From Tetracentron sinense (taxonomy: Eukaryota; Streptophyta; Magnoliopsida; Trochodendrales; Trochodendraceae), in NCBI GenBank assembly GCA_015143295.1, contig CM026570.1, positions 26,357,250 through 26,421,249 on the forward strand: a stretch of 64,000 nt of DNA, written 5' to 3'. Made by a program: the position numbers and the translations under genes. The notes under the pieces are model-generated. The model was not told the DNA's origin. It was given only the letters and a program-made list of their open reading frames with translations, and made no database searches. Below are positions 1 to 64,000 of this stretch, one piece after another (the stretch's first letter is position 1; each line of letters begins with the position of its first letter).

Positions 1-304
1 CTTTCAGGAAGTACTTGAAGGAACTAGGGAAAACGGTCAAGAACTTAGTTAGCTGTTGGGTTTTTTTGTAGAATTTTAACTAGTACTTTTAATTTGAGGT
101 AGAGTGTCATGTCAGTGAGATTTTATATGGATTCAGTTTTACGGTTATTTACTCTTGTTGGTTTAAACTTAATGCTTGAGATATGCATCTGTTAATGGTA
201 ATTTATTTAGATTAAATTCTATTACCTCGGGATTTGTTCCAGGTTCACGCCTTGGAATTTGCACAATTACGAGATGTATTATGTTTAGGTTTTGGGGTCT
301 GACA
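1..304 (+). mobile_element. Fossil LTR, 3' end only (chromovirus-like)
   Basis: The first 304 bases end in a ...GGGGTCTGACA terminus and carry a GGTTCACGCCTTG stretch that recurs near the 3' end of the solo LTR at 49638-51870. The left part lies outside the window. By analogy with that LTR the sense strand is plus. Unit sequence resumes directly after base 304, so this LTR sits inside the gag-like segment. Whether it is a solo LTR or the end of a longer element cannot be decided here. Confidence 0.6.
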
Positions 305-668
305 GTTAAAATCTATGGAGTAAAAAATTTTCGCATATTAAATTAATTTTTTATTCGGATTCCCCCTTCAGTCGTCTACCTCCCACTTCCTGTGATTTTC
401 TAATCTCGTGAATGGGAAGCCATTGAGTTTATCAGGGCAATGCCCAGTTGAGTTGGTTAGGGAATTTTATTCCAATGTCTACAACATTGACTATTAACAA
501 CGGACTTTCTAAGTCCAAGTTCGTGGTCAGATTATTGATGTTTCTCTTGACCTCATTTCTCGGTTGATTCGGACCCCGCTTGTTTCTAATGCCTATTTTC
601 CATACTTACATAGGGCCGATGCCGATCCCTATTTCCTTGATCTTGTTGCGTCATCCATGGTTGGGGTA
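305..668 (+). mobile_element. Degenerate gag-like 'plant transposon protein' segment, first part
   Basis: The plus strand reads ...CPVELVREFYSNVYNI... and then LISRLIRTPLVSNAYFPYL. This resembles the domain annotated in many plant proteomes as putative plant transposon protein, with its typical 'VREFYAN...VRG' start. It is a broken fossil, with several breaks. The segment is cut by the hAT-like insertion at 677-2682 and continues at 2691. Other copies lie at 19021-20208, 45965-46925 and 63610-64000. The family call is inferred from motif memory, not from a search. Confidence 0.55.
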
Positions 669-1312
669 GATAGAGTCATAGTTCAAAATATCGATACGTA
701 TCGGCCGATACGGGCCGATACGTACCGGATTTTCAGCCTACCGATACAGAGATACGCATGAAGGAAAAAAATGCTGCGTATCGGTGCGTATCGGTACCGA
801 TACGCACCGATACTCACCGATATGCACCAATACGCTGTGATACGCAGCTGTTTTACAAAATTTTTGTTTTAAAGCATCGACCGATGGTGTTCAAGGGAGA
901 GATTTAAAAAAAAAAACGAGGAGAGCTATTAAAAAATGACTGATACAGATTAAAAGGATATACATTTTTAGTAGAGAATGAGACATACCTGTGGGCCTAT
1001 GGGAGATCGTCAATTGCCGTCGCCGTGGGCTTTCATCCATTGCCGGCGTTAATCGCAGAGGGTTCGATTTCCCTCTTCCGTTGCCGTTCTCCCCACTCCC
1101 TCTTTGCCCCTTTCCTTTCAAATGCCAAAACAGTGAGAGATTGGGGTTGTGTATTGTGCAAGTTTCATCTCTTATGCACGTGACAAATGATATTTGCTTA
1201 ATGGGGAAGTGCTAGCCTCACTCAGTCGTGCATACCTTTCCCTAAAATAGACTTTGGTCAACCCACAAAGTGTCTGTGTGGTTATTAGATTACCTCTTCA
1301 ACAAAAAAAACA

Positions 1313-1593
1313 GAGTTCAATCGCACCCCAAGTTCAATGCACCCCAGGCCAACATGCCCCTTTTAACTTTATTAACTGTGGTTAAAATTTACTAACCTTA
1401 TAGTTCAACAATCTAACTTTGGTTTGATCTAAAAATAATTTAAAAAATTAAACTCAGGGTTAAGAATTTTTCACTCTAAAGTTTTTTTTTTTTTTTAAAT
1501 CAAGCTTAGATTATTGAATCCTAAGGGTTAGTGAATCTTAACTACAGTTAGTAGGAGTTAAAAGGGACAGTCAATAAGTGCGATTGAAATCTC
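1313..1593. repeat. MITE-like inverted repeat nested in the hAT-like element
   Basis: The left side GAG-TTCAATCGCACCCC is mirrored by the right side, whose reverse complement begins GAGATTTCAATCGCAC. The inverted similarity continues for roughly 100 bases through CCCTTTTAAC..TTAACTGTGGTTAA and ATTCACTAACCCTTAGG. A degenerate partial copy follows at about 1600-1780, and related pieces lie at 31917-31990 and 34274-34512. No clear target duplication was identified. Confidence 0.6.
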
Positions 1594-1816
1594 CCAAGGT
1601 TATAAAAATAAATAAAATTAACCCTATTAAAAAAATCACACCCACATGCCAATGTGTCTCTTTTAACTCTTATTAACTGTGCTTAAGATTCACTAACCCT
1701 TGGGGTTCAACAATCTAACCTTGGTTTTTTTTAAAAAAAAAATTAACCCTGTTAACTTGTAATCACCTAAACGGCTAAACACCACTCAATAGATATGGAA
1801 GTCCTACTTGTTTATA

Positions 1817-1935
1817 TTTTTTTTTGTCGGTAAAAAGTAATTTCATTAAAAAATGAGGATTCACAAATAGTGAATCATAAAGAGCCCAAACAAACAGAGC
1901 ATAGACTAACAACTACCAAATAAAATTACAGTCAT
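1817..1935 (-). mobile_element. Short LINE 3'-tail fragment
   Basis: The T-rich stretch, TTTCATTAAAAAATGAGGAT and ATTCACAAATAGTGAATCA resemble, on the minus strand, the 3' end of the LINE at 18156-18862 (GATTCACA..TGTGAATC before an A-rich tail). It is flanked by near-identical CCTRCTTGTTTAYA stretches at 1803-1816 and 1936-1949, compatible with target duplications. A third similar stretch lies further downstream, so this could be chance. Confidence 0.45.
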
Positions 1936-2690
1936 CCTGCTTGTTTACATCAAAAATAAAAAATTAAAAAAATTGAACAATGGTCCTGCTTAATTACATA
2001 AAAAAATAAAAAATTATATTTACATCCACTTCATAGTCAAATAAAATTATAATCATCTTCGTTTGATCTTGATTTCGTTTGATCTTGATGCAGGGTCTTT
2101 GATTATTCAACAATTTCCTCATCTTCCCATATTGTTTAAGTCCTGAAAAAAAACATCGAGCTCGTCAATTGCAGATAGAAATAGGTTTGGAAACTAAATT
2201 GCTAAATTTCAATTAGTGAAATGTGTATTCATAAATTCTTTAGATATCTAAAACAATTAAAATGGATAATCATTGAAATATTAAGTGTAGATAACTTAAA
2301 TTTTCAACTCTAAGTTGATATATACTAATGATCATTAATTCTAGATTGTATTTCTTATACTTGGTTAACTAACTATTGTTTGTATTTTCATGCATATTTA
2401 TCAACGCGCACGCCTTTTTTAACTTATAACTTTTTTAACTCTCATATGTATGATTATAAATATAGTTGAAGGTCTTCATTTAGTTTGTTTTTAGATTATA
2501 TCTGTATTAAAAGAGGTTTTACGTAAGGTATCCAAGTTTTTCCTTGCGTATCCAAGCTTTTTTTAGCGTATCCTGAATTTTTACGCCGTATCCAACCGAT
2601 ACGGTACCGATACGCCGATACGTATCCTATTATGGGCTAACCGATACGGCGACCGATACCGATACCGATATTTTGAACCATGGATAGAGT

Positions 2691-3490
2691 TGAATTGTTT
2701 CCCACATTGCCCTCTGGGATCTTATTCTTGATTCTCGTTTGGTACACATGATCATGTGTGCTAATATCGAGCGCGATTGCCTCATGGGATCATGGAGAGG
2801 GAGCCGATTTGCCTGTCAGCACACATTGCTCAGTTGATGATGCTCTTGTTATGCACATTAGACATCATGAAGGTGCAATGCAAGATGGTAAGCCACATCC
2901 CCCTTTTATGTTGAACAATTACCATGTCCCGTAAGAAAACAATAGTTTTTGTTCGATTGCGCTAGTAATTTTATTTTAGTTTCTATGATGGTTTGTTGAG
3001 ACCGAAGGTTTTTTACAATTGTTGTTACATTTGAATGTTCAAGATTTCAAATTTAGTCTGTAGGTTTAATCTAAGGACCAAATACTGTTGGCTGGGGTGA
3101 AATTTACCATGTCTCCGAATAATACGCAAAAATCTCAAAATGCAAACTCGAGTACACCACATAAATCACAGAATCTGGACCTCAAACTTGGGCTCTCAAA
3201 GAAGCGAGGTTATCATCGTATTTGAGGCTCTTCTGCATTCGGTCTCTTGTGCGTGTTCCAACCAAAACTCAACTTTGAATTTGGATTTGCAGCCATGAAA
3301 TTTTCAGCTTGCACTCATTAGCTATTACACTCAAATACTTAACATGACACATTAGCGCACTCATGGTGATGGATTCCAATTTGTATTTAAGGTTTTGAAT
3401 CATCTCTTATGTATAACTTTTATGTGAGCTGATCTCTTTGGGCTTGGGTTTGGAGTCTATTCCATTCTATTTGTTCTTTTTCCCTTATGG
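2691..3490 (+). mobile_element. Degenerate gag-like segment, second part
   Basis: This continues the segment of 305-668 after the hAT-like insertion. The plus strand contains VHMIMCANIE and a following stretch like the family's typical '..MCANI.PT.H.S' region. Beyond about 2930 it becomes non-coding-like AT-rich sequence shared with 19600-20208, 45965-46570 and 63610-64000. It is broken, and no working product is expected. Confidence 0.5.
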
Positions 3491-3604
3491 TTCTTAGCAC
3501 AATACAAATGTATCTGTATCCATATTGCTTATAATAGTGTTTTATGGCATGCTCACACATGAAAAGAATGTGCATCTGTTAGAATGCGATCCACTTAAAT
3601 TGTT

Positions 3605-4315
3605 TGAACATGTAGAACAAACACTTGTGACTTGACATGAATATTTCTTGTTTCACTTAAAGCATGCTTTGACTTGTTATTTAATATAGAGAGTGGCACC
3701 ACATTTCTTTTGTATAATTTATCAACTATATACTGCTCAAGTCTGGTTGAATATTACCATATGATACTTCACCTCATATTTCTCTCATTCTATAGTGTGC
3801 GACTAAAGTTGCTTCTTGCACCAAAAGTGTTTCTTGAGAATGTGATTGAAACTTACTTTATTGTGACTTGAGTTTAATACTTATTCCTTTTAGTTGAGCT
3901 GTGACTAACTAATTCAGAAAATGAGTCATAATTGTAGCAACATCTACTCTATATAATATTAAGAAAACATAAGTAGGCTTATGATGCATGTAGAACAAAC
4001 ACTTGTGGCTTGACATGAATATTTCTTGTTTAACTTAAAGCATGCTTTGACTTGTTATTGAATATAGAAATTGGAAAACGACGAAAAAAATATTTATCAT
4101 ATATAGTGTGCGACTTAAGTTACTTCTTGCACCTAAAGTGTTTCTTGAGAATGTTATTGAAACTTATTTTATTGTGGCTTGAGTTCAATATTTATTCTTT
4201 TTAGTTGAGCTGTGAATAACTAATTCAGAAAATGAGTAATAATTGATGAAACACATCTACTCTACATTGATACTAAGAAAACATAAATAGGGTTATGATG
4301 CCAAAATAATCAACC
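3605..4315. repeat. Two direct copies of a ~350-bp repeat upstream of the LRR copy
   Basis: Two copies start at TGTAGAACAAACACTTGTG (about 3610 and 3990). Each runs through AGCATGCTTTGACTTGTTAT, TTAGTTGAGCTGTGA and CTAAGAAAACATA. The same repeat precedes other LRR copies at 9728-10290, 61560-61880 and 62890-63530. The region from 4315 to 4850 has no gene. It is AT-rich and is shared base for base with about 10310-10845, so it is probably the captured 5' flank of the LRR gene. Confidence 0.8.
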
Positions 4316-4854
4316 TCTAATTCTTCGGTTAATTCATTACCTGTAATTCATTACTTCATTATAGATTGTTTATTATTGACCATCTTTACCAATATTTTAT
4401 TTTGATTGAACTAATATATATGATTGTGCTATTTTTATTTTGATATCATTGAATTTCACCTCTCGGTGACTACGGTAGGTCCATCCTTGAAATTGAGTTT
4501 GAACAATGAGAATTCACAAATATCGTGTAAAAGATTGCCAATTACTAAAAGAAAAACAGATTTGATTTAATTTGGTTATGTTTAGAAATGGGTATCCAAA
4601 TACTATTCATATTTGCTTTTTTTTTTTAATCTTTCTGATGTCTTGTTATCCATATTTCAAATTTATGATTTTTTTTGTTCAGAAACATGCTTAACTTAAA
4701 CACTTGTTTGGATGAATATGACACATAGACATGATGTAGGCAAAACTAAAACTTTTTTTGCCAACTTAGAAAATATTTTAAGCAATAAAACCTTAATTCT
4801 ACCTTAAAACACTATTTTCTAGTTTCTTCCTATCTTCATCACTTCTTCGTTAGT

Positions 4855-5500
4855 GAGGAAGAAGCATTCCGATCATCATGTTCCATTACGCTTTGGTTCC
4901 TTGTCTTAGTACTACTTGGCTTTCTCCTAAAGTTTCTCCAACGCTCTCAACCAACACCGAAGGTACGATCCAACTGATTTGTATTCTCTTATTCTTTTTT
5001 CTTCTCTAGGTTTTTAAATTTCTTTCATCATCTTATTTCATCTCGTCTCTTTTTTTTTTTTTCATCTTTTTAATTTCAGGAAATGCTCTCCATGGTCTGA
5101 TATTATAATAGATTTGAAAACTCTTTCAAACTTGATGGTATAGTCGTTTGAACAACAATCTGACAGGATGCATTCCTAAAGAGTTCACCTCCCTCTCCAA
5201 CCTCAAAGTTTTGTAAGTTAAAAAATCCCCACATTCATATTTGATTTCAACTATGTAGTTATTTGGTTCCGATTTTTATATGAGTGAGTTTTGACTCTTA
5301 AATTTTATAGTGATGTTTTTGACAATGATCACTGAGGAACGATTGCAATTGATCCTTGTAACAATAGATGATAAGCTTTGCAAAAGCGGGAATACAAGCG
5401 ACACTGAAAGCTTGAACATCAATATTAGGAAGATGGAAGCTTTGTTCTGGTTGTCAGAGGTCTTTGCTCGAAGTCATTTGGAACTTCAAGTGTGTTAAAG
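4855..5500 (+). pseudogene. Short LRR-MCM6 chimeric pseudogene, copy L1
   Basis: Exon 1 codes for a signal-peptide-like stretch ending ..LSTNTEG before a GT splice site (about 4965). An AG-led second exon starts GNALHG, as in small plant LRR proteins (..NSEGDALYALR). The LRR core is missing. A later exon reads GCIPKEFTSLSNLKVL and is followed by DVFDND, matching the family's last repeat and C-terminal cap. The copy ends at about 5430-5495 with EALFWLSEVFARSHLEL, which matches the MCM6 stretch QLEALIRLSEAIARSHLE. There are several stops and no continuous frame. Copies of the same type lie at 43735-44735 and 59990-61030. Function is presumed lost. Confidence 0.75.
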
Positions 5501-6247
5501 CTCAGAACATATCTTACCCTTTTTTACACGATCTATCCACATTGTTTGCTTATGTGGACATTATTTGTTTTTTTATCTGATATGGGATACTTATTCTTTT
5601 CTTATATTTGGTAAAATGAAATTGAATACTTGAAATTCAACAAATCCCTTGAACATGCTGGTATAGAAGTTGAGAAATATAATAATTATATAATATACAC
5701 ATCCGCATTTGATCTGAAAGCATGGAACATCCTGTAATTCATCACTTCATCAAAGATTCTTTATTACTCACTTTTTTTGTTGGTCTTCTATTTTAATTGA
5801 ACTAAATTATATGATTGTCATATTTTTGTGGATGACATTAAATTTCACCTCTTGGTGACTACGATAGATCCATCCTTGAAATAGAGTTTGATCGCAGTTA
5901 GAAGAATTCAGAAATGTGGTGTAAAAGAATGCTAATTATCAAAAGGAAAAAATATTTGCTTTGATTTAATTTGATTTATGTTTAGAATTTGACAACAAAA
6001 TGCTATTCATATTTGGTTGCTTTTTTTGCTTTCATCTTATTGATATTGTGTTATCCATGTTTCGAATTTATGTTTTTTTTATTATTTAGGAATTTATGTT
6101 TTTTTATTATTTAGAAACATGCATAACTAATACTTGCTTGGATGAATATGACACATGGACATGATTTAGGCAAAACTAAAACTTTGGTTGCCCACTTAGA
6201 AACATATTTTAAGCAATAATACCTTTATTCTACCTTATAACACTATT
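5501..6247. other. AT-rich spacer between LRR copies
   Basis: No gene is visible. The stretch is a diverged version of the 5' flank at 4320-4850: it shares TTTCACCTC.TGGTGACTACG.TAGATCCATCCTTGAAA and the AACATGC..AACT..ACTTG...GGATGAATATGACACATG run. This indicates that short and full LRR copies arose by an ancient tandem duplication that included the promoter side. Its mirror lies at 43000-43730 and 59262-59985. Confidence 0.65.
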
Positions 6248-8175
6248 TTCTAGTTTTTTGTATCTTCATCACTTCTTCCTTAGTGAGGAAGAAGCATTCC
6301 AATCACCATCTTCAACGACGCTTTGGTTCCTTGTCTCAGTACTTCTTGGCTTTCTCTTAAAAGTTTCTCCAACGCTCTCAACAAACTCCGAAGGTATGAT
6401 CCAACTTTCACCAATTTCTGTTCTCTTATTCTTCTTTCTTTTCTAGGGTTTTTAGATTTCTTTCATTATCACATCTCATATTATCTCATTTTTTTTTCGT
6501 CTTCTTAATTCGAGGAAATACTCTTCATGCTTTGGGAAGCAGTCTCTCTGATCCCACCAATGTTCTCCAGAGCTAGGACCCTATTTTGGTTAATCCCTGC
6601 ACCTGGTTTCATGTCACCTAAGAGACAAATAATCAAGGTATTCGTCTATAATACGACCCGAATTTTCGGAAGAAATCTTGAGGTCGGGATGACCTTTAAT
6701 TAGCAATAGTAAAAGTGAAGATTAATATTTAATTATATTAGGGTATCACTTTCCCTAATCGGAATCTGTAAAACCTCGGGAAAGAGTTTGGGTTTAACCA
6801 TGGGATCTGGTTATGGGATTTGGTGCTCGATAATTACTAGTGCAACCAGGAGGTAGCCACCAGGTATTCTCGTACTACGTGTCGATCGGATTTACTGGGT
6901 TTTGAGTACCGATTGTACGTTAGCTATGCAAATCGATGCATAATGGAACCAGCATGACGGGTAATCGTTCAGATAGCAGACTGACACGCAGTACGAGAAT
7001 ACCGGGTGGGTGTACCTTCTGGTTTCACCGGTAATTATCGTATACCGAATCCGATAACCAGAACCCGCGGTTAAACCCAAACAGTTTCCTAAGCTTTTAC
7101 GGATTCCGATTAGGGAAAGTGATACCCTAATATAATTAAATATTAATTTTCACGTTAATTATTGTTAATTAAAGGTCATCCTGGCCTCAATATTTCTTCC
7201 GAATATCCGGTTCGTTACCAAATCTTTTCGCTTCAAATTCTCTCTTTTTAACTGAATCATCTCGCCTACATACATTTTCTTTGTTTTTTATCTGTTTCTT
7301 TTATTTGTAGGGATTTGGGCAAGTCTAAATATTTTCGGGACTTTGGGATCGGAGCTCGGTGAACTCCAACATCTTCAGTACGTGTAATTCCATCTCGCTT
7401 GAACTAATTTCAGAAAATGATTTCGTTTTTTTCCTGAATTTCTTTGTCTCCACCTTGGATAAGTTAAAGCTCGTTTTTTTTTGGTAATTATCTTTTTTTT
7501 TTAAATTGTTTGTTTGAGTAATTGTGGGTATGTTGCTTGATCGGTTGTACGGAGCTTTATAGGAACAATATTAGAGGGAGAATCCCTTAGGAATTTGGAA
7601 ATTTGAAGAACCATCTTAGTAAGGATTTATATTGGAACATATTTGAATGAGTAATTCCAAAGTTTTACCAAGTTGAAGTCACTTAAATTTCTGTAAGCAT
7701 ATCTTTTTAATTATTTGGTGATCACCAGTCATGAGTTTTTGAATTTTGCAATACAATGTTAATATTAAAGATTGTCCAATATGCTTACACACTTGAAAAC
7801 TCTTTCAAACTTGATGATACAGTCATCTGATCAACAACAAGCTAACAAGATCCATTCCTAAAGAGTTCACCACCCTCTCCAACCTCAAAGTTTTGTAAGT
7901 TGAAAAATCCCCTTTGATATTTGATTTCAACTATGTAGGCATTTTGTTTAGATTTTATATAAGTGGGTCTTGACTATTGAATGTTACAGCGATGCTTCTA
8001 ACAATGATCTATGCGAAACGATTCCAATTGATCCAAGGAACAACAAATGATAAGCATTACAAAAGCGGGAATACAAGCAACACTAAATGCTTGAACATGA
8101 ATTTTAGCTGCTGCAAACCCAATGTAGGGTCGTTATGACAAGTGAAAATCACTCGAGGTGAGAAGATATTATAAA
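6248..8175 (+). pseudogene. Full-length LRR protein pseudogene with introns, copy L2
   Basis: This resembles a small secreted plant LRR protein of the SERK-ectodomain-like type (about 218 residues, Arabidopsis At5g21090 kind). Exon 1 (6258-6393) ends LSTNSEG before GTATGAT. Exon 2 (about 6514-6640) reads [20 protein letters not shown] and then NPCTWFHVT, the family's N-cap. Later exons carry LGSELGELQHLQ (7330-7380), [12 protein letters not shown] and FGNLKN (7552-7620), SIPKEFTTLSNLKVL (about 7850-7895) and SNNDLCETIPID (about 7990). Intron boundaries (GTAAG.., TTACAG) are kept, so the copy was made at DNA level and not from mRNA. It has multiple stops and a foldback element splits it after exon 2. 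Broken. Confidence 0.8.
6650..7218. mobile_element. Foldback/long-TIR MITE, 569 bp, in LRR copy L2
   Basis: The left end AATACGACCCGAATTTTCGG mirrors the right end, whose reverse complement starts GTAACGAACCGGATATTCGG. Inverted similarity continues for more than 200 bases on each side (GAAATCTTGAGG, TTAGGGTATCACTTTCCCTA, CGTAGTACGAGAATACC), leaving a short loop. The same element lies at the same exon position in copies at 42030-42594 and 58299-58866, and is absent from copy L3 (after 11192). It encodes nothing convincing. Superfamily is undecided because no clear target duplication could be read. Confidence 0.8.
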
Positions 8176-8279
8176 CTTCTTGCCTTGTTTTCTCCTAAAC
8201 TTGTAACTAATGTCAATCATGCATGATATGATGGTTCGAGTATTCGATATTAATATATCATCTACAGTGAATCTAGGCT

Positions 8280-8705
8280 GTGAAAGCATGGAACAATGTG
8301 TCCCTTCCTGCTGCTATCCTTTCAAGGTTTGATGTGGTGTATGTTATGATTGGTGATCTAGACGATCAAACGGATTACCACATTGCTCACCACATCGTAG
8401 GAGTTAATAAAAAGCCTTAAGATGCACTTGCTCCTGCATTCACTACTGTGCTACTAAAGTGTTATATCGTATTTGCGAAGTCTTTGAAACCCAAGGTTTG
8501 TCTACTCTTCCTTGAAATAGGAGCTGATATTCTTTTGTTGGAAAATCCATTTGTTGTGACCCTCACCTCTAGGAAACTTTTGGTGGATTCTTATTTTCCT
8601 CTTCGAAGAGGTGATATAGCTCCTGGGAGTAGTTAGGCAGCTGGAAACTTTGATCAGGCTGTCAGAGGCCTTTGCTCGAAGTCATTTGGAACTTTAGGTG
8701 TGCTA
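8280..8705 (+). pseudogene. MCM6 helicase exon fragments, copy L2
   Basis: MCM6 is a subunit of the MCM2-7 replicative DNA helicase. The plus strand reads [20 protein letters not shown], which includes the SRF arginine-finger motif, then [17 protein letters not shown] and APAFTT...FAKSLKPK up to a GT splice site (about 8492). After an intron it reads [20 protein letters not shown] (about 8568-8630). The piece QLETLIRLSEAFARSHLEL follows in another frame at about 8637-8700. An in-frame stop follows VNKKP, and the link between the last two pieces is lost. The fragment directly follows the LRR copy on the same strand in every full unit, so the two were carried together. Confidence 0.85.
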
Positions 8706-9079
8706 AACCTCACTACATATCTTACCATGTTTTACATGATCTATCCATATTGTTTATTTATTGAGACACTATTTGTTTTTTTTATCTGATAATTGATATG
8801 GAATACTTATTCTTTTCTTATATTCAGTCGAATGAAATTGAATACTTGAAATTCAAGAAACCCCTTGAACATGTCGGTTTAGAAGTTGAGTTCATATAAT
8901 ACACAGATCTGAAAAGCATGGAACATGCTGGTTTAGACTTATTGATATACATGCCTATTTGATCTTCTCATTTATTTTTGTTTTGTTCTTTTGGTGAACC
9001 TTAATTTGATGTATATCACCTTGTTTGCCGCACTGAAAAGTGATCTCTAGTCCAATTATTGAGCGAGCCCTTATTTTAT
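8706..9079. other. 3' flank of the LRR-MCM6 copy
   Basis: No gene is seen. This AT-rich stretch (TTTACATGATCTATCCATATTG, GAATACTTGAAATTCAAGAAA, CTTGAACATG) is shared with 12762-12941, 40730-41060 and 56410-56780, and marks the constant 3' flank of the captured MCM6 part. Confidence 0.6.
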
Positions 9080-9727
9080 TCGCCATGTAGGCAGCATCAA
9101 ATGTTTTTTCAATGTATGTTATGTTGCAGAATGGGGGATACTTGCTAGTGAATGCAGTTTCTACATGGGGTCAAGCATGAATTCCGTTTTTACATGGGGT
9201 CAAGGAAGCAAAACTTCTTGATGTAATTCCATAAGCAGCCCAACCAATAAGGAGGAGACCTCCCTTTTTTTTGGTCTCCTCCCCCCCTCTCTCTCTCAAG
9301 GTCTATAAATAGGGAAAGTTCCCTTACCTCAATCCCAAGTTCACACCCCCCCCCCCTCCCCCCAACAACCGTTGGAAGTTCATACTCACCCAAGCCCCTA
9401 AAGCCTCAACCCTTCTCTCACGGTTAAGCCAAACACCCTAAGAGTTCATTCAACCCTTACTCTCTCATTCTATATCTCACTTCCCTTAACCAAACCCACG
9501 ACACTTAGCAATCTCCCTTCCTCTCGGTTTGCACCTAAGCCAAACACCCACTTCAATGAGGAAGAGCATGAATCTCCACTTCATCGAGCCCCTAGGACTA
9601 TGAGTGAGAGGCCTCTAAAGCCTCGAAGGGCAAAGCCACTTCTTCCAAGGGTAAAGCCCTTTCATATTCTAGGGCACAACTTAGGCATGCCCCTCCTAGT
9701 CATCCAATTCCCAGATTCCATAATGCT
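9080..9727 (+). mobile_element. Degenerate gag-like segment, amino-terminal side, copy 1
   Basis: The segment matches the reverse complement of 40110-40690 and of 53200-53588 plus 56148-56360. In the best copy (minus strand, 53133-53321) the frame starts MSKRPSKASNGKATSSKGKA and continues RFQNDASEGAYNRFMSRL, like the N-terminus of plant gag-like transposon proteins. CT- and C-rich runs at about 9280-9360 lie upstream. The segment stops abruptly at 9727, where it is joined to LRR 5' flank. Broken fossil. Confidence 0.5.
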
Positions 9728-10844
9728 TAAGTCTGGTTGAATATTACCATATGATACTTCACCTTATATTTCTCTCATTCTATAGTGTGCGACTTAAGTT
9801 GCTTCTTGCACATAAAGTGTTTCTTGAGAATGTGATTGAAACTTACTTTATTGTGACTTGAGTTTAATATTTATTCTTTTTAGTTGAGCTGTGACTACCT
9901 TGTTTAGAAAATGAGTCATAATTGATGCAACATCTACTCTTCATTGATATTAAGAAAACATACGTAGGGTTATGATACATGTAGAACAAACACTTGTGAC
10001 TTGACATGAATATTTCTTGTTTAACTTAAAGCATGCTTTGACTTGTTATTTAAATAGAAATTGGAAAACGAAGAAAAAAATATTTATGATATATAGTGTG
10101 CGACTTAAGTTACTACTTGCACCTAAAGTGTTTCTTGAGAATGTTATTGAAACTTTCTTTATTGTGGCTTGAGTTCGATATTTATTCTTTTTAGTTGAGC
10201 TGTGACTAACTAATTCAGAAAATGAGTAATAATTGATGAAACATCTACTCTACATTGATACTAAGAAAACATATGTAGGATTATGATGCCAAAATAATCA
10301 ACCTCTAATTCTTCGGTTAATTCAATACCTGTAATTCATTACTTCATTATAGATTTTTTAGAATTCACCATCTTTACCGATATTTTATTTTGATTGAACT
10401 AATATATATGATTGTCATATTTTTATTTTGATATCATTGAGTTTCACCTCACGGTGACTACAGTAGATCCATGCTTGAAAAAGAGTTTGAACCGTTAGCA
10501 TTCACAAATATCGTGTAAAAGAATGCCAATTACTAAAAGAAAAACAGATTTGATTTAATTTGACTTATGTTTAGAAATGGGTTTCAAAATACTATTAATA
10601 TTTGCTTCCTTTTTTTTTTTGTTTTAATCTTACTGATGTCATGTAATCCATATTTCAAATTTATGATTTTTTTGTTTAGAAACATGCTTAACTTAAACAT
10701 TTGTTTGGATGAATATGACACATAGACATGATGTAGGCAAAACTAAAACTTTGTTTGCCAACTTAGAAAATATTTTAAGCAATAAAACCTTAATTCTAAA
10801 TTAAAACACTATTTTCTAGTTTCTTCCTATCTTCATGACTTCTT
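9728..10844. repeat. 5' flank of LRR copy L3, duplicate of 3738-4855
   Basis: This 1.1 kb stretch is the same sequence and length as 3738-4855, from AAGTCTGGTTGAATATTACC to the GAGGAAGAAGCATTC run of exon 1. It is therefore the short-copy flank. No independent gene is present. The left junction at 9727/9728 lies inside the gag-like segment, so it is a rearrangement breakpoint. Confidence 0.8.
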
Positions 10845-12280
10845 CATTAGTGAGGAAGAAGCATTCTGATCATCATGTGAAATTACGCTTTGGTTCCTTT
10901 GGCTTTCTCCTAAAGTTTTTCCAACGCTCTCAACAAACTACGAAGGTACGATCCAACTGATTTGTATTCTCTTATTCTTTTTTCTTCTCTAGGGTTTTTA
11001 GATTTCTTTCATCATCTCATCTTGTTTCTTTTTTTTTTTGTCTTTTTAATTTCAGGAAATGCTCTCCATGCCTTGAGAAGTAGACTCTCTGACCCCACCA
11101 ATGTTCTCCAGAGCTCGGGCCCCACAGTGGATAATCCCTGCACCTGGTTCCATGTCACCTGCGACGTAACTAACCATGTTATTCGTCTCTAAGATAGATA
11201 ATGCTTTCACCTTCAAATTCTCTTATAACTGAATCTTCTCACCTATATACGTTTTCTTGGTTTTTATCTTTTTTAATTATCTGTCGGGATTTGGGCAGTT
11301 CTAATATTTCTAGGACTTTGGGATCGAAGCTCGGCGAGCTCAAGCATCTTAATATAACGTTTTTGGGACGTTGGGATCGGAGCTCCGTGAACTCCAACAT
11401 CTACAGTACTTGTAATTCCATCTCGCTTGAACTAATTTCAGAAAATGATTCCCTTTTTTTCTTGAATTTCTTTGTCTCCACCTTGGATATGTTAAAGCTC
11501 TGTTTTTTTTTGGTAATTATCTTTTTTTTTAAATTGTTTGTTTTAGTAATTGTGGGTATGTTGCTTGATCGGTTGTAGGGAGCTTTATAGGAACAATATT
11601 AGGGGGAGAATCCCTTAGGAATTTGGCAATTTGAAGAACCATCTTAGTATGGATTTATATTGGAACATATTTTGATGAGAAATTTCATAATTTTACTAAG
11701 TTGAAGTCACTTAAATTTCTGTAAGCATATCTTTTTAATTAGTTGGTGATCACCAGTCATGAGTTTTTGAATTTTGCAATACAATGTTAATATTAAAGAA
11801 TTTCTGATATGCTAACACACTTGAAAACTCTTTCAAACTCGATGATACAGTCGTCTGATCAACAACAAGCTGACAGGATCCAGTCCTAAAGAGTTCACCA
11901 CCCGACCTCAAAGTTTTGTAAGTTGAAAAATCCCCTTTGATATTTGATTTCAACTATGTAGGTATTTTGTTTAGATTTTATATAAGTGGGTCTTGACTAT
12001 TAAATGTTACAGCGATGCTTCTAACAATGATCTATGTGAAACGATTCCGATTGATCTAAGGAACAACAAATGATAAGCATTACAAAAGCGGGAATACAAG
12101 CGACACTAAATGCTTGAACATCAATTTTAGCTGCTGCAAACCCAATGTAGGGTTGTTATGACAAGTCAAAATCACTCGAGGTGAGAAGATATTGTAAACT
12201 TATTGCCTTGTTTTCTCCTAAGCTTGTAACTAATGTCAATCATGCATGATATGATGGTTCGAGTATTCGATATTAATATA
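10845..12280 (+). pseudogene. LRR protein pseudogene, recombinant copy L3
   Basis: This has the best-preserved second exon in the window: about 11055-11190 reads [20 protein letters not shown] and [20 protein letters not shown] further exon (11288-11350) reads SNISRTLGSKLGELKHL. The copy then switches at about 11361-11364 and repeats the same exon in the full-copy form (LGRWDRSSVNSN in another frame, from GGGACGTTGGGATCGG). Later exons follow the full type (about 11580-11640, 11850-11920, 12012-12070). It lacks the foldback element. Its 5' half matches the short copies and its 3' half the full copies, so it is a crossover product. Stops and the duplicated exon make it non-functional. Confidence 0.8.
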
Positions 12281-12299
12281 TCATCTACAGTGAATCTAG

Positions 12300-12761
12300 G
12301 CTGTGAAAGCATGGAACAATGTGTCCCTTCCTCCTGCTATCCTTTCAAGGTTTGGTGTGGTGTATGTTATGATTGGTGATCTAGACGATCAAACGGATTA
12401 CCACATTGCTCACCACATCGTGTGAGTTAATGAAAAGCATGAAGATGCACTTGCTCCTGCATTCACTACTGTGCTACTAAAGTGTTATATCGTATTTGCG
12501 AAGTCTTTGAAACCCAAGGTTTGTCTACTCTTCCTTGAAATAGGAGGTGAGATTCTGTTGTTCGAAAATCCATTTGTTGTACCCCTCACCCATTTAAAAA
12601 TTTTTCAAATTCACACAGCTCAGCTAAGAACCTAGGAAACTTTTGTTGGATTCCTATGTTGCTCTTCGTAGAGGGGATAAAGCTCCTGGGAGTAGTTAGG
12701 CAGCTGGAAACTTTGATCAGGCTATCAAAGGCCTTTGCTCGAAGTCATTTGGAACTTTAGG
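12300..12761 (+). pseudogene. MCM6 exon fragments, copy L3
   Basis: It has the same order as at 8280-8705: [20 protein letters not shown], then [12 protein letters not shown], an in-frame stop, [13 protein letters not shown] and FAKSLKPK before an intron. Next come RKLLLDSYVALRRG-like coding (about 12630-12680) and the QLETLIRLSKAFARSHLEL stretch (about 12695-12757). The D of the conserved SRFD is G here. The copy retains 'NFQIHTAQLRT'-like intronic bases (about 12595-12630) that copy L2 has lost. Its right end is at 12941, where unrelated segment C begins. Confidence 0.8.
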
Positions 12762-12941
12762 TGTGTTAAACCTCACAACATATCTTACCATGTTTTACAT
12801 GATCTATCCATATTGTTTATTTATTGAGACATTATTTGTTTTTTTTTATCTGATAATTGATATGAAACACTTATTCTTTTCTTTTATTCTGTTGAATGAA
12901 ATTAAATACTTGAAATTCAAGAAACCCCTCGAACATGCCGG

Positions 12942-13009
12942 TTCTCAAATCGGGCATTAGATATTATTTGGTTCAATGAGTTAACATTGGGTTAGCTAGG
13001 GATAGTATA
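12942..13009. repeat. Left remnant of segment C
   Basis: CTCAAATCGGGCATTAGATA and GGTTCAATGAGTTAACATTG match 23174-23240. Segment C breaks off at 13009 at the gypsy LTR and resumes at 18047 with sequence like 23820, so about 590 bases of C are missing around the retroelement. Confidence 0.75.
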
Positions 13010-15756
13010 TGTCGCGCCCCAAAACCCACCCTAAGAGTTAGAGTGAACTTTGGACGACTAATCATGACTTGCTTGACAACTAACCTGCAAAACCCACAGA
13101 GCATATACGATAGAGGACAAAACATCGGAAACATGCTCTAACATGGCATAGCGGAAGTCTACCAAACCTCTATGTATATACATAATCAATCCAAGTTTAT
13201 ACAAAAAGAATCCAAAAGAAAGTGCGGACATGCCCGCCAAAATACATAAATCTGACTCTCGTCTCACCCACAGCTAATCTACTCAGAATCTACAACCACC
13301 TATTGGTAACCCTCTACTGGAGGCTCCTCCAAAGGCTCCTCGACATACTCCTCCTCCACCCATGGACCAGGAGCACAAACATCAAATGGAGTAGCAGCTC
13401 CCTCAGAACCTGCCGACATAAGAAGTACGGCTGAGCATGGAATACTCAGCGGGTACTGAATACTAACCAACAATTATAGCATAAACATGGCAATACATAA
13501 TCAGGAGAAATTCATATTTGTCACACGGAAACAATTTATATCATACAAGGAAGTAAAACAGTTTATAATCATGCTTGAAACTCGTAGAAAACCGATAAAT
13601 TCTCTTGAAAACATCGTGCACCTGACTTGATTTGAAATATCTTTTCGTACGTGAAAGCTTGTCTTGTCTATCTTGCTTGATTCTTGTATGTCATGTCATG
13701 TCATGCATGCTTGCTTGTGATCATGTAACTTGTGAGATGCACTTGTGAGATGCCTTGAGAGGGAAGGGAGACCCTTCTTTATGCAATGCACTTGCGAGGG
13801 AAGGGAGACCCTTCTTCATGATATGCACTTGTGAGTGAGGGGAGACCCCTCGTGGAATGTTGGTTCTTCTCTTCTTGTGAAAAGCGAGGTAAAACATATC
13901 GTAGGATATGTCCCACCTCTAACCATGTTCTTGAAAACCTCGATAAATCATGTCATGCATGCCGTGCTCGTGGGAACCGTGTACATACTTGCATTCAAAT
14001 TTAAAGATGACATTTGGGTAATTTCACAACACATATAGCATCAAAGATTGAGTAATGTAATATTCATAGTATTATGGGAAAGCAGGAAACACACTATCAT
14101 AGTCCCTAGCAATATTCATAATTTATTAGGCATGCATTTCCAGATTTTCAGCTCACTGTGTTCACCTTGGCATTTCATCAAACATGGTATGTTCATTATG
14201 GATTTATCCTACAACATGCTTTTCTAGATGGGTTTTACTCAAATCATACATGTACGTTCATTATTGGAACAATGCCCTTCCCCATTTGTTCATCACACAC
14301 AACCATTGGCATCCAATCGCCCATCCCATCTCCATTCACCATTCACCATTCACCATTCACCATTCACCATTCACCATTTACCATTTACTATTTACCATTC
14401 ATCCATCTCATAGCACATGTGTAAATGAAAGAAAATGAAGAGGAAAGAAGGGGAAAGAGGAACTATAACTAGGAGGGTAGTAAAAAGTACCGACCTTGAA
14501 GAAATGAGGAAGAACCCCTTTCCAAAACGACTGTGTAGCTGCTGCCCTAGTTTGAGGAGATGCTCCTCACGAGTTTGTGCCTTGATCTTGAAGAAAAACG
14601 GGCTGGAGGTTGATCTAGGGTTTCAAACCCTTTGATTTCTCTCCCAAATGGAAACCCTAGGTTGGAATCGCCTTCTCCTCTTTCTTCTATTCTCTCAAAC
14701 TCTCTAAGTGTCGAATGATGCCCTAAAGGCTCAGATTAAACTCTTAAGGTAAGAGTGAACTGACCAAAAGACCGAAATACCCTTATTGGGATTTCTGTGA
14801 ATAGTGCTGTGAATAGTGCCAGCTCGTGGTGCTGTGAATAGTGTCAACTCGTGGTCGGTGAATAGTGCCACTCGTGGTGCTTGTGAATAGTGCCACTCGT
14901 GGTGCTTGTGAATAGTGCAAACTCGTGGTGCTTGTGAATAGTGCCACTCGTGGTCCATGAATAGTGCCACTCGTGGTGCTTGTGAATAGTGCTACTCGTG
15001 GTGCTTGTGAATAGTGCAACTCGTGGTCCGTGAATAGTGCAACTCGTGGTGCCATGAATAGTGCAAACTCGTGGTGGCGTGAATAGTGCCAACTCGTGGT
15101 GCCATGAATAGTGCAAACTCGTGGTGGCGTGAATAGTGCCACTCGTGGTGCTTGTGAATAGTGCCACTCGTGATGCTTGTGAATAGTGCCACTCGTGGTC
15201 CGTGAATAGTGCCACTCGTGGTGCTGTGAATAGTGCTACTCGTGGTGCTTGTGAATAGTGCAACTCGTGGTCCGTGAATAGTGCAACTCGTGGTGCCATG
15301 AATAGTGCAAACTCGTGGTGGCGTGAATAGTGCCAACTCGTGGTGCCATGAATAGTGCAAACTCGTGGTGCCATGAATAGTGCAAACTCGTGGTGGCGTG
15401 AATAGTGCCACTCGTGGTGCTTGTACAACGTACCCGTGGTGAGCTGCACAACGTGCCCGTGGTGAGTTGTACAACGTGCCCGTGGTGAGTTGTACAAGGG
15501 ATGCAAACAGTACATTATCAGAGTACGTTGTCTGTGCCACGATTTCCTACAGGTACAGACTGTTTTGGCCATATCTTTTGACTCGTTCGTCCGATTTTGA
15601 CGATTCAACTTGCGTTGTGTTCGTACTTCGAAGATGAACAATTCTGACATTTTGAAATTTCTAAATTCTTCCTCATTTATTAATCATACCTCTTAAAAAG
15701 GCAAGATGACAACGAAAGTGTCATGTATTAAGCATGAAGAAGTCTGGGGCTCTACA
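13010..15756 (-). mobile_element. LTR of a Ty3/gypsy chromovirus (3' LTR, 2.75 kb)
   Basis: On the plus strand it starts TGTCGCGCCCC and ends GGGGCTCTACA, so in sense (minus) it reads TGTAGAGCCCC...GGGGCGCGACA. It lies immediately downstream of the pol region in sense direction and is bordered by a polypurine tract. It contains three ~50-bp repeats with GGGAAGGGAGACCCTTCTT (about 13735-13850), a (TTCACCAT)n-like microsatellite (14330-14400) and a long minisatellite (14795-15425). A stretch near 15570-15650 (GACGATTCAACTTGCGTTG) is shared with the solo LTR at 53594-56142, so both belong to related families. Confidence 0.85.
14795..15425. repeat. Minisatellite inside the LTR, ~22-26-bp units
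   Basis: Unit GTGAATAGTGCCACTCGTGG plus a short variable joint (TGCTT, TCC, TGCCAT, TGGC) is repeated about 25 times. A higher-order pattern is visible, because the block around 15010-15130 recurs around 15250-15410. The unit has no stop in several minus frames, so long frames of the HYSRHHE / TTSGTIH / ALFTSTTS kind appear; these are repeat artefacts and not genes. Confidence 0.95.
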
Positions 15757-15772
15757 TCCTCCCCCCCTTACA
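15757..15772 (-). promoter_or_regulatory. Polypurine tract of the gypsy element
   Basis: The plus strand TCCTCCCCCCCTTAC next to the LTR end reads as a purine run (AAGGGGGGGAGGA) in sense. This is the plus-strand primer site that LTR retroelements carry just before the 3' LTR. It fixes the orientation as minus. Confidence 0.8.
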
Positions 15773-18046
15773 AAAATTTCGTCCTCGAAATTCAGACACT
15801 ACTTGCATTACAAATCAAAAAGAACATTACAAGTCATATACAGACTTCACACAGAAACTCATTCAAGTAATTCTGGGTACTTTGCTTTGACTTCGGCTTC
15901 ACGCTCCCATGTAGCTTCTTCCCGAGCATGGTGTTGCCATTGCACAAGAACCAAAGGGATTGTCTTGTTGCGAAGCACTTGATTCCTTCGATCTAAAATC
16001 TGGACTGGCTTTTCAATCAAGGTGAGGTCCTCTCGAATCTCCAACTGTTCCAAGTCTATGACATGCGAAGGATCCGCAAGATACTTCCGAAGCATGGACA
16101 CATGGAAGACGTTATGAACTGCAGCCATGTGAGGTGGAAGAGCTACTCGATAAGCAACTTCACCAATCCGCGTGATAATCTCAAAAGGCCCAACATACCG
16201 AGGACTGAGCTTGCCTCGCTTCCCAAATCTCATGATCCCTTTGCTAGGCGATACTTTCACAAAAACTTGATCCCCTACTTGAAATTCCAAGTCCCTACGG
16301 CGTGTGTCCGCATAACTTTTCTGGCGATCTTGTGCGGCTTTCAATCGATCCCGGATGATCTTAACTGTGTTTGCAGTTTGCTCAATCAACTCCGGACCAA
16401 GTACTTTCCTTTCTCCTACCTCATCCCAATAGAGAGGAGACCTACAACTTCGCCCATACAAGGCCTCAAATGGTGCCATTTGAATACTTGCCTGATAGCT
16501 GTTATTATAAGCGAATTCAACCAAAGGCAAGTGCTCTTCCCAACTGCCTCTGAAATCTAACATACAAGCTCGAAGCATGTCTTCAATGACTTGGTTCACT
16601 CTCTCGGTTTGTCCATCCGTTTGTGGATGAAAGGCGGTGCTGAAATCAAGTTGGGAACCCATAGCCTCTTGGAAACTTTTCCAAAATCTTGACGTGAATC
16701 TTGGATCCCGATCTGACACAATACTGACTGGCACCCCATGTAGTCTAACTACTTCCTTGATGTATAGTGCAGCCAACTGACTAGAGTTGAAGGTAGTACG
16801 GTAGGGTAAGAAATGAGCGGACTTTGTCAAACGATCCACTACTACCCATATCGCATCTGAGCTCCTTGTCGTCTTTGGCAAGCCAACTATGAAATCCATG
16901 GATATGTTCTCCCATTTCCACTCGGGAATAGGAAGGGAATGCAATAAACCGGCGGGTCGCATGTGTTCTGCTTTCACTTGTTGACACACCAAGCACCGTG
17001 CTACATATTCCGCAACATCCCTCTTCATATTCCGCCACCAAAAGTGACTCTTGAGGTTCCGGTACATCTTTGTACCCCCTGGATGCACTGTGTACTTCGA
17101 ACGATGTGCCTCATCCATGATCTCTCGTCGAAGATCTGCGTTGGCCGGAACACACAACCTTCCTTTGAATGTGATAGCACCCCGACTAGTGAGAGAGAAG
17201 TCCTCACTACCCTTAGCAACTTCCTTGTCCCGATAAGCCGACAATTCAGCATCCATGTCTTGATATTCTTGGATCAAATCTATAATGTACGGCCGAACCG
17301 TAACATTTGCCAAGGTAGGACCACGGACAGAGTCATTCACACTTATGTCCAGATTTGCCAAATCTTGTAGTAGCTTCCATTCTTGAACCAACATATGTGC
17401 TAACAACCCTTGAGGTCTTCTACTCAAAGCATCTGCCACTACATTTGCTTTACCCGGGTGGTATTGAATGGTACAATCATAGTCTTTCAAAAATTCCATC
17501 CAACGCCGTTGCCTTAGATTCAGCTCCTTTTGGGAAAAGAGATACTTGAGACTCTTGTGATCAGTGAACACATAGAACTCCATCCCATAAAGGTAATGAC
17601 GCCAAATCTTAAGTGCAAACACGACCGCCGCAAGCTCCAAGTCGTGCGTGGGATAATTCTTCTCATGCTCCTTCAATTGCCTTGATGCATAGGCAATGAC
17701 TTTCTTGTGTTGCATAAGCACACATCCAAGTCCAACGTGTGAGGCATCACTGTACACCTCATACCCAAGAGGTCCGGATGGCACTGTAAGGACAGGAGCT
17801 GTAGTAAGCCTCTTCTTCAGTTCCGTGAAACTGATCTCGCACTTATCACTCCATACAAACTTGGCATTCTTCCTTGTCAGGTAAGTGAGCGGTGCTGCAA
17901 GACTAGAGAAACCCTCTACGAATCTCCTGTAGTAGCCTGCCAACCCAAGAAAGCTGCGTATCTCGGTAACACTCTTGGGCCTCGCCCAACTCATAACTGC
18001 TTCGATCTTCTTCGGATCCACCGAGATACCTTCTGCAGAAACCACT
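15773..18046 (-). mobile_element. Ty3/gypsy chromovirus, 3' part of pol (fossil)
   Basis: A 728-residue frame (15859-18045) reads, in order: the end of reverse transcriptase ([15 protein letters not shown]), RNase H ([26 protein letters not shown]), the integrase zinc-binding region ([20 protein letters not shown]), the integrase core ([35 protein letters not shown]), the GPF/Y region ([18 protein letters not shown]) and a C-terminal chromodomain ([18 protein letters not shown]). The chromodomain and order place it in the chromovirus branch, probably Tekay/Del. The element is broken: only this part and one LTR are present, and it stops at segment C. The open frame suggests a fairly recent insertion. 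Confidence 0.95.
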
Positions 18047-18155
18047 CTTGAGTTTCTTTTAAGGGGATTGGAGAACTTTTCTCAAGGATTGCTACTCAGA
18101 AAACGTAGAAGAGCTTAGGGTTTTTCATATTTTTAAGGTTTGAACTTTCGGTGAT
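18047..18155. repeat. Segment C remnant, right of the gypsy element
   Basis: TGAGTTTCTTTTAAGGGGATTGGAGAAC and the following bases match 23822-23930. Bases 18143-18155 are the left target duplication of the adjoining LINE. Confidence 0.75.
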
Positions 18156-18862
18156 TTTTTTTTATTGGTAATATCAATATGATTAAAAAAAGGAAGATTC
18201 ACAAAATGTGAATCTCAAAAAGCACAAAGCAAAAACTAAACACTAACATCAAGGACAAGGAACTACAACAACACAAAAGCTAAAGGATACTCCCCTGACT
18301 CCACTAAGATATAATCTTGTCGAACCCTAACTCCTCCATGTCATATTTAGCTGCAACCCAATCCCACAACAAGGCACGCGAACGATAGCACACACTCTCC
18401 AAAGGCAATGCGGAATTTTGATAAACCGTCTTGTCTCGCTCTTTCTAGAAAGACCACGATATCACCCCTGGGAGAAGAGCCCAAACAAAATGCAATGGGC
18501 AATGCAATGAAACTGAGAGCCAACCGGATAACAAGCCCATGAATGACAAGGGGAACAGCTATGCGACCCCGAGCTGAGAAAGAAAATACAACCAAAGCCT
18601 CCACGCAAACGAGCAGTGAAGAAATAAATGGTTAACCAACTCCTCCACTATAAACAAACAACAACGATTTGGAAGACTCCAACCTCCATTTTGCAAATTT
18701 TCCAACGTCAAAATCTTACCCAAAACAGCAGACCAAAGAAAAACCGATACCTTAGAGGGTAGCCCATTAAACCAGACCAACTTACTGGGGAACCTTACAA
18801 TGGGGCCTGAGTTGACAGCCTGTAGATAAGATTTCACCGAAAACCTTATGTTAGAGTTATAT
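18156..18862 (-). mobile_element. 5'-truncated LINE with zf-RVT domain
   Basis: The minus strand from 18837 reads LPSKVSVFLWSAVLGKILTL and then NRCCLFIVEELVNHLFLHC, the zinc-binding reverse-transcriptase domain at the C-terminus of plant LINE ORF2. It continues in another frame with CYRSRALLWDWVAAKYDMEE to a stop near 18312. An A-rich 3' tail lies at 18156-18190. AACTWTCRGTGAT flanks both sides (18143-18155 and 18863-18875), a 13-bp target duplication. The copy is frameshifted and dead. The same insertion is found at 47108-47811, and a cut-down piece at 23931-24172. Confidence 0.9.
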
Positions 18863-19020
18863 AACTATCAGTGATCTAAAAACGCTATAGGGGTAGTGGA
18901 GTTTCGAGATTGACCCGGGGTTGGAGCTTCGAGAAGTCTCGACAAATTTTCTCGACGATCCCGCGAGTTTCTTTTCGTCCCGAAGAAAGTTGAACAAATT
19001 ATTTCTTGCCATTCGAGAAC

Positions 19021-20208
19021 CTTGAATGTTTCTATTTTTTAAGATCTATGGAATTAAAAATTTCCCCATATTAAATTAATTTTTTTATTCGGATTCCCCC
19101 TTCATTCGTCTACCTCCCTCTTCCCGTGATTTTCCAATCTCGTGAATGGGAAGGCATTGAGTCTATCAGGGCAATGCCGAGTTGAGTTGGTTAGGGAATT
19201 TTATTCCAATGTCTACAACATTGACGATTAACAACGGACTTTCATAGTCCAAGTTCCTGTTCAGGTTAATGATGTTTCTCCTGACCTCATTTCTCGGCTG
19301 ATTCAGACCCCGCTTGTTTCTAATGCCTATTTTCCATACTTACATAGGGCGTCATCCATGTTTGGGGTAGATAAACTTGAATTGTTTCCCACATTGCCCT
19401 AAGGGATCTTACTCCTGATTCTCGTATGGTACACATGATCATGTGTGGTAATATCGAGCGCGATTGCCTCATGGCATCATGGAGAGGGAGCTGATTTGCC
19501 TGTCAGCACACATTGGTCAGTTGATGATGCTCTTGTTATGACATTAGACATCATGAAGGTGCAATGCAAGATGGTAAGCCACATCCCCCTTTTATGTTGA
19601 ACAATTACCATGTCCTCTAAGAAAAATATAGTTTTTGTTCGATTGCGCTAGTAATTTTATTTTAGTTTCTATGATGGTTTCTTGAGACCGAAGGTTCTTT
19701 ACAATTGTTGTTGCATTTGAATGTTCAAGATTTCAAATTTAGTCTGTTGGTTTAATCTAAGGACCAAATACCGTACATGTTGGCGGTGAAATTTACCGTG
19801 TCTCTGAACAATACGCAAAAATCTCAAAATGCAAACTTGAGTACACCACATAAATCACAGAATCTGGACCTCAAACTTGGGCTCTCAAAGTAGCGAGGTT
19901 ATCATCGTATTTGGGGCTCTTCTGCATTCGGTCTCTTGTGCGTGTTCCAACCAAAACTCAACTCTGAATTTGGATTTGCAACCATGAAATTTTCAGGTTG
20001 CACTCATTAGCTATTACACTCAAATACTTAACATGACACTTTAGCGCACTCATGTTAATGCATTCCAATTTGTATTTAAGGTTTTGAATCATCTCTTATG
20101 TATAACTTTTATGTGAGCTGATCTCTTTGGGCTTGGGTTTGGAGTCTATTCCATTCTATTTGTTCTTTTTCCCTTATGGTTCTTAGCACAATACAAATGT
20201 ATTTGTAT
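19021..20208 (+). mobile_element. Degenerate gag-like segment, second copy (empty hAT site)
   Basis: This parallels 305-668 plus 2691-3490 without the 2.0 kb hAT-like insertion. It reads through TTTGGGGTAGATAAACTTGAATTG at 19361-19384, where the other copy carries the element. It is broken, with several breaks. Bases 18876-19020 upstream hold no gene and match 46930-47094. Confidence 0.6.
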
Positions 20209-20209
20209 C

Positions 20210-20457
20210 TAGGAAGCATGGATACGGGTACGATACGATGCGGATATGGCGATACGGCATAACCTAAAAAAACAGGATACGGTTACGGCCAGGATACGCC
20301 TGTAATTTTTTTTTAAAATAATAATAATAATATATTTTGTATTTTAATTTCAAAATAACCACTGGTTCAGTTCTGTTTATGTATAAAAAAATAACCATGT
20401 CCATGCAAAAGCAAAAGAAATAGGCTCATCTCATTATCCATTAACCAAAAAAGAAAG
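20210..20457. mobile_element. Truncated hAT-like element end rich in GATACG
   Basis: It begins CTAGGAAGCATGGATACGGG and contains GATACGATGCGGATATGGCG. It matches the reverse complement of 45700-45944 and then stops at the LTR fragment. GATACG repeats like those of 677-2682 suggest a related subterminal structure, though the terminus differs. Confidence 0.55.
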
Positions 20458-22103
20458 TCATTATTGCGTGGTACACAACATCCTGAAACCATTATTGCGT
20501 GGTACACAACATCACCCTATGATCAATTTAAGGAGGTCTTACACAATTTACTCCTTAAATGACCCTTAACCAAGGTTAAAACAATGTTTATTGAATCATC
20601 ATTATTTTAGAAAATGAATTCCAACTATTATGAAAATATAGCAAAACATTAAATGAAGGTTATAATAGTCAACATTATAATTCATAATTAAAATCTATAA
20701 TGCTATAATTTACAATTAATATCTAGGCAGACATAACATACTTTATTTCAAAAGAGGTTTCAGCTGTGCTCCTGCAACTGAAACTTTAGTTATAAATATC
20801 ACATATTTATAACCCTACAAATTCTCGATCTCCCATGATAATGGGGTTCAGGGTTTCACAAACCCCCAAGGACTTGGAAAAACCCTTTTTATGCTAGTGA
20901 GTTTAGTCTAACCCTTATACTAGCATAAAAGAGATCAGTTAATAACCAATTGGTTAGTAACTAATTAGTTAAGTTTGTTAGAGATATTTTTCAACCACCC
21001 AACAAATTAACTAAAAACTATAAGTTAAGTTACTAACAAATTATTTAGTAACTAATTATTTAAATTTGTTAGAGATATCTTTCAACCATCTAAACAACTA
21101 ACTAATTAGTTATAAAGGAATCTCAACAAAACAATGTTCTCACACTCAAATAATATATACATTTAATTAAAGTATCTTAGGAAAATTAATCTGAAAAATA
21201 TCACTTTTTCCCGTTTTTGATTTTCAACTAAGGTTTTGACCCACAAAAATACTGATTTTGGGAAAACTTTCTTCACGAAAGTTGTAGATCTTTTCGAGCT
21301 CTTCGAAGCGATGTAATATCGGACAAAAATCGGACTTAATGTCATAAAGTTATGACCCAAATACCGAAACTGGATAAATCTCATTTAAATTAACTCAATT
21401 CCAAAAATCACTAATTTTAATCTCCTAGATCTCTTATATTTTCTTCCCTAAAATCTAATATATTATTATATCATTTATTCAAATCACCTATAACATATTT
21501 AATAAATCAAAATAATACCTGTATAAAATATTTATCGATCTAGCATATTTTCATACTCACAATCATTAACACAAGAATAAAAACACATTAAAATATTGTG
21601 TGATCACAACATACCCTACATCTAAATTATAAAAATATTCACTTCCCTCTAGATTTTGATTTTTTTTTTTGAGAAGAATGCAAGAGATTGATTGCTTAGG
21701 AGAGCTTCGAAGCTAACTTGGATGATCCAATTCCCATCACTAGGTTCTCCACGGGATCCGATAGAATTCCAAACTCTACAGCCGCTTTCCTCCTCTCCTC
21801 CCAAAACAATCGTATCTCACTTCTCCTAATTTAGGTTTAGCAAAAACTATGAGTATTAGGTTAAACAATTCTATTTAAACTATACTCTATTTAGAGAATT
21901 ACTAATATTTCCCCACTAAGGCCTGTTTGTTTATAACCTAGATTTAATTAATTTAACTCATTAAATTAAATCATTGGGTTAGCCCTACCCCCACAAAGGT
22001 TAGCCATATGATCAAACACCAAAAATCAATTACTAAATTACCCTTAGGGTATAATTTACCAATTTACCCATGAGTGTATTTAATTTAAATTAGGGCCACT
22101 ACA
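20458..22103 (-). mobile_element. Truncated copy of the 2.2 kb LTR (fossil)
   Basis: This is the reverse complement of 49638 to about 51260, ending at CTACA (22099-22103), which corresponds to the TGTAG start of the solo LTR on the right. It lacks the far end of that LTR. It is mirror-paired with the right copy: a 73-residue chance frame at 21163-21384 differs from its mirror at one residue. The insertion thus predates the inverted duplication. Confidence 0.85.
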
Positions 22104-22362
22104 ATAGGGTAGGTTCAACTTAGTTTCTATTAGTCACATCTATATGGAGGCCAACAAACTGGCCAACGCTGTATCAAAGTTTTGTCCCCCTAATGGTGAG
22201 GTTTTGCTAGATAGTGTTTCGTTCACTCTCCACTTATCTAAGTTAGTTCAAGATGATGGTCGGGGTTGTAAATTCCTAAGGGTGTAATTTCTTTTTTAGT
22301 TTATCTTATTCTAGTCGGCGTCTGCCTAACCCCAGCTTTCCTTTTCTAAAAAAAAATTGCAT
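22104..22362 (+). mobile_element. LINE 3' end with RNase H C-terminus
   Basis: The plus strand reads SHIYMEANKLANAVSKFCPP, like the 'IYREANKLADALAK' motif at the end of RNase H in plant LINE ORF2. It goes on to ..DGRGCKFLRV and a stop near 22289. An A-rich stretch at 22348-22358 marks the 3' end. The mirrored copy is at 49386-49637. The LTR at 22103 interrupts its upstream side. Confidence 0.75.
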
Positions 22363-22404
22363 TATGCATATCCCTCGTCACGTGCAATTCCTTTGTTTAA
22401 CGTA

Positions 22405-23325
22405 TTATTTGGTTCAATAGGTTAACATTTTTTTTAGCGAGGGATAGTATATCCCAGAGCAATCTGTGAAGGTGCTAAAGGTAGCTTGCCAAGCACGAAC
22501 CATAGATTAAATGTATGATAATTAAATATTTAACAAAATAAGATATACGGACTCCTCGGTGACTTGGGCATACGGGTTCCGAACTTCTTTAAACCACTTT
22601 AAACACTTAGGTTATATTGATGTTAGAAGAGACTGCATAAAAAACAGATCCCCGGTTAGCATGTGACTCTCAATGTTAGATTTTGACTCAACTCTTTTTA
22701 CAAAATAGGCAATTCGAACACTTAGGTTATTGATATACAAGTATCAAAAGAGAGCGAATAAAAAACAGAACCCCGGTTAGGGTTTGACGCGCAATGTTAG
22801 GTGTAGACAACTCTTTACAAAATAGGCAATACGTAATCCTAGGTGCTCAATTCGAACACTTAGGAAATATTGAAAATACAAGTGTCAGAAAAGACCGCAT
22901 AAAAAACCGATCCCCAGTTTGGATTTGACGCGCAATGTAAGATATAAACTTGGCTCTTTTTACAAAATAGGCAATACAGAATCCTCGGTGCACAAATCGG
23001 GCATACGAGCTCTGAACTCCTCAAAAATAATTCAAACATGTGGGTTTTATTGAAATGCAAATGTCAGAAGAAACCACATAAGAAAACATAACCCAACTTA
23101 GGATTTGACGAGCTATGTTAGTTTTAGACTTCAACTCTTTTTACAAAATAGGCAATACGGACTCCTCGGTGCTCAAATCGGGCATACGATATTATTTGGT
23201 TCAATGAGTTAACACTGGGTTAGCAAGGGATAGTATATCCCAAAGCAATATGTGAAGGTGCTCAAGGTAGCTCACCAAGCACGGACCATAGATTTAATCT
23301 ATGATAATTGATTATTTAATTAACA
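22405..23325. repeat. Segment C: minisatellite between ~135-bp direct repeats
   Basis: Two ~135-bp direct repeats (22405-22535 and 23188-23325, with ATTATTTGGTTCAAT.GTTAACA, GGGATAGTATATCCC and CCATAGATT.AAT) flank about four units of 130-165 bp. Each unit holds CTCCTCGGTG..., TCGAACACTTAGG or its variant, AGACCGCATAAAAAACAGA, GGATTTGACGCGCAATGTTAG and CTCTTTTTACAAAATAGGCA. The mirror lies at 48416-49375. The 66-residue frame in it (22860-23060) is a repeat by-product. What generated the array is not known. Confidence 0.85.
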
Positions 23326-23930
23326 TTCTATGGGGATTGATGGGTATGACTCATGTACATGCACGTATGAAGTTGTATTCATGAATAGGGTTAATGGGTT
23401 TGACCCGTACCCACGTCTAGTTTTAAATGGATAATGGATAGGATCCATATCCTAATTAATAGCTAAAATGGAGCATAGAGGTGGGCCACTCCCATGAAGT
23501 TGGAAAAACTTTAATCCCTATTAAGTAGCTTGTGTTAATTAATTAATTATGTATAATCTGATGAGATTAGATATTTAGTTGAAAAATCAAAAATAAAGGA
23601 TAAGGTTTAGAACCCTATCCACGCCCACTCTCTCTCTCCTATCTTTTATCTCCTTAAAAAAAGAGGATTTGATCTCCTATTTGAAATCGCATACGCAAGC
23701 TGTTGTGGAGGCTAAGAGAGTTCACTCTTTTTGAGATTTAATAGGGATGGGGTCCCTTTTACCAATGGATGGATTCATTAGTATTAATAGATTCTTTTTA
23801 ATGCTCATTATTAGATACATGAGTTTTTTTAAGTGGATTGGAGAACTTTTCTCAAGGATTGCTACCTAGAAAACGCAGAAGAGAGAGGGTTAGGGTTTTT
23901 TATATTTTTAAGGTTTGAACTATCGGTGAT
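23326..23930. other. Unassigned part of segment C
   Basis: No convincing gene. The stretch has CTCTCTCTC and TATCTCC-like promoter-type composition near 23620-23660 and short open frames only. It is mirrored at 47825-48415 with few differences. Confidence 0.5.
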
Positions 23931-24172
23931 TTTTTTTAATTGGTAATATCAATATCATTAAAAAAAGGAAGATTCACAAAATGTGAATCACAAAAGGCAC
24001 AAAGCAAAAATTAAACACTAACATCAAGGACAAGGAACTACAACAACACAAAAGCTAAAGGATACTCCCCTGACTCCACTAAGATATAATCTCGTCAAAC
24101 CCTAACTCCTCCATGTCATATTTAGCTGCAACCCAATCCCTCAACAAGGCACGCATACGATAGCACACTCTA
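23931..24172 (-). mobile_element. LINE tail cut short at the arm deletion
   Basis: The same 3' tail and GGATTGGGTTGCAGC region as 18156-18400, preceded by the same AACTATCGGTGAT target duplication (23918-23930). It stops at about 24172, where about 25 bases of unmatched filler join to the segment beginning at 24200. The mirror copy runs on for its full length (47108-47811). Confidence 0.8.
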
Positions 24173-25140
24173 TTTTTCCAATTTTGGTTTCCAATTCATT
24201 CATGTCCCGGTAGCCTATCTTGTTTTTTTGGTAATGGTGGGTGTCCCAAAACCTTCGAGGCAAGGACTAGTCCCATTGAGTGTTCGTTCCGAAACACTCG
24301 AAATTTCCCTACGGACACCATGGTAAGTTGAAATGTGGTATTTGAACACACAACCATAGGAACCTAACTCGGATGCTTGCTAACTGTTCCAACCCGCGGA
24401 AAGTTCTCCTTGATGAATTCTTTGTTAGAAAAAGTGCACTAGAAAAGTTATTTACTTGTAAGACAATATTAATTTGATTAATATTGTTGTCCATGCTTTC
24501 TTTATTGCATTCATTATGGGTGGTTGACTATATACCGATCATGAGATGATCAACGCGGTATGAGATACCGAGGAAAGGTCCTTAGAACAAATTCTTCAAA
24601 AAAAGCGAAGTGTTTGGCCACGGGCCAATACTGGTAGATTTTGCTTTTCATTTCCTTATGCCAAAATTATTCACAGCTATGGGTGAAGCTGGACACTTTA
24701 CTTAGATGTCTGCCACAATGTTTGGATGTTTTTTTTCTTAAAAGCCACTTAGAAGGAGTGTGGGGTTTGGCATACCCTTATAGGACAGCCAAAAGGAAAA
24801 TAAAAGTACAAGACACAAAATTGGATGTTCTTAATAGTTGAGATATTGCTCTTTCTCGAGCTATTGAAGTGTTGACTAACCATCGACATATGAGTGCTTA
24901 ATTGTACACTAACTGATTGCATCATCCGGAGAGACATTTGGTTTTAAAGTTACTATCATTTAGATGTTCACTCGATTACCAAAAACTTGATTTGTGTATT
25001 CTTAAACCTGAGGATTTCATTTATCACTGAACAGTAACCTAATTATTTTGATTCCACCAAAATAGTCTCAATTTGAGATTACTTGAAAGTTACAGTTGGA
25101 TAATCAAAGATATGTTTGGGTGATGATGGAATTCCAACAA
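24173..25140. repeat. Unassigned 0.95 kb unit segment
   Basis: Found also at 39126-40110 (mirror, nearly identical) and 52215-53150 (more diverged). On the right copies it lies directly downstream of the gag-like N-terminal frame, so it may be part of the same fossil element. A chance 66-residue frame at 24641-24841 is identical to the one at 39439-39639. No recognised domain. Confidence 0.7.
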
Positions 25141-25953
25141 GGAATCTATACCCATTAAAAGGGACACATGTCTAAAATTGGTTTTTAGAAATAAATATTA
25201 AAAAAATTAACTGGAGTTAAAAAAATTTAACCTTAGGGTGTGTTTAATAGTCACTAAAAGGGACGCATGTCTAAAATTAGTTTTTAGAAATAAATATGAA
25301 AAACATTAACTAGATTTAAAAAATTTAACCTTAGGGTTGTTTAATAGTCATTAAAAGGGACACGTGTCTAATATTGGTTTTTAAAAATAAATATCAAAAA
25401 TATTAACTAGAGTTAAAAATTCTTAACCTTAGGATGTGTTTGATAGTCACTAAAAGGGACACGTGTCTAATCTTTGTTTTTAGAAATAAATATAAAAAAA
25501 AGTAACTAGAGTTTAAAAAATTTAACCTTAGGGTGTGTTTAATAGTCACTAAAAGGGACACAGGTCTAATCTTGGTTTTTAGAAATAAATATAAAGAAAA
25601 TTAACTACAGTTAAAAAAATGTTAACCATAGGGTGTGTTTAATAGTCACTAAAAGGAACACATGACTAAAATTGGTTTTCTGAAATAAATATAAAAAAAA
25701 TTGACTAGAATTAAAAAAATTTAACCTTAGGGTTGTTTAATAGTCACTAAAATGGACACATGTCTAATATTGGTTTTTAGAACTAAATATAAAAAACATT
25801 AACTAGAGTTAAAAAAAAATTTAACCTTAGGGTTGTTTAATAGTCATTAAAAGGGACACATGTCTAATATTGGTTTTTAAAAATAAATATCAAAAAAATT
25901 AACTAGAGTTAAAAATTCTTAACCTTAGGGTGTGTTTAATAGTCACTAAAAGG
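25141..25953. repeat. ~100-bp tandem array, first block
   Basis: About eight units of 95-102 bp, each with TTAACCTTAGGG(TGTG)TTTAATAGTCACTAAAAGGGACACATGTCTAAT and GGTTTTTAGAAATAAATAT followed by AAAAATTAACTAGAGTTAAAAA. A unit is split at 25953 by the hAT-like insertion, and the array resumes at 27393. Mirror block: 38327-39125. The unit shares wording (CATGTCCCTTTTA, TTAACC..AGGG) with the MITEs at 1313 and 34274. Confidence 0.95.
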
Positions 25954-27392
25954 TTCTGTTTTAAAACTCAGCGAGTCGGCTTGAAACTCGGCTAAGTCGA
26001 CTCGGCTCGGCCAAGTTTTGAGTCGGGTAGCCTTAAAACTCGGAAAAACCCTAAACTCGCTAGTTTCTCGGTCGACTCGGGCCAGTCAACCCGATCCGGT
26101 AGACTAGCCCGACTCGCCGAGTTACGTAACAATGTTTTTTTTTTATAAAAAAAAAAAACCCTGACCCCCGATATGAAACTCAAATAGATTAGAGTGGGGG
26201 AGAGCTAGGGCACAGAGCAGTCACTCCCAAACCCCTCCCTCTCTCATTCTTCCTCGGCCATCATTTTTCGGCGATCGGTAAGTTCTTTTCCCCCTTTCTC
26301 TTCTCTCTTCCCTTTTTCTTTTCCCTTTCTCTATTCGTCCTCTCCTTAACCTCTCTTACATTAAAGAGAGAGAGAGTGCCACAACACTTTTGGGGATTTT
26401 TGTTCGATAAACATAAACCCTATAGCCTTGTATTTTTTTTTAGCATGGTGGTCTCTCTCTCATCTCCGAAACCTCGCAGTTCAGATCTTCGATCAACCAA
26501 GAAACTTAGGGTTTCGGCTTCCTCTGCAGCCCTTGAATTTCCTACCGAGCCATTAAAGAACATAAATCTCCACTCGATGGTAGCCTCGGCCATGAAGATT
26601 TACAGGGATATCTTGGAAGCACCAATCTCCTTGGTGACACTTGCTTGGTTCTCACTACGGCTGAGCTTCATGACAGATTCGTCGATGCTGTCACTCAACT
26701 CGGCCATTTTAGGGCTCATTCAAACCTAGACACTGGAGAAGAGAACTGAGCTCCCTTCTTGCTTAAACGGTAAAGGTCCTATCCCTTTTTCTTCCCTCCT
26801 TTTTTTTCTTTTGTATGGTTCATGATCGTCCATGCCTGCGTCTGATCCTTGTATATGTGGAAAAAAAAAACTGAATAGTTATTATGAGTTAGGACAGTGA
26901 TCTTTTAATTGTATTTAGAAGTATTGCAACATGAAATCAATCTCACTAATACACACCTCCACTATGCGTTTGATTCTTGTATTCATATAGAAATTTCTTT
27001 TGTTTTTTCACATCTGTAATTTGTTTTTCTATTGTAGCGTTTCCATACCTAGGTTTATCTCAAATGCTTCATGAAATACTATTCTTTTTGTGTGTTTATT
27101 CATTTGTTTTTCTATATTGGATGGTGATTGATGAATTGTATGATTTAATATTAAAGTATTTTAAATATTTTTATAATTTTAATTCATCAATATTTCATTA
27201 TTCAATTATGTAGCTCATTTTAGGCACGTTTTATCATTATTTTTCAATTTATACCATATATAATGTATTAAAAAATATTATGTAAGTCTGAGTTTAAGTG
27301 TCATTACTCGGACGAGTTTTGCCTGAGTTTCCGAGTTGACTCTACCCGGCAAGTTTCCGAGCTGAGTCGGGTTTTCGGGTTTTAAAACACTG
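25954..27392. mobile_element. hAT-like insertion in the tandem array, 1.44 kb
   Basis: The left end TTCTGTTTTAAAACTC and right end (reverse complement CAGTGTTTTAAAACCC) are imperfect terminal inverted repeats. Subterminal GACTCGG/CCGAGT motifs are dense at both ends. CTAAAAGG (25946-25953) and CTCAAAGA (27393-27400) could be a decayed 8-bp duplication. CAGTG termini plus 8 bp suggest hAT. No transposase is present. The interior carries a CT-rich leader and a 117-codon frame. The mirror copy lies at 36889-38326, inserted in the same array unit. Confidence 0.75.
26376..26729 (+). CDS. Unidentified 117-codon frame inside the hAT-like element
   Basis: The frame starts MPQHFWGFLFDKHKPYSLVF, has a basic stretch SSPKPRSSDLRSTKKLRV and ends LNSAILGLIQT. 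Its mirror at 37551-37904 differs at only 3 of 117 residues, but the whole arm is equally conserved, so this is not evidence of selection. A CT-rich, TATA-poor leader and a GT-like site (CGATCGGTAAGTTC, about 26275) upstream hint at a captured host first exon. I do not recognise the protein. It may be non-coding. Confidence 0.3.
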   Translation: MPQHFWGFLFDKHKPYSLVFFFSMVVSLSSPKPRSSDLRSTKKLRVSASSAALEFPTEPLKNINLHSMVASAMKIYRDILEAPISLVTLAWFSLRLSFMTDSSMLSLNSAILGLIQT

Positions 27393-28200
27393 CTCAAAGA
27401 GACACATGTCTAATCTTGGTGTTTAGAAATAAATATAAAAAAAAATTAACTAGAGTTAAAAAAATTTAACCTCAGGGTGTGTTTAATCGTCACTAAAAGG
27501 GACACAGGTCTAATCTTGGTTTTTAGAAATAAATAAATTAATTAATTAACTAGAGTTAAAAAAATTTAACCATAAGGTGTGTTTAATAGTCACTAAATGG
27601 GGCATATGTCTAAAATTGTTTTTTAGAAATAAATATAAAAAAAATTTAACTAGAGTGAAAAAAAACTTAACCTTAGGGTTGTTTAATAGTCACTAAAAGG
27701 GACACGTGTCTAACATTAGTTTTTAGAAATAAATATAAAAAACATTAACTAGAGTTAAAAAAAATTTAACCTTAGGGTTGTTTAATAGTCATAAAAGGGG
27801 CACATGTCTAATATTGGTTTTCAAAAATAAATATCAAAAAAATTAACTAGAGTTAAAAATTCTTAACCTTAGGGTGTGTTTATTAGTATTAAAAGGGACA
27901 CATGTCTAATCTTGGTTTTTAGAATAAAATATTAAAAAAAAATTTACTAGAGTTAAAATAATTTAACCTTAGGGTGGTGTTTAATAGTCACTGAAAGGGA
28001 CACATGTCTAATATTGGTTTTTAGAAATAAATATAAAAAAAATTATTATTGTTAAAAAAATTTAACCTTAGGGTGTGTTTAATAGTCACTAAAAGGGACA
28101 CATGTCTAAAATTGGTTTTTAGAAATAAATATAAAAAAAAATAATTAGAATTAAAAATTCTTAACCTTAGGGTGTGTTTAATAGACACATGTCTAACCCT
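27393..28200. repeat. ~100-bp tandem array, second block
   Basis: About eight more units of the same repeat as 25141-25953, ending near ACACATGTCTAACCCTGG (28180-28200). The mirror block lies at 36081-36888. Confidence 0.95.
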
Positions 28201-28977
28201 GGTTCTTCTTAAATTGTTTTAGATGCCTTAATCAACTTATATTAGTTTTGCCAAACGTCCCCTAAGGATTAATGAATCTTAATTTATATTAGTAGCTGAG
28301 TGAGGCTAGCATTACTCCAAAATACCAAATAGATCATATCATAATTCGTATGCGGTAGGTAAAGACAGAGTGAGGCTAGTAATCCTCATCTGTGGCAGAG
28401 AGTAGAGATAGAGTGAGGCTAGCAATCCTCATATGTGGCAGAAACAAAATGAGGCTAGCAAATCCTCATTTGTATAACCTACAAGTCTTCGATCTTATAA
28501 GATTTCAACCAAAAAAAAAAACCAGCAGTAGGGGTTTTAACCTTACCTTGGCCGAAAGAGGGAAACGGCGAGGAAGATGGCAGCAACCTCCCAACGGCAC
28601 TCCTCCTCGGTTTTACGATGGACGACGACGGCAACTCGATTGAAGCTTTGAAGATGATGGCGCTCTACCGTGGGCAGTAGCACAATTATGTGCCCTAATT
28701 TTTTTTTTCTTTTTCTTTTTCTTCTTCTCACTTCTCAATCTCTATTCTGTAGACTATAGATTGCTTTTAGGAGTTTTAGATTCCTCAATATTTATAATGA
28801 AAGCATTCAAGCTAAGGTTGAAATTCGGAATTGCGGGGTAAATAGGAACCCCTATACAGCTAGCATGGGAATGATGATTTATAGTGCGAATCTCTCCTTT
28901 TTTTATTAATATTCTACCTTTTTTTTTTTTTTTTTTCTGGCTGATTATTGCAAACAGGTTTTTTTTTTTCAACTATT
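28201..28977. other. Interior of a one-ended hAT-like element
   Basis: Three GAGTGAGGCTAGYA.TCCTCAT repeats (28300-28470) and a GC-richer stretch (28550-28680) resemble, in reverse, the interior of the element at 677-2682 (GTGCTAGCCTCACTCAG near 1210, TTGCCGTCGCCG near 1015). No reliable gene. Pyrimidine runs lie at 28700-28730 and 28920-28970. Confidence 0.5.
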
Positions 28978-29147
28978 GCGTAGCGGCCTGTATCAAGCCA
29001 TATCGAACTGTATCGGTCCGATACGCACGATACGGTCTCGATACGCTGTATTTTCTTCGTTCCAGCGTATCTGGGTATCGGGTACTCGAAAAACCGGTAC
29101 GTATCGGCCCGTATCGACCGATACGTATCAATATTTTGAACCATGGT
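28978..29147. mobile_element. hAT-like terminus (GATACG family), left arm
   Basis: Dense GATACG/CGTATC repeats end in CAATATTTTGAACCATGG, the same terminus as the right end of the 677-2682 element. The opposite terminus was not found, so this is a single-ended relic or part of a larger rearranged copy. Mirror: 35166-35335. Confidence 0.7.
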
Positions 29148-29543
29148 TTGACCTTTTACTCAAAATGGTCACAGCAATTTCAAGGTCTCTCATGTGTATC
29201 AAGAGGCAATTAGTGGCAGTTGGACTTGGAAACTATTGCTTATTTGGCAATGTATGCGAAAACTTTGATTCATGCATATTGATTTTTGCCTCTATCCTTG
29301 TACACTCTAAATGAATACCTGACAAAAATTGATAAGTTACCGATAGCCACACATTTCCAAATCCATATACATTTACTAAAGTATATAATTCTGAGATGTA
29401 TCCGAGTTGTGTTACTTGTAGAGTCCAGATAATGTAGTAAGAAGTCTGATTCTATCTTGATTCTGTATTGAATGATTGGCGTCTCAAACAATTCTGTTAT
29501 ACACCAGACTGTGCATTAATTGACTTCTTGGGTTTGTTAACAG

Positions 29544-30607
29544 GATTCGTTACCTTCTTATTGCGAGAATGTTGCGATTAATCAGGCTTTTGATGCATGT
29601 TCAACGTTACAGAGCTTTTGTTGCAGCATTCTTAAATCTCATACCAAGTTTGATGCCATACCTTGGGACTATCTTTTGCATACTACGTATTTATTGCTCT
29701 CTTGGCTTACAGGTACTTGAGATATTCTTCACAAAGGAATTACTTTTCTTTTGCTGGTTTATGATTTTTAATATTTAGGAATGGAGATTTATAAAATAAT
29801 GTAGTTGTCTAGTAAACCTTGGTTCTGGATTTCTCTAGTTTCTTACACAATAAGGTTCCTATCATCCCAAGTGCATGCTCAATTGTACTTGCTTCAAATG
29901 CTAGATTTCCTGTAGAACATGTTTGAAAATTTGCAGTTATAATGAATAGCTAGTGCAATATTGGGTCAGCATTTTCATTTCTTCCATTTGAATTTTGTGC
30001 TAGTGACAAAGGTGTCATGTCGTCTTCAACTTCACTTCTCTTGAGTTCCCTTAATCTGCAAATTGCAGTTACAAGACTTGAGAATGTCATACAAACACAT
30101 TATTATTATTATGCATGAAGATGTAACATTAAATTCTTCCCACCTTTTCGTAAAAGATGCAACATTTCTCTAATATTTGCTTGTAATTTTTAGATCTTTG
30201 GTGGGATTGTCAACTCTGGAAACTCTGATTTGCAAGGGACAGATCTTGCTGACAATGAGTATCCTTTATCATCGGTGAAACTTTCTTAATACGCATGGAG
30301 TGCTTTTGATTGACATCTGCAAGTAGTCTTTTATCTGATAACAATTCAGCGCAAACTCATAGCATTTTTGGAATGGATGAACAATCCATATTTTACCAAC
30401 ATTACAATGATGTGATTGAAACTGTCTTGTCAAATGTTCATTGCTCATCCCAAGTTACTGTATAATCTTTATAGGAAACTTTCCATTCTCTGACTAAATT
30501 TTCTTGACAAAGTCAGCTATCTGCTTTTCAATTTCAATGACTACCCAAATGGGATGGTGACGCTTTTCAATTTGCTAGTTATGGGAAACTGGCAAGCATA
30601 GATGCAG
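29544..30607 (+). pseudogene. TPC1: TPC1 two-pore channel gene fragment (three exons)
   Basis: TPC1 is the vacuolar two-pore cation channel of plants (slow vacuolar channel). Exon a (29544-29712) reads [19 protein letters not shown] and [12 protein letters not shown]. This is the S4 voltage sensor of the second domain with its regularly spaced arginines, plus S5. Exon b (30194-30258) reads IFGGIVNSGNSDLQGTDLAD. Exon c (30517-30607) reads [20 protein letters not shown], the second pore helix, but the codon expected to be Trp soon after is TAG (30599-30601). Exons for the first domain, the EF hands and the last helix were not found nearby. Splice phases fit. It is a decayed fragment or the remains of a broken gene. 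Confidence 0.9.
30259..30516 (+). other. U12-type (minor spliceosome) intron in the TPC1 fragment
   Basis: The donor is GTATCCTTT, an exact match to the U12 5' splice consensus. Near the acceptor, TTCTTGAC (30501-30508) resembles the U12 branch site TCCTTAAC, with the branch A about 9 bases before the AG at 30515-30516. No polypyrimidine tract sits directly at the acceptor. Joining here restores ..DLADNDYLLFNF in phase, as in known TPC1 proteins, which confirms the boundaries. Confidence 0.85.
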
Positions 30608-31916
30608 GTATCAAAAACAAGTCATGGTTCCTATGTCATGTTTATGTGATTTTCTGCCATTATAATTTTCACCATGCTGAGAATATTGAACACTGTATTT
30701 AACTTTTCTAGGTATTGCCATAGTAAACTACCAGTGGCAAAACCACGATAGCTTGTCTATTACTTTAATTTGCACTTGTGTGATTTCAACTATTCTCTAT
30801 TAAGTAGGTTCGTTGTATTTTAAAAAAATATTTTTTTTACAGTTCCTTTTCTAATAGGCACCAAGGCCCACAGGTCAAACAATTGAAATCTTGCTCTTTT
30901 TATGTTAAGCTTTTATTGTGCAGGGCTTTATGTGCTTTCTCTAGGGATCCAAGGGATGTTCATGTGATGTTTACATTCGTTTTGATTTCTTCAAATAGTT
31001 ATGACAGGGTGGTAGTTGCTTATTACAATCCTGTACTTCTGAATTATGTTATGCTAATCAAGTAAATAACTTCTTGTCAGTATTCCATTATGATGGTGTG
31101 TTACCTTGGTAAAATATCGGCTCACAATAACTTGCTTTTCTAGTTTGATTGTAGTTGTGTGATTGTGAGTCTACTTTTAATTCTTTATATGCTAGATTCT
31201 CTCCTTTGGGGTTTATTTTTCATTTTTGTTTTTCTAATATCGGCACGAAGACCCATTTACAAAATAATTGAAAATCTTGTTTAATTTTGAATATTTCTTT
31301 GGTTGGACTAGGATTTATTCTTTATGTTCTTATAGGGAGAGAATAATGCACAGTATATGATGTTAATACAGGTTATGATTTCTTGAAATACTTATTAGAT
31401 TATGGTGTCAAGGCCATATTGGGAATAATATAAATCTACTCTCCAACTTGAGTGGAATCTGTTCATAGCTTTCACATGCTTGGGACTGAGCATACACCAA
31501 TTGTTTCAGCTTCTCATAATTCAACCGGTTGCAGCCTTGCGGGCTTTTGAATGAATCAAGGAGAATATGCCAATTCCTCTCGCAGGTGCTAGATGACGTT
31601 GTTTGGGATATGGATATTATAGTAATTTTCCTCAGATTGGGGGCATCCAAACTATAGAAACCACCATTCAGATGCATGAGGAAAGCAATTTCTTATTAAA
31701 CCTCTTACTAAATACCAAATAGTAATGTATCTTTACTATTATAATGCCAGAGGGAGGCATAGCCTGTTTTTTCTAAAATTCCTAAACTACCCTTATATAA
31801 AATAAAACTTTGATTCAATGTTTTACTTTAATGTGGTAATGTTTTACTGTAATTCCCAAACTACCCCTTATCTATTTAAAGAATAGAATCACAGCCAATT
31901 GTGATTGATCTCAAGG
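30608..31916. other. Non-coding spacer right of the TPC1 fragment
   Basis: This may be the following TPC1 intron (donor GTATCAAAAA after 30607), but no further TPC1 exon could be read. An 89-codon minus frame (31408-31677) shows no domain. The rest is AT-rich without features. Confidence 0.4.
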
Positions 31917-31990
31917 AGAGTTCAATCGCACCCGCAGGTTAACACATGTCCCTTTTAATTGTGGTTAACTCCTTCCCCTCGCTCTCACGT
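31917..31990. repeat. Partial MITE copy
   Basis: GAGAGTTCAATCGCACCCGC and ACATGTCCCTTTTAATTGTGG match the left end of the inverted-repeat MITE at 1313-1593. The opposite end is not seen. Confidence 0.5.
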
Positions 31991-33401
31991 GCCACCCGCT
32001 AGTTATTTTAAAACTGAATTACCTGGTTGGTCTTCTTCTCTTACCATTCCATCACCAAACCCATACATGACGTCCCGAAAGATTTTGCCCTACCATACAA
32101 AATTTGAGTGTCAATTTTATAGGAAGATATATAATCCACAATATTTCATATCAATGTATAATATATAACTTCTTTACCTCCATGAGTTTCTAAGGCCCTT
32201 AGATAGACCTTTCTCTAGTTTTTGCACGACACAGAAAAATAAAAAAATTGTTTATGAAATCATTTTAAATTTCAGATCTTAAAAGAAAAGTGAGAAAAAA
32301 TTGTCGATTTATTTACTCATTTTGGGTTGATTACCACATATTTAATTATTTACATGAATTTAAACGATTAAAATAGGGAAAAGAATGAAAATTTAAACAT
32401 ACTTTCAAATTTTGGGGAAACCTTTGAATCCGAAGTCAAATGTTTTTAACCTAGAATCGACAATGGAGTTGATCTTTTAGGTGTAGAAATTGATTAAAAG
32501 GAAAAATGGGTTCATAAGGGGTTTTATAGTTGCGTATTGTAATAGTATCGATCGTATCAACCAATACTATTATGGTACTCAACAATATTGGAGCTACTAA
32601 TTGTTGAAAACAAAACTAATAGGAGAGGATAAATTGCTTTGATACCATGTGAAATTAGTGACAACTAATATGCTCAATTCATTAATTGACAAATAATCCA
32701 AACCAGGTACAAATAGAGTACAAGACAATCAAACCATAGAAAATAAATCACATGAAATCTGAAGAACCTAACCCAATATTATTAAGATAACTATGACAAC
32801 TAGTTAATCTTAACCTAATATTTAGTTACTAGTATACCATAGAAAGAATGGTCAACTGAAACATATCTCTCAACACTAAAGTTACATTTTTTTCCCATGA
32901 AAATTCATGAGTCATCTCTTTATGGAAATACAATCTTCCCTAATTAAACTCCCATTTATAAATTTCGGTCAAAATATTGTTCAATTTTGAACAAACACCC
33001 TTTTTTTTTTGACGATTTGATAATATCTCCCATACAACCCATTTATTTCCAATGTTTCTTGCTTGAATGTGCAAGAAACAATCAAATCCATTTGAGTAAT
33101 AATCAATCAAATCCACTAAAATTTGGAAAGCATTATGTGGGGGTTTTGTAAATTTTCACCTAAAGGTTCGTTTATTTTTTATTTTTCTTATTGTTATGTT
33201 GTTTTTTCATATAATCAGGCTGATTAGGCGAAGAACATAAAATATCTAAGAAAACCACTTTTTTTTTTTTATATCACCTTAAAACTTACCGTTTCGGAAT
33301 TCGGTCTAAATAGTTTTGTGTAACGTTGAATGATGTTTATAGATAGGCAAGAAACTTTTGGGTAAATAATATTTTTTAAAATTTTATTCCAAAAATAATT
33401 T

Positions 33402-33409
<8 letters not shown>
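31991..33409. other. AT-rich region without recognised features
   Basis: I see no gene, tandem array or clear transposon ends. Short stretches such as GTATCGATCGTATCAACC (about 32545) are isolated. Confidence 0.4.

Positions 33410-33450
<41 letters not shown>
33410..33450. repeat. (AT)n microsatellite
   Basis: About 40 bases of uninterrupted AT dinucleotides in the spacer. Likely length-variable. Confidence 0.95.
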
Positions 33451-33453
<3 letters not shown>

Positions 33454-34035
33454 CACATAAAAAGGTAGATATAGCAATGATAGAAACTTTCCAATCATTG
33501 TTATATTTACAGGAAAAGTCAATGACATTTGATTTTTATAGACCTATATCTAGGTCAAATGTCATTAACTTCCAACATCAACTAAAAAAATGAATACCTA
33601 TTTTTTTTACTATGCGATAATCAAATTCTAGATTTTCGGATAATATGACTTTGAACTGAAATTTTTAAGAATAGCTTAAAAATAATTTTAAAACATTGTA
33701 AATAATAGGTGTAACATAGATATGTGATGGGTAAGCCTATACATATTTTTGTTCCAAAATGTTGCTTATATGGGTATGTTAAGTTTGGTAATTTGCAATT
33801 AATAGACAAAACAAAGATAGGTAATGGGTACATCTTTACATATTTTATATTCCAAAATGTTGATTATATGGGTATGTGAATTAAAATAATGTTTGGAATT
33901 AAAAATAGGTTTTATAATGAGAAATAAATATAAAATCAGATTGACAAGTATACCAGTTGATTTGATTTATTTATGTAGTATGACTATTGGATGTTGCATA
34001 CAATGTACAAATGGAATTTTGAATGTCAAAGTATC

Positions 34036-34060
34036 CAGGGGTGGAGCTAGGAATTTTTCC

Positions 34061-34093
<33 letters not shown>

Positions 34094-34100
34094 CGGAATA
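34036..34100 (+). repeat. 31-base poly-G run with GGGGTGGAGC leader
   Basis: AGGGGTGGAGCTAGGAATTT is followed by an unbroken run of 31 G (34063-34093). Two shorter G runs follow at about 34645-34660 and 34739-34749, within 700 bases. It can form G-quadruplexes and is prone to sequencing error. The leader looks like a common plant repeat, but its borders are unclear. Confidence 0.8.
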
Positions 34101-34273
34101 CATGTATCAAGAAAGTTAATGGATTTGGGGTATGGGGCCTAGGGCATAACCCCCAAGAAATATTTTTTTTTAGTAATGGGTCCATCGTAGTCATAAAATT
34201 CGTTAATGTTACATTCCATTAAAGGTCCAGTAACATGCCCCTCTTGAGAGAGCCATTATATAAATAAAAGGGA

Positions 34274-34512
34274 CATAGATAGCGGACTACTTATTTAACA
34301 ATGTATCTGAATGCCGGTTCTCATTGGTTCACTTCTTAACACCCACCAATTGTGGTTAAGATTCACTCACCCCTAGGGTTCATCCATCCAACCTTCTTTT
34401 TTAAAAAAATTATTATGCTTAATTTAGTTAAGCGTAACCAAATTTAAAAGGAGTGTTAAGGGGACACATGGACCGGCATTTGGCTATCCAGCCGAATGTG
34501 TGGTCCGCTAAT
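34274..34512. mobile_element. Small MITE, ~240 bp
   Basis: The left end AGCGGACTAC...TGAATGCCGGTTC is mirrored by the right end (reverse complement AGCGGACCACAC...AAATGCCGGTCC). The interior (TTAACACCCACCAATTGTGG and TTTAAAAGGAGTGTTAAGGGG) again forms an inverted pair and shares wording with the MITE at 1313. No coding capacity. Confidence 0.65.
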
Positions 34513-35165
34513 CACTGCTCTAAATTAAATTAACTATTGTTCTAAGTTAAAAATAATAATTTTTTTATATTATACATATAAAAAAAAGATTACAAATTTT
34601 TGAAGGGACGAAACTTCCCATATAGTCAACTAACTAAAGTCATTTGGGGGAGGGGGGGGGCGGCACTATATATAGAAAATAGTGAAAATATATTTTTAAA
34701 TTTTTATAATACTATATAATATTAAAAAAATCAAAATTTGGGGGGGGGGTCCGTTTATTCGAAGCGGATACCACAATATCCGTATCTGATTTGTTTACTA
34801 ATATCTACTATCTGAATCCGCCCAGTTATCTGATGGATAATAAAAACAAATTTTGTATCCGTTATCCTAATATCCGATCGAATTAAGTATATGCAAATCG
34901 TCTAATGTACCAACCCGAATTGGAATATAAATGTATATTGATTTGGAAATGTGTGGCTATCGGTAACACTTATCAAATTTTTTGTCAGTATGCATTTAGA
35001 GTGTACAAGATAAGAGCAAAAATCATATGCATGATCCAAGTTTTCGCATACATTGCCAAATAAGCAATAGTTTCCAAGTCCACTGCCACTAATTGGCCCC
35101 TATTGATACACATGATAGACCTTGAAATTGCTGTGACCAGTTGATAAAAGGTCAAACCAGGTTCC

Positions 35166-35335
35166 AAATATGATACGTAATCGTCGACTACGGGCCGTTT
35201 TACGTACCCGGTTTTCGCGTACCCGATACCTATAAATCCGCTGGAACGAAGAAAATACAGCGTATATCCGAGACCGGATCGTTCGTATCGGACCGCTCAG
35301 TTCGATATGGCTTTGATACAGGCCGATACGCAATT
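35166..35335. mobile_element. hAT-like terminus (GATACG family), right arm
   Basis: Mirror of 28978-29147, starting GGTTCCAAATATGATACG. It is slightly more diverged than the left copy. The following 35336-36080 mirrors 28201-28977 and has no reliable gene. Confidence 0.65.
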
Positions 35336-36080
35336 TTGAAAACAAAAAACTTTTTCAAGAATCAGCCAGAAAAAAAAAAAAAGGTAGCCATATTAATACA
35401 AAAGGAAGATTCGCACTATAAATCATCATTCGCTGCTATCTGTATAGGGGTTCCTATGACGCCCAGCATTCCCCGATTTCACCTTAGTCTGAATGCTTGC
35501 ATTATAAATTTGAGAATCTAAAACTCCCCAAGCCTCTTAGTCTACAGAATAACAGATTGAGAAAGGAGAGAAAAAAAGAAAAAGAAAACTATAATAAATT
35601 TCGGCTACATCATTGTTCGAACACTTCGCCCACGGCGAGCGCCATCATCTTCAAAGCTTCAATCGAGTTGCCGTCGTCGTCCATCGAAACCGAGGAGGAG
35701 CCGTTTTGTATTTTGCTAAACCATCTCCTGTCCGTTTCCCCTCTTTCGGTTTCAAGGTAATGTTAAAACCCCTACTAATGGTTTTTTTTTTTTGGTTTAA
35801 TTCGTATAAATCAAGCCTGACTAGGTTATACCAATGGGTTCTAGCCCATTTTGTTTTCTGCCACAGATGAGATTGCTAGCCCACTCTATCTCTACGCCCT
35901 GCCACAGATGAGGAGTACTACCTCACTTTGTCTTTACCTACCGCATACTCATTATGATATTAGCTATGTTATTTTGGAGTAATGCTAACCGTCACTCAGC
36001 TACTAAGCTTAATAAGATTCACTACTCCTTAGGGGGACTTTGGCAAACAGATTAAGTTGATTAAGGCATCTAAACAATTT

Positions 36081-36888
36081 AAGAAGAACCAGGTTTAGAC
36101 CTGTGTCTATACTACAACCCTAAGGTTAAGAATTTTTATTCTAATTATTTTTTTTTATATTTATTTCTACAAACCATTTTAGACATGTTCCCTTTTGACT
36201 ATTAAACACGAATCCCACCCTAAGGGTACATTTTTTTAACAATATAATTTTTTTTTATATTTATTTCTAAGAACCAATATTAGACATGTGTCCCTTTCAG
36301 TGACTATTAAACACCACCCTAAGGTTAAATTATTTTAACTCTAGTAAATTTTTTTTTAATATTTTATTCTAAAAAACCAAGATTAGACATGTGTCCCTTT
36401 AATACTAATAAACACACCCTAAGGTTAAGAATTTTTAACTCTAGTTAATTTTTTGATATTTATTTTTGAAAACCAATATTAGACATGTGCCCCTTTATGA
36501 CTATTAAACAACCCTAAGGTTAAATTTTTTTAACTCTAGTTAATGTTTTTTATATTTATTTCTAAAACCATTGTTAGACACGTGTCCCTTTTAGTGACTA
36601 TTAAACAACCCTAAGGTTAAGTTTTTTTTAACTCTAGTTAATTTTTTTTTATATTTATTTCTAAAAACAATTTTAGACATGTGCCCCATTTAGTGACTAT
36701 TAACACACCCTATGGTTAAATTTTTTTAACTCTAGTTAATTAATTAATTATTTATTCTAAAACAAGATTAGACCTGTGTCCCTTTTAGTGACGATTAAAC
36801 ACAACCCTGAGGTTAAATTTTTTAACTCTAGTTAATTTTTTTAATATTTATTTCTAAACACCAAGATTAGACATGTGTCCTCTTTGAT
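36081..36888. repeat. ~100-bp tandem array, mirror of 27393-28200
   Basis: Reverse-complement units with ATTAGACATGTGTCCCTTTTAGTGACTATTAAACAC and CCTAAGGTTAA. About eight units. Confidence 0.95.
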
Positions 36889-38326
36889 CAGTGTTTTAAA
36901 ACCCGAAAACCCGACTCAGCTCGGAAACTTGCCGGGTAGAGTCAACTCGGCAAACTCAGGCAAAACTCGTCCGAGTAATGCACTTAAAACTCAGACTTAC
37001 ATAATATTTTTTAATACATTATATATGGTATAAATTGAAAATAATGATAAAAACGTGCCTAAAATGAGCTACATAATTGAATATGAATATTGATGAATTA
37101 AAATTATAAAAATATTTAAAATACTTTAATATTAAATCATACAATTCATCAATCACCATCCAATATGAAAAAACAAATGAATAAACACACAAAAAGAATA
37201 GTATTTCATGAAGCATTTGAGATAACCCTAGTATGGAAACGCTACAATAGAAAAACAAATTACAGATGTGAAAAAACAAAAGAAATTTCTATATGAATAC
37301 AAGAATCAAACGCATAGTGGAGGTGTGTATTAGTGAGATTGATTTCATGTTGCAATACTTCTAAATACAATTAAAAGATCACTGTCCTAACTCATAATAA
37401 CTATTCAGTTTTTTTTTTTCCACATATACAAGGATCAGACGCAGGCATGGACGATCATGAACCATACAAAAGAAAAAAAAGGAGGGAAGAAAAAGGGATA
37501 GGACCTTTACCGTTTAAGCAAGAAGGGAGCTCAGTTCTCTTCTCCATTGTCTAGGTTTGAATGAGCCCTAAAATGGCCGAGTTGAGTGACAGCATCGATG
37601 AATCTTTCATGAAGCTCAGCCGTAGTGAGAACCAAGCAAGTGTCACCAAGGAGATTGGTGCTTCCAAGAGATCCCTGTAAATCTTCATGGCCGAGGCTAC
37701 CATCGAGTGGAGATTTATGTTCTTTAATGGCTCGGTAGGAAATTCAAGGGTTGCAGAGGAAGCCGAAACCCTAAGTTTCTTGGTTGATCGAAGATCTGAA
37801 CTGCGAGGTTTCGGAGATGAGAGAGAGACCACCATGCTAAAAAAAAATACAAGGCTATAGGGTTTATGTTTATCGAACAAAAATCCCCAAAAGTGTTGTG
37901 GCACTCTCTCTCTCTCTAATGTAAGAGAGGCTAAGGAGAGGACGAATAGAGAAAGGGAAAAGAAAAAGGGAAGAGAGAAGAGAAAGGGGGAAAAGAACTT
38001 ACCGATCGCCGAAAAATGATGGCCGAGGAAGAATGAGAGTGGGAGGGGTTTGGGAGTGACTGCTCTGTGCCCTAGCTCTCCCCCACTCTAATCTATTTGA
38101 GTTTCATATCGGGGGGCAGGGTTTTTTTTTTTTATAAAAAAAAAACATGGTTACGTAACTCGGCGAGTCGGGCGAGTCTACCGGATCGGGTTGACTCGCC
38201 CGAGTTGACCGAGAAACTAGCGAGTTTAGGGTTTTTCCGAGTTTTAAGGCTACCTGACTCGAAACTTGGCCGAGCCGAGTCGACTTAGCCGAGTTTCAAG
38301 CCGACTCGCCGAGTTTTAAAACAGAA
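36889..38326. mobile_element. hAT-like insertion, mirror of 25954-27392
   Basis: It starts CAGTGTTTTAAAACCC and ends GAGTTTTAAAACAGAA. Flanks TCTTTGAT and CCTTTTAG are compatible with a decayed 8-bp duplication. The 117-codon frame lies on the minus strand (37551-37904). Sharing this insertion at the same array position proves it predates the inverted duplication. Confidence 0.75.
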
Positions 38327-39125
38327 CCTTTTAGTGACTATTAAACACACCCTAAGGTTAAGAATTTTTAACTCTAGTTAATTTTTTTGATATTTATTTT
38401 TAAAAACCAATATTAGACATGTGTCCCTTTTAATGACTATTAAACAACCCTAAGGTTAATTTTTTTTTAAACTCTAGTTAATGTTTTTTATATTTAGTTC
38501 TAAAAACCAATTTTAGACATGTGTCCGTTTTAGTGACTATTAAACAACCCTAAGGTTAAATTTTTTTAATTCTAGTCAATTTTTTTTATATTTATTTCTG
38601 AAAACCAATTTTAGTCATGTGTTCCTTTTAGTGACTATTAAACACACCCTATGGTTAAAATTTTTTAACTGTAGTTAATTTTCTTTATATTTATTTCTAA
38701 AAACCAAGATTAGACCTGTGTCCCTTTTAGTGACTATTAAACACACCCTAAGGTTAAATTTTTTAAACTCTAGTTACTTTTTTTTATATTTATTTCTAAA
38801 AACAAAGATTAGACACGTGTCCCTTTTAGTGACTATCAAACACATCCTAAGGTTAAGAATTTTTAACTCTAGTTAATATTTTTGATATTTATTTTTAAAA
38901 ACCAATATTAGACATGTGTCCCTTTTAATGACTATTAAACAACCCTAAGGTTAAATTTTTTTAAATCTAGTTAATGTTTTTCATATTTATTTCTAAAAAC
39001 TAATTTTAGACATGTGTCCCTTTTAGTGACTCTTAAACACACCCTAAGGTTAAATTTTTTTAACTCCAGTTAATTTTTTTAATATTTATTTCTAAGAACC
39101 AATTTTAGACATGTGTCCCTTTTAA
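38327..39125. repeat. ~100-bp tandem array, mirror of 25141-25953
   Basis: About eight units of the same repeat, ending at TCCCTTTTAATGGGTATAGA, where the 0.95 kb unit segment begins. Confidence 0.95.
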
Positions 39126-40110
39126 TGGGTATAGATTCCTTGTTGGAATTCCATTATCACCCAAACATATCTTTGATTATCCAACTGTCACTTTCAAGTA
39201 ATCTCAAATTGAGACTATTTTGGTGGAATCAAAATAATTAGGTTACTGTTCAGTGATAAATGAAATCCTCAGGTCTAAGAATTCACAAATCAAGTTTTTG
39301 GTAATCGAGTGAACATCTAAATGATAGTAACTTTAAAACCAAATGTCTCTCCGGATGATGCAATCAGTTAGTGTACAATTAAGCACTCATATGTCGATGG
39401 TTAGTCGACACTTCAATAGCTCGAGAAAGAGCTATATCTCAACTATTAAGAACATCCAATTTTGTGTCTTGTACTTTTATTTTCCTTTTGGCTGTCCTAT
39501 AAGGGTATGCCAAACCCCACACTCCTTCTAAGTGGCTTTTAAGAAAAAAAACATCCAAACATTGTGGCAGACATCTAAGTAAAGTGTCCAGCTTCACCCA
39601 TAGCTGTGAATAATTTTGGCATAAGGAAATGAAAAGCAAAATCTACCAGTATTGGCCCGTGGCCAAACACTTCGCTTTTTTCAACAATTTGTTCTAAGGA
39701 CCTTTCCTCGGTATCTCATACCGCGTTGATCATCTCATGATCGGTATATAGTCAACCACCCATAATGAATGCAATAAAGAAAGCATAGACAACAATATTA
39801 ATCAAATTAATATTGTCTTACAAGTAAATAACTTTTCTAGTGCACTTTTTCTAACAAGGAATTCATCAAGGAGAACTTTCCGCGGGTTGGAACAGTTAGC
39901 AAGCATCCGAGTTAGGTTCCTATGGTTGTGTGTTCAAATACCACATTTCAACTTACCATGGTGCCCGTAGGGAAATTTCGAGTGTTTCGGAACGAACACT
40001 CAATGGGACTAGTCCTTGCCTTGAAGGTTTTGGGACACCCACCATTACCAAAAAAACAAGATAGGCTACCGGGACATGAATTGATTGTAGGCACCCTCAC
40101 TGGAGGCATT
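39126..40110. repeat. Unassigned 0.95 kb unit segment, right arm
   Basis: Mirror of 24200-25140, and in direct orientation with 52215-53150. In the unit direction (minus) it follows the gag-like N-terminal segment. Confidence 0.75.
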
Positions 40111-40700
40111 TTGGGAATTGGATGACTATGAGGGGCATGCCTAAGTTTTGCCCTAGAATATGAAAGGGCTTTACCCTAGAAGAAGTGGCTTTGCCCTTCA
40201 AGGCTTTAGAGGGCCTCTCACTCATAGTCCTAGGGGCTCGATGAAGTGGAGATTCATGCTCTTCCTCACTGAAGTTGGTGCTTGGCTCAGGTGCAAACCG
40301 AGAGGAAGGGAGGTTGCTAAGGGTTGTGGGTTTGGTTAAGGGAAGTGAGATATAGAATGAGGGAGTAAGGGTTGGATGAACTCTTTGGGTGTTTGGTTTA
40401 ACCGTGAGAGAGGGGTTGAGGCTTTAGGGGCTTGGGTGTGCAAGAACTCCCAAGGGTTGTTGGAGGGTGTGAACTTGGGATTGAGGTGAGGGAACTTTCC
40501 TAATTATTGACCTTGAGAGAGAGAGAGAGGGGGAGGAGAGCAAAAATTGTGAGGTCTCCTCCTTATTGGTTGGGCTACTAATGGAATTATATCAAGAAGT
40601 TTTGATTCCTTGACCCCATGTAAAAATGGAATTCATGCTTGACCCCATGTATAAATTGAATTCACTATTACGTATCACCCATTCCGCAACATAATAACAT
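40111..40700 (-). mobile_element. Degenerate gag-like segment, amino-terminal side, copy 2
   Basis: Homologous to 9080-9727 and to 53200-53588 plus 56148-56360. At 40490-40515 it reads GAGGTGAGGGAACTTTCCTAATTATT without interruption, which gives the empty site for the solo LTR at 53594. Broken fossil. Confidence 0.55.
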
Positions 40701-40729
40701 ACATTGAAAAAACATTTGATGCTGCCAAC

Positions 40730-42990
40730 ACGGCGAATAAAATAAAGGTTCAGTAATTGGACTAGAGATCATTTTTAAGTGGCGAAACAAGTTGATATAC
40801 ATCAAATTAAGGTTCACTAAAAGAACAAAACAAAAAAATCAAAAATAAATGAGAAGATCAAATAGGCATGTATATCAATAACTCTAAACCAGCATGTTCC
40901 ATGCTTTTCAGATCAAATAGACATGTGTATTATATTAACTCAACTTCTAAACCGGCATGTTCAAGGGGTTTCTTGAATTTCAAGTATTCAATTTCATTCT
41001 ACTGAATATAAGAAAAGAATAAGTATTCCATATCAATTATGAGATTAAAAAAACAAATAATGTCTCAATAAATAAACAATATCTTCTCACCTCGAGTAAT
41101 TTTGACTTGTCATAATGACCCTTCATTGGGTTTGCAGCAGCTAAAATTATTGTTCAAGCATTTAGTGTTGCTTGTATTCCCGCTTTTGTAATGCTTATCA
41201 TTTGTTGTTCCTTGGATCAATTGGAATCGTTCCGCACAGATCATTGTTAGAAACATCGCTATAACATTCAATAGTTAAGACCCACTTATATAAAATCTAA
41301 ACCAAATACCTACATAGTTGAAATCAAATATCTAAGGGGATTTTTCAACTTACAAAACTTTGAGGTTGGAGAGGGTGGTGAACTCTTTAGGAATGGATTC
41401 TGTCAGCTTGTTGTTTATCAGACGACTATATTATCAAGTTTGAAAGTGTTTTCAAGTGTGTTAGCGTATCAGACAATCTTTAATACAAACATTGTACTAC
41501 AAAATTCAAAAACTCATGACTGGTGATCTCCAACTAATTAAAAAGATATGCTTACAGAAATTCAAGTGACTTCAACTTAGTAAAAGCTTTGGAATTTCTC
41601 ATTCAAATATGTTCCAATATAAATCAATGCTAAGATGATTCTTCAAATTGCCAAATTCGTAAGGGATTCTCCCTCTAATATTGTTCCTATAAAGCTCCCT
41701 ACAACCGATCAAGTAACATAACCTCAATTACACAAACAAACAAATTTTAAAAAAAGATAATTACCAAAAAAAAAACAGAGCTTTAACTTATCGAAGGTGG
41801 AGACAAAGAAATTCAAGAAAAAAACGGAATCATTTTATGAAATTAGTTCAAGAGAGATGGAATAACAAGTATTGAAGATGTTGGAGTTCACCGAGCTCCG
41901 ATCCTAAAGTCCCAAGAATATTTAGAATTGCCCAAATTCCTATAGATAAAAGAAAAAGATAAAAACCAAGAAAACATATGTAGACGAGATGATTCAGTTA
42001 AATAGAGAGAATTTGAAGAAAAAGATTACGTAACGACCCGGATTTTCGAAAGAAATCTTGAGCCAGGATGACCTTTAATTAACAATAATTAAAGTGAAGA
42101 TTAATATTTAATTATATTAGGGTATCACTTTCCCTAATCGGAAATCGTAAAACCACAGGAAAGTGTTTGGGTTTAATCACGGGTTCTGGATATCAGATTC
42201 GGTATTCGATAATTACCAGTGAAACCAGGAGGTACCCACCCGGTATTCTCATACTACGTGTCAGTCTGCTATCTGAACGATTACTCGTCATGCTGGTTCC
42301 ATTATGCATTGATTCGCACAGCCACTTTGCAAGTGGTGCTCAAAACCAAGTAAATCCAACCGACACGTACTACGAGAATGCCTGGTGGTACCTCCTGGTT
42401 TCACTGGTAAATATCGAACAACGAATCCAAAAACCAGATCCCATGGATAAACCTAAACACTTTTCCGAGGTTTTACGGATTCCGATTAAGGAAAGTGATA
42501 CCCTAATATAATTAAATATGAATCTTCACTTTAATTATTGCTAATTAAAGGTCATCCTGGCCTGAAGATTTCTTCCGAAAATTCTGGTCATCTTACAGAT
42601 GAATAACTTGGTTATTTGTGTCTCAGGTGACATCAAACCAGGTGCAGGGATTAACCAAAATAGGGTCCCAGCTCTGGAGAACATTGGTGGGATCAGAGAG
42701 TCTGCTTCTCAAAGCATGGAGAGAATTTCTTGGAATTAAGAAGACGAAAAAAAATGAAATGATATGAGATGTGATGATGAAAGAAATCTAAACAGTCTAG
42801 AAAAGAAAGAAGAATAAGAGAACAAAAATTGGTAAAAGTTGGATCGTACCTTCCGAGTTTGTTGAGAGCGTTGGAGAAACTTTTAGGAGAAAGCCAGGTA
42901 GTACTGAGACAAGGAACCGAAGCGTCATTGAAGATGGTGATTGGAATGCTTCTTCCTCACTAAGGAAGAAGTGATGAAGATACGAAGAAA
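40730..42990 (-). pseudogene. Full LRR pseudogene with MCM6 part deleted, copy R2
   Basis: On the minus strand it has the same exons as copy L2: exon 1 near 42850-42965, exon 2 near 42610-42725 (NPCTWFDVT-like, CTGGTTTGATGTCACC), then LRR exons near 41875-41935, 41640-41705, 41340-41410 and 41210-41260. The foldback element splits it at 42030-42594. The MCM6 exons are missing: intron sequence before them joins flank sequence after them at 41078-41082, where both parents share ATATT. Many stops. Non-functional. Confidence 0.8.
42030..42594. mobile_element. Foldback/long-TIR MITE in copy R2
   Basis: It starts GTAACGACCCGGATTTTCG and has the same long inverted arms as 6650-7218, at the same place after LRR exon 2. 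A 114-codon frame across it (42167-42511) is a by-product of the repeat. Confidence 0.8.
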
Positions 42991-43734
42991 CTAGATAATA
43001 GTGTTTTATGGTACAATAAAGGTTTTATTGCTTAAAATATGTTTCTAAGTGGGCAAACAAAGTTTTAGTTTTGCCTAAATCATGTCCATGTGTCATTTCA
43101 TCCAAGCAAGTGTTAGTTATGCATGTTTTTAAGTAATAAAAAAACCATAAATTCTAAACATGGATATCACAATATCAATAAGATTAATGCAAAAAAAAAG
43201 CAACTAAATATGAATAGCATTTTGATGCCCAATTTTAAACATAAATCAAATTAAATCAAAGCAAATATTTTTTTCATTTTAATAATTGGCATTATTTTAC
43301 ACGACATTTGTGAATTCTTCTAACTGCGATCAAACTCTATTTCAAGCATGGATCTATCGTAGTCACTTAGAGGTGAAATTCAATGACTTCCAAAAAAATA
43401 TGACAATCATATAAATTAGTTCAATTAAAATAGAAGACCAGTAAAAAATGTGAGTAATAAACAATCTTTGATGAAGTAATGAATTACAGGATATTTCATG
43501 CTTTCAGTATATTATATAATTATTATATTTCTCAACTTCTGTACCAACATCTTCAAGGGATTTATTGAATTTCAAGTATTCAATTTCGTTTTACCAAATA
43601 TGAGAAAAGAATAAGTATCCCATATCAGATAAAAAAAAAATAATGTCCACATAAGCAAACTAAGTGGATTGAACGTGTAAATAGTGGTAAGATATGTTCT
43701 GAGTTTTAAAACACTTGAAGTTCCAAATGACTTC
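42991..43734. other. AT-rich spacer between LRR copies, right inner
   Basis: Mirror-type homologue of 5501-6247. No gene is seen. Confidence 0.6.
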
Positions 43735-44735
43735 GAGCAAAGACCTCTGACAGCCTGATCAAAGCTTCCAGCTTCCTAAAATTGATGTTAAAGCATTAAG
43801 TGTCGCTTGTATTCCAACTTTTGCAATGCTTATCATCTATTGTTCCATGGATCAATTGGAATCGTTCCTCAGTGATCATTGTTAGAAACATCACTATAAT
43901 ATTTAAGAGTCAAGACTCACTCATATAAAATCATAACCAAATAACTACATACTTGAAGTCAAATATGAAAGGGGGGATTTTTTAACTTAAAAAACTTTGA
44001 AGTTGTAGAGGGAGGTGAACTCTCTAGGAATGGATCCTGTCAGCTTGTTGTTGTTTAGACGACTATACCATAAGTTTGAGAGAAATTTCGAGTCTGTTAT
44101 AATATCAGACCATCTTTAATATAAACATTATATTACAAGAACTGAAGATGCTCGAGCTCGCCGAGCTTCGATCCCAAAGTCCCAAAAATATTAGAATTGC
44201 CCAAATCCCGGGAGACAATTAAAAAAGATAAAAACCAAGAAAACGTATATTTTTTTTAATCGAAAAATCAAGAAAACGTATATAGGCGAGAAGATTCAGT
44301 TATAAGAGAATTTGAAGGTGAAAGCTTTATCTATCTTAGAGACGAATAACATGGTTATTTACGTCTCAGGTGACATGGAACCAGGTGCAGGAAATATCCA
44401 GTGTAGGGCCCCAGCTCTGGAGAACATTGGTCGGGTCAGAGAGTCTACTTCTCAAGGCATGGAGATCATTTCTTGAAATTAAAAAGATGAAAAAAAAAAA
44501 AGAGAGACGAGATGAGATGATGAAAGAAATCTAAAAACCCTTGAGAACAAAAAAGAATAAAAGAATACAAATCAGTTGGATCATACCTTTGGAATTAGTT
44601 GAGAGCGTTGGACAAACTTTTAGGAGAAACCAAGTAGTAGTAAGAGAAGGAACCAAAGAGCCATTCAAGATGGTCATTGTAATGCTTCTTTCCCTCTTAG
44701 GAAGAAATGATGAAGATATGAAGAAACTAGAAATA
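43735..44735 (-). pseudogene. Short LRR-MCM6 chimeric pseudogene, copy R1
   Basis: On the minus strand, exon 1 lies near 44590-44700, exon 2 near 44355-44470 (TGGTTCCATGTCACCTGAG, CATGCCTTGAGAAG), the LGSKLGELEHLQ exon near 44140-44200, the KEFTSLYNFKV-like exon near 43985-44055, and the MCM6 tail (SEVFARSHLE-type) near 43735-43790. It has the same layout as 4855-5500 but keeps more of the LRR exons. Broken. Confidence 0.75.
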
Positions 44736-45478
44736 GTGTTTTAAGGTAGAATTAAGGTTTTATTGCTTAAAATATTTTCTAAGTAGGCAAACGAAGTTTT
44801 AGTTTTGCATACATCATGTCTATGTGTCATATTCATCCAAACAAGTGTTTATGTTAAGCATGTTTCTAAACAAAAAATCATAAATTCGAAACATGGATAA
44901 CATAACATCAGTAAGATTAAAGCAAAAAAAAAAGTAACCAAGTATGAATAGTATTTTGATGCCCTTTTCTAAACATAAGTCAAACTAAATCAAATCTGTT
45001 TTTCTTTTAGTAATTAGCATTCTTTTACACGATATTTGTGAATTCTTACTGTTCGAACTCAATTTCAAGCATGGATCTATTATAGTGACCGAGAGGTGAA
45101 ATTCAATGATATCCAAATAAAAATATGACAATCATATATATTAGTTCAATCAAAATGAAATATCCGTAAAGATGGTGAATAATAAACAATCTATGATGAA
45201 GTAATGAATTACATGTATTGAATTAACCGAAGAATTAGAGGTTGATTATTTTGGCATCATAACCCTAGTTATGTTTTCTTAGTATCAATGTAGAGTAGAT
45301 GTTTCATCAATTATGACTCATTTTCTGAATTAGTTAGTCACAGCTCAACTAAAAAGAATAAATATTGAACTCAAGCCACAATAAAGTAAGTGTCAATAAC
45401 ATTCTGAAGAAACACTTTAGGTGCAAGAAGCAACTTAAATCGCACACTATAGAGTGAGAGAAATATGAGGTGAAGTAT
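44736..45478. repeat. 5' flank of LRR copy R1
   Basis: Reverse-complement match to 3738-4850. It is interrupted at 45479 by a GATACG-rich element instead of reaching the gag-like segment directly. Confidence 0.7.
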
Positions 45479-45944
45479 GGGATAGGGCTGAAACGTATCC
45501 GGTTAATTAAAAACAATATTTTTATTTCGGATACGGCTTCGATACGGCCGGGATACGAAATTTTTTTTTGGAGACCCAGGGGAGTGACCCTATCTCTTTT
45601 TCTTTTTTTTTGGAGACCCAAGGGTGTGACCCTATCGCTTTTGTTTTTGCATGGACATGATCTTCTTTATATTTTGCTTAGTGGATAATAGGATGACTTT
45701 CTTTTTTGCTTAATGGATAATGAGATGACCCTATTTCTTTTGCTTTTGCATGGACATGGTTTTTTTTTTATACATAAAAAGAACTGAACCAATGGTTATT
45801 TTGTAATTATAATACAAAATATAGTATTATTATTATTTTTTTTGAAAATTACCGACGTATCCTGGCCGTAACCATATCCTGTTTTTTTAGGTTATGCCGT
45901 ATCGCCATATTCGTATCGTATCGTACCCGTATCCGTGCATCCTA
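45479..45944. mobile_element. Small GATACG-rich hAT-like element
   Basis: The left side TAGGGCTGAAACGTATCCGG and right side (reverse complement CTAGGATGCACGGATACGGG) are both rich in GATACG/CGTATC. Inside, GGAGACCCARGGG.GTGACCCTATC is tandemly duplicated (about 45570-45640). Flanks do not show a clean 8-bp duplication, and about 180 bases of unit sequence seen at 63430-63610 are missing, so it may have inserted with a deletion. Its cut-down mirror is at 20210-20457. Confidence 0.55.
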
Positions 45945-45964
45945 GATACAAATACATTTGTATT

Positions 45965-46925
45965 GTGCTAAGAACCATAAGGGAAAAAGAACAAATAGAA
46001 TGGAATAGACTCCAAACCCAAGCCCAAAGAGATCAGCTCACATAAAAGTTATACATAAGAGATGATTCAAAACCTTAAATACAAATTGGAATGCATCACC
46101 ATGTGCGCTAAAGTGTCATGTTAAGTATTTGAGTGTAATAGCTAATGAGTGCAAGCTGAAAATTTGATGGCTGCAAACCCAAATTCAGAGTTGAGTTTTG
46201 GTTGGAACACGCACAAGAGACCGAATGCAGAAAAGCCCCAAATACGATGATAACCTCACTTCTTTGAAAGCCCAAGTTTGAGGTCCAGATTCTGTGATTT
46301 ATGTGGTGTACGCAAGTTTGCATTTTGAGATTTTTGCGTAGTATTCAGAGACACGGTAAATTTCACCCCAGCCAACATGTACGGTATTTGGTCCTTACAT
46401 TAAACCAACAGACTAAATTTGAAATCTTGAACATTCAAATGCAACAAAAATTGTAAAGAACCTTCGGTCTCAAGAAACCATCATAGAAACTAAAATAAAA
46501 TTACTAGCGCAATCGAACAAAAACTATTTTTTTCTTACAGGACATGGTAATTGTTCAACATAAAAGGGGGATGTGGCTTACCATCTTGCATTGCACCTTC
46601 ATCAAGGAAATGGGGATCGGCATTAACCCTATGTAAGTATGGAAAATAAGCATAAGCGGGGTGTGAATCAACCGAGCAATGAGGTCAAGAGAAACATCAA
46701 TAACCTGACCACGAACTTGGACTTTGAAAGTCCGTTGTTAATCGTCAATGTTGTAGACATTGGAATAAAATTCCCTAACCAACTCAACTGGGCATTGCCT
46801 TGATAGACTCAATGCCTTCCCATTCACGAGATTGGAAAATCACGAGAAGAGGGAGGTAGACGAATGAAGGGGGAATCCGAATAAAAAATTAATTTAATAT
46901 GCGAAATTTTTTCAATTCCATAGAT
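45965..46925 (-). mobile_element. Degenerate gag-like segment, right inner copy
   Basis: Reverse-complement homologue of 305-668 plus 2691-3490, without the 2.0 kb hAT-like insertion. It is shorter than the others and broken. Confidence 0.55.
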
Positions 46926-47107
46926 CTTAACAAATAGAAACATTCAAGGTTCTCAAATGGCTAGAAATAATTTGTTCACCTTTCTTCGGTACGACAAAAA
47001 AACTTGCTGGATTGTCAAGAAAATTTGTCGAGACTTCTCGAAGCTCCAAGCCCGGCTCAATCTCGAAACTGCACTACCACCGTAGCGTTTTTAGATCACC
47101 GATAGTT

Positions 47108-47811
47108 ATATAACTCTAATGGAAGGTTTTCGGTGAAATCTTATCTGCAGGCTGTCAACTCAGGCCCCATTGTGAGGTTCCTCAGCAAGTTGGTCTGGTT
47201 TAATGGGGTACCCTCTAAGGTATCAGTTTTTCTTTGGTCTGCTATTTTGGGTAAGATTTTGACGTTGGACAATTTGCAAAATAGAGATTAGAGCCTTCCA
47301 AATTGTTGTTGTTTGTGTATGGTGGAGGAGTCGGTTGATAATTTATTCTTCACTGCTTGTTTGCGTGAAGGCTTTGGTTGTATTTTCTTTCTCAGCTCGG
47401 GATCGCTCGGGTATTCCCTTCGTCATTCATGGGTTTGTTATCAGGTTGGCTCTCAATTTAATTGTACTGCTTGTTAAATTTTGTTTGGGCTCTTCTCCCA
47501 GGAGTGATGTCGTGGTCTTTGTGGAAAGAGCGGGACACGAGGGTTTTTCAGAATTCTGCATTGCCTTTAGAGAGTGTGCTATCGTATGCGTGCCTTGTTG
47601 AGGGATTGGGTTGCAGCTAAATATGACATGGAGGAGTTAGGGTTTGACGAGATTATATCTTAGTGGAGTCAGGGGAGTATCCTTTAGCTTTTGTGTTGTT
47701 GTAGTTCCTTGTCCTTGATGTTAGTGTTTAATTTTTGCTTTGTGCCTTTTGTGATTCACATTTTGTGAATCTTCCTTTTTTTAATGATATTGATATTACC
47801 AATTAAAAAAA
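47108..47811 (+). mobile_element. 5'-truncated LINE with zf-RVT domain and perfect 13-bp duplication
   Basis: ATCACCGATAGTT stands on both sides (47095-47107 and 47812-47824), a perfect target duplication. The plus strand carries the zf-RVT region (KVSVFLWSAILGKILTL) and the ALLRDWVAAKYDMEE end, with an A-rich tail at 47802-47811. Frames are shifted and stops are present, so it is dead on arrival or decayed. It is the same insertion event as 18156-18862. Confidence 0.9.
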
Positions 47812-47824
47812 ATCACCGATAGTT

Positions 47825-48415
47825 CAAACCTTAAAAATATAAAAAACCCTAACCCTCTCTCTTCTGCGTTTTCTAAGTAGCAATCCTTGAGAAAAGTTCT
47901 CCAATCCACTTAAAAAAACTCATGTATCTAATAATGAGCATTAAAAAGAATCTATTAATACTAATGAATCCATCCATTGATAAAAGGGACCCCATCCCTA
48001 TTAAATCTCGAAAAGAGTGAACTCTCTTAGCCTCCACAACAGCTTGCGTATGCGATTTCAAATAGGAGATCAAATCCTCTTTTTTTAAGGAGATAAAAGA
48101 TAGGAGAGAGAGAGTGGGCGTGGATAGGGTTCTAAACCTTATCCTTTATTTTTGATTTTTCAACTAAATATCTAATCTCATTAGATAATACATAATTAAT
48201 TAATTAACATAAGCTACTTAATAGGGATTAAAGTTTTTCCAACTTCATGGGAGTGGCCCACCTCTATGCTCCATTTTAGCTATTAATTAGGATATGGATC
48301 CTATCCATTATCCATTTAAAACTAGACGTGGGTACGGGTCAAACCCATTAACCCTATTCATGAATACAACTTCATACGTGCATGTACATGAGTCATACCC
48401 ATCAATCCCCATAGA
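47825..48415. other. Unassigned part of segment C, right arm
   Basis: Mirror of 23326-23930. No gene is seen. Confidence 0.5.
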
Positions 48416-49375
48416 ATGTTAATTAAATAATTAATTATCATAGATTAAATCTATGGTCCGTGCTTGGTGAGCTACCTTGAGCACCTTCACATATTGCTTT
48501 GGGATATACTATCCCTTGCTAACCCAGTGTTAACTCATTGAACCAAATAATATCGTATGCCCGATTTGAGCACCGAGGAGTCCGTATTGCCTATTTTGTA
48601 AAAAGAGTTGAAGTCTAAAACTAACATAGCTCGTCAAATCCTAAGTTGGGTTATGTTTTCTTATGTGGTTTCTTCTGACATTTGCATTTCAATAAAACCT
48701 ACATGTTTGAATTAGTTTTGAGGAGTTCAGAGCTCTTATGCCCGATTTGTGCACCGAGGATTCCGTATTGCCTATTTTGTAAAAAGAGCCAAGTTTATAT
48801 CTTACATTGCGCGTCAAATCCAAACTGGGGATCGGTTTTTTATGTGGTCTCTTCTGACACTTGTATTTTCAATATTTCCTAAGTGTTCGAATTGAGCACC
48901 TAGGATTACGTATTGCCTAATTTGTAAAGAGTTGTCTACACCTAACATTGCGCGTCAAACCCTAACCGGGTTCTGTTTTTTATTCGCTCTCTTTTGATAC
49001 TTGTATATCAATAACCTAAGTGTTCGAATTGCCTATTTTGTAAAAAGAGTTAAGTCAAAATCTAACATTGAGAGTCACATGCTAACCGGGGATCTGTTTT
49101 TTATGCAGTCTCTTCTAACATCAATATAACCTAAGTGTTTAAAGTGGTTTAAAGAAGTTCGGAACCCGTATGCCCAAGTCACCGAGGAGTCCGTATATCT
49201 TATTTTGTTAAATATTTAATTATCATACATTTAATCTATGGTTCGTGCTTGGCAAGCTACCTTTAGCACCTTCACAGATTGCTCTGGGCTATACTATCCC
49301 TCGCAAAAAAAAATGTTAACCTATTGAACCAAATAATACGTTAAACAAAGGAATTGCACGTGACGAGGGATATGC
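48416..49375. repeat. Segment C minisatellite, right arm
   Basis: Mirror of 22405-23325, with the same two ~135-bp direct repeats and about four 130-165-bp units between them. Confidence 0.85.
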
Positions 49376-49385
49376 ATAATGCAAT

Positions 49386-49637
49386 TTTTTTTGAGAAAAG
49401 GAAAGCTGGGGTTAGGCAGACGCCGACCAGAATAAGATAAACTAAAAAAGAGATTACACCCTTAGGAATTTACAACCCCGACCATCATCTTGAACTAACT
49501 TAGATAAGTGGAGAGTGAACGAAACACTATCTAGCAAAACCTCACCATTAGGGGGACAAAACTTTGATACAGCGTTGGCCACTTTGTTGGCCTCCATATA
49601 GATGTGACTAATAGAAACTAAGTTGAACCTACCCTAT
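49386..49637 (-). mobile_element. LINE 3' end with RNase H C-terminus, right arm
   Basis: Mirror of 22104-22362. The minus strand again reads SHIYMEANKVANAVSKFCPP. The solo LTR begins at 49638. The stretch 51871-52214 beyond it may be the LINE's upstream continuation. Confidence 0.7.
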
Positions 49638-51870
49638 TGTAGTGACCCTAATTTAAATTAAATACACTCATGGGTAAATGGGTAAATTATACCCTAAGGG
49701 TAATTTAGTAATTCATTTTTGGTGTTTGATCATATGGCTTACCTTTGTGGGGGTAGGGCTAACCCAATGATTTAATTTAATGAGTTAAATTAATTAAATC
49801 TAGGTTATAAACAAACAGGCCTTAGTGGGGGTATATTAGTAATTCTCTAAATAGAGTATAGTTTAAATAGAATTGTTTAACCTAATACTCATAGTTTTTG
49901 CTAAACCTAAATTAGGAGAAATGAGATACGATCGTTTTGGGAGGAGAGGAGGAAAGCGGCTGTAGAGTTTGGAATTCTATTGGATCCCGTGGAGAACCTA
50001 GTGATGGGAATTGGATCATCCAAGTTAGCTTCGAAGCTCTCCTAAGCAATCAACCTCTTGCATTCTTCTCAAAAAAAAAAATCAAAATCTAGAGGTAAGT
50101 GAATATTTCTATAATTTAGATGTAGGGTGTGTTGTTATCACACAATATTTTAATGTGTTTTTATTCTTGTGTTAATGATCGTGAGTATGAAAATATGCTA
50201 GATCGATAAATATTTTATACAGGTATTATTTTGATTTATTAAATATGTTATAGGTGATTTGAATAAATGATATAATAATATATTAGATTTTAGGGAAGAT
50301 AATATAAGAGATCTAGGAGATTAAAATTAGTGATTTTCGGAATTGAGTTAATTTAAATGAGATTTATCCAGTTTCGGTATTTGGGTCATAACTTTATGAC
50401 ATTAAGTCCGATTTTTGTCCGATATTACATCGCTTCGAAGAGCTCGAAAAGATCTACAACTTTCGTGAAGAAAGTTTTCCCAAAATCAGTATTTTTGTGG
50501 GTCAAAACCTTAGTTGAAAATCAAAAACGGGAAAAAGTGATATTTTTCACATTAATTTTCCTAAGATACTTTAATTAAATGTATATATTATTTGAGTGTG
50601 AGAACATTGTTTTGTTGAAATTCCTTTATAACTAATTAGTTAGTTGTTTAGATGGTTGAAAGATACCTCTAACAAATTTAAATAATTAGTTACTAAATAA
50701 TTTGTTAGTAACTTAACTTATAGTTTTTAGTTAATTTGTTGGGTGGTTGAAAAATATCCCTAACAAACTTAACTAATTAGTTACTAACCAATTGGTTATT
50801 AACTGATCTCTTTTATGCTAGTATAAAGGTTTTACTAAACTCACTAGCATAAAAAGGGTTTTTCCAAGTCCTTGGGGGTTTGTGAAACCCTGAACCCCAT
50901 TATCATGGGAGATTGAGAATTTGTAGGGTTATAAATATGTGATATTTATAACTAAAGTTTCAGTTGTAGGAGCACAGCTGAAACCTCTTTTGAAATAAAG
51001 TATGTTATGTCTGCCTAGATATTAATTGTAAATTATAGCATTATAGATTTTAATTATGAATTATGATGTTGACTATTATAACCTTCATTTAATGTTTTGC
51101 TATATTTTCATAATAGTTGGAATTCATTTTCTAAAATAATGATGATTCAATAAACATTGTTTTAACCTTGGTTAAGGGTCATTTAAGGAGTAAATTGTGT
51201 AAGACCTCCTTAAATTGATCATAGGGTGATGTTGTGTACCACGCAATAATGGTTTCAGGGTGGTGTAGAGTACCTACCCAGAAACAGAGGATTGAGTTGA
51301 GTTGTGTAAGACACTTAATTCTCAGATGGGTAAACTGTGTTAGACCCAAGGGATAGGGGAAGCTATGTGAGACCCTAAGGATTCCTTTGGTCAATAAGGT
51401 AAGTTGTGTAAGACCCCTATTGACCGGACTGAATCATAAGTAAAGACTTAATTGAATAATATACATAATTTGTTAGTCATCTTATCCTATGAATTGTTAA
51501 TGCATTTAAATTATAGTGAATTCTCTTATTGAGCTGAGGGCTCACCCTTGTTGATTCTTCTTTTTCAGGTGGTGATTAAAAAGAATAGGAATTGCTCTCG
51601 TTTGAGCAAGTGAGACTTGCCTTAAAGTTTTCTTCTATGTTAGAGTGTGAGAGAACTGTAGTGAGGTAAACCATATGAAATCTTTGGATTATTTAATTTT
51701 TGGGAGAACTCATGTTATTGAGTCTTTTAGTTATGCTGGTTATTTAAATCTATTTAATGGAGTATTAAATTATTTTAATTTCCATTAATATTGGAATTTT
51801 GTTTCTGGTTCACGCCTTGATATTTATACAAATATTACTATTATTGTGTATAGATTTCGGGGCGTGACAC
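49638..51870 (+). mobile_element. Solo LTR, 2.2 kb, with 5-bp target duplication
   Basis: It starts TGTAGTGACCC and ends GGGGCGTGACA. CCTAT precedes it (49633-49637) and follows it (51871-51875), a perfect 5-bp duplication. No internal region is present, so it is a solo LTR left by recombination. Its termini match the chromovirus LTR at 13010-15756. A truncated mirror copy lies at 20458-22103 and a related 3' end at 1-304. Confidence 0.9.
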
Positions 51871-51875
51871 CTATA

Positions 51876-52214
51876 ATTTATCATGTCATCCAATTGAATC
51901 CCAGTTATTAACAAAAATGGATCCCTCTAAAGAAACTTATTGATCTGCTTAATTCTTCCAATATCATTATTCCACATAGGCCCTCGAGAATAAAATACTA
52001 TCTAACCCATAGCCTATAAAAATCGTCTGGGTTCCAAGATATCAGATTTGAGCTATAAGAAACAATTTCTCAAAAAGGTTTTCAAAACTCCTTTGAATAC
52101 ATTTAATTATATTTTGATACAGAAAATAATATTTAAAACTTTCCTTTAAAATCACCTGCGTAGGATTTCAGCTCAAATTATATCTTCCCTAATCTTGGAT
52201 AATCTCCTAATTTA
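51876..52214. other. Stretch right of the solo LTR
   Basis: No clear gene. It may be LINE sequence continuous with 49386-49637 before the LTR inserted, on the minus strand, but the reading is too decayed to be sure. Confidence 0.35.
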
Positions 52215-53150
52215 ATGGGTAAAGATTCCTTGTTGGAATTCCATCATCACCCAAACATATCTCTAATTATCCAACTGTCACCTTCAAGTAATCTCAAATT
52301 AAGACTATTTTGGTGGAATCAAAATAATTAGGTTACTGTTCAGTGATAAATGAAATCCTCAGGTCTAAGAATTCACAGATCAAGTTTCTGGTAATTGAGT
52401 GAACGTCTAAATGATAGTAACTTAAAAACCAAATGTCTCTCCGGATGATGCAATCAGTTAGTGTACAATTAAGCACTCATATGTCGATGGGTAGTTAACA
52501 CTCCAATAGCTCGAGATAAAGCCATATCTCAAGTACTAAGAACATCCAATGTTGTGTCTTGTGCTTTTATTTTCCTTTTGGCTGTCCTGTAGGGGTGTGC
52601 CAAACCCCCACTCTTTCTAAGTGGCTTTTAAAAAAAAAAAATCCAAACATTGTGGCAGGCATCTAAGTGAAGTGTCCAACTTCACCCATAACTGTGACTA
52701 ATTTTGGCAGAGGAAATGAAAAGCTAAATCTATCAAAGTTGGCCCGTGGCCAAACACTTCGCTTTTCTCTACAATTTGTTCTAAGGACCTTTCCTCGGTA
52801 TCTCATACCGCGTTGATCATCTCATGATCGGTATATAGTCAACCACCTATAATGAATGCAATAAAGAAAGCATAGACAACAATATTAATCAAATTAATAT
52901 TGTCTTACAAGTAAATGACTTTTCTAGGGCACTTAGTCTAACAAATAATTCGTCAAAGAGGACTTTCCGCGGGTTGGAGCAGTTAGCAAGCATCCCGAGT
53001 TAGGTTCCCATGGTTGTGTGTTCAAATACCACTCTTCCACTTACCATGGTGCCCGTAGGGAAATTTTGAGTGTTTTGGAACGAACACTCAATTGGACTAG
53101 TCCTTGCCTCGAAGGTTTTGGGACAACCACCATTACCAAAAAAATAAGAT
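52215..53150. repeat. Unassigned 0.95 kb unit segment, right outer copy
   Basis: Direct-orientation homologue of 39126-40110, more diverged than the mirror pair of the inner arms. It follows the gag-like N-terminal frame on the minus strand. Confidence 0.75.
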
Positions 53151-53588
53151 AGGCAGGCGGGACATGAATCGATTGTAGGCACCCTCACTGGCGTCATTTT
53201 GGAATCTGGGAATTGGATGAGTAGGAGGGGCATGCCTAAGTTGTGCCCTAGAATATGACAGTGCTTTACCCTTGGATGAAGTGGCTTTGCCATTCGAGGC
53301 TTTAGAGGGTCTCTTACTCATAGTCCTAGGGGCTCGATGAAGTGGAGATTCATGCTCTTCCTCATTTAAGTGGGTGTTTGGCTGGGGTGCAAACCGAGAG
53401 GAAGGGAGGTTGCTAAGGGTTGTGGGTTTGGTTAAGGGAAGTGAGATATAGAATGAGAGAGTAAGGGTTGAATGAACTCTTGGGGTGTTTGGCTTAACTG
53501 TGAAAGAAGGGTTGAGGCTTTAGGGGCTTGGATGTGTAAGAACTCCCAAGGGTTGTTAGGGGGGTGTGAACTTGGGATTGAGGCGAGG
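53151..53588 (-). mobile_element. Degenerate gag-like segment, amino-terminal side, best copy
   Basis: The minus frame (53133-53321) reads MSKRPSKASNGKATSSKGKA and RFQNDASEGAYNRFMSRLP, a Ser/Lys-rich start followed by the 'RF...A..Y...' motif of plant gag-like transposon proteins. The segment continues on the far side of the solo LTR (56148-56360). Family assignment is tentative. Broken. Confidence 0.5.
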
Positions 53589-53593
53589 GAACT

Positions 53594-56142
53594 TGTCACG
53601 CCCCAAAATCCCCCCTAGGAGAATTGAGAACTTTGGCACGTGACTTACTTGACTTAATCCATTTAATGAGCTTTAAAGGCATACAAAAATCTGAACAGAA
53701 AAATTTCTCCAATTGAATAATATTTAATACATCAACTGAACATCAATTAAGACTACAACAAAACTGAATCTACACAATCTGAGTCATCCTCGTGACTCTC
53801 AACTCTTTAATTAAGCATATCAAATCTAAATATCTCAATTTAAAAGCTAAAACATAATAAAATAATTACAATCTCTCTGGAATTTAAACAATTTATAATA
53901 AACTAAAATCGAAATCCTGTTTCTCTTCGGGATGATCACCTGTAAGATCTTCCTTACGTACTCCTCTTCAACTCAGGGCTCCTGCGTACAATTATTAAAT
54001 CTCGAACCTACCGACAACAACAGTCATCGGTTGAGTAACAAGTTACCCCACGTATATATAAATTCCTAGCTAACAATATAATAATATTTAATACAAAACG
54101 TAATTTGGAATTTAACACGACAAGTAATCATATAAATAATTCAAAGTGCGGAAGCATAATTCAATTTCGATTCTTTTATGTGCTCACTTGTACTTATCTT
54201 GTTTGTCTTATTACTTGACTTTTTCTTTTTTGATTTGACTTATCTTTCTTGTCTTATTTTTTCTTACTTGTCTTACTTTTCTTTGAGATCTTTCTTGAAA
54301 CTAGATAACTAGTACCCTTGAAAACTTGTCTTGAAGCTAGGCACTAGCATCCTTGTTTTATTTACTTTTTTCGTGAATAAATCAAACAACATACAATATG
54401 CAATAACTTAAAATAACTCTACCCCATATATTGGATAGGGATTAACATATACCCTACTTTTCGAGGTACCACACAATATACACATTATCCGGTGTATACG
54501 GCTTGTCTATACATTATCCGGTGTATACGGCTTGTCTACACATTATCCGGTGAATATAGCTTGTCTACACATTCACTGGTGTATACGGCTGGTCTCGCCT
54601 TGATCATAGGCCTGTGGGTACTCAATCAGTGCAAAACTCAATCATGCAGTCATGTTTGTGTTCTTGTGTACTTGTATAATACTTATCATCTTGTTTATTC
54701 TTGTGCTCGTACATGTTTAATTTTGTGAATAAGTGTGAGTGAGATAATGATGAATATGAATCATGCACCAATTTAAATATGCAGAATTTCTCATAGTTGA
54801 TCAACATAAAATATAGGTCTATCAAGTTTTCGAGAATACAATGAGAGACAATTTTTATTTATCATGTCTCTCAATATATATAATTTTAATCAAATAAATG
54901 TCATAGTAATTTATAACACATCATAATTTCAAGGCAAACTCATAATCATTCCATCAAATCCAACCATCATTCATTCCTCCATTCTCCGTCATATATAACC
55001 ATGAATTCATTCCCCTTCCCCTTGTTGAATATGAATAATAAAAATTATGATAATATCTTTAACATCATCAATATATTTTACAAGAAAAACCATAATTTAG
55101 AACACTTTCTAAGCATCGTATCAGGTATATTTTCCACAAGAGAATCATGATCTAAAACAATCTCAAATCATCATATGTATTTTTTTTATAAGAGATTCAT
55201 GATTCAAAACACTCTCTAACATCATGTGTGCTTTTCATAAAAGATTAAAACATCCAAATCACGCTTAATCTTGTTTGTTCTTAGTTAGATTTATCTCTTT
55301 TACAATGTTTATATCAAAAATCCCTATATTGATAGGAAGGAAGTTATATTTACCTCTCACGATCGCTTCCCTACGATCAAACGCTTGCGAATGGGATGGA
55401 TCTAAGTCTTTTTGTACTTTTTCCTTGGAACACTTTTGATCTCTCTTCTTGGATCTCTCCAAAACCCCTTTCTCTCACTCTTTTAGGTTTAAAAGGCCTT
55501 AGAAAACCTAATTTACGAGTATAAGGAGTATTTATAATGTTGGGAACCCTAGGGAAGGTAAAAAAAGGGTCAAAAATCATATTTTCTCGGAAAAATCCCG
55601 TTCTGGGCGATCGATCGCCGGTGGTGGGCGATCGGTCGCCCTCCCCTTTTTTTTTTCGAAACCCTTCTTCTTCAGTATTTTGGCAATAACTTTTGACTCG
55701 GTTATCGAAATTGGACGATTCAACTTGCGTTGGAACCGTCATTCGAATGGGAACAACTTTCATGTTTTGCAAAATTTTTAATTCTTTTTATTCATGGACC
55801 AAAATGCCCCTAAAACTGACTGGTCTGCAATGGGTTGTGATAGCCCAGATTTACAGCAGACCCGGTTTCAGAAATCTAACTTTTAACCTAACTCAGACTA
55901 AGAATCTGGAAAAATTGTACACATGAACCTTGAAGAGGATTCTAATACCTTTCCAAAAATTCAAGAATCACTCGATTCCGATTTGCGGCGATAAAACTAT
56001 GGCTTCTTCAAGTTGAGGTCATGTTAAGGTATCCATTTTTAATTCATCTTTTAGGAACACAGGTATTTAACATCGGGCACAAATTTCAAGAATTTCATAT
56101 CAATGGCACGAAAGTCGATAAAATAATTTTGGGTCTCTACAG
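53594..56142 (-). mobile_element. Solo LTR, 2.55 kb, with 5-bp target duplication
   Basis: The plus strand starts TGTCACGCCCC and ends GGGTCTCTACA. GAACT flanks both sides (53589-53593 and 56143-56147), and the homologous segment near 40490 lacks it. By its termini the sense strand is minus. It shares GGACGATTCAACTTGCGTTG with the gypsy LTR at 13010-15756, so the family is related. It contains four ~29-bp repeats (54478-54595). Small frames within (for example 55377-55772) are not genes. Confidence 0.9.
54478..54595. repeat. 29-bp minisatellite in the solo LTR
   Basis: Four units of ACATTATCCGGTGTATACGG plus CTTGTCTAC, the last one diverged. Confidence 0.9.
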
Positions 56143-56147
56143 AACTT

Positions 56148-56780
56148 TCCCTATTTATAGACCTTGAGAGAGAGAGAGGGGGGGGGGGGGAGGAGACCAA
56201 AAAAGAGATAGGTCTCCTCCGTAATGCTTGGGCTGCTTATGGAAGTACATCAAGAAGTTTTGATTCCTTGACCCCATGTCAAAACGGAATTCATGCTTGA
56301 CCCCATGTAAAAACTGAATTCACTAGTAAGTATCACCCATTCTGCAACATAACATACATTGAAAAAACATTTGATGTTGCCAACACGGAGAATAAAATAA
56401 AGGCTCAATAATTCGACTAGAGATCATTTTTTAGTGCGGAAAACAAGGTGATATACAACAAATTAAGGTTCACCAAAAGAACAAAACAAAAAAAATCAAA
56501 AATAGATGAGAAGATCAAATAAGCATGTATATCATTAAGTCTAAACCAGCATGTTCCATGCTTTTCAGATCAAATAGACATGTGTGTTATATTAACTCAA
56601 CTTCTAAACCGGCATGTTCAAGGGGTTTCTTGAATTTCAAGTATTCAATTTCATTCTACTGAATATAAGAAAAGAATAAGTATTCCATATCAATTATCAG
56701 ATAAAAAAAACAAATAATGTCTCAATAAAAAAACAATATGGATAGATCATGTGAAACATGGTAAGATATGTTGTGAGGTT
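56148..56780. other. Remainder of gag-like segment and MCM6 3' flank
   Basis: 56148-56360 continues the gag-like segment after the solo LTR, with a GA run and a G run near 56165-56190. 56400-56780 is the constant 3' flank of the MCM6 fragment, as at 8706-9079. Confidence 0.6.
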
Positions 56781-56784
56781 TAAC

Positions 56785-57246
56785 ACACCTAAAGTTCCAA
56801 ATGACTTCGAGCAAAGGCCTCTGACAACCTGATCAAAGTTTCCAGCTGCCTAACTACTCCCAGGAGCTGTATCACCTCTACGAAGAGCAACATAGGAATC
56901 CACCAAAAGTTTCCTAGCTTCTCAGCTGAGCTGCGTGAATTTGAAAATTTTTTAAAGGGGTGAGGGTTACAACAAATGGATTTTCGAACAAAAGAATATT
57001 ACCTCCTATTTCAAGGAACAGTAGACAAACCTTGGGTTTCAAAGACTTCACAAATACTATATAACACTTTAGTAGCACAGTAGTGAATGCAGGAGCAAGT
57101 ATATCTTCATGCTTTTTATTAACTCTCACAATGTGGTGAGTAATGTGGTAATCCGTATGATCGTCTAGATCACCAATCATAACATACACCAGATCAAACC
57201 TTGAAAGGATAGCAGGAGGAAGGGACACATTGTTCCATGCTTTCAG
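56785..57246 (-). pseudogene. MCM6 exon fragments, best-preserved copy R3
   Basis: The minus strand reads [20 protein letters not shown], then [20 protein letters not shown] and [20 protein letters not shown] without a stop (57246-57010), up to the GT splice site. SRFD is the arginine-finger motif of MCM helicases. After the intron, [14 protein letters not shown]-like coding (about 56910-56875) and QLETLIRLSEAFARSHLE (about 56850-56795) follow. The Walker A and B regions are absent, so it cannot be an active helicase. The uninterrupted first exon makes this the least decayed copy. Confidence 0.9.
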
Positions 57247-57339
57247 AGCCTAGATTCACTGTAGATGATATATTAAAATCGAATACTCGAACCATCATAT
57301 CATGCATGATTGACATTAGTTACAAGCTTAGGAGAAAAC

Positions 57340-59260
57340 AAGGCAATAAGTTTAAAATATCTTGTCACCTCGAGTGATTTTGACTTGTCATAATGACCCT
57401 ACATTAGGTTTCCAGCAGCTAAAATTGATGTTCAAGCATTTAGTGTTGCTTGTATTCCCACTTTTGTAATGCTTATCATTTGTTGTTCCTTGGATCAATT
57501 GAAATCATTTCGCATAGATCATTGTTAGAAGCATCACTGTAACATTCAATAGTCAAGACCCACTTATATAAAATCTAAACAAAATACCTACATAGTTGAA
57601 ATCAAACATCGAAGGGGATTTTTCAACTTACAAAACTTTGAGGTTGGAGAGGGTGGTGAACTCTTTAGGAATGGATCCTGTCAGCTTGTTGTTGATCACA
57701 TGACTGTATTATCAAGTTTGAAAGAGTTTTCAAATGTGTTAACATATCAGACAATCTTTAATATTAACATTGTATTGCAAAATTCAAAAACTGATGACTG
57801 GTGATCACCAACTAATTAAAAAGATATGCTTACAGAAATTTAAGTGATTTCAACTTAGTATAACTTTGGAATTTCTCATTCAAATATGTTCCAATATTAA
57901 TCCATACTAAGATGGTTCTTCAAATTGCCAAATTCCTAAGGGATTCTCCCTCTAATATTGTTTTTATAAAGCTCCCTACAACCGATCAAGCAACATACCA
58001 ACAATTACTCAAACAAACAATTTAAAAAAAAAGATAATTACTGAAAAAAAACAGAGCTTTAACTTATCGAAGGTGGAGACAAAGAAATTCAAGAAAAAAA
58101 CGGAATTATTTTCTGAAATTAGTTCAAGCGAGATGGAATTACAAGTACTGAAGATGTTGGAGTTCACTGAGCTCCGATCCCAAAGTCCCAAAAATATGCC
58201 CAAATCCCTACAGATAAAAGAAACAAATAAAAACCAAGAAAACGTATGTAGGCGAGATGATTCAGTTAAAAAGAGAGAAGTTGAAGCGAAAAGATCATGC
58301 AACGAACTGGATTTCGGAAGAAATCTTGAGGCAAGGATGCCCTTTAACTAATAATAATTAAAGTGAAGATTAATATTTAATTATATTAGGGTATCACTTT
58401 CCCTAATTGGAATCCGTAAAACCTCGGGAAAGTATTTGGGATTAACCGCGGGTTCTGGTTATCGGATTCGGTATTCGATAATTACCAGTGAAACCAGGAA
58501 GTACACCCACCCGGTATTCTCGTACTACGTGTGAGTCTGCTATTTGAATGATTACCCGTCATGCTGGTTCCATTATGTATCGATTCGCACAACCATCGTG
58601 CAATCGGTACTCAAAACCCAGTAAATCCGACCGACACGTAGTACGAGAATACTTGGTGGGTACCTCCTGCTTTCACTAGTAATTATCGAACACCGAATCC
58701 CATAACCAGATCCGACGGTTAAACTCAAACACTTTTCCGAGGTTTTACGGATTCCGATTAGGGAAAGTGATACCCTAATATAATTAAATATTAATCTTCA
58801 CTTTAATTATTGTTAATTAAATGTCATCCTGACCTCAAGATTTCTTCCGAAAATTCGGGTCGTATTATAGACGAATAACTTGGTTATTTGTGTCTTAGGT
58901 GACATGAAACCAAGTGCAGGGATTAACCAAAATAAGGTCCCAGCTCTGGAGAACATTGGTGGGAGCAGAGAGTCTGCTTCTCAAAGCATGGAGAGCATTT
59001 CCTAGAATTAAGTAGACGAAAAACGAAAAAGAGATGATATGAGATGTGATGTGATGATGAAAGAAATGTAAAAACCCTAGAAAAGAAAGAAAAATAAGAG
59101 AACAGAAATTGGTGAAAGTTGGATCATACCTTCGGAGTTTGTTGAGAGCGTTGGAGAAACTTTTAGGAAAAAGCCAGGTAGTACTGAGACAAGGAACCGA
59201 AGCGTCGTTGAAGATGGTGATTGGAATGCTTCTTCCTGACTAAGGAAGAAGTGATGAAGA
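57340..59260 (-). pseudogene. Full LRR protein pseudogene, copy R3
   Basis: Same exon order as copy L2, on the minus strand: exon 1 near 59135-59230, exon 2 near 58885-59005 (GGTTTCATGTCACC), the LGIFLG / SVNSNIFST exon region near 58140-58215, then [10 protein letters not shown] near 57890-57975, SIPKEFTTLSNLKVL near 57610-57680 and NNDLCEMI near 57500-57545. The foldback element lies at 58299-58866. Broken by stops. It is followed directly by the MCM6 fragment. Confidence 0.8.
58299..58866. mobile_element. Foldback/long-TIR MITE in copy R3
   Basis: It starts GCAACGAACTGGATTTCGG and ends AAAATTCGGGTCGTATT. Its arms correspond to those of 6650-7218. Presence at the same site in three copies shows insertion before the units multiplied. 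Confidence 0.8.
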
Positions 59261-59989
59261 TACGAAAAAATTAGAAAATAGTGTTATAAGGTAGAATAAA
59301 GGTTTTATTGCTTAAAATATTTTTCTAAGTGGGCAAACAAAGTTTTAGTTTTGCCTAAATCATGTCCATGTGTCATTGATCCAAGCAAGTGTTAGTTATG
59401 CATGTTTCTAAATAATAAAAAAAACATAAAATATCAATAAGATTAAAGCAAAAAAGGCAACCAAATATGAATAGCATTTGATGCCCAATTCTAAACATAA
59501 ATCAAATTAAATCAAAGCAAATATTTTTTCCTTTTAATAATTGGCATTCTTTTACAGGACATTTGTTAATTCTTCTAACTGCGATCAAACCCTATTTCAA
59601 GCATGGATCTATCATAGTCACCTAGAGGTGAAATTCAATGACATCCAAAAAAATATGTCAATCATATAAATTAGTTCAATTAAAATAGAAGACCAATAAA
59701 ACGTGTGAGTAATAAACAATCTTTGATGAAGTAATGAATTACAGGATGTTCCATGATTTCATATCAAATGCGGATGTGTATTATATTATATAATTATTAT
59801 ATTTCTCAACTTCTATACCAGCATGTTCAAAGAATTTTTTGAATTTCAAGTATTCAATTTCATTTTACCGAATATAAGAAAAGAATAACTATCCCATATC
59901 AGATAAAAAAAGAAATAATGTCCACATAAGCGAACAATGTGGATAGATCGTGTAAAAAATGGTTAGATATGTGCTGAGCTTTAACACAC
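59261..59989. other. AT-rich spacer between LRR copies, right outer
   Basis: Homologue of 5501-6247 on the minus strand. No gene is seen. Confidence 0.6.
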
Positions 59990-61030
59990 CTGAAGTTCCA
60001 AATGACTTCGAGGAAAGACCTCTAACAACCTGATCAAAGCTTCCAGCTTCCTAAAATTGATGTTCAAGCATTTAGTGTCGCTTGTATTCCCGCTTTTGCA
60101 ATGCTTATCATCTATTGTTCCATGGATCAATTGGAATCGTTCCTCAGTGATCATTGTCAGAAATATCAGTATGATATTTAAGAGTCAAGACTCACTCATA
60201 TAAAATCAGAACCAAATAACTATATAGTTGAAATCAAATATGAAAGTGGGGATTTTTTAATATTTAAGAATCAAGATTCACTCATATAAAATTAGAACCA
60301 AATAACTAAATAGTTGAAATCAAATATGAAAGTGGGGATTTTTAAACTTACAAGAGGTTGGAGAGGGAAGTGAACTCTCAAGGAATGGATCCTGCCAACT
60401 TGTTGTTGTTCTAATGAATATACCATCAAGTTTGAAAGAGTTTTCAAATCTGTTATAATATCAGACCATCTTTAATACAAACATTATATTACAAGAACTG
60501 AAGATGCTCGAGCTTGCCGAGCTCCGATCCCGAAGTCCCAGAAATATTAGAATTGCCCAAATCCCGACAGATAATTAAAAAAGATAAAAACCAAGAAACC
60601 GTATATAGGCGAGAAGATTCAGTTATAAGAGAATTTGAAGGTGAAAGCATTATCTATCATAGAGACGAATAACATGGTTATTTACGTCGCAGGTGACATG
60701 GAACCAGGTGCAGGGATTATCCAGTGTAGGGCCCCAGCTATGGAGAACATTGGTGGGGTCAGAGAGTCTACTTCTCAAGGCATGGAGAGCATTTCCTGAA
60801 ATTAAAAAGACGAAAAAAAAAGAGAGACGAGATTAGATGATGAAAGAAATCTAAAAACCCTAGAGAAGAAAAAAGAATAAGAGAATACAAATTAGTTGGA
60901 TCGTACCTTCGTAGTTAGTTGAGAGCGTTGGAGAAACTTTAGGAGAAAGCCAAAGGAACCAAAGCATAATTTAACATGATGATCGGAATGCTTCTTCCTC
61001 ATTAACGAAGAAGTGATGAAGATAGGAAGA
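59990..61030 (-). pseudogene. Short LRR-MCM6 chimeric pseudogene, copy R4
   Basis: Exon 1 near 60900-61010, exon 2 near 60680-60800 (TGGTTCCATGTCACCTGCG), the LGSELGKLEHLQ exon near 60495-60555 and the MCM6 tail near 59990-60050. A ~75-bp stretch (TCACTCATATAAAAT.AGAACC..GTTGAAATCAAATATG) is tandemly duplicated at 60190-60350. Broken. Confidence 0.75.
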
Positions 61031-61900
61031 AACTAGAAAATAGTGTTTTATGGTAGAATTAAGGTTTTATTGCTTAAAATATTTTCTAAGTTGGCAAACA
61101 AAGTTTTAGTTTTGCCTACATCATGTCTACGTGTCATATTCATCCAAACAAATGTTTAAGTTAAGCATGTTTCTAAACAAAAAAATCATAAATTTGAAAT
61201 ATGGATTACATGACATCAGTAAGATTAAAACAAAAAAAAAAGGAAGCAAATATGAATAGTATTTTAATACCCATTTCAAAACATAAGTAAATTAAATCAA
61301 ATCTGTTTTTCTTTTAGTAATTGGCATTCTTTTACACGATATTTGTGAATTCTTACGGTTCAAACTCTATTTCAAGCATGGATCTACTGTAGTCACCGAG
61401 AGGTGAAATTCAATGATATCAAATTAAAAATATGACAATCATATATATTAGTTCAATCAAAATAAAATATCGGTAAAGACGGTGAATACTAAAAAATCTA
61501 TAATGAAGTAATGAATTACAGGTATTGAATTAACCAAAGAATTAGAGGTTGATTATTCTGGCATCATAACCCTACTTATGTTTTCTTACTATCAATGTAG
61601 AGTAGATGTTTCATCAATTATTACTCAAATTTTGAATTAGTTAGACACAGCTCAACTAAAAAGAATAAATATTGAACTCAAGCCACAATAAAGTAAATTT
61701 CAATAACATTCTCTGGTAAACACTTTAGGTGCAAGAAGTAACTTAAGTCACACACTATATATCATAAATATTTTTTTCGTCATTTTCCAATATCTATATT
61801 AAATAATAAGTCAAAGCATGCTTTAAGTTAAACAAGAAATATTCATGTCAAGTCACAAGTGTTTGTTCTACATGCATCATAATCTTACTTATGTTGTCTT
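61031..61900. repeat. 5' flank of LRR copy R4
   Basis: Reverse-complement match to about 3985-4850. It ends at a T-rich join (TTTTTCTTTTTTGATAGATA, 61902-61920) to a partial LRR copy. Confidence 0.7.
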
Positions 61901-61964
61901 TTTCTTTTTTGATAGATAACGAGAACATTTATTAAAGAACAGAGAATATACAAACGATGTGAGA

Positions 61965-62390
61965 AGATTCAGTTATAAAAGAATTTGAAGGTGAAAGCAT
62001 TATCTATCTTAGAGACGAATCACATGGTTATTTACATCACTGGTGACATGGAACCAGGTGCAGGGATTATCCAGTGTAGGGCCCGAGCTTTGGAGAACAT
62101 TGGTGAGGTGAGAGAGTCTGCTTCTCAAGGCATGGAGAGCATTTCCTGAAATTAAAAAGACAAAAAAAAAGAAAAAAGAGATGAGATTAGATGATGAAAG
62201 AAATCTAAAAACCCTAGAGAAGAAAAAAGAATAAGAGAATACAAATCAGTTGGATCGTACCTTCGGAGTTAGTTGAGAGCGTTGGAGAAACTTTAGGAGA
62301 AAGCCAAAGGAACCAAAGCGTAATTGAACATGATGATCCGAATGCTTCTTCCTCACTAACGAAGAAGATATGAAAATAGGAGAAAACTAG
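61965..62390 (-). pseudogene. Partial LRR copy R5 (first two exons only)
   Basis: Exon 1 near 62265-62365 and exon 2 near 62030-62150 (ATGCCTTGAGAAGCAGACTC, TGGTTCCATGTCACC) are of the short-copy type. The rest is missing beyond 61965. At 61905-61960 the sequence TAATAAATGTTCTCGTTATC (minus strand) looks like a LINE or retroposon tail at the breakpoint. Confidence 0.65.
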
Positions 62391-63609
62391 AAAATAGTGT
62401 TTTAAGGTAGAATTAAGGTTTTATTGCTTAAAATATTTTCTAAGTTGGCAAACAAAGTTTTAGTTTTGCCTACATCATGTCTATGTGTCATATTCATCCA
62501 AACAAGTGTTTATGTTAAGCATGTTTCTAAACAAAAAAATCATAAATTTGAAATATGGATAACATGACATCAGTAAGATTAAAACAAAAAAAAATCGAAG
62601 CAAATATGAATAGTATTTTGATACCCATTTCTAAACATAAGCCAAATTAAATCAAATATGTTTTTCTTTTAGTAATTTGCATTTGTGAATTTTTACTGTT
62701 CAAACTCTATTTCAAGCATGGATCTACCATAGTCACCGAGAGGTGAAATTCAATGATATCAAAATAAAAATATGACAATCATATATATTAGTTCAATCAA
62801 AATAAAATATCAGTAAAGATGGTGAATAATAAACAATCTATAATGAATTACAGGTATTGAATTAACCGAAGAATTAGAGGTTGATTATTTTGGCATCATA
62901 ACCCTACTGATGTTTTCTTAGTATCAATGTAGTGTAGATGTTTCATCAATTATTACTCATTTTTTGAATTAGTTAGTCATAGCTCAATTAAAAAGAATAA
63001 ATATTGAACTCAAGCCACAATAAAGTAAGTTTCAATAACATTTTCAAGAAACACTTTAGGTGCAAGAAGTAACTTAAGTCGCGCACCATATATCAATATT
63101 TTTTTCGTCGTTTTCCAATTTCTATATTAAATAACAAGTCAAAGCATGCTTTAAGTTAAACAAGAAATATTCATGTCAAGTCACAAATGTTTGTTCTACA
63201 TGCATCATAACCCTACTTATGTTTTCTTAATATCAATGTAGAGTATATGTTGCATCAATTATGACTCATTTTCTGAATTAGTTAGTCATATCTCAACTAA
63301 AAAGAATAAATATTAAACTCAAGTCACAATAACGTAAGTTTCAATCACATTCTCAAGAAACACTTTAGGTGCAAGAAGCAACTTAAGTCGCACACTATAG
63401 AATGAGAGAAATATGAGGTGAAGTATCATATGGTAATATGCCACTTTCTATATTACATAACAAGTCAAAGCATGCTTCAAGTTAAACAAGAAATATTCAT
63501 GTCAAGTCACAAGTGTTTGTTCTACATGTTCAGACAATTTAAGTGGATCGCATTCTAAAAGATGCACATTCTTTTCATGTGTGAGCATGGCATAAAACAC
63601 TATTATAAG
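62391..63609. repeat. 5' flank of copy R5 with tandem ~350-bp repeats
   Basis: Reverse-complement match to 3490-4850. It includes the TGTAGAACAAACACTTGTG repeats near 63530 and 63190. No gene is seen. Confidence 0.75.
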
Positions 63610-64000
63610 CAATATGGATACAGATACATTTGTATTGTGCTAAGAATCATAAGGGAAAAAGAACAAATAGAATGGAATAGACTCCAAACCCAAGCCCAAA
63701 GAGATCAGATCACATAAAAGTTATACATAAAAGATGATTCAAAACCTTAAATACAAATTAAAATGCATCACCATGAGTGCGCTAAAGTGTCATGTTAAGT
63801 ATTTGAGTGTAATAACTAATGAGTGCAACCTGAAAGTTTCATGGTTGCAAATCCAAATTCAGAGTTGAGTTTTGGTTGGAACACGCACAAGAGACCGAAT
63901 GCAGAAGAGCCCCAAATATGATGATAACCTCACTTCTTTGAGAGCCCAAGTTTGTGGTCCAGATTCTGTGATTTATGTGGTGTACTCAAGTTTGCATTTT
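63610..64000 (-). mobile_element. Degenerate gag-like segment, right edge copy
   Basis: Reverse-complement match to about 3110-3500. It runs out of the window, so another composite unit or its gag-like part probably continues to the right. Confidence 0.6.

What the first reader, a model, noticed from the sequence alone, without database searches (positions are those of the whole stretch)
4855..62390. Amplified chimera of two captured host genes: LRR protein plus MCM6
Seven or more copies (L1-L3, R1-R5) join exons of a small secreted LRR protein to MCM6 exons in the same order and orientation, with introns and 5' flank retained. The parents encode an extracellular repeat protein and a replicative helicase subunit, so this is a capture and not a family. 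I could not find the carrier's terminal signature; a Helitron, Pack-MULE or large rearranged retroelement are all possible. Such a unit could be a named, unrecorded gene-capturing element.
Basis: partly seen in the sequence, partly recalled or inferred. Interest (0 to 1): 0.8.

Follow-up and report, generated by a model that had tools for sequence, protein, structure and literature searches.

The report
Locally amplified three-gene pseudogene array
Broken pieces of at least three unrelated plant genes were once joined together and then copied in place about 25 times on one chromosome; the copies are decayed, and they look like local duplicates rather than a new jumping element.

Summary
The window has seven copies of one identical LRR|MCM6 join, introns included. 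The closest relatives found lie on different chromosome-size contigs: a SERK-ectodomain-like LRR gene at C6:37.226 Mb and MCM6 at C3:0.875 Mb. So this fuses unlinked genes, not neighbours. I found a third source, an IPI1/TEX10-like gene at C10:31.911 Mb; all three pieces run in sense. The copies are not dispersed: 25 MCM6-bearing places lie in C20:25.92-26.45 Mb, three in C8:33.10-33.14 Mb, and one 2.3-kb fragment without recognisable element ends at C20:32.99 Mb. Strict, limited scans showed no Helitron-type end or inverted terminal repeat. The LRR frame meets a stop at about the sixth codon past the join, and all eight window LRR pieces are broken, so no fusion protein is expected. Best reading: one ancestral three-gene composite pseudogene, joined by capture or break repair (unresolved), then amplified in place as a macro-repeat (13 of 20 same-strand spacings are 10-18 kb) by tandem and inverted duplication. 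The 'named, unrecorded gene-capturing element' is not supported, though an eroded Helitron that made the original join is not excluded. Modest interest.

The parts
2683..3698 (+). Module U, upstream of the LRR piece; holds a 66-bp MCM6 exon/intron fragment (2842-2907) and IPI1/TEX10-like fragments (3276-3461, 3450-3527)
   Evidence: the only matches outside the arrays are the C3 and C10 sources
3582..3840 (+). Further IPI1/TEX10-locus fragment (C10:31.9150 Mb), collinear and same strand
   Evidence: 66% over 280 bp; 69% over 192 bp, 81.5 bits against a shuffle maximum of 45.5 in 200
4806..5094 (+). LRR gene 5' end (source C6:37.227 Mb)
   Evidence: 69%
5095..5518 (+). 'Mini' chimera: LRR exons 5-6 (to 5353) joined to MCM6 (5357-5518, internal deletion)
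6239..6651 (+). LRR exons 1-2 of the full chimera
6653..7215 (+). Palindromic MITE-like insertion in LRR intron 2 (also 42033-42589, 58312-58863)
   Evidence: 58312-58852 matches itself inverted, 82%; MITE label by shape only
7222..8032 (+). LRR exons 3-6 of the full chimera
   Evidence: 80-82% to L070; frameshifts and stops
8037..8749 (+). MCM6 exons (P-loop domain end and lid) with introns
   Evidence: 70-71% overall to C3:874.3-875.1 kb; PF00493 for 8277-8417
9240..9725 (+). Promoter/leader and gag-like stretch following the chimera
   Evidence: of 36 matches, 27 in the C20 array, 4 in C8, 2 at C20:32.99 and 3 weak ones of 71-105 bp elsewhere; no Pfam match for 9402-9737; gag and promoter labels are recalled
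10800..12055 (+). LRR part of second unit (no MITE)
12060..12812 (+). MCM6 part of second unit
   Evidence: 74-75% to L069
41081..41211 (-). MCM6 part of right-hand full unit (first exon only, rest deleted)
41216..43007 (-). LRR part of right-hand full unit, with MITE-like insertion 42033-42589
43685..44742 (-). Mini chimera: MCM6 43685-43848, LRR 43851-44742
56755..57489 (-). MCM6 part of far-right full unit
57494..59285 (-). LRR part of far-right full unit, with MITE-like insertion 58312-58863
59960..61049 (-). Mini chimera: MCM6 59960-60123, LRR 60126-61049
61936..62403 (-). Extra LRR 5' piece without junction

Best explanation
Fragments of three unlinked genes (a small SERK-ectodomain-like LRR gene, MCM6, and an IPI1/TEX10-like gene) were joined, introns included and all in sense orientation, into one composite. 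The LRR|MCM6 join was a single event, out of frame, with about 2 bases (CC, by eye) at the seam that neither source explains. The composite decayed, was duplicated in tandem (mini + full) and collected nested transposons. The resulting macro-unit was amplified locally on C20 by tandem and inverted segmental duplication, with a small array on C8 that branches early. Shown: sources, unlinkage, single junction, broken frames, local distribution. Inferred: what joined the pieces (Helitron-type capture, or patchwork repair of a double-strand break), and unequal crossing-over as the amplifier.
For: Sources: LRR on C6 (a C2 paralogue is farther, best 421 bits and 65-68% against 835 bits and 74-81% for the long matches); MCM6 on C3; IPI1-like on C10 (200 shuffles of the region reach at most 45.5 bits against 125 observed). 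Source identity. One junction in all 39 strings aligned. All 8 window LRR pieces examined lack exons, a start codon or splice sites, or carry frameshifts or stops. Frameshift or stop in 16 of 16 distinct MCM6 exon-C copies, 6 of 14 exon-B copies and 23 of 34 LRR exon-2 copies. Local distribution: 25 of 31 matches in C20:25.92-26.45 Mb, 1 at C20:32.99, 4 at three C8 places, 1 the C3 source; 22 array matches of 23, the other being C10 itself. Spacing of 20 same-strand neighbours runs 4.0-21.0 kb, 13 of them 10-18.1 kb. Three full window copies differ from each other by 4.6-6.3%, less than from the sources (introns 0.15-0.17 LRR, 0.28 MCM6), so amplification is younger than capture.
Against: All-sense orientation of three genes with introns is also what a Helitron would give, and degraded ends in a tandem array could escape my scans. 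Searches with R2/G (40 of 6286 candidates scored), Q (40 of 1723) and the 3' part (40 of 58) were capped, so absence elsewhere is not shown for those modules. Substitution ratios below 1 for several exons (copy-to-source dN/dS about 0.17-0.25; 0.15-0.81 to the source, 0.58-1.15 among copies for exons 3-5) leave room for some past constraint, part of which must lie on the source branch; 8 of 14 MCM6 exon-B copies are still open. A C8 array needs at least one long-distance transfer or a shared ancestry of the two loci.
Confidence: 0.82

Rival explanations
1. A Helitron captured the three gene pieces (same sense, introns kept) and landed once; its ends are now eroded or buried, and only the landing site was amplified.
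For: Three unlinked sources in one orientation with introns; same-sense, intron-bearing multi-gene capture is recalled as typical of Helitrons.
Against: No CTRR end with GC-rich hairpin in 2300-13100, either strand, by a strict scan (stems of 7-11, no mismatch); the scan also found 0 in 10 shuffles per strand, so it has little power. No dispersed copies.
Confidence: 0.3
2. An LTR retroelement transduced the pieces (Bs1-like) and formed a tandem array in which the promoter/leader 9240-9725 is part of the LTR.
For: A TATA-containing leader and a gag-like ORF lie 3' of MCM6 and recur through the arrays, so copies bracket the chimeras.
Against: No LTR boundaries or primer-binding site recognised by eye; introns retained; no Pfam match for the ORF; not found outside the arrays and the C20:32.99 fragment except for 3 weak short hits.
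Confidence: 0.1
3. A Pack-MULE or other TIR element carries the pieces.
For: Pack-type elements capture fragments of many genes (passages of PMC13317346; that they keep introns is recalled).
Against: No exact 11-base inverted match between the three pairs of flanks tested; not dispersed.
Confidence: 0.05
4. Assembly artefact (false duplication or haplotypes stacked).
For: Dense repeats, inverted order, and a few near-identical copies.
Against: Three full window copies differ by 4.6-6.3%, with different insertions and module deletions per unit.
Confidence: 0.03

Closest known systems
Helitron / Pack-TIR transduplicates of gene fragments (plants)
   Same: Several unlinked gene fragments joined; mostly non-functional (PMC13317346, passages); introns kept (recalled)
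   Different: Not dispersed, no ends seen; amplified only in place. By contrast the abstract of PMC11986588 describes Helitron captures spread evenly over the Brassica napus genome
Maize Bs1 retrotransposon (fragments of three genes; passage of PMC13317346)
   Same: Three host-gene pieces in one composite
   Different: Here introns are kept, the LRR-MCM6 fusion is out of frame, and no LTR pair was recognised; Bs1 pieces being intron-less is recalled
Tandem gene-cluster amplification with non-homologous joins, e.g. maize P1-wr (PMC2686159, passages)
   Same: Chimeric join attributed to end-joining with filler DNA, local array growth and recombination
   Different: The array here is of a dead composite of unrelated genes, with inverted blocks

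Membership tests
Helitron gene capture | 5' TC, 3' hairpin + CTRR, insertion between A and T | tested here: inconclusive
   Strict scan of 2300-13100 for the 3' end found none, but also 0 in 10 shuffles per strand, so it has little power; 5' end and insertion site not tested
Helitron gene capture | Copies at dispersed loci | tested here: not met
   (all candidates scored)
Helitron gene capture | Several genes, introns kept, same sense | tested here: met
Pack-MULE | Long TIRs | tested here: inconclusive
   no exact 11-base inverted match between three pairs of flanks; degenerate TIRs or other end positions not excluded
Pack-MULE | 9-bp target duplication | not testable with these tools
   no empty site available
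LTR retroelement transduction (Bs1-like) | Two LTRs, PBS and PPT around the captured pieces | tested here: inconclusive
   leader copies recur through the arrays; no LTR edge or PBS recognised by eye in the sequence
LTR retroelement transduction (Bs1-like) | Captured pieces intron-less | tested here: not met
   introns present and aligned
Local tandem/segmental duplication array | Copies clustered, shared internal junction, no shared element ends | tested here: met

The most novel reading that the evidence does not exclude
The array is not mere debris: inverted blocks of sense fragments of an LRR gene, MCM6 and IPI1 make double-stranded RNA whose small RNAs act on the three source genes, so a dead composite became a trans-acting regulator kept by copy number. 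Exact 21-mers shared by sources and fetched array copies cover 198 of 1281, 74 of 1411 and 19 of 4281 positions (LRR, MCM6, IPI1 stretches). No transcript or small-RNA data were available.
Probability: 0.06. Interest if true: 0.75.

Novelty: new member of a known kind. Interest (0 to 1): 0.33.

Why it matters
It is a clear case in which a multi-gene chimera that looks like an unrecorded capturing element turns out to be amplified in place. It shows that copy number alone should not be read as mobility, and it gives a relative order of events: capture, decay, doubling, local amplification.

Tried and rejected
Fusion protein: rejected; the LRR frame meets a stop at about the sixth codon after the join in the 39 aligned strings (read by eye) and the window frames are broken. 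Parents as neighbours: rejected (C6, C3 and C10). A giant mirror on C20, suggested by the order of copies and written as a note, was not supported: the best mirror sums gather only 4 pairs and the tree does not pair the two blocks, so I do not claim it; a local inverted repeat in the window is real. A lost paralogue as donor was considered from exon dN and dS and dropped after the intron/exon comparison, where one of the four LRR copies has exons no closer to the source than introns. Literature: the listings (4 of 4 papers; 12 of 21; 10 of 27) show no title or abstract start naming an LRR-MCM6 array; outlines with abstracts were seen for PMC3060143 and PMC11986588, passages for PMC13317346 and PMC2686159. 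One search returned nothing because the files were not where the script looked; redone. One search timed out; redone.
Full report
Setting. The window is G000:C20:26357250-26421249 of an unnamed 1.16-Gb genome in 1479 contigs. I could not name the species; the gene content looks plant-like.

The observation. Self-comparison shows long direct and inverted matches, mostly 78-98%. Against source loci, window pieces match the LRR gene at C6:37226138-37227388 (minus strand) and MCM6 at C3:874301-875125 (minus strand), introns included. There are seven LRR|MCM6 junctions in the window. In 39 distinct strings from window and fetched loci (hits covering under 86 bases of the 130-base probe were dropped) the join is at the same place, so the fusion most likely happened once. 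The C6 gene reads open over the six exons examined (182 codons up to the junction) and aligns in one stretch with SERK1, SERK2 and BAK1 ectodomain chains, although larger LRR receptors score higher by repeat number. A paralogue at C2:7.412 Mb is farther from the array. Two C3 exons match the MCM and MCM_lid models; against solved structures the top two hits are archaeal MCM/Cdc21 entries and the best eukaryotic one is MCM6. I did not check the C3 gene over its full length.

A third source. Sequence just upstream of the LRR piece (window 3276-3840) matches C10:31.911-31.915 Mb in three collinear blocks on the same strand, 69-77% in one comparison, 66-76% in another. The top score is 125 bits against a maximum of 45.5 in 200 second-order Markov shuffles. 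A genome search with 361 bases of the C10 locus gave 23 matches: the locus itself, 20 in the C20 array and 2 in the C8 array. An open frame of the C10 gene carries Ipi1_N (PF12333) at 31.5 bits, above its cut-off of 24. A 66-bp MCM6 exon/intron fragment (60.8 bits) lies in the same module at window 2842-2907. All three source genes run in sense with the composite.

Not mobile in any visible way. With a 301-base junction/MCM6 probe, 25 of 31 matches lie in C20:25.92-26.45 Mb, one at C20:32.99 Mb, four at three C8 places (33.10-33.14 Mb), and one is the C3 source. Module U with the 5' flank gave 45 matches, all in the arrays except two at the C10 source and one at the C3 source. The leader gave 36: 27 in the C20 array, 4 in C8, 2 at C20:32.99 and 3 weak ones of 71-105 bp elsewhere. 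The gag-like ORF gave 40, all in the arrays or at C20:32.99. The listed matches of R2/G and of the chimera's 3' part are also all in the arrays or at C20:32.99, but those lists were capped. Dispersed transposon pieces sit inside the units: 20475-22104 is found all over the genome (LTR-like), and about 710 bp of module Q is dispersed. The isolated copy at C20:32.9865-32.9888 Mb begins inside module G and stops at the edge of an LRR intron, so it is a piece of array and not a unit with ends. Scans for a Helitron-type end and for inverted terminal repeats found none, but both were strict and of little power.

Coding state. The LRR frame meets a stop at about the sixth codon after the join (read by eye). 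All eight LRR pieces examined in the window have missing exons, frameshifts, stops, lost start codons or lost splice sites (forced global alignments). Across fetched copies, 16 of 16 distinct MCM6 exon-C copies, 6 of 14 exon-B copies and 23 of 34 LRR exon-2 copies have a frameshift or stop (only copies covering at least 90% of the exon and at most 97% identical to the source were counted). Substitution ratios for short LRR exons run from 0.15 to 1.15 on few sites, which does not settle past constraint. Jukes-Cantor distances to the sources are, for LRR (four copies), exons 0.12-0.15 and introns 0.15-0.17, and for MCM6 (three copies), exons 0.16-0.17 and introns 0.28. By my estimate that is about what neutral decay in the array and constraint in the source would give; in one of the four LRR copies exons and introns do not differ.

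History. Three full window copies differ by 4.6-6.3% from each other, less than from the sources, so amplification is younger than capture. A tree of 22 array copies and the C6 source puts one C8 copy first and the second C8 copy with one of two C20 groups; 7 of 20 inner branches have strong support and 8 are open. Three copies (C20:26.0001, 26.0631 and 26.0728 Mb) are near-identical over the stretch compared, so growth continued recently. Of 20 same-strand neighbour spacings, 13 are 10-18.1 kb and the whole range is 4.0-21.0 kb; runs alternate in orientation.

Judgement. But the evidence points to local duplication of one composite pseudogene, not to a new class of carrier. What first joined the pieces stays open: Helitron-type capture fits the shared sense orientation and the introns; break repair fits the seam with two extra bases and the absence of dispersed copies.

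Noticed in passing
window 24198-29375 and 34928-40081: Inverted repeat of about 5.2 kb (94.6%), each arm with two blocks of a roughly 99-bp tandem repeat (25156-25953, 27396-28188; 36117-36885, 38327-39124).
   Followed up: partly
window 26193-26729 (+) and 37551-38087 (-): 178-residue ORF open in both arms (97%) and in a third copy at C20:26085721 (93%); no Pfam match; its last 50 residues or so recur at C5 and C14, with weaker hits at C8 and C3.
   Followed up: partly
window 53133-53519 (-): 128-residue gag-like ORF (label recalled) without stops in several array copies; found only in the arrays and at the C20:32.99 fragment.
   Followed up: partly
window 15859-18081 (-): 740-residue open frame of a Ty3-type retrotransposon with RNase H and integrase zinc-binding domains and sub-threshold integrase-core and chromodomain matches.
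   Followed up: no
window 14804-15424: About 25 copies of a 25-bp tandem repeat inside long open frames.
   Followed up: no
window 53595-56141 (-): About 2.5-kb solo-LTR-like insertion (TG...CA, apparent 5-bp duplication AGTTC, read by eye) splitting the leader; related sequence in the C8 array at 76-78%.
   Followed up: no
L076 1002-3325: Isolated 2.3-kb array fragment at C20:32.9865 Mb abutting copia-like RNase H sequence (label recalled).
   Followed up: partly
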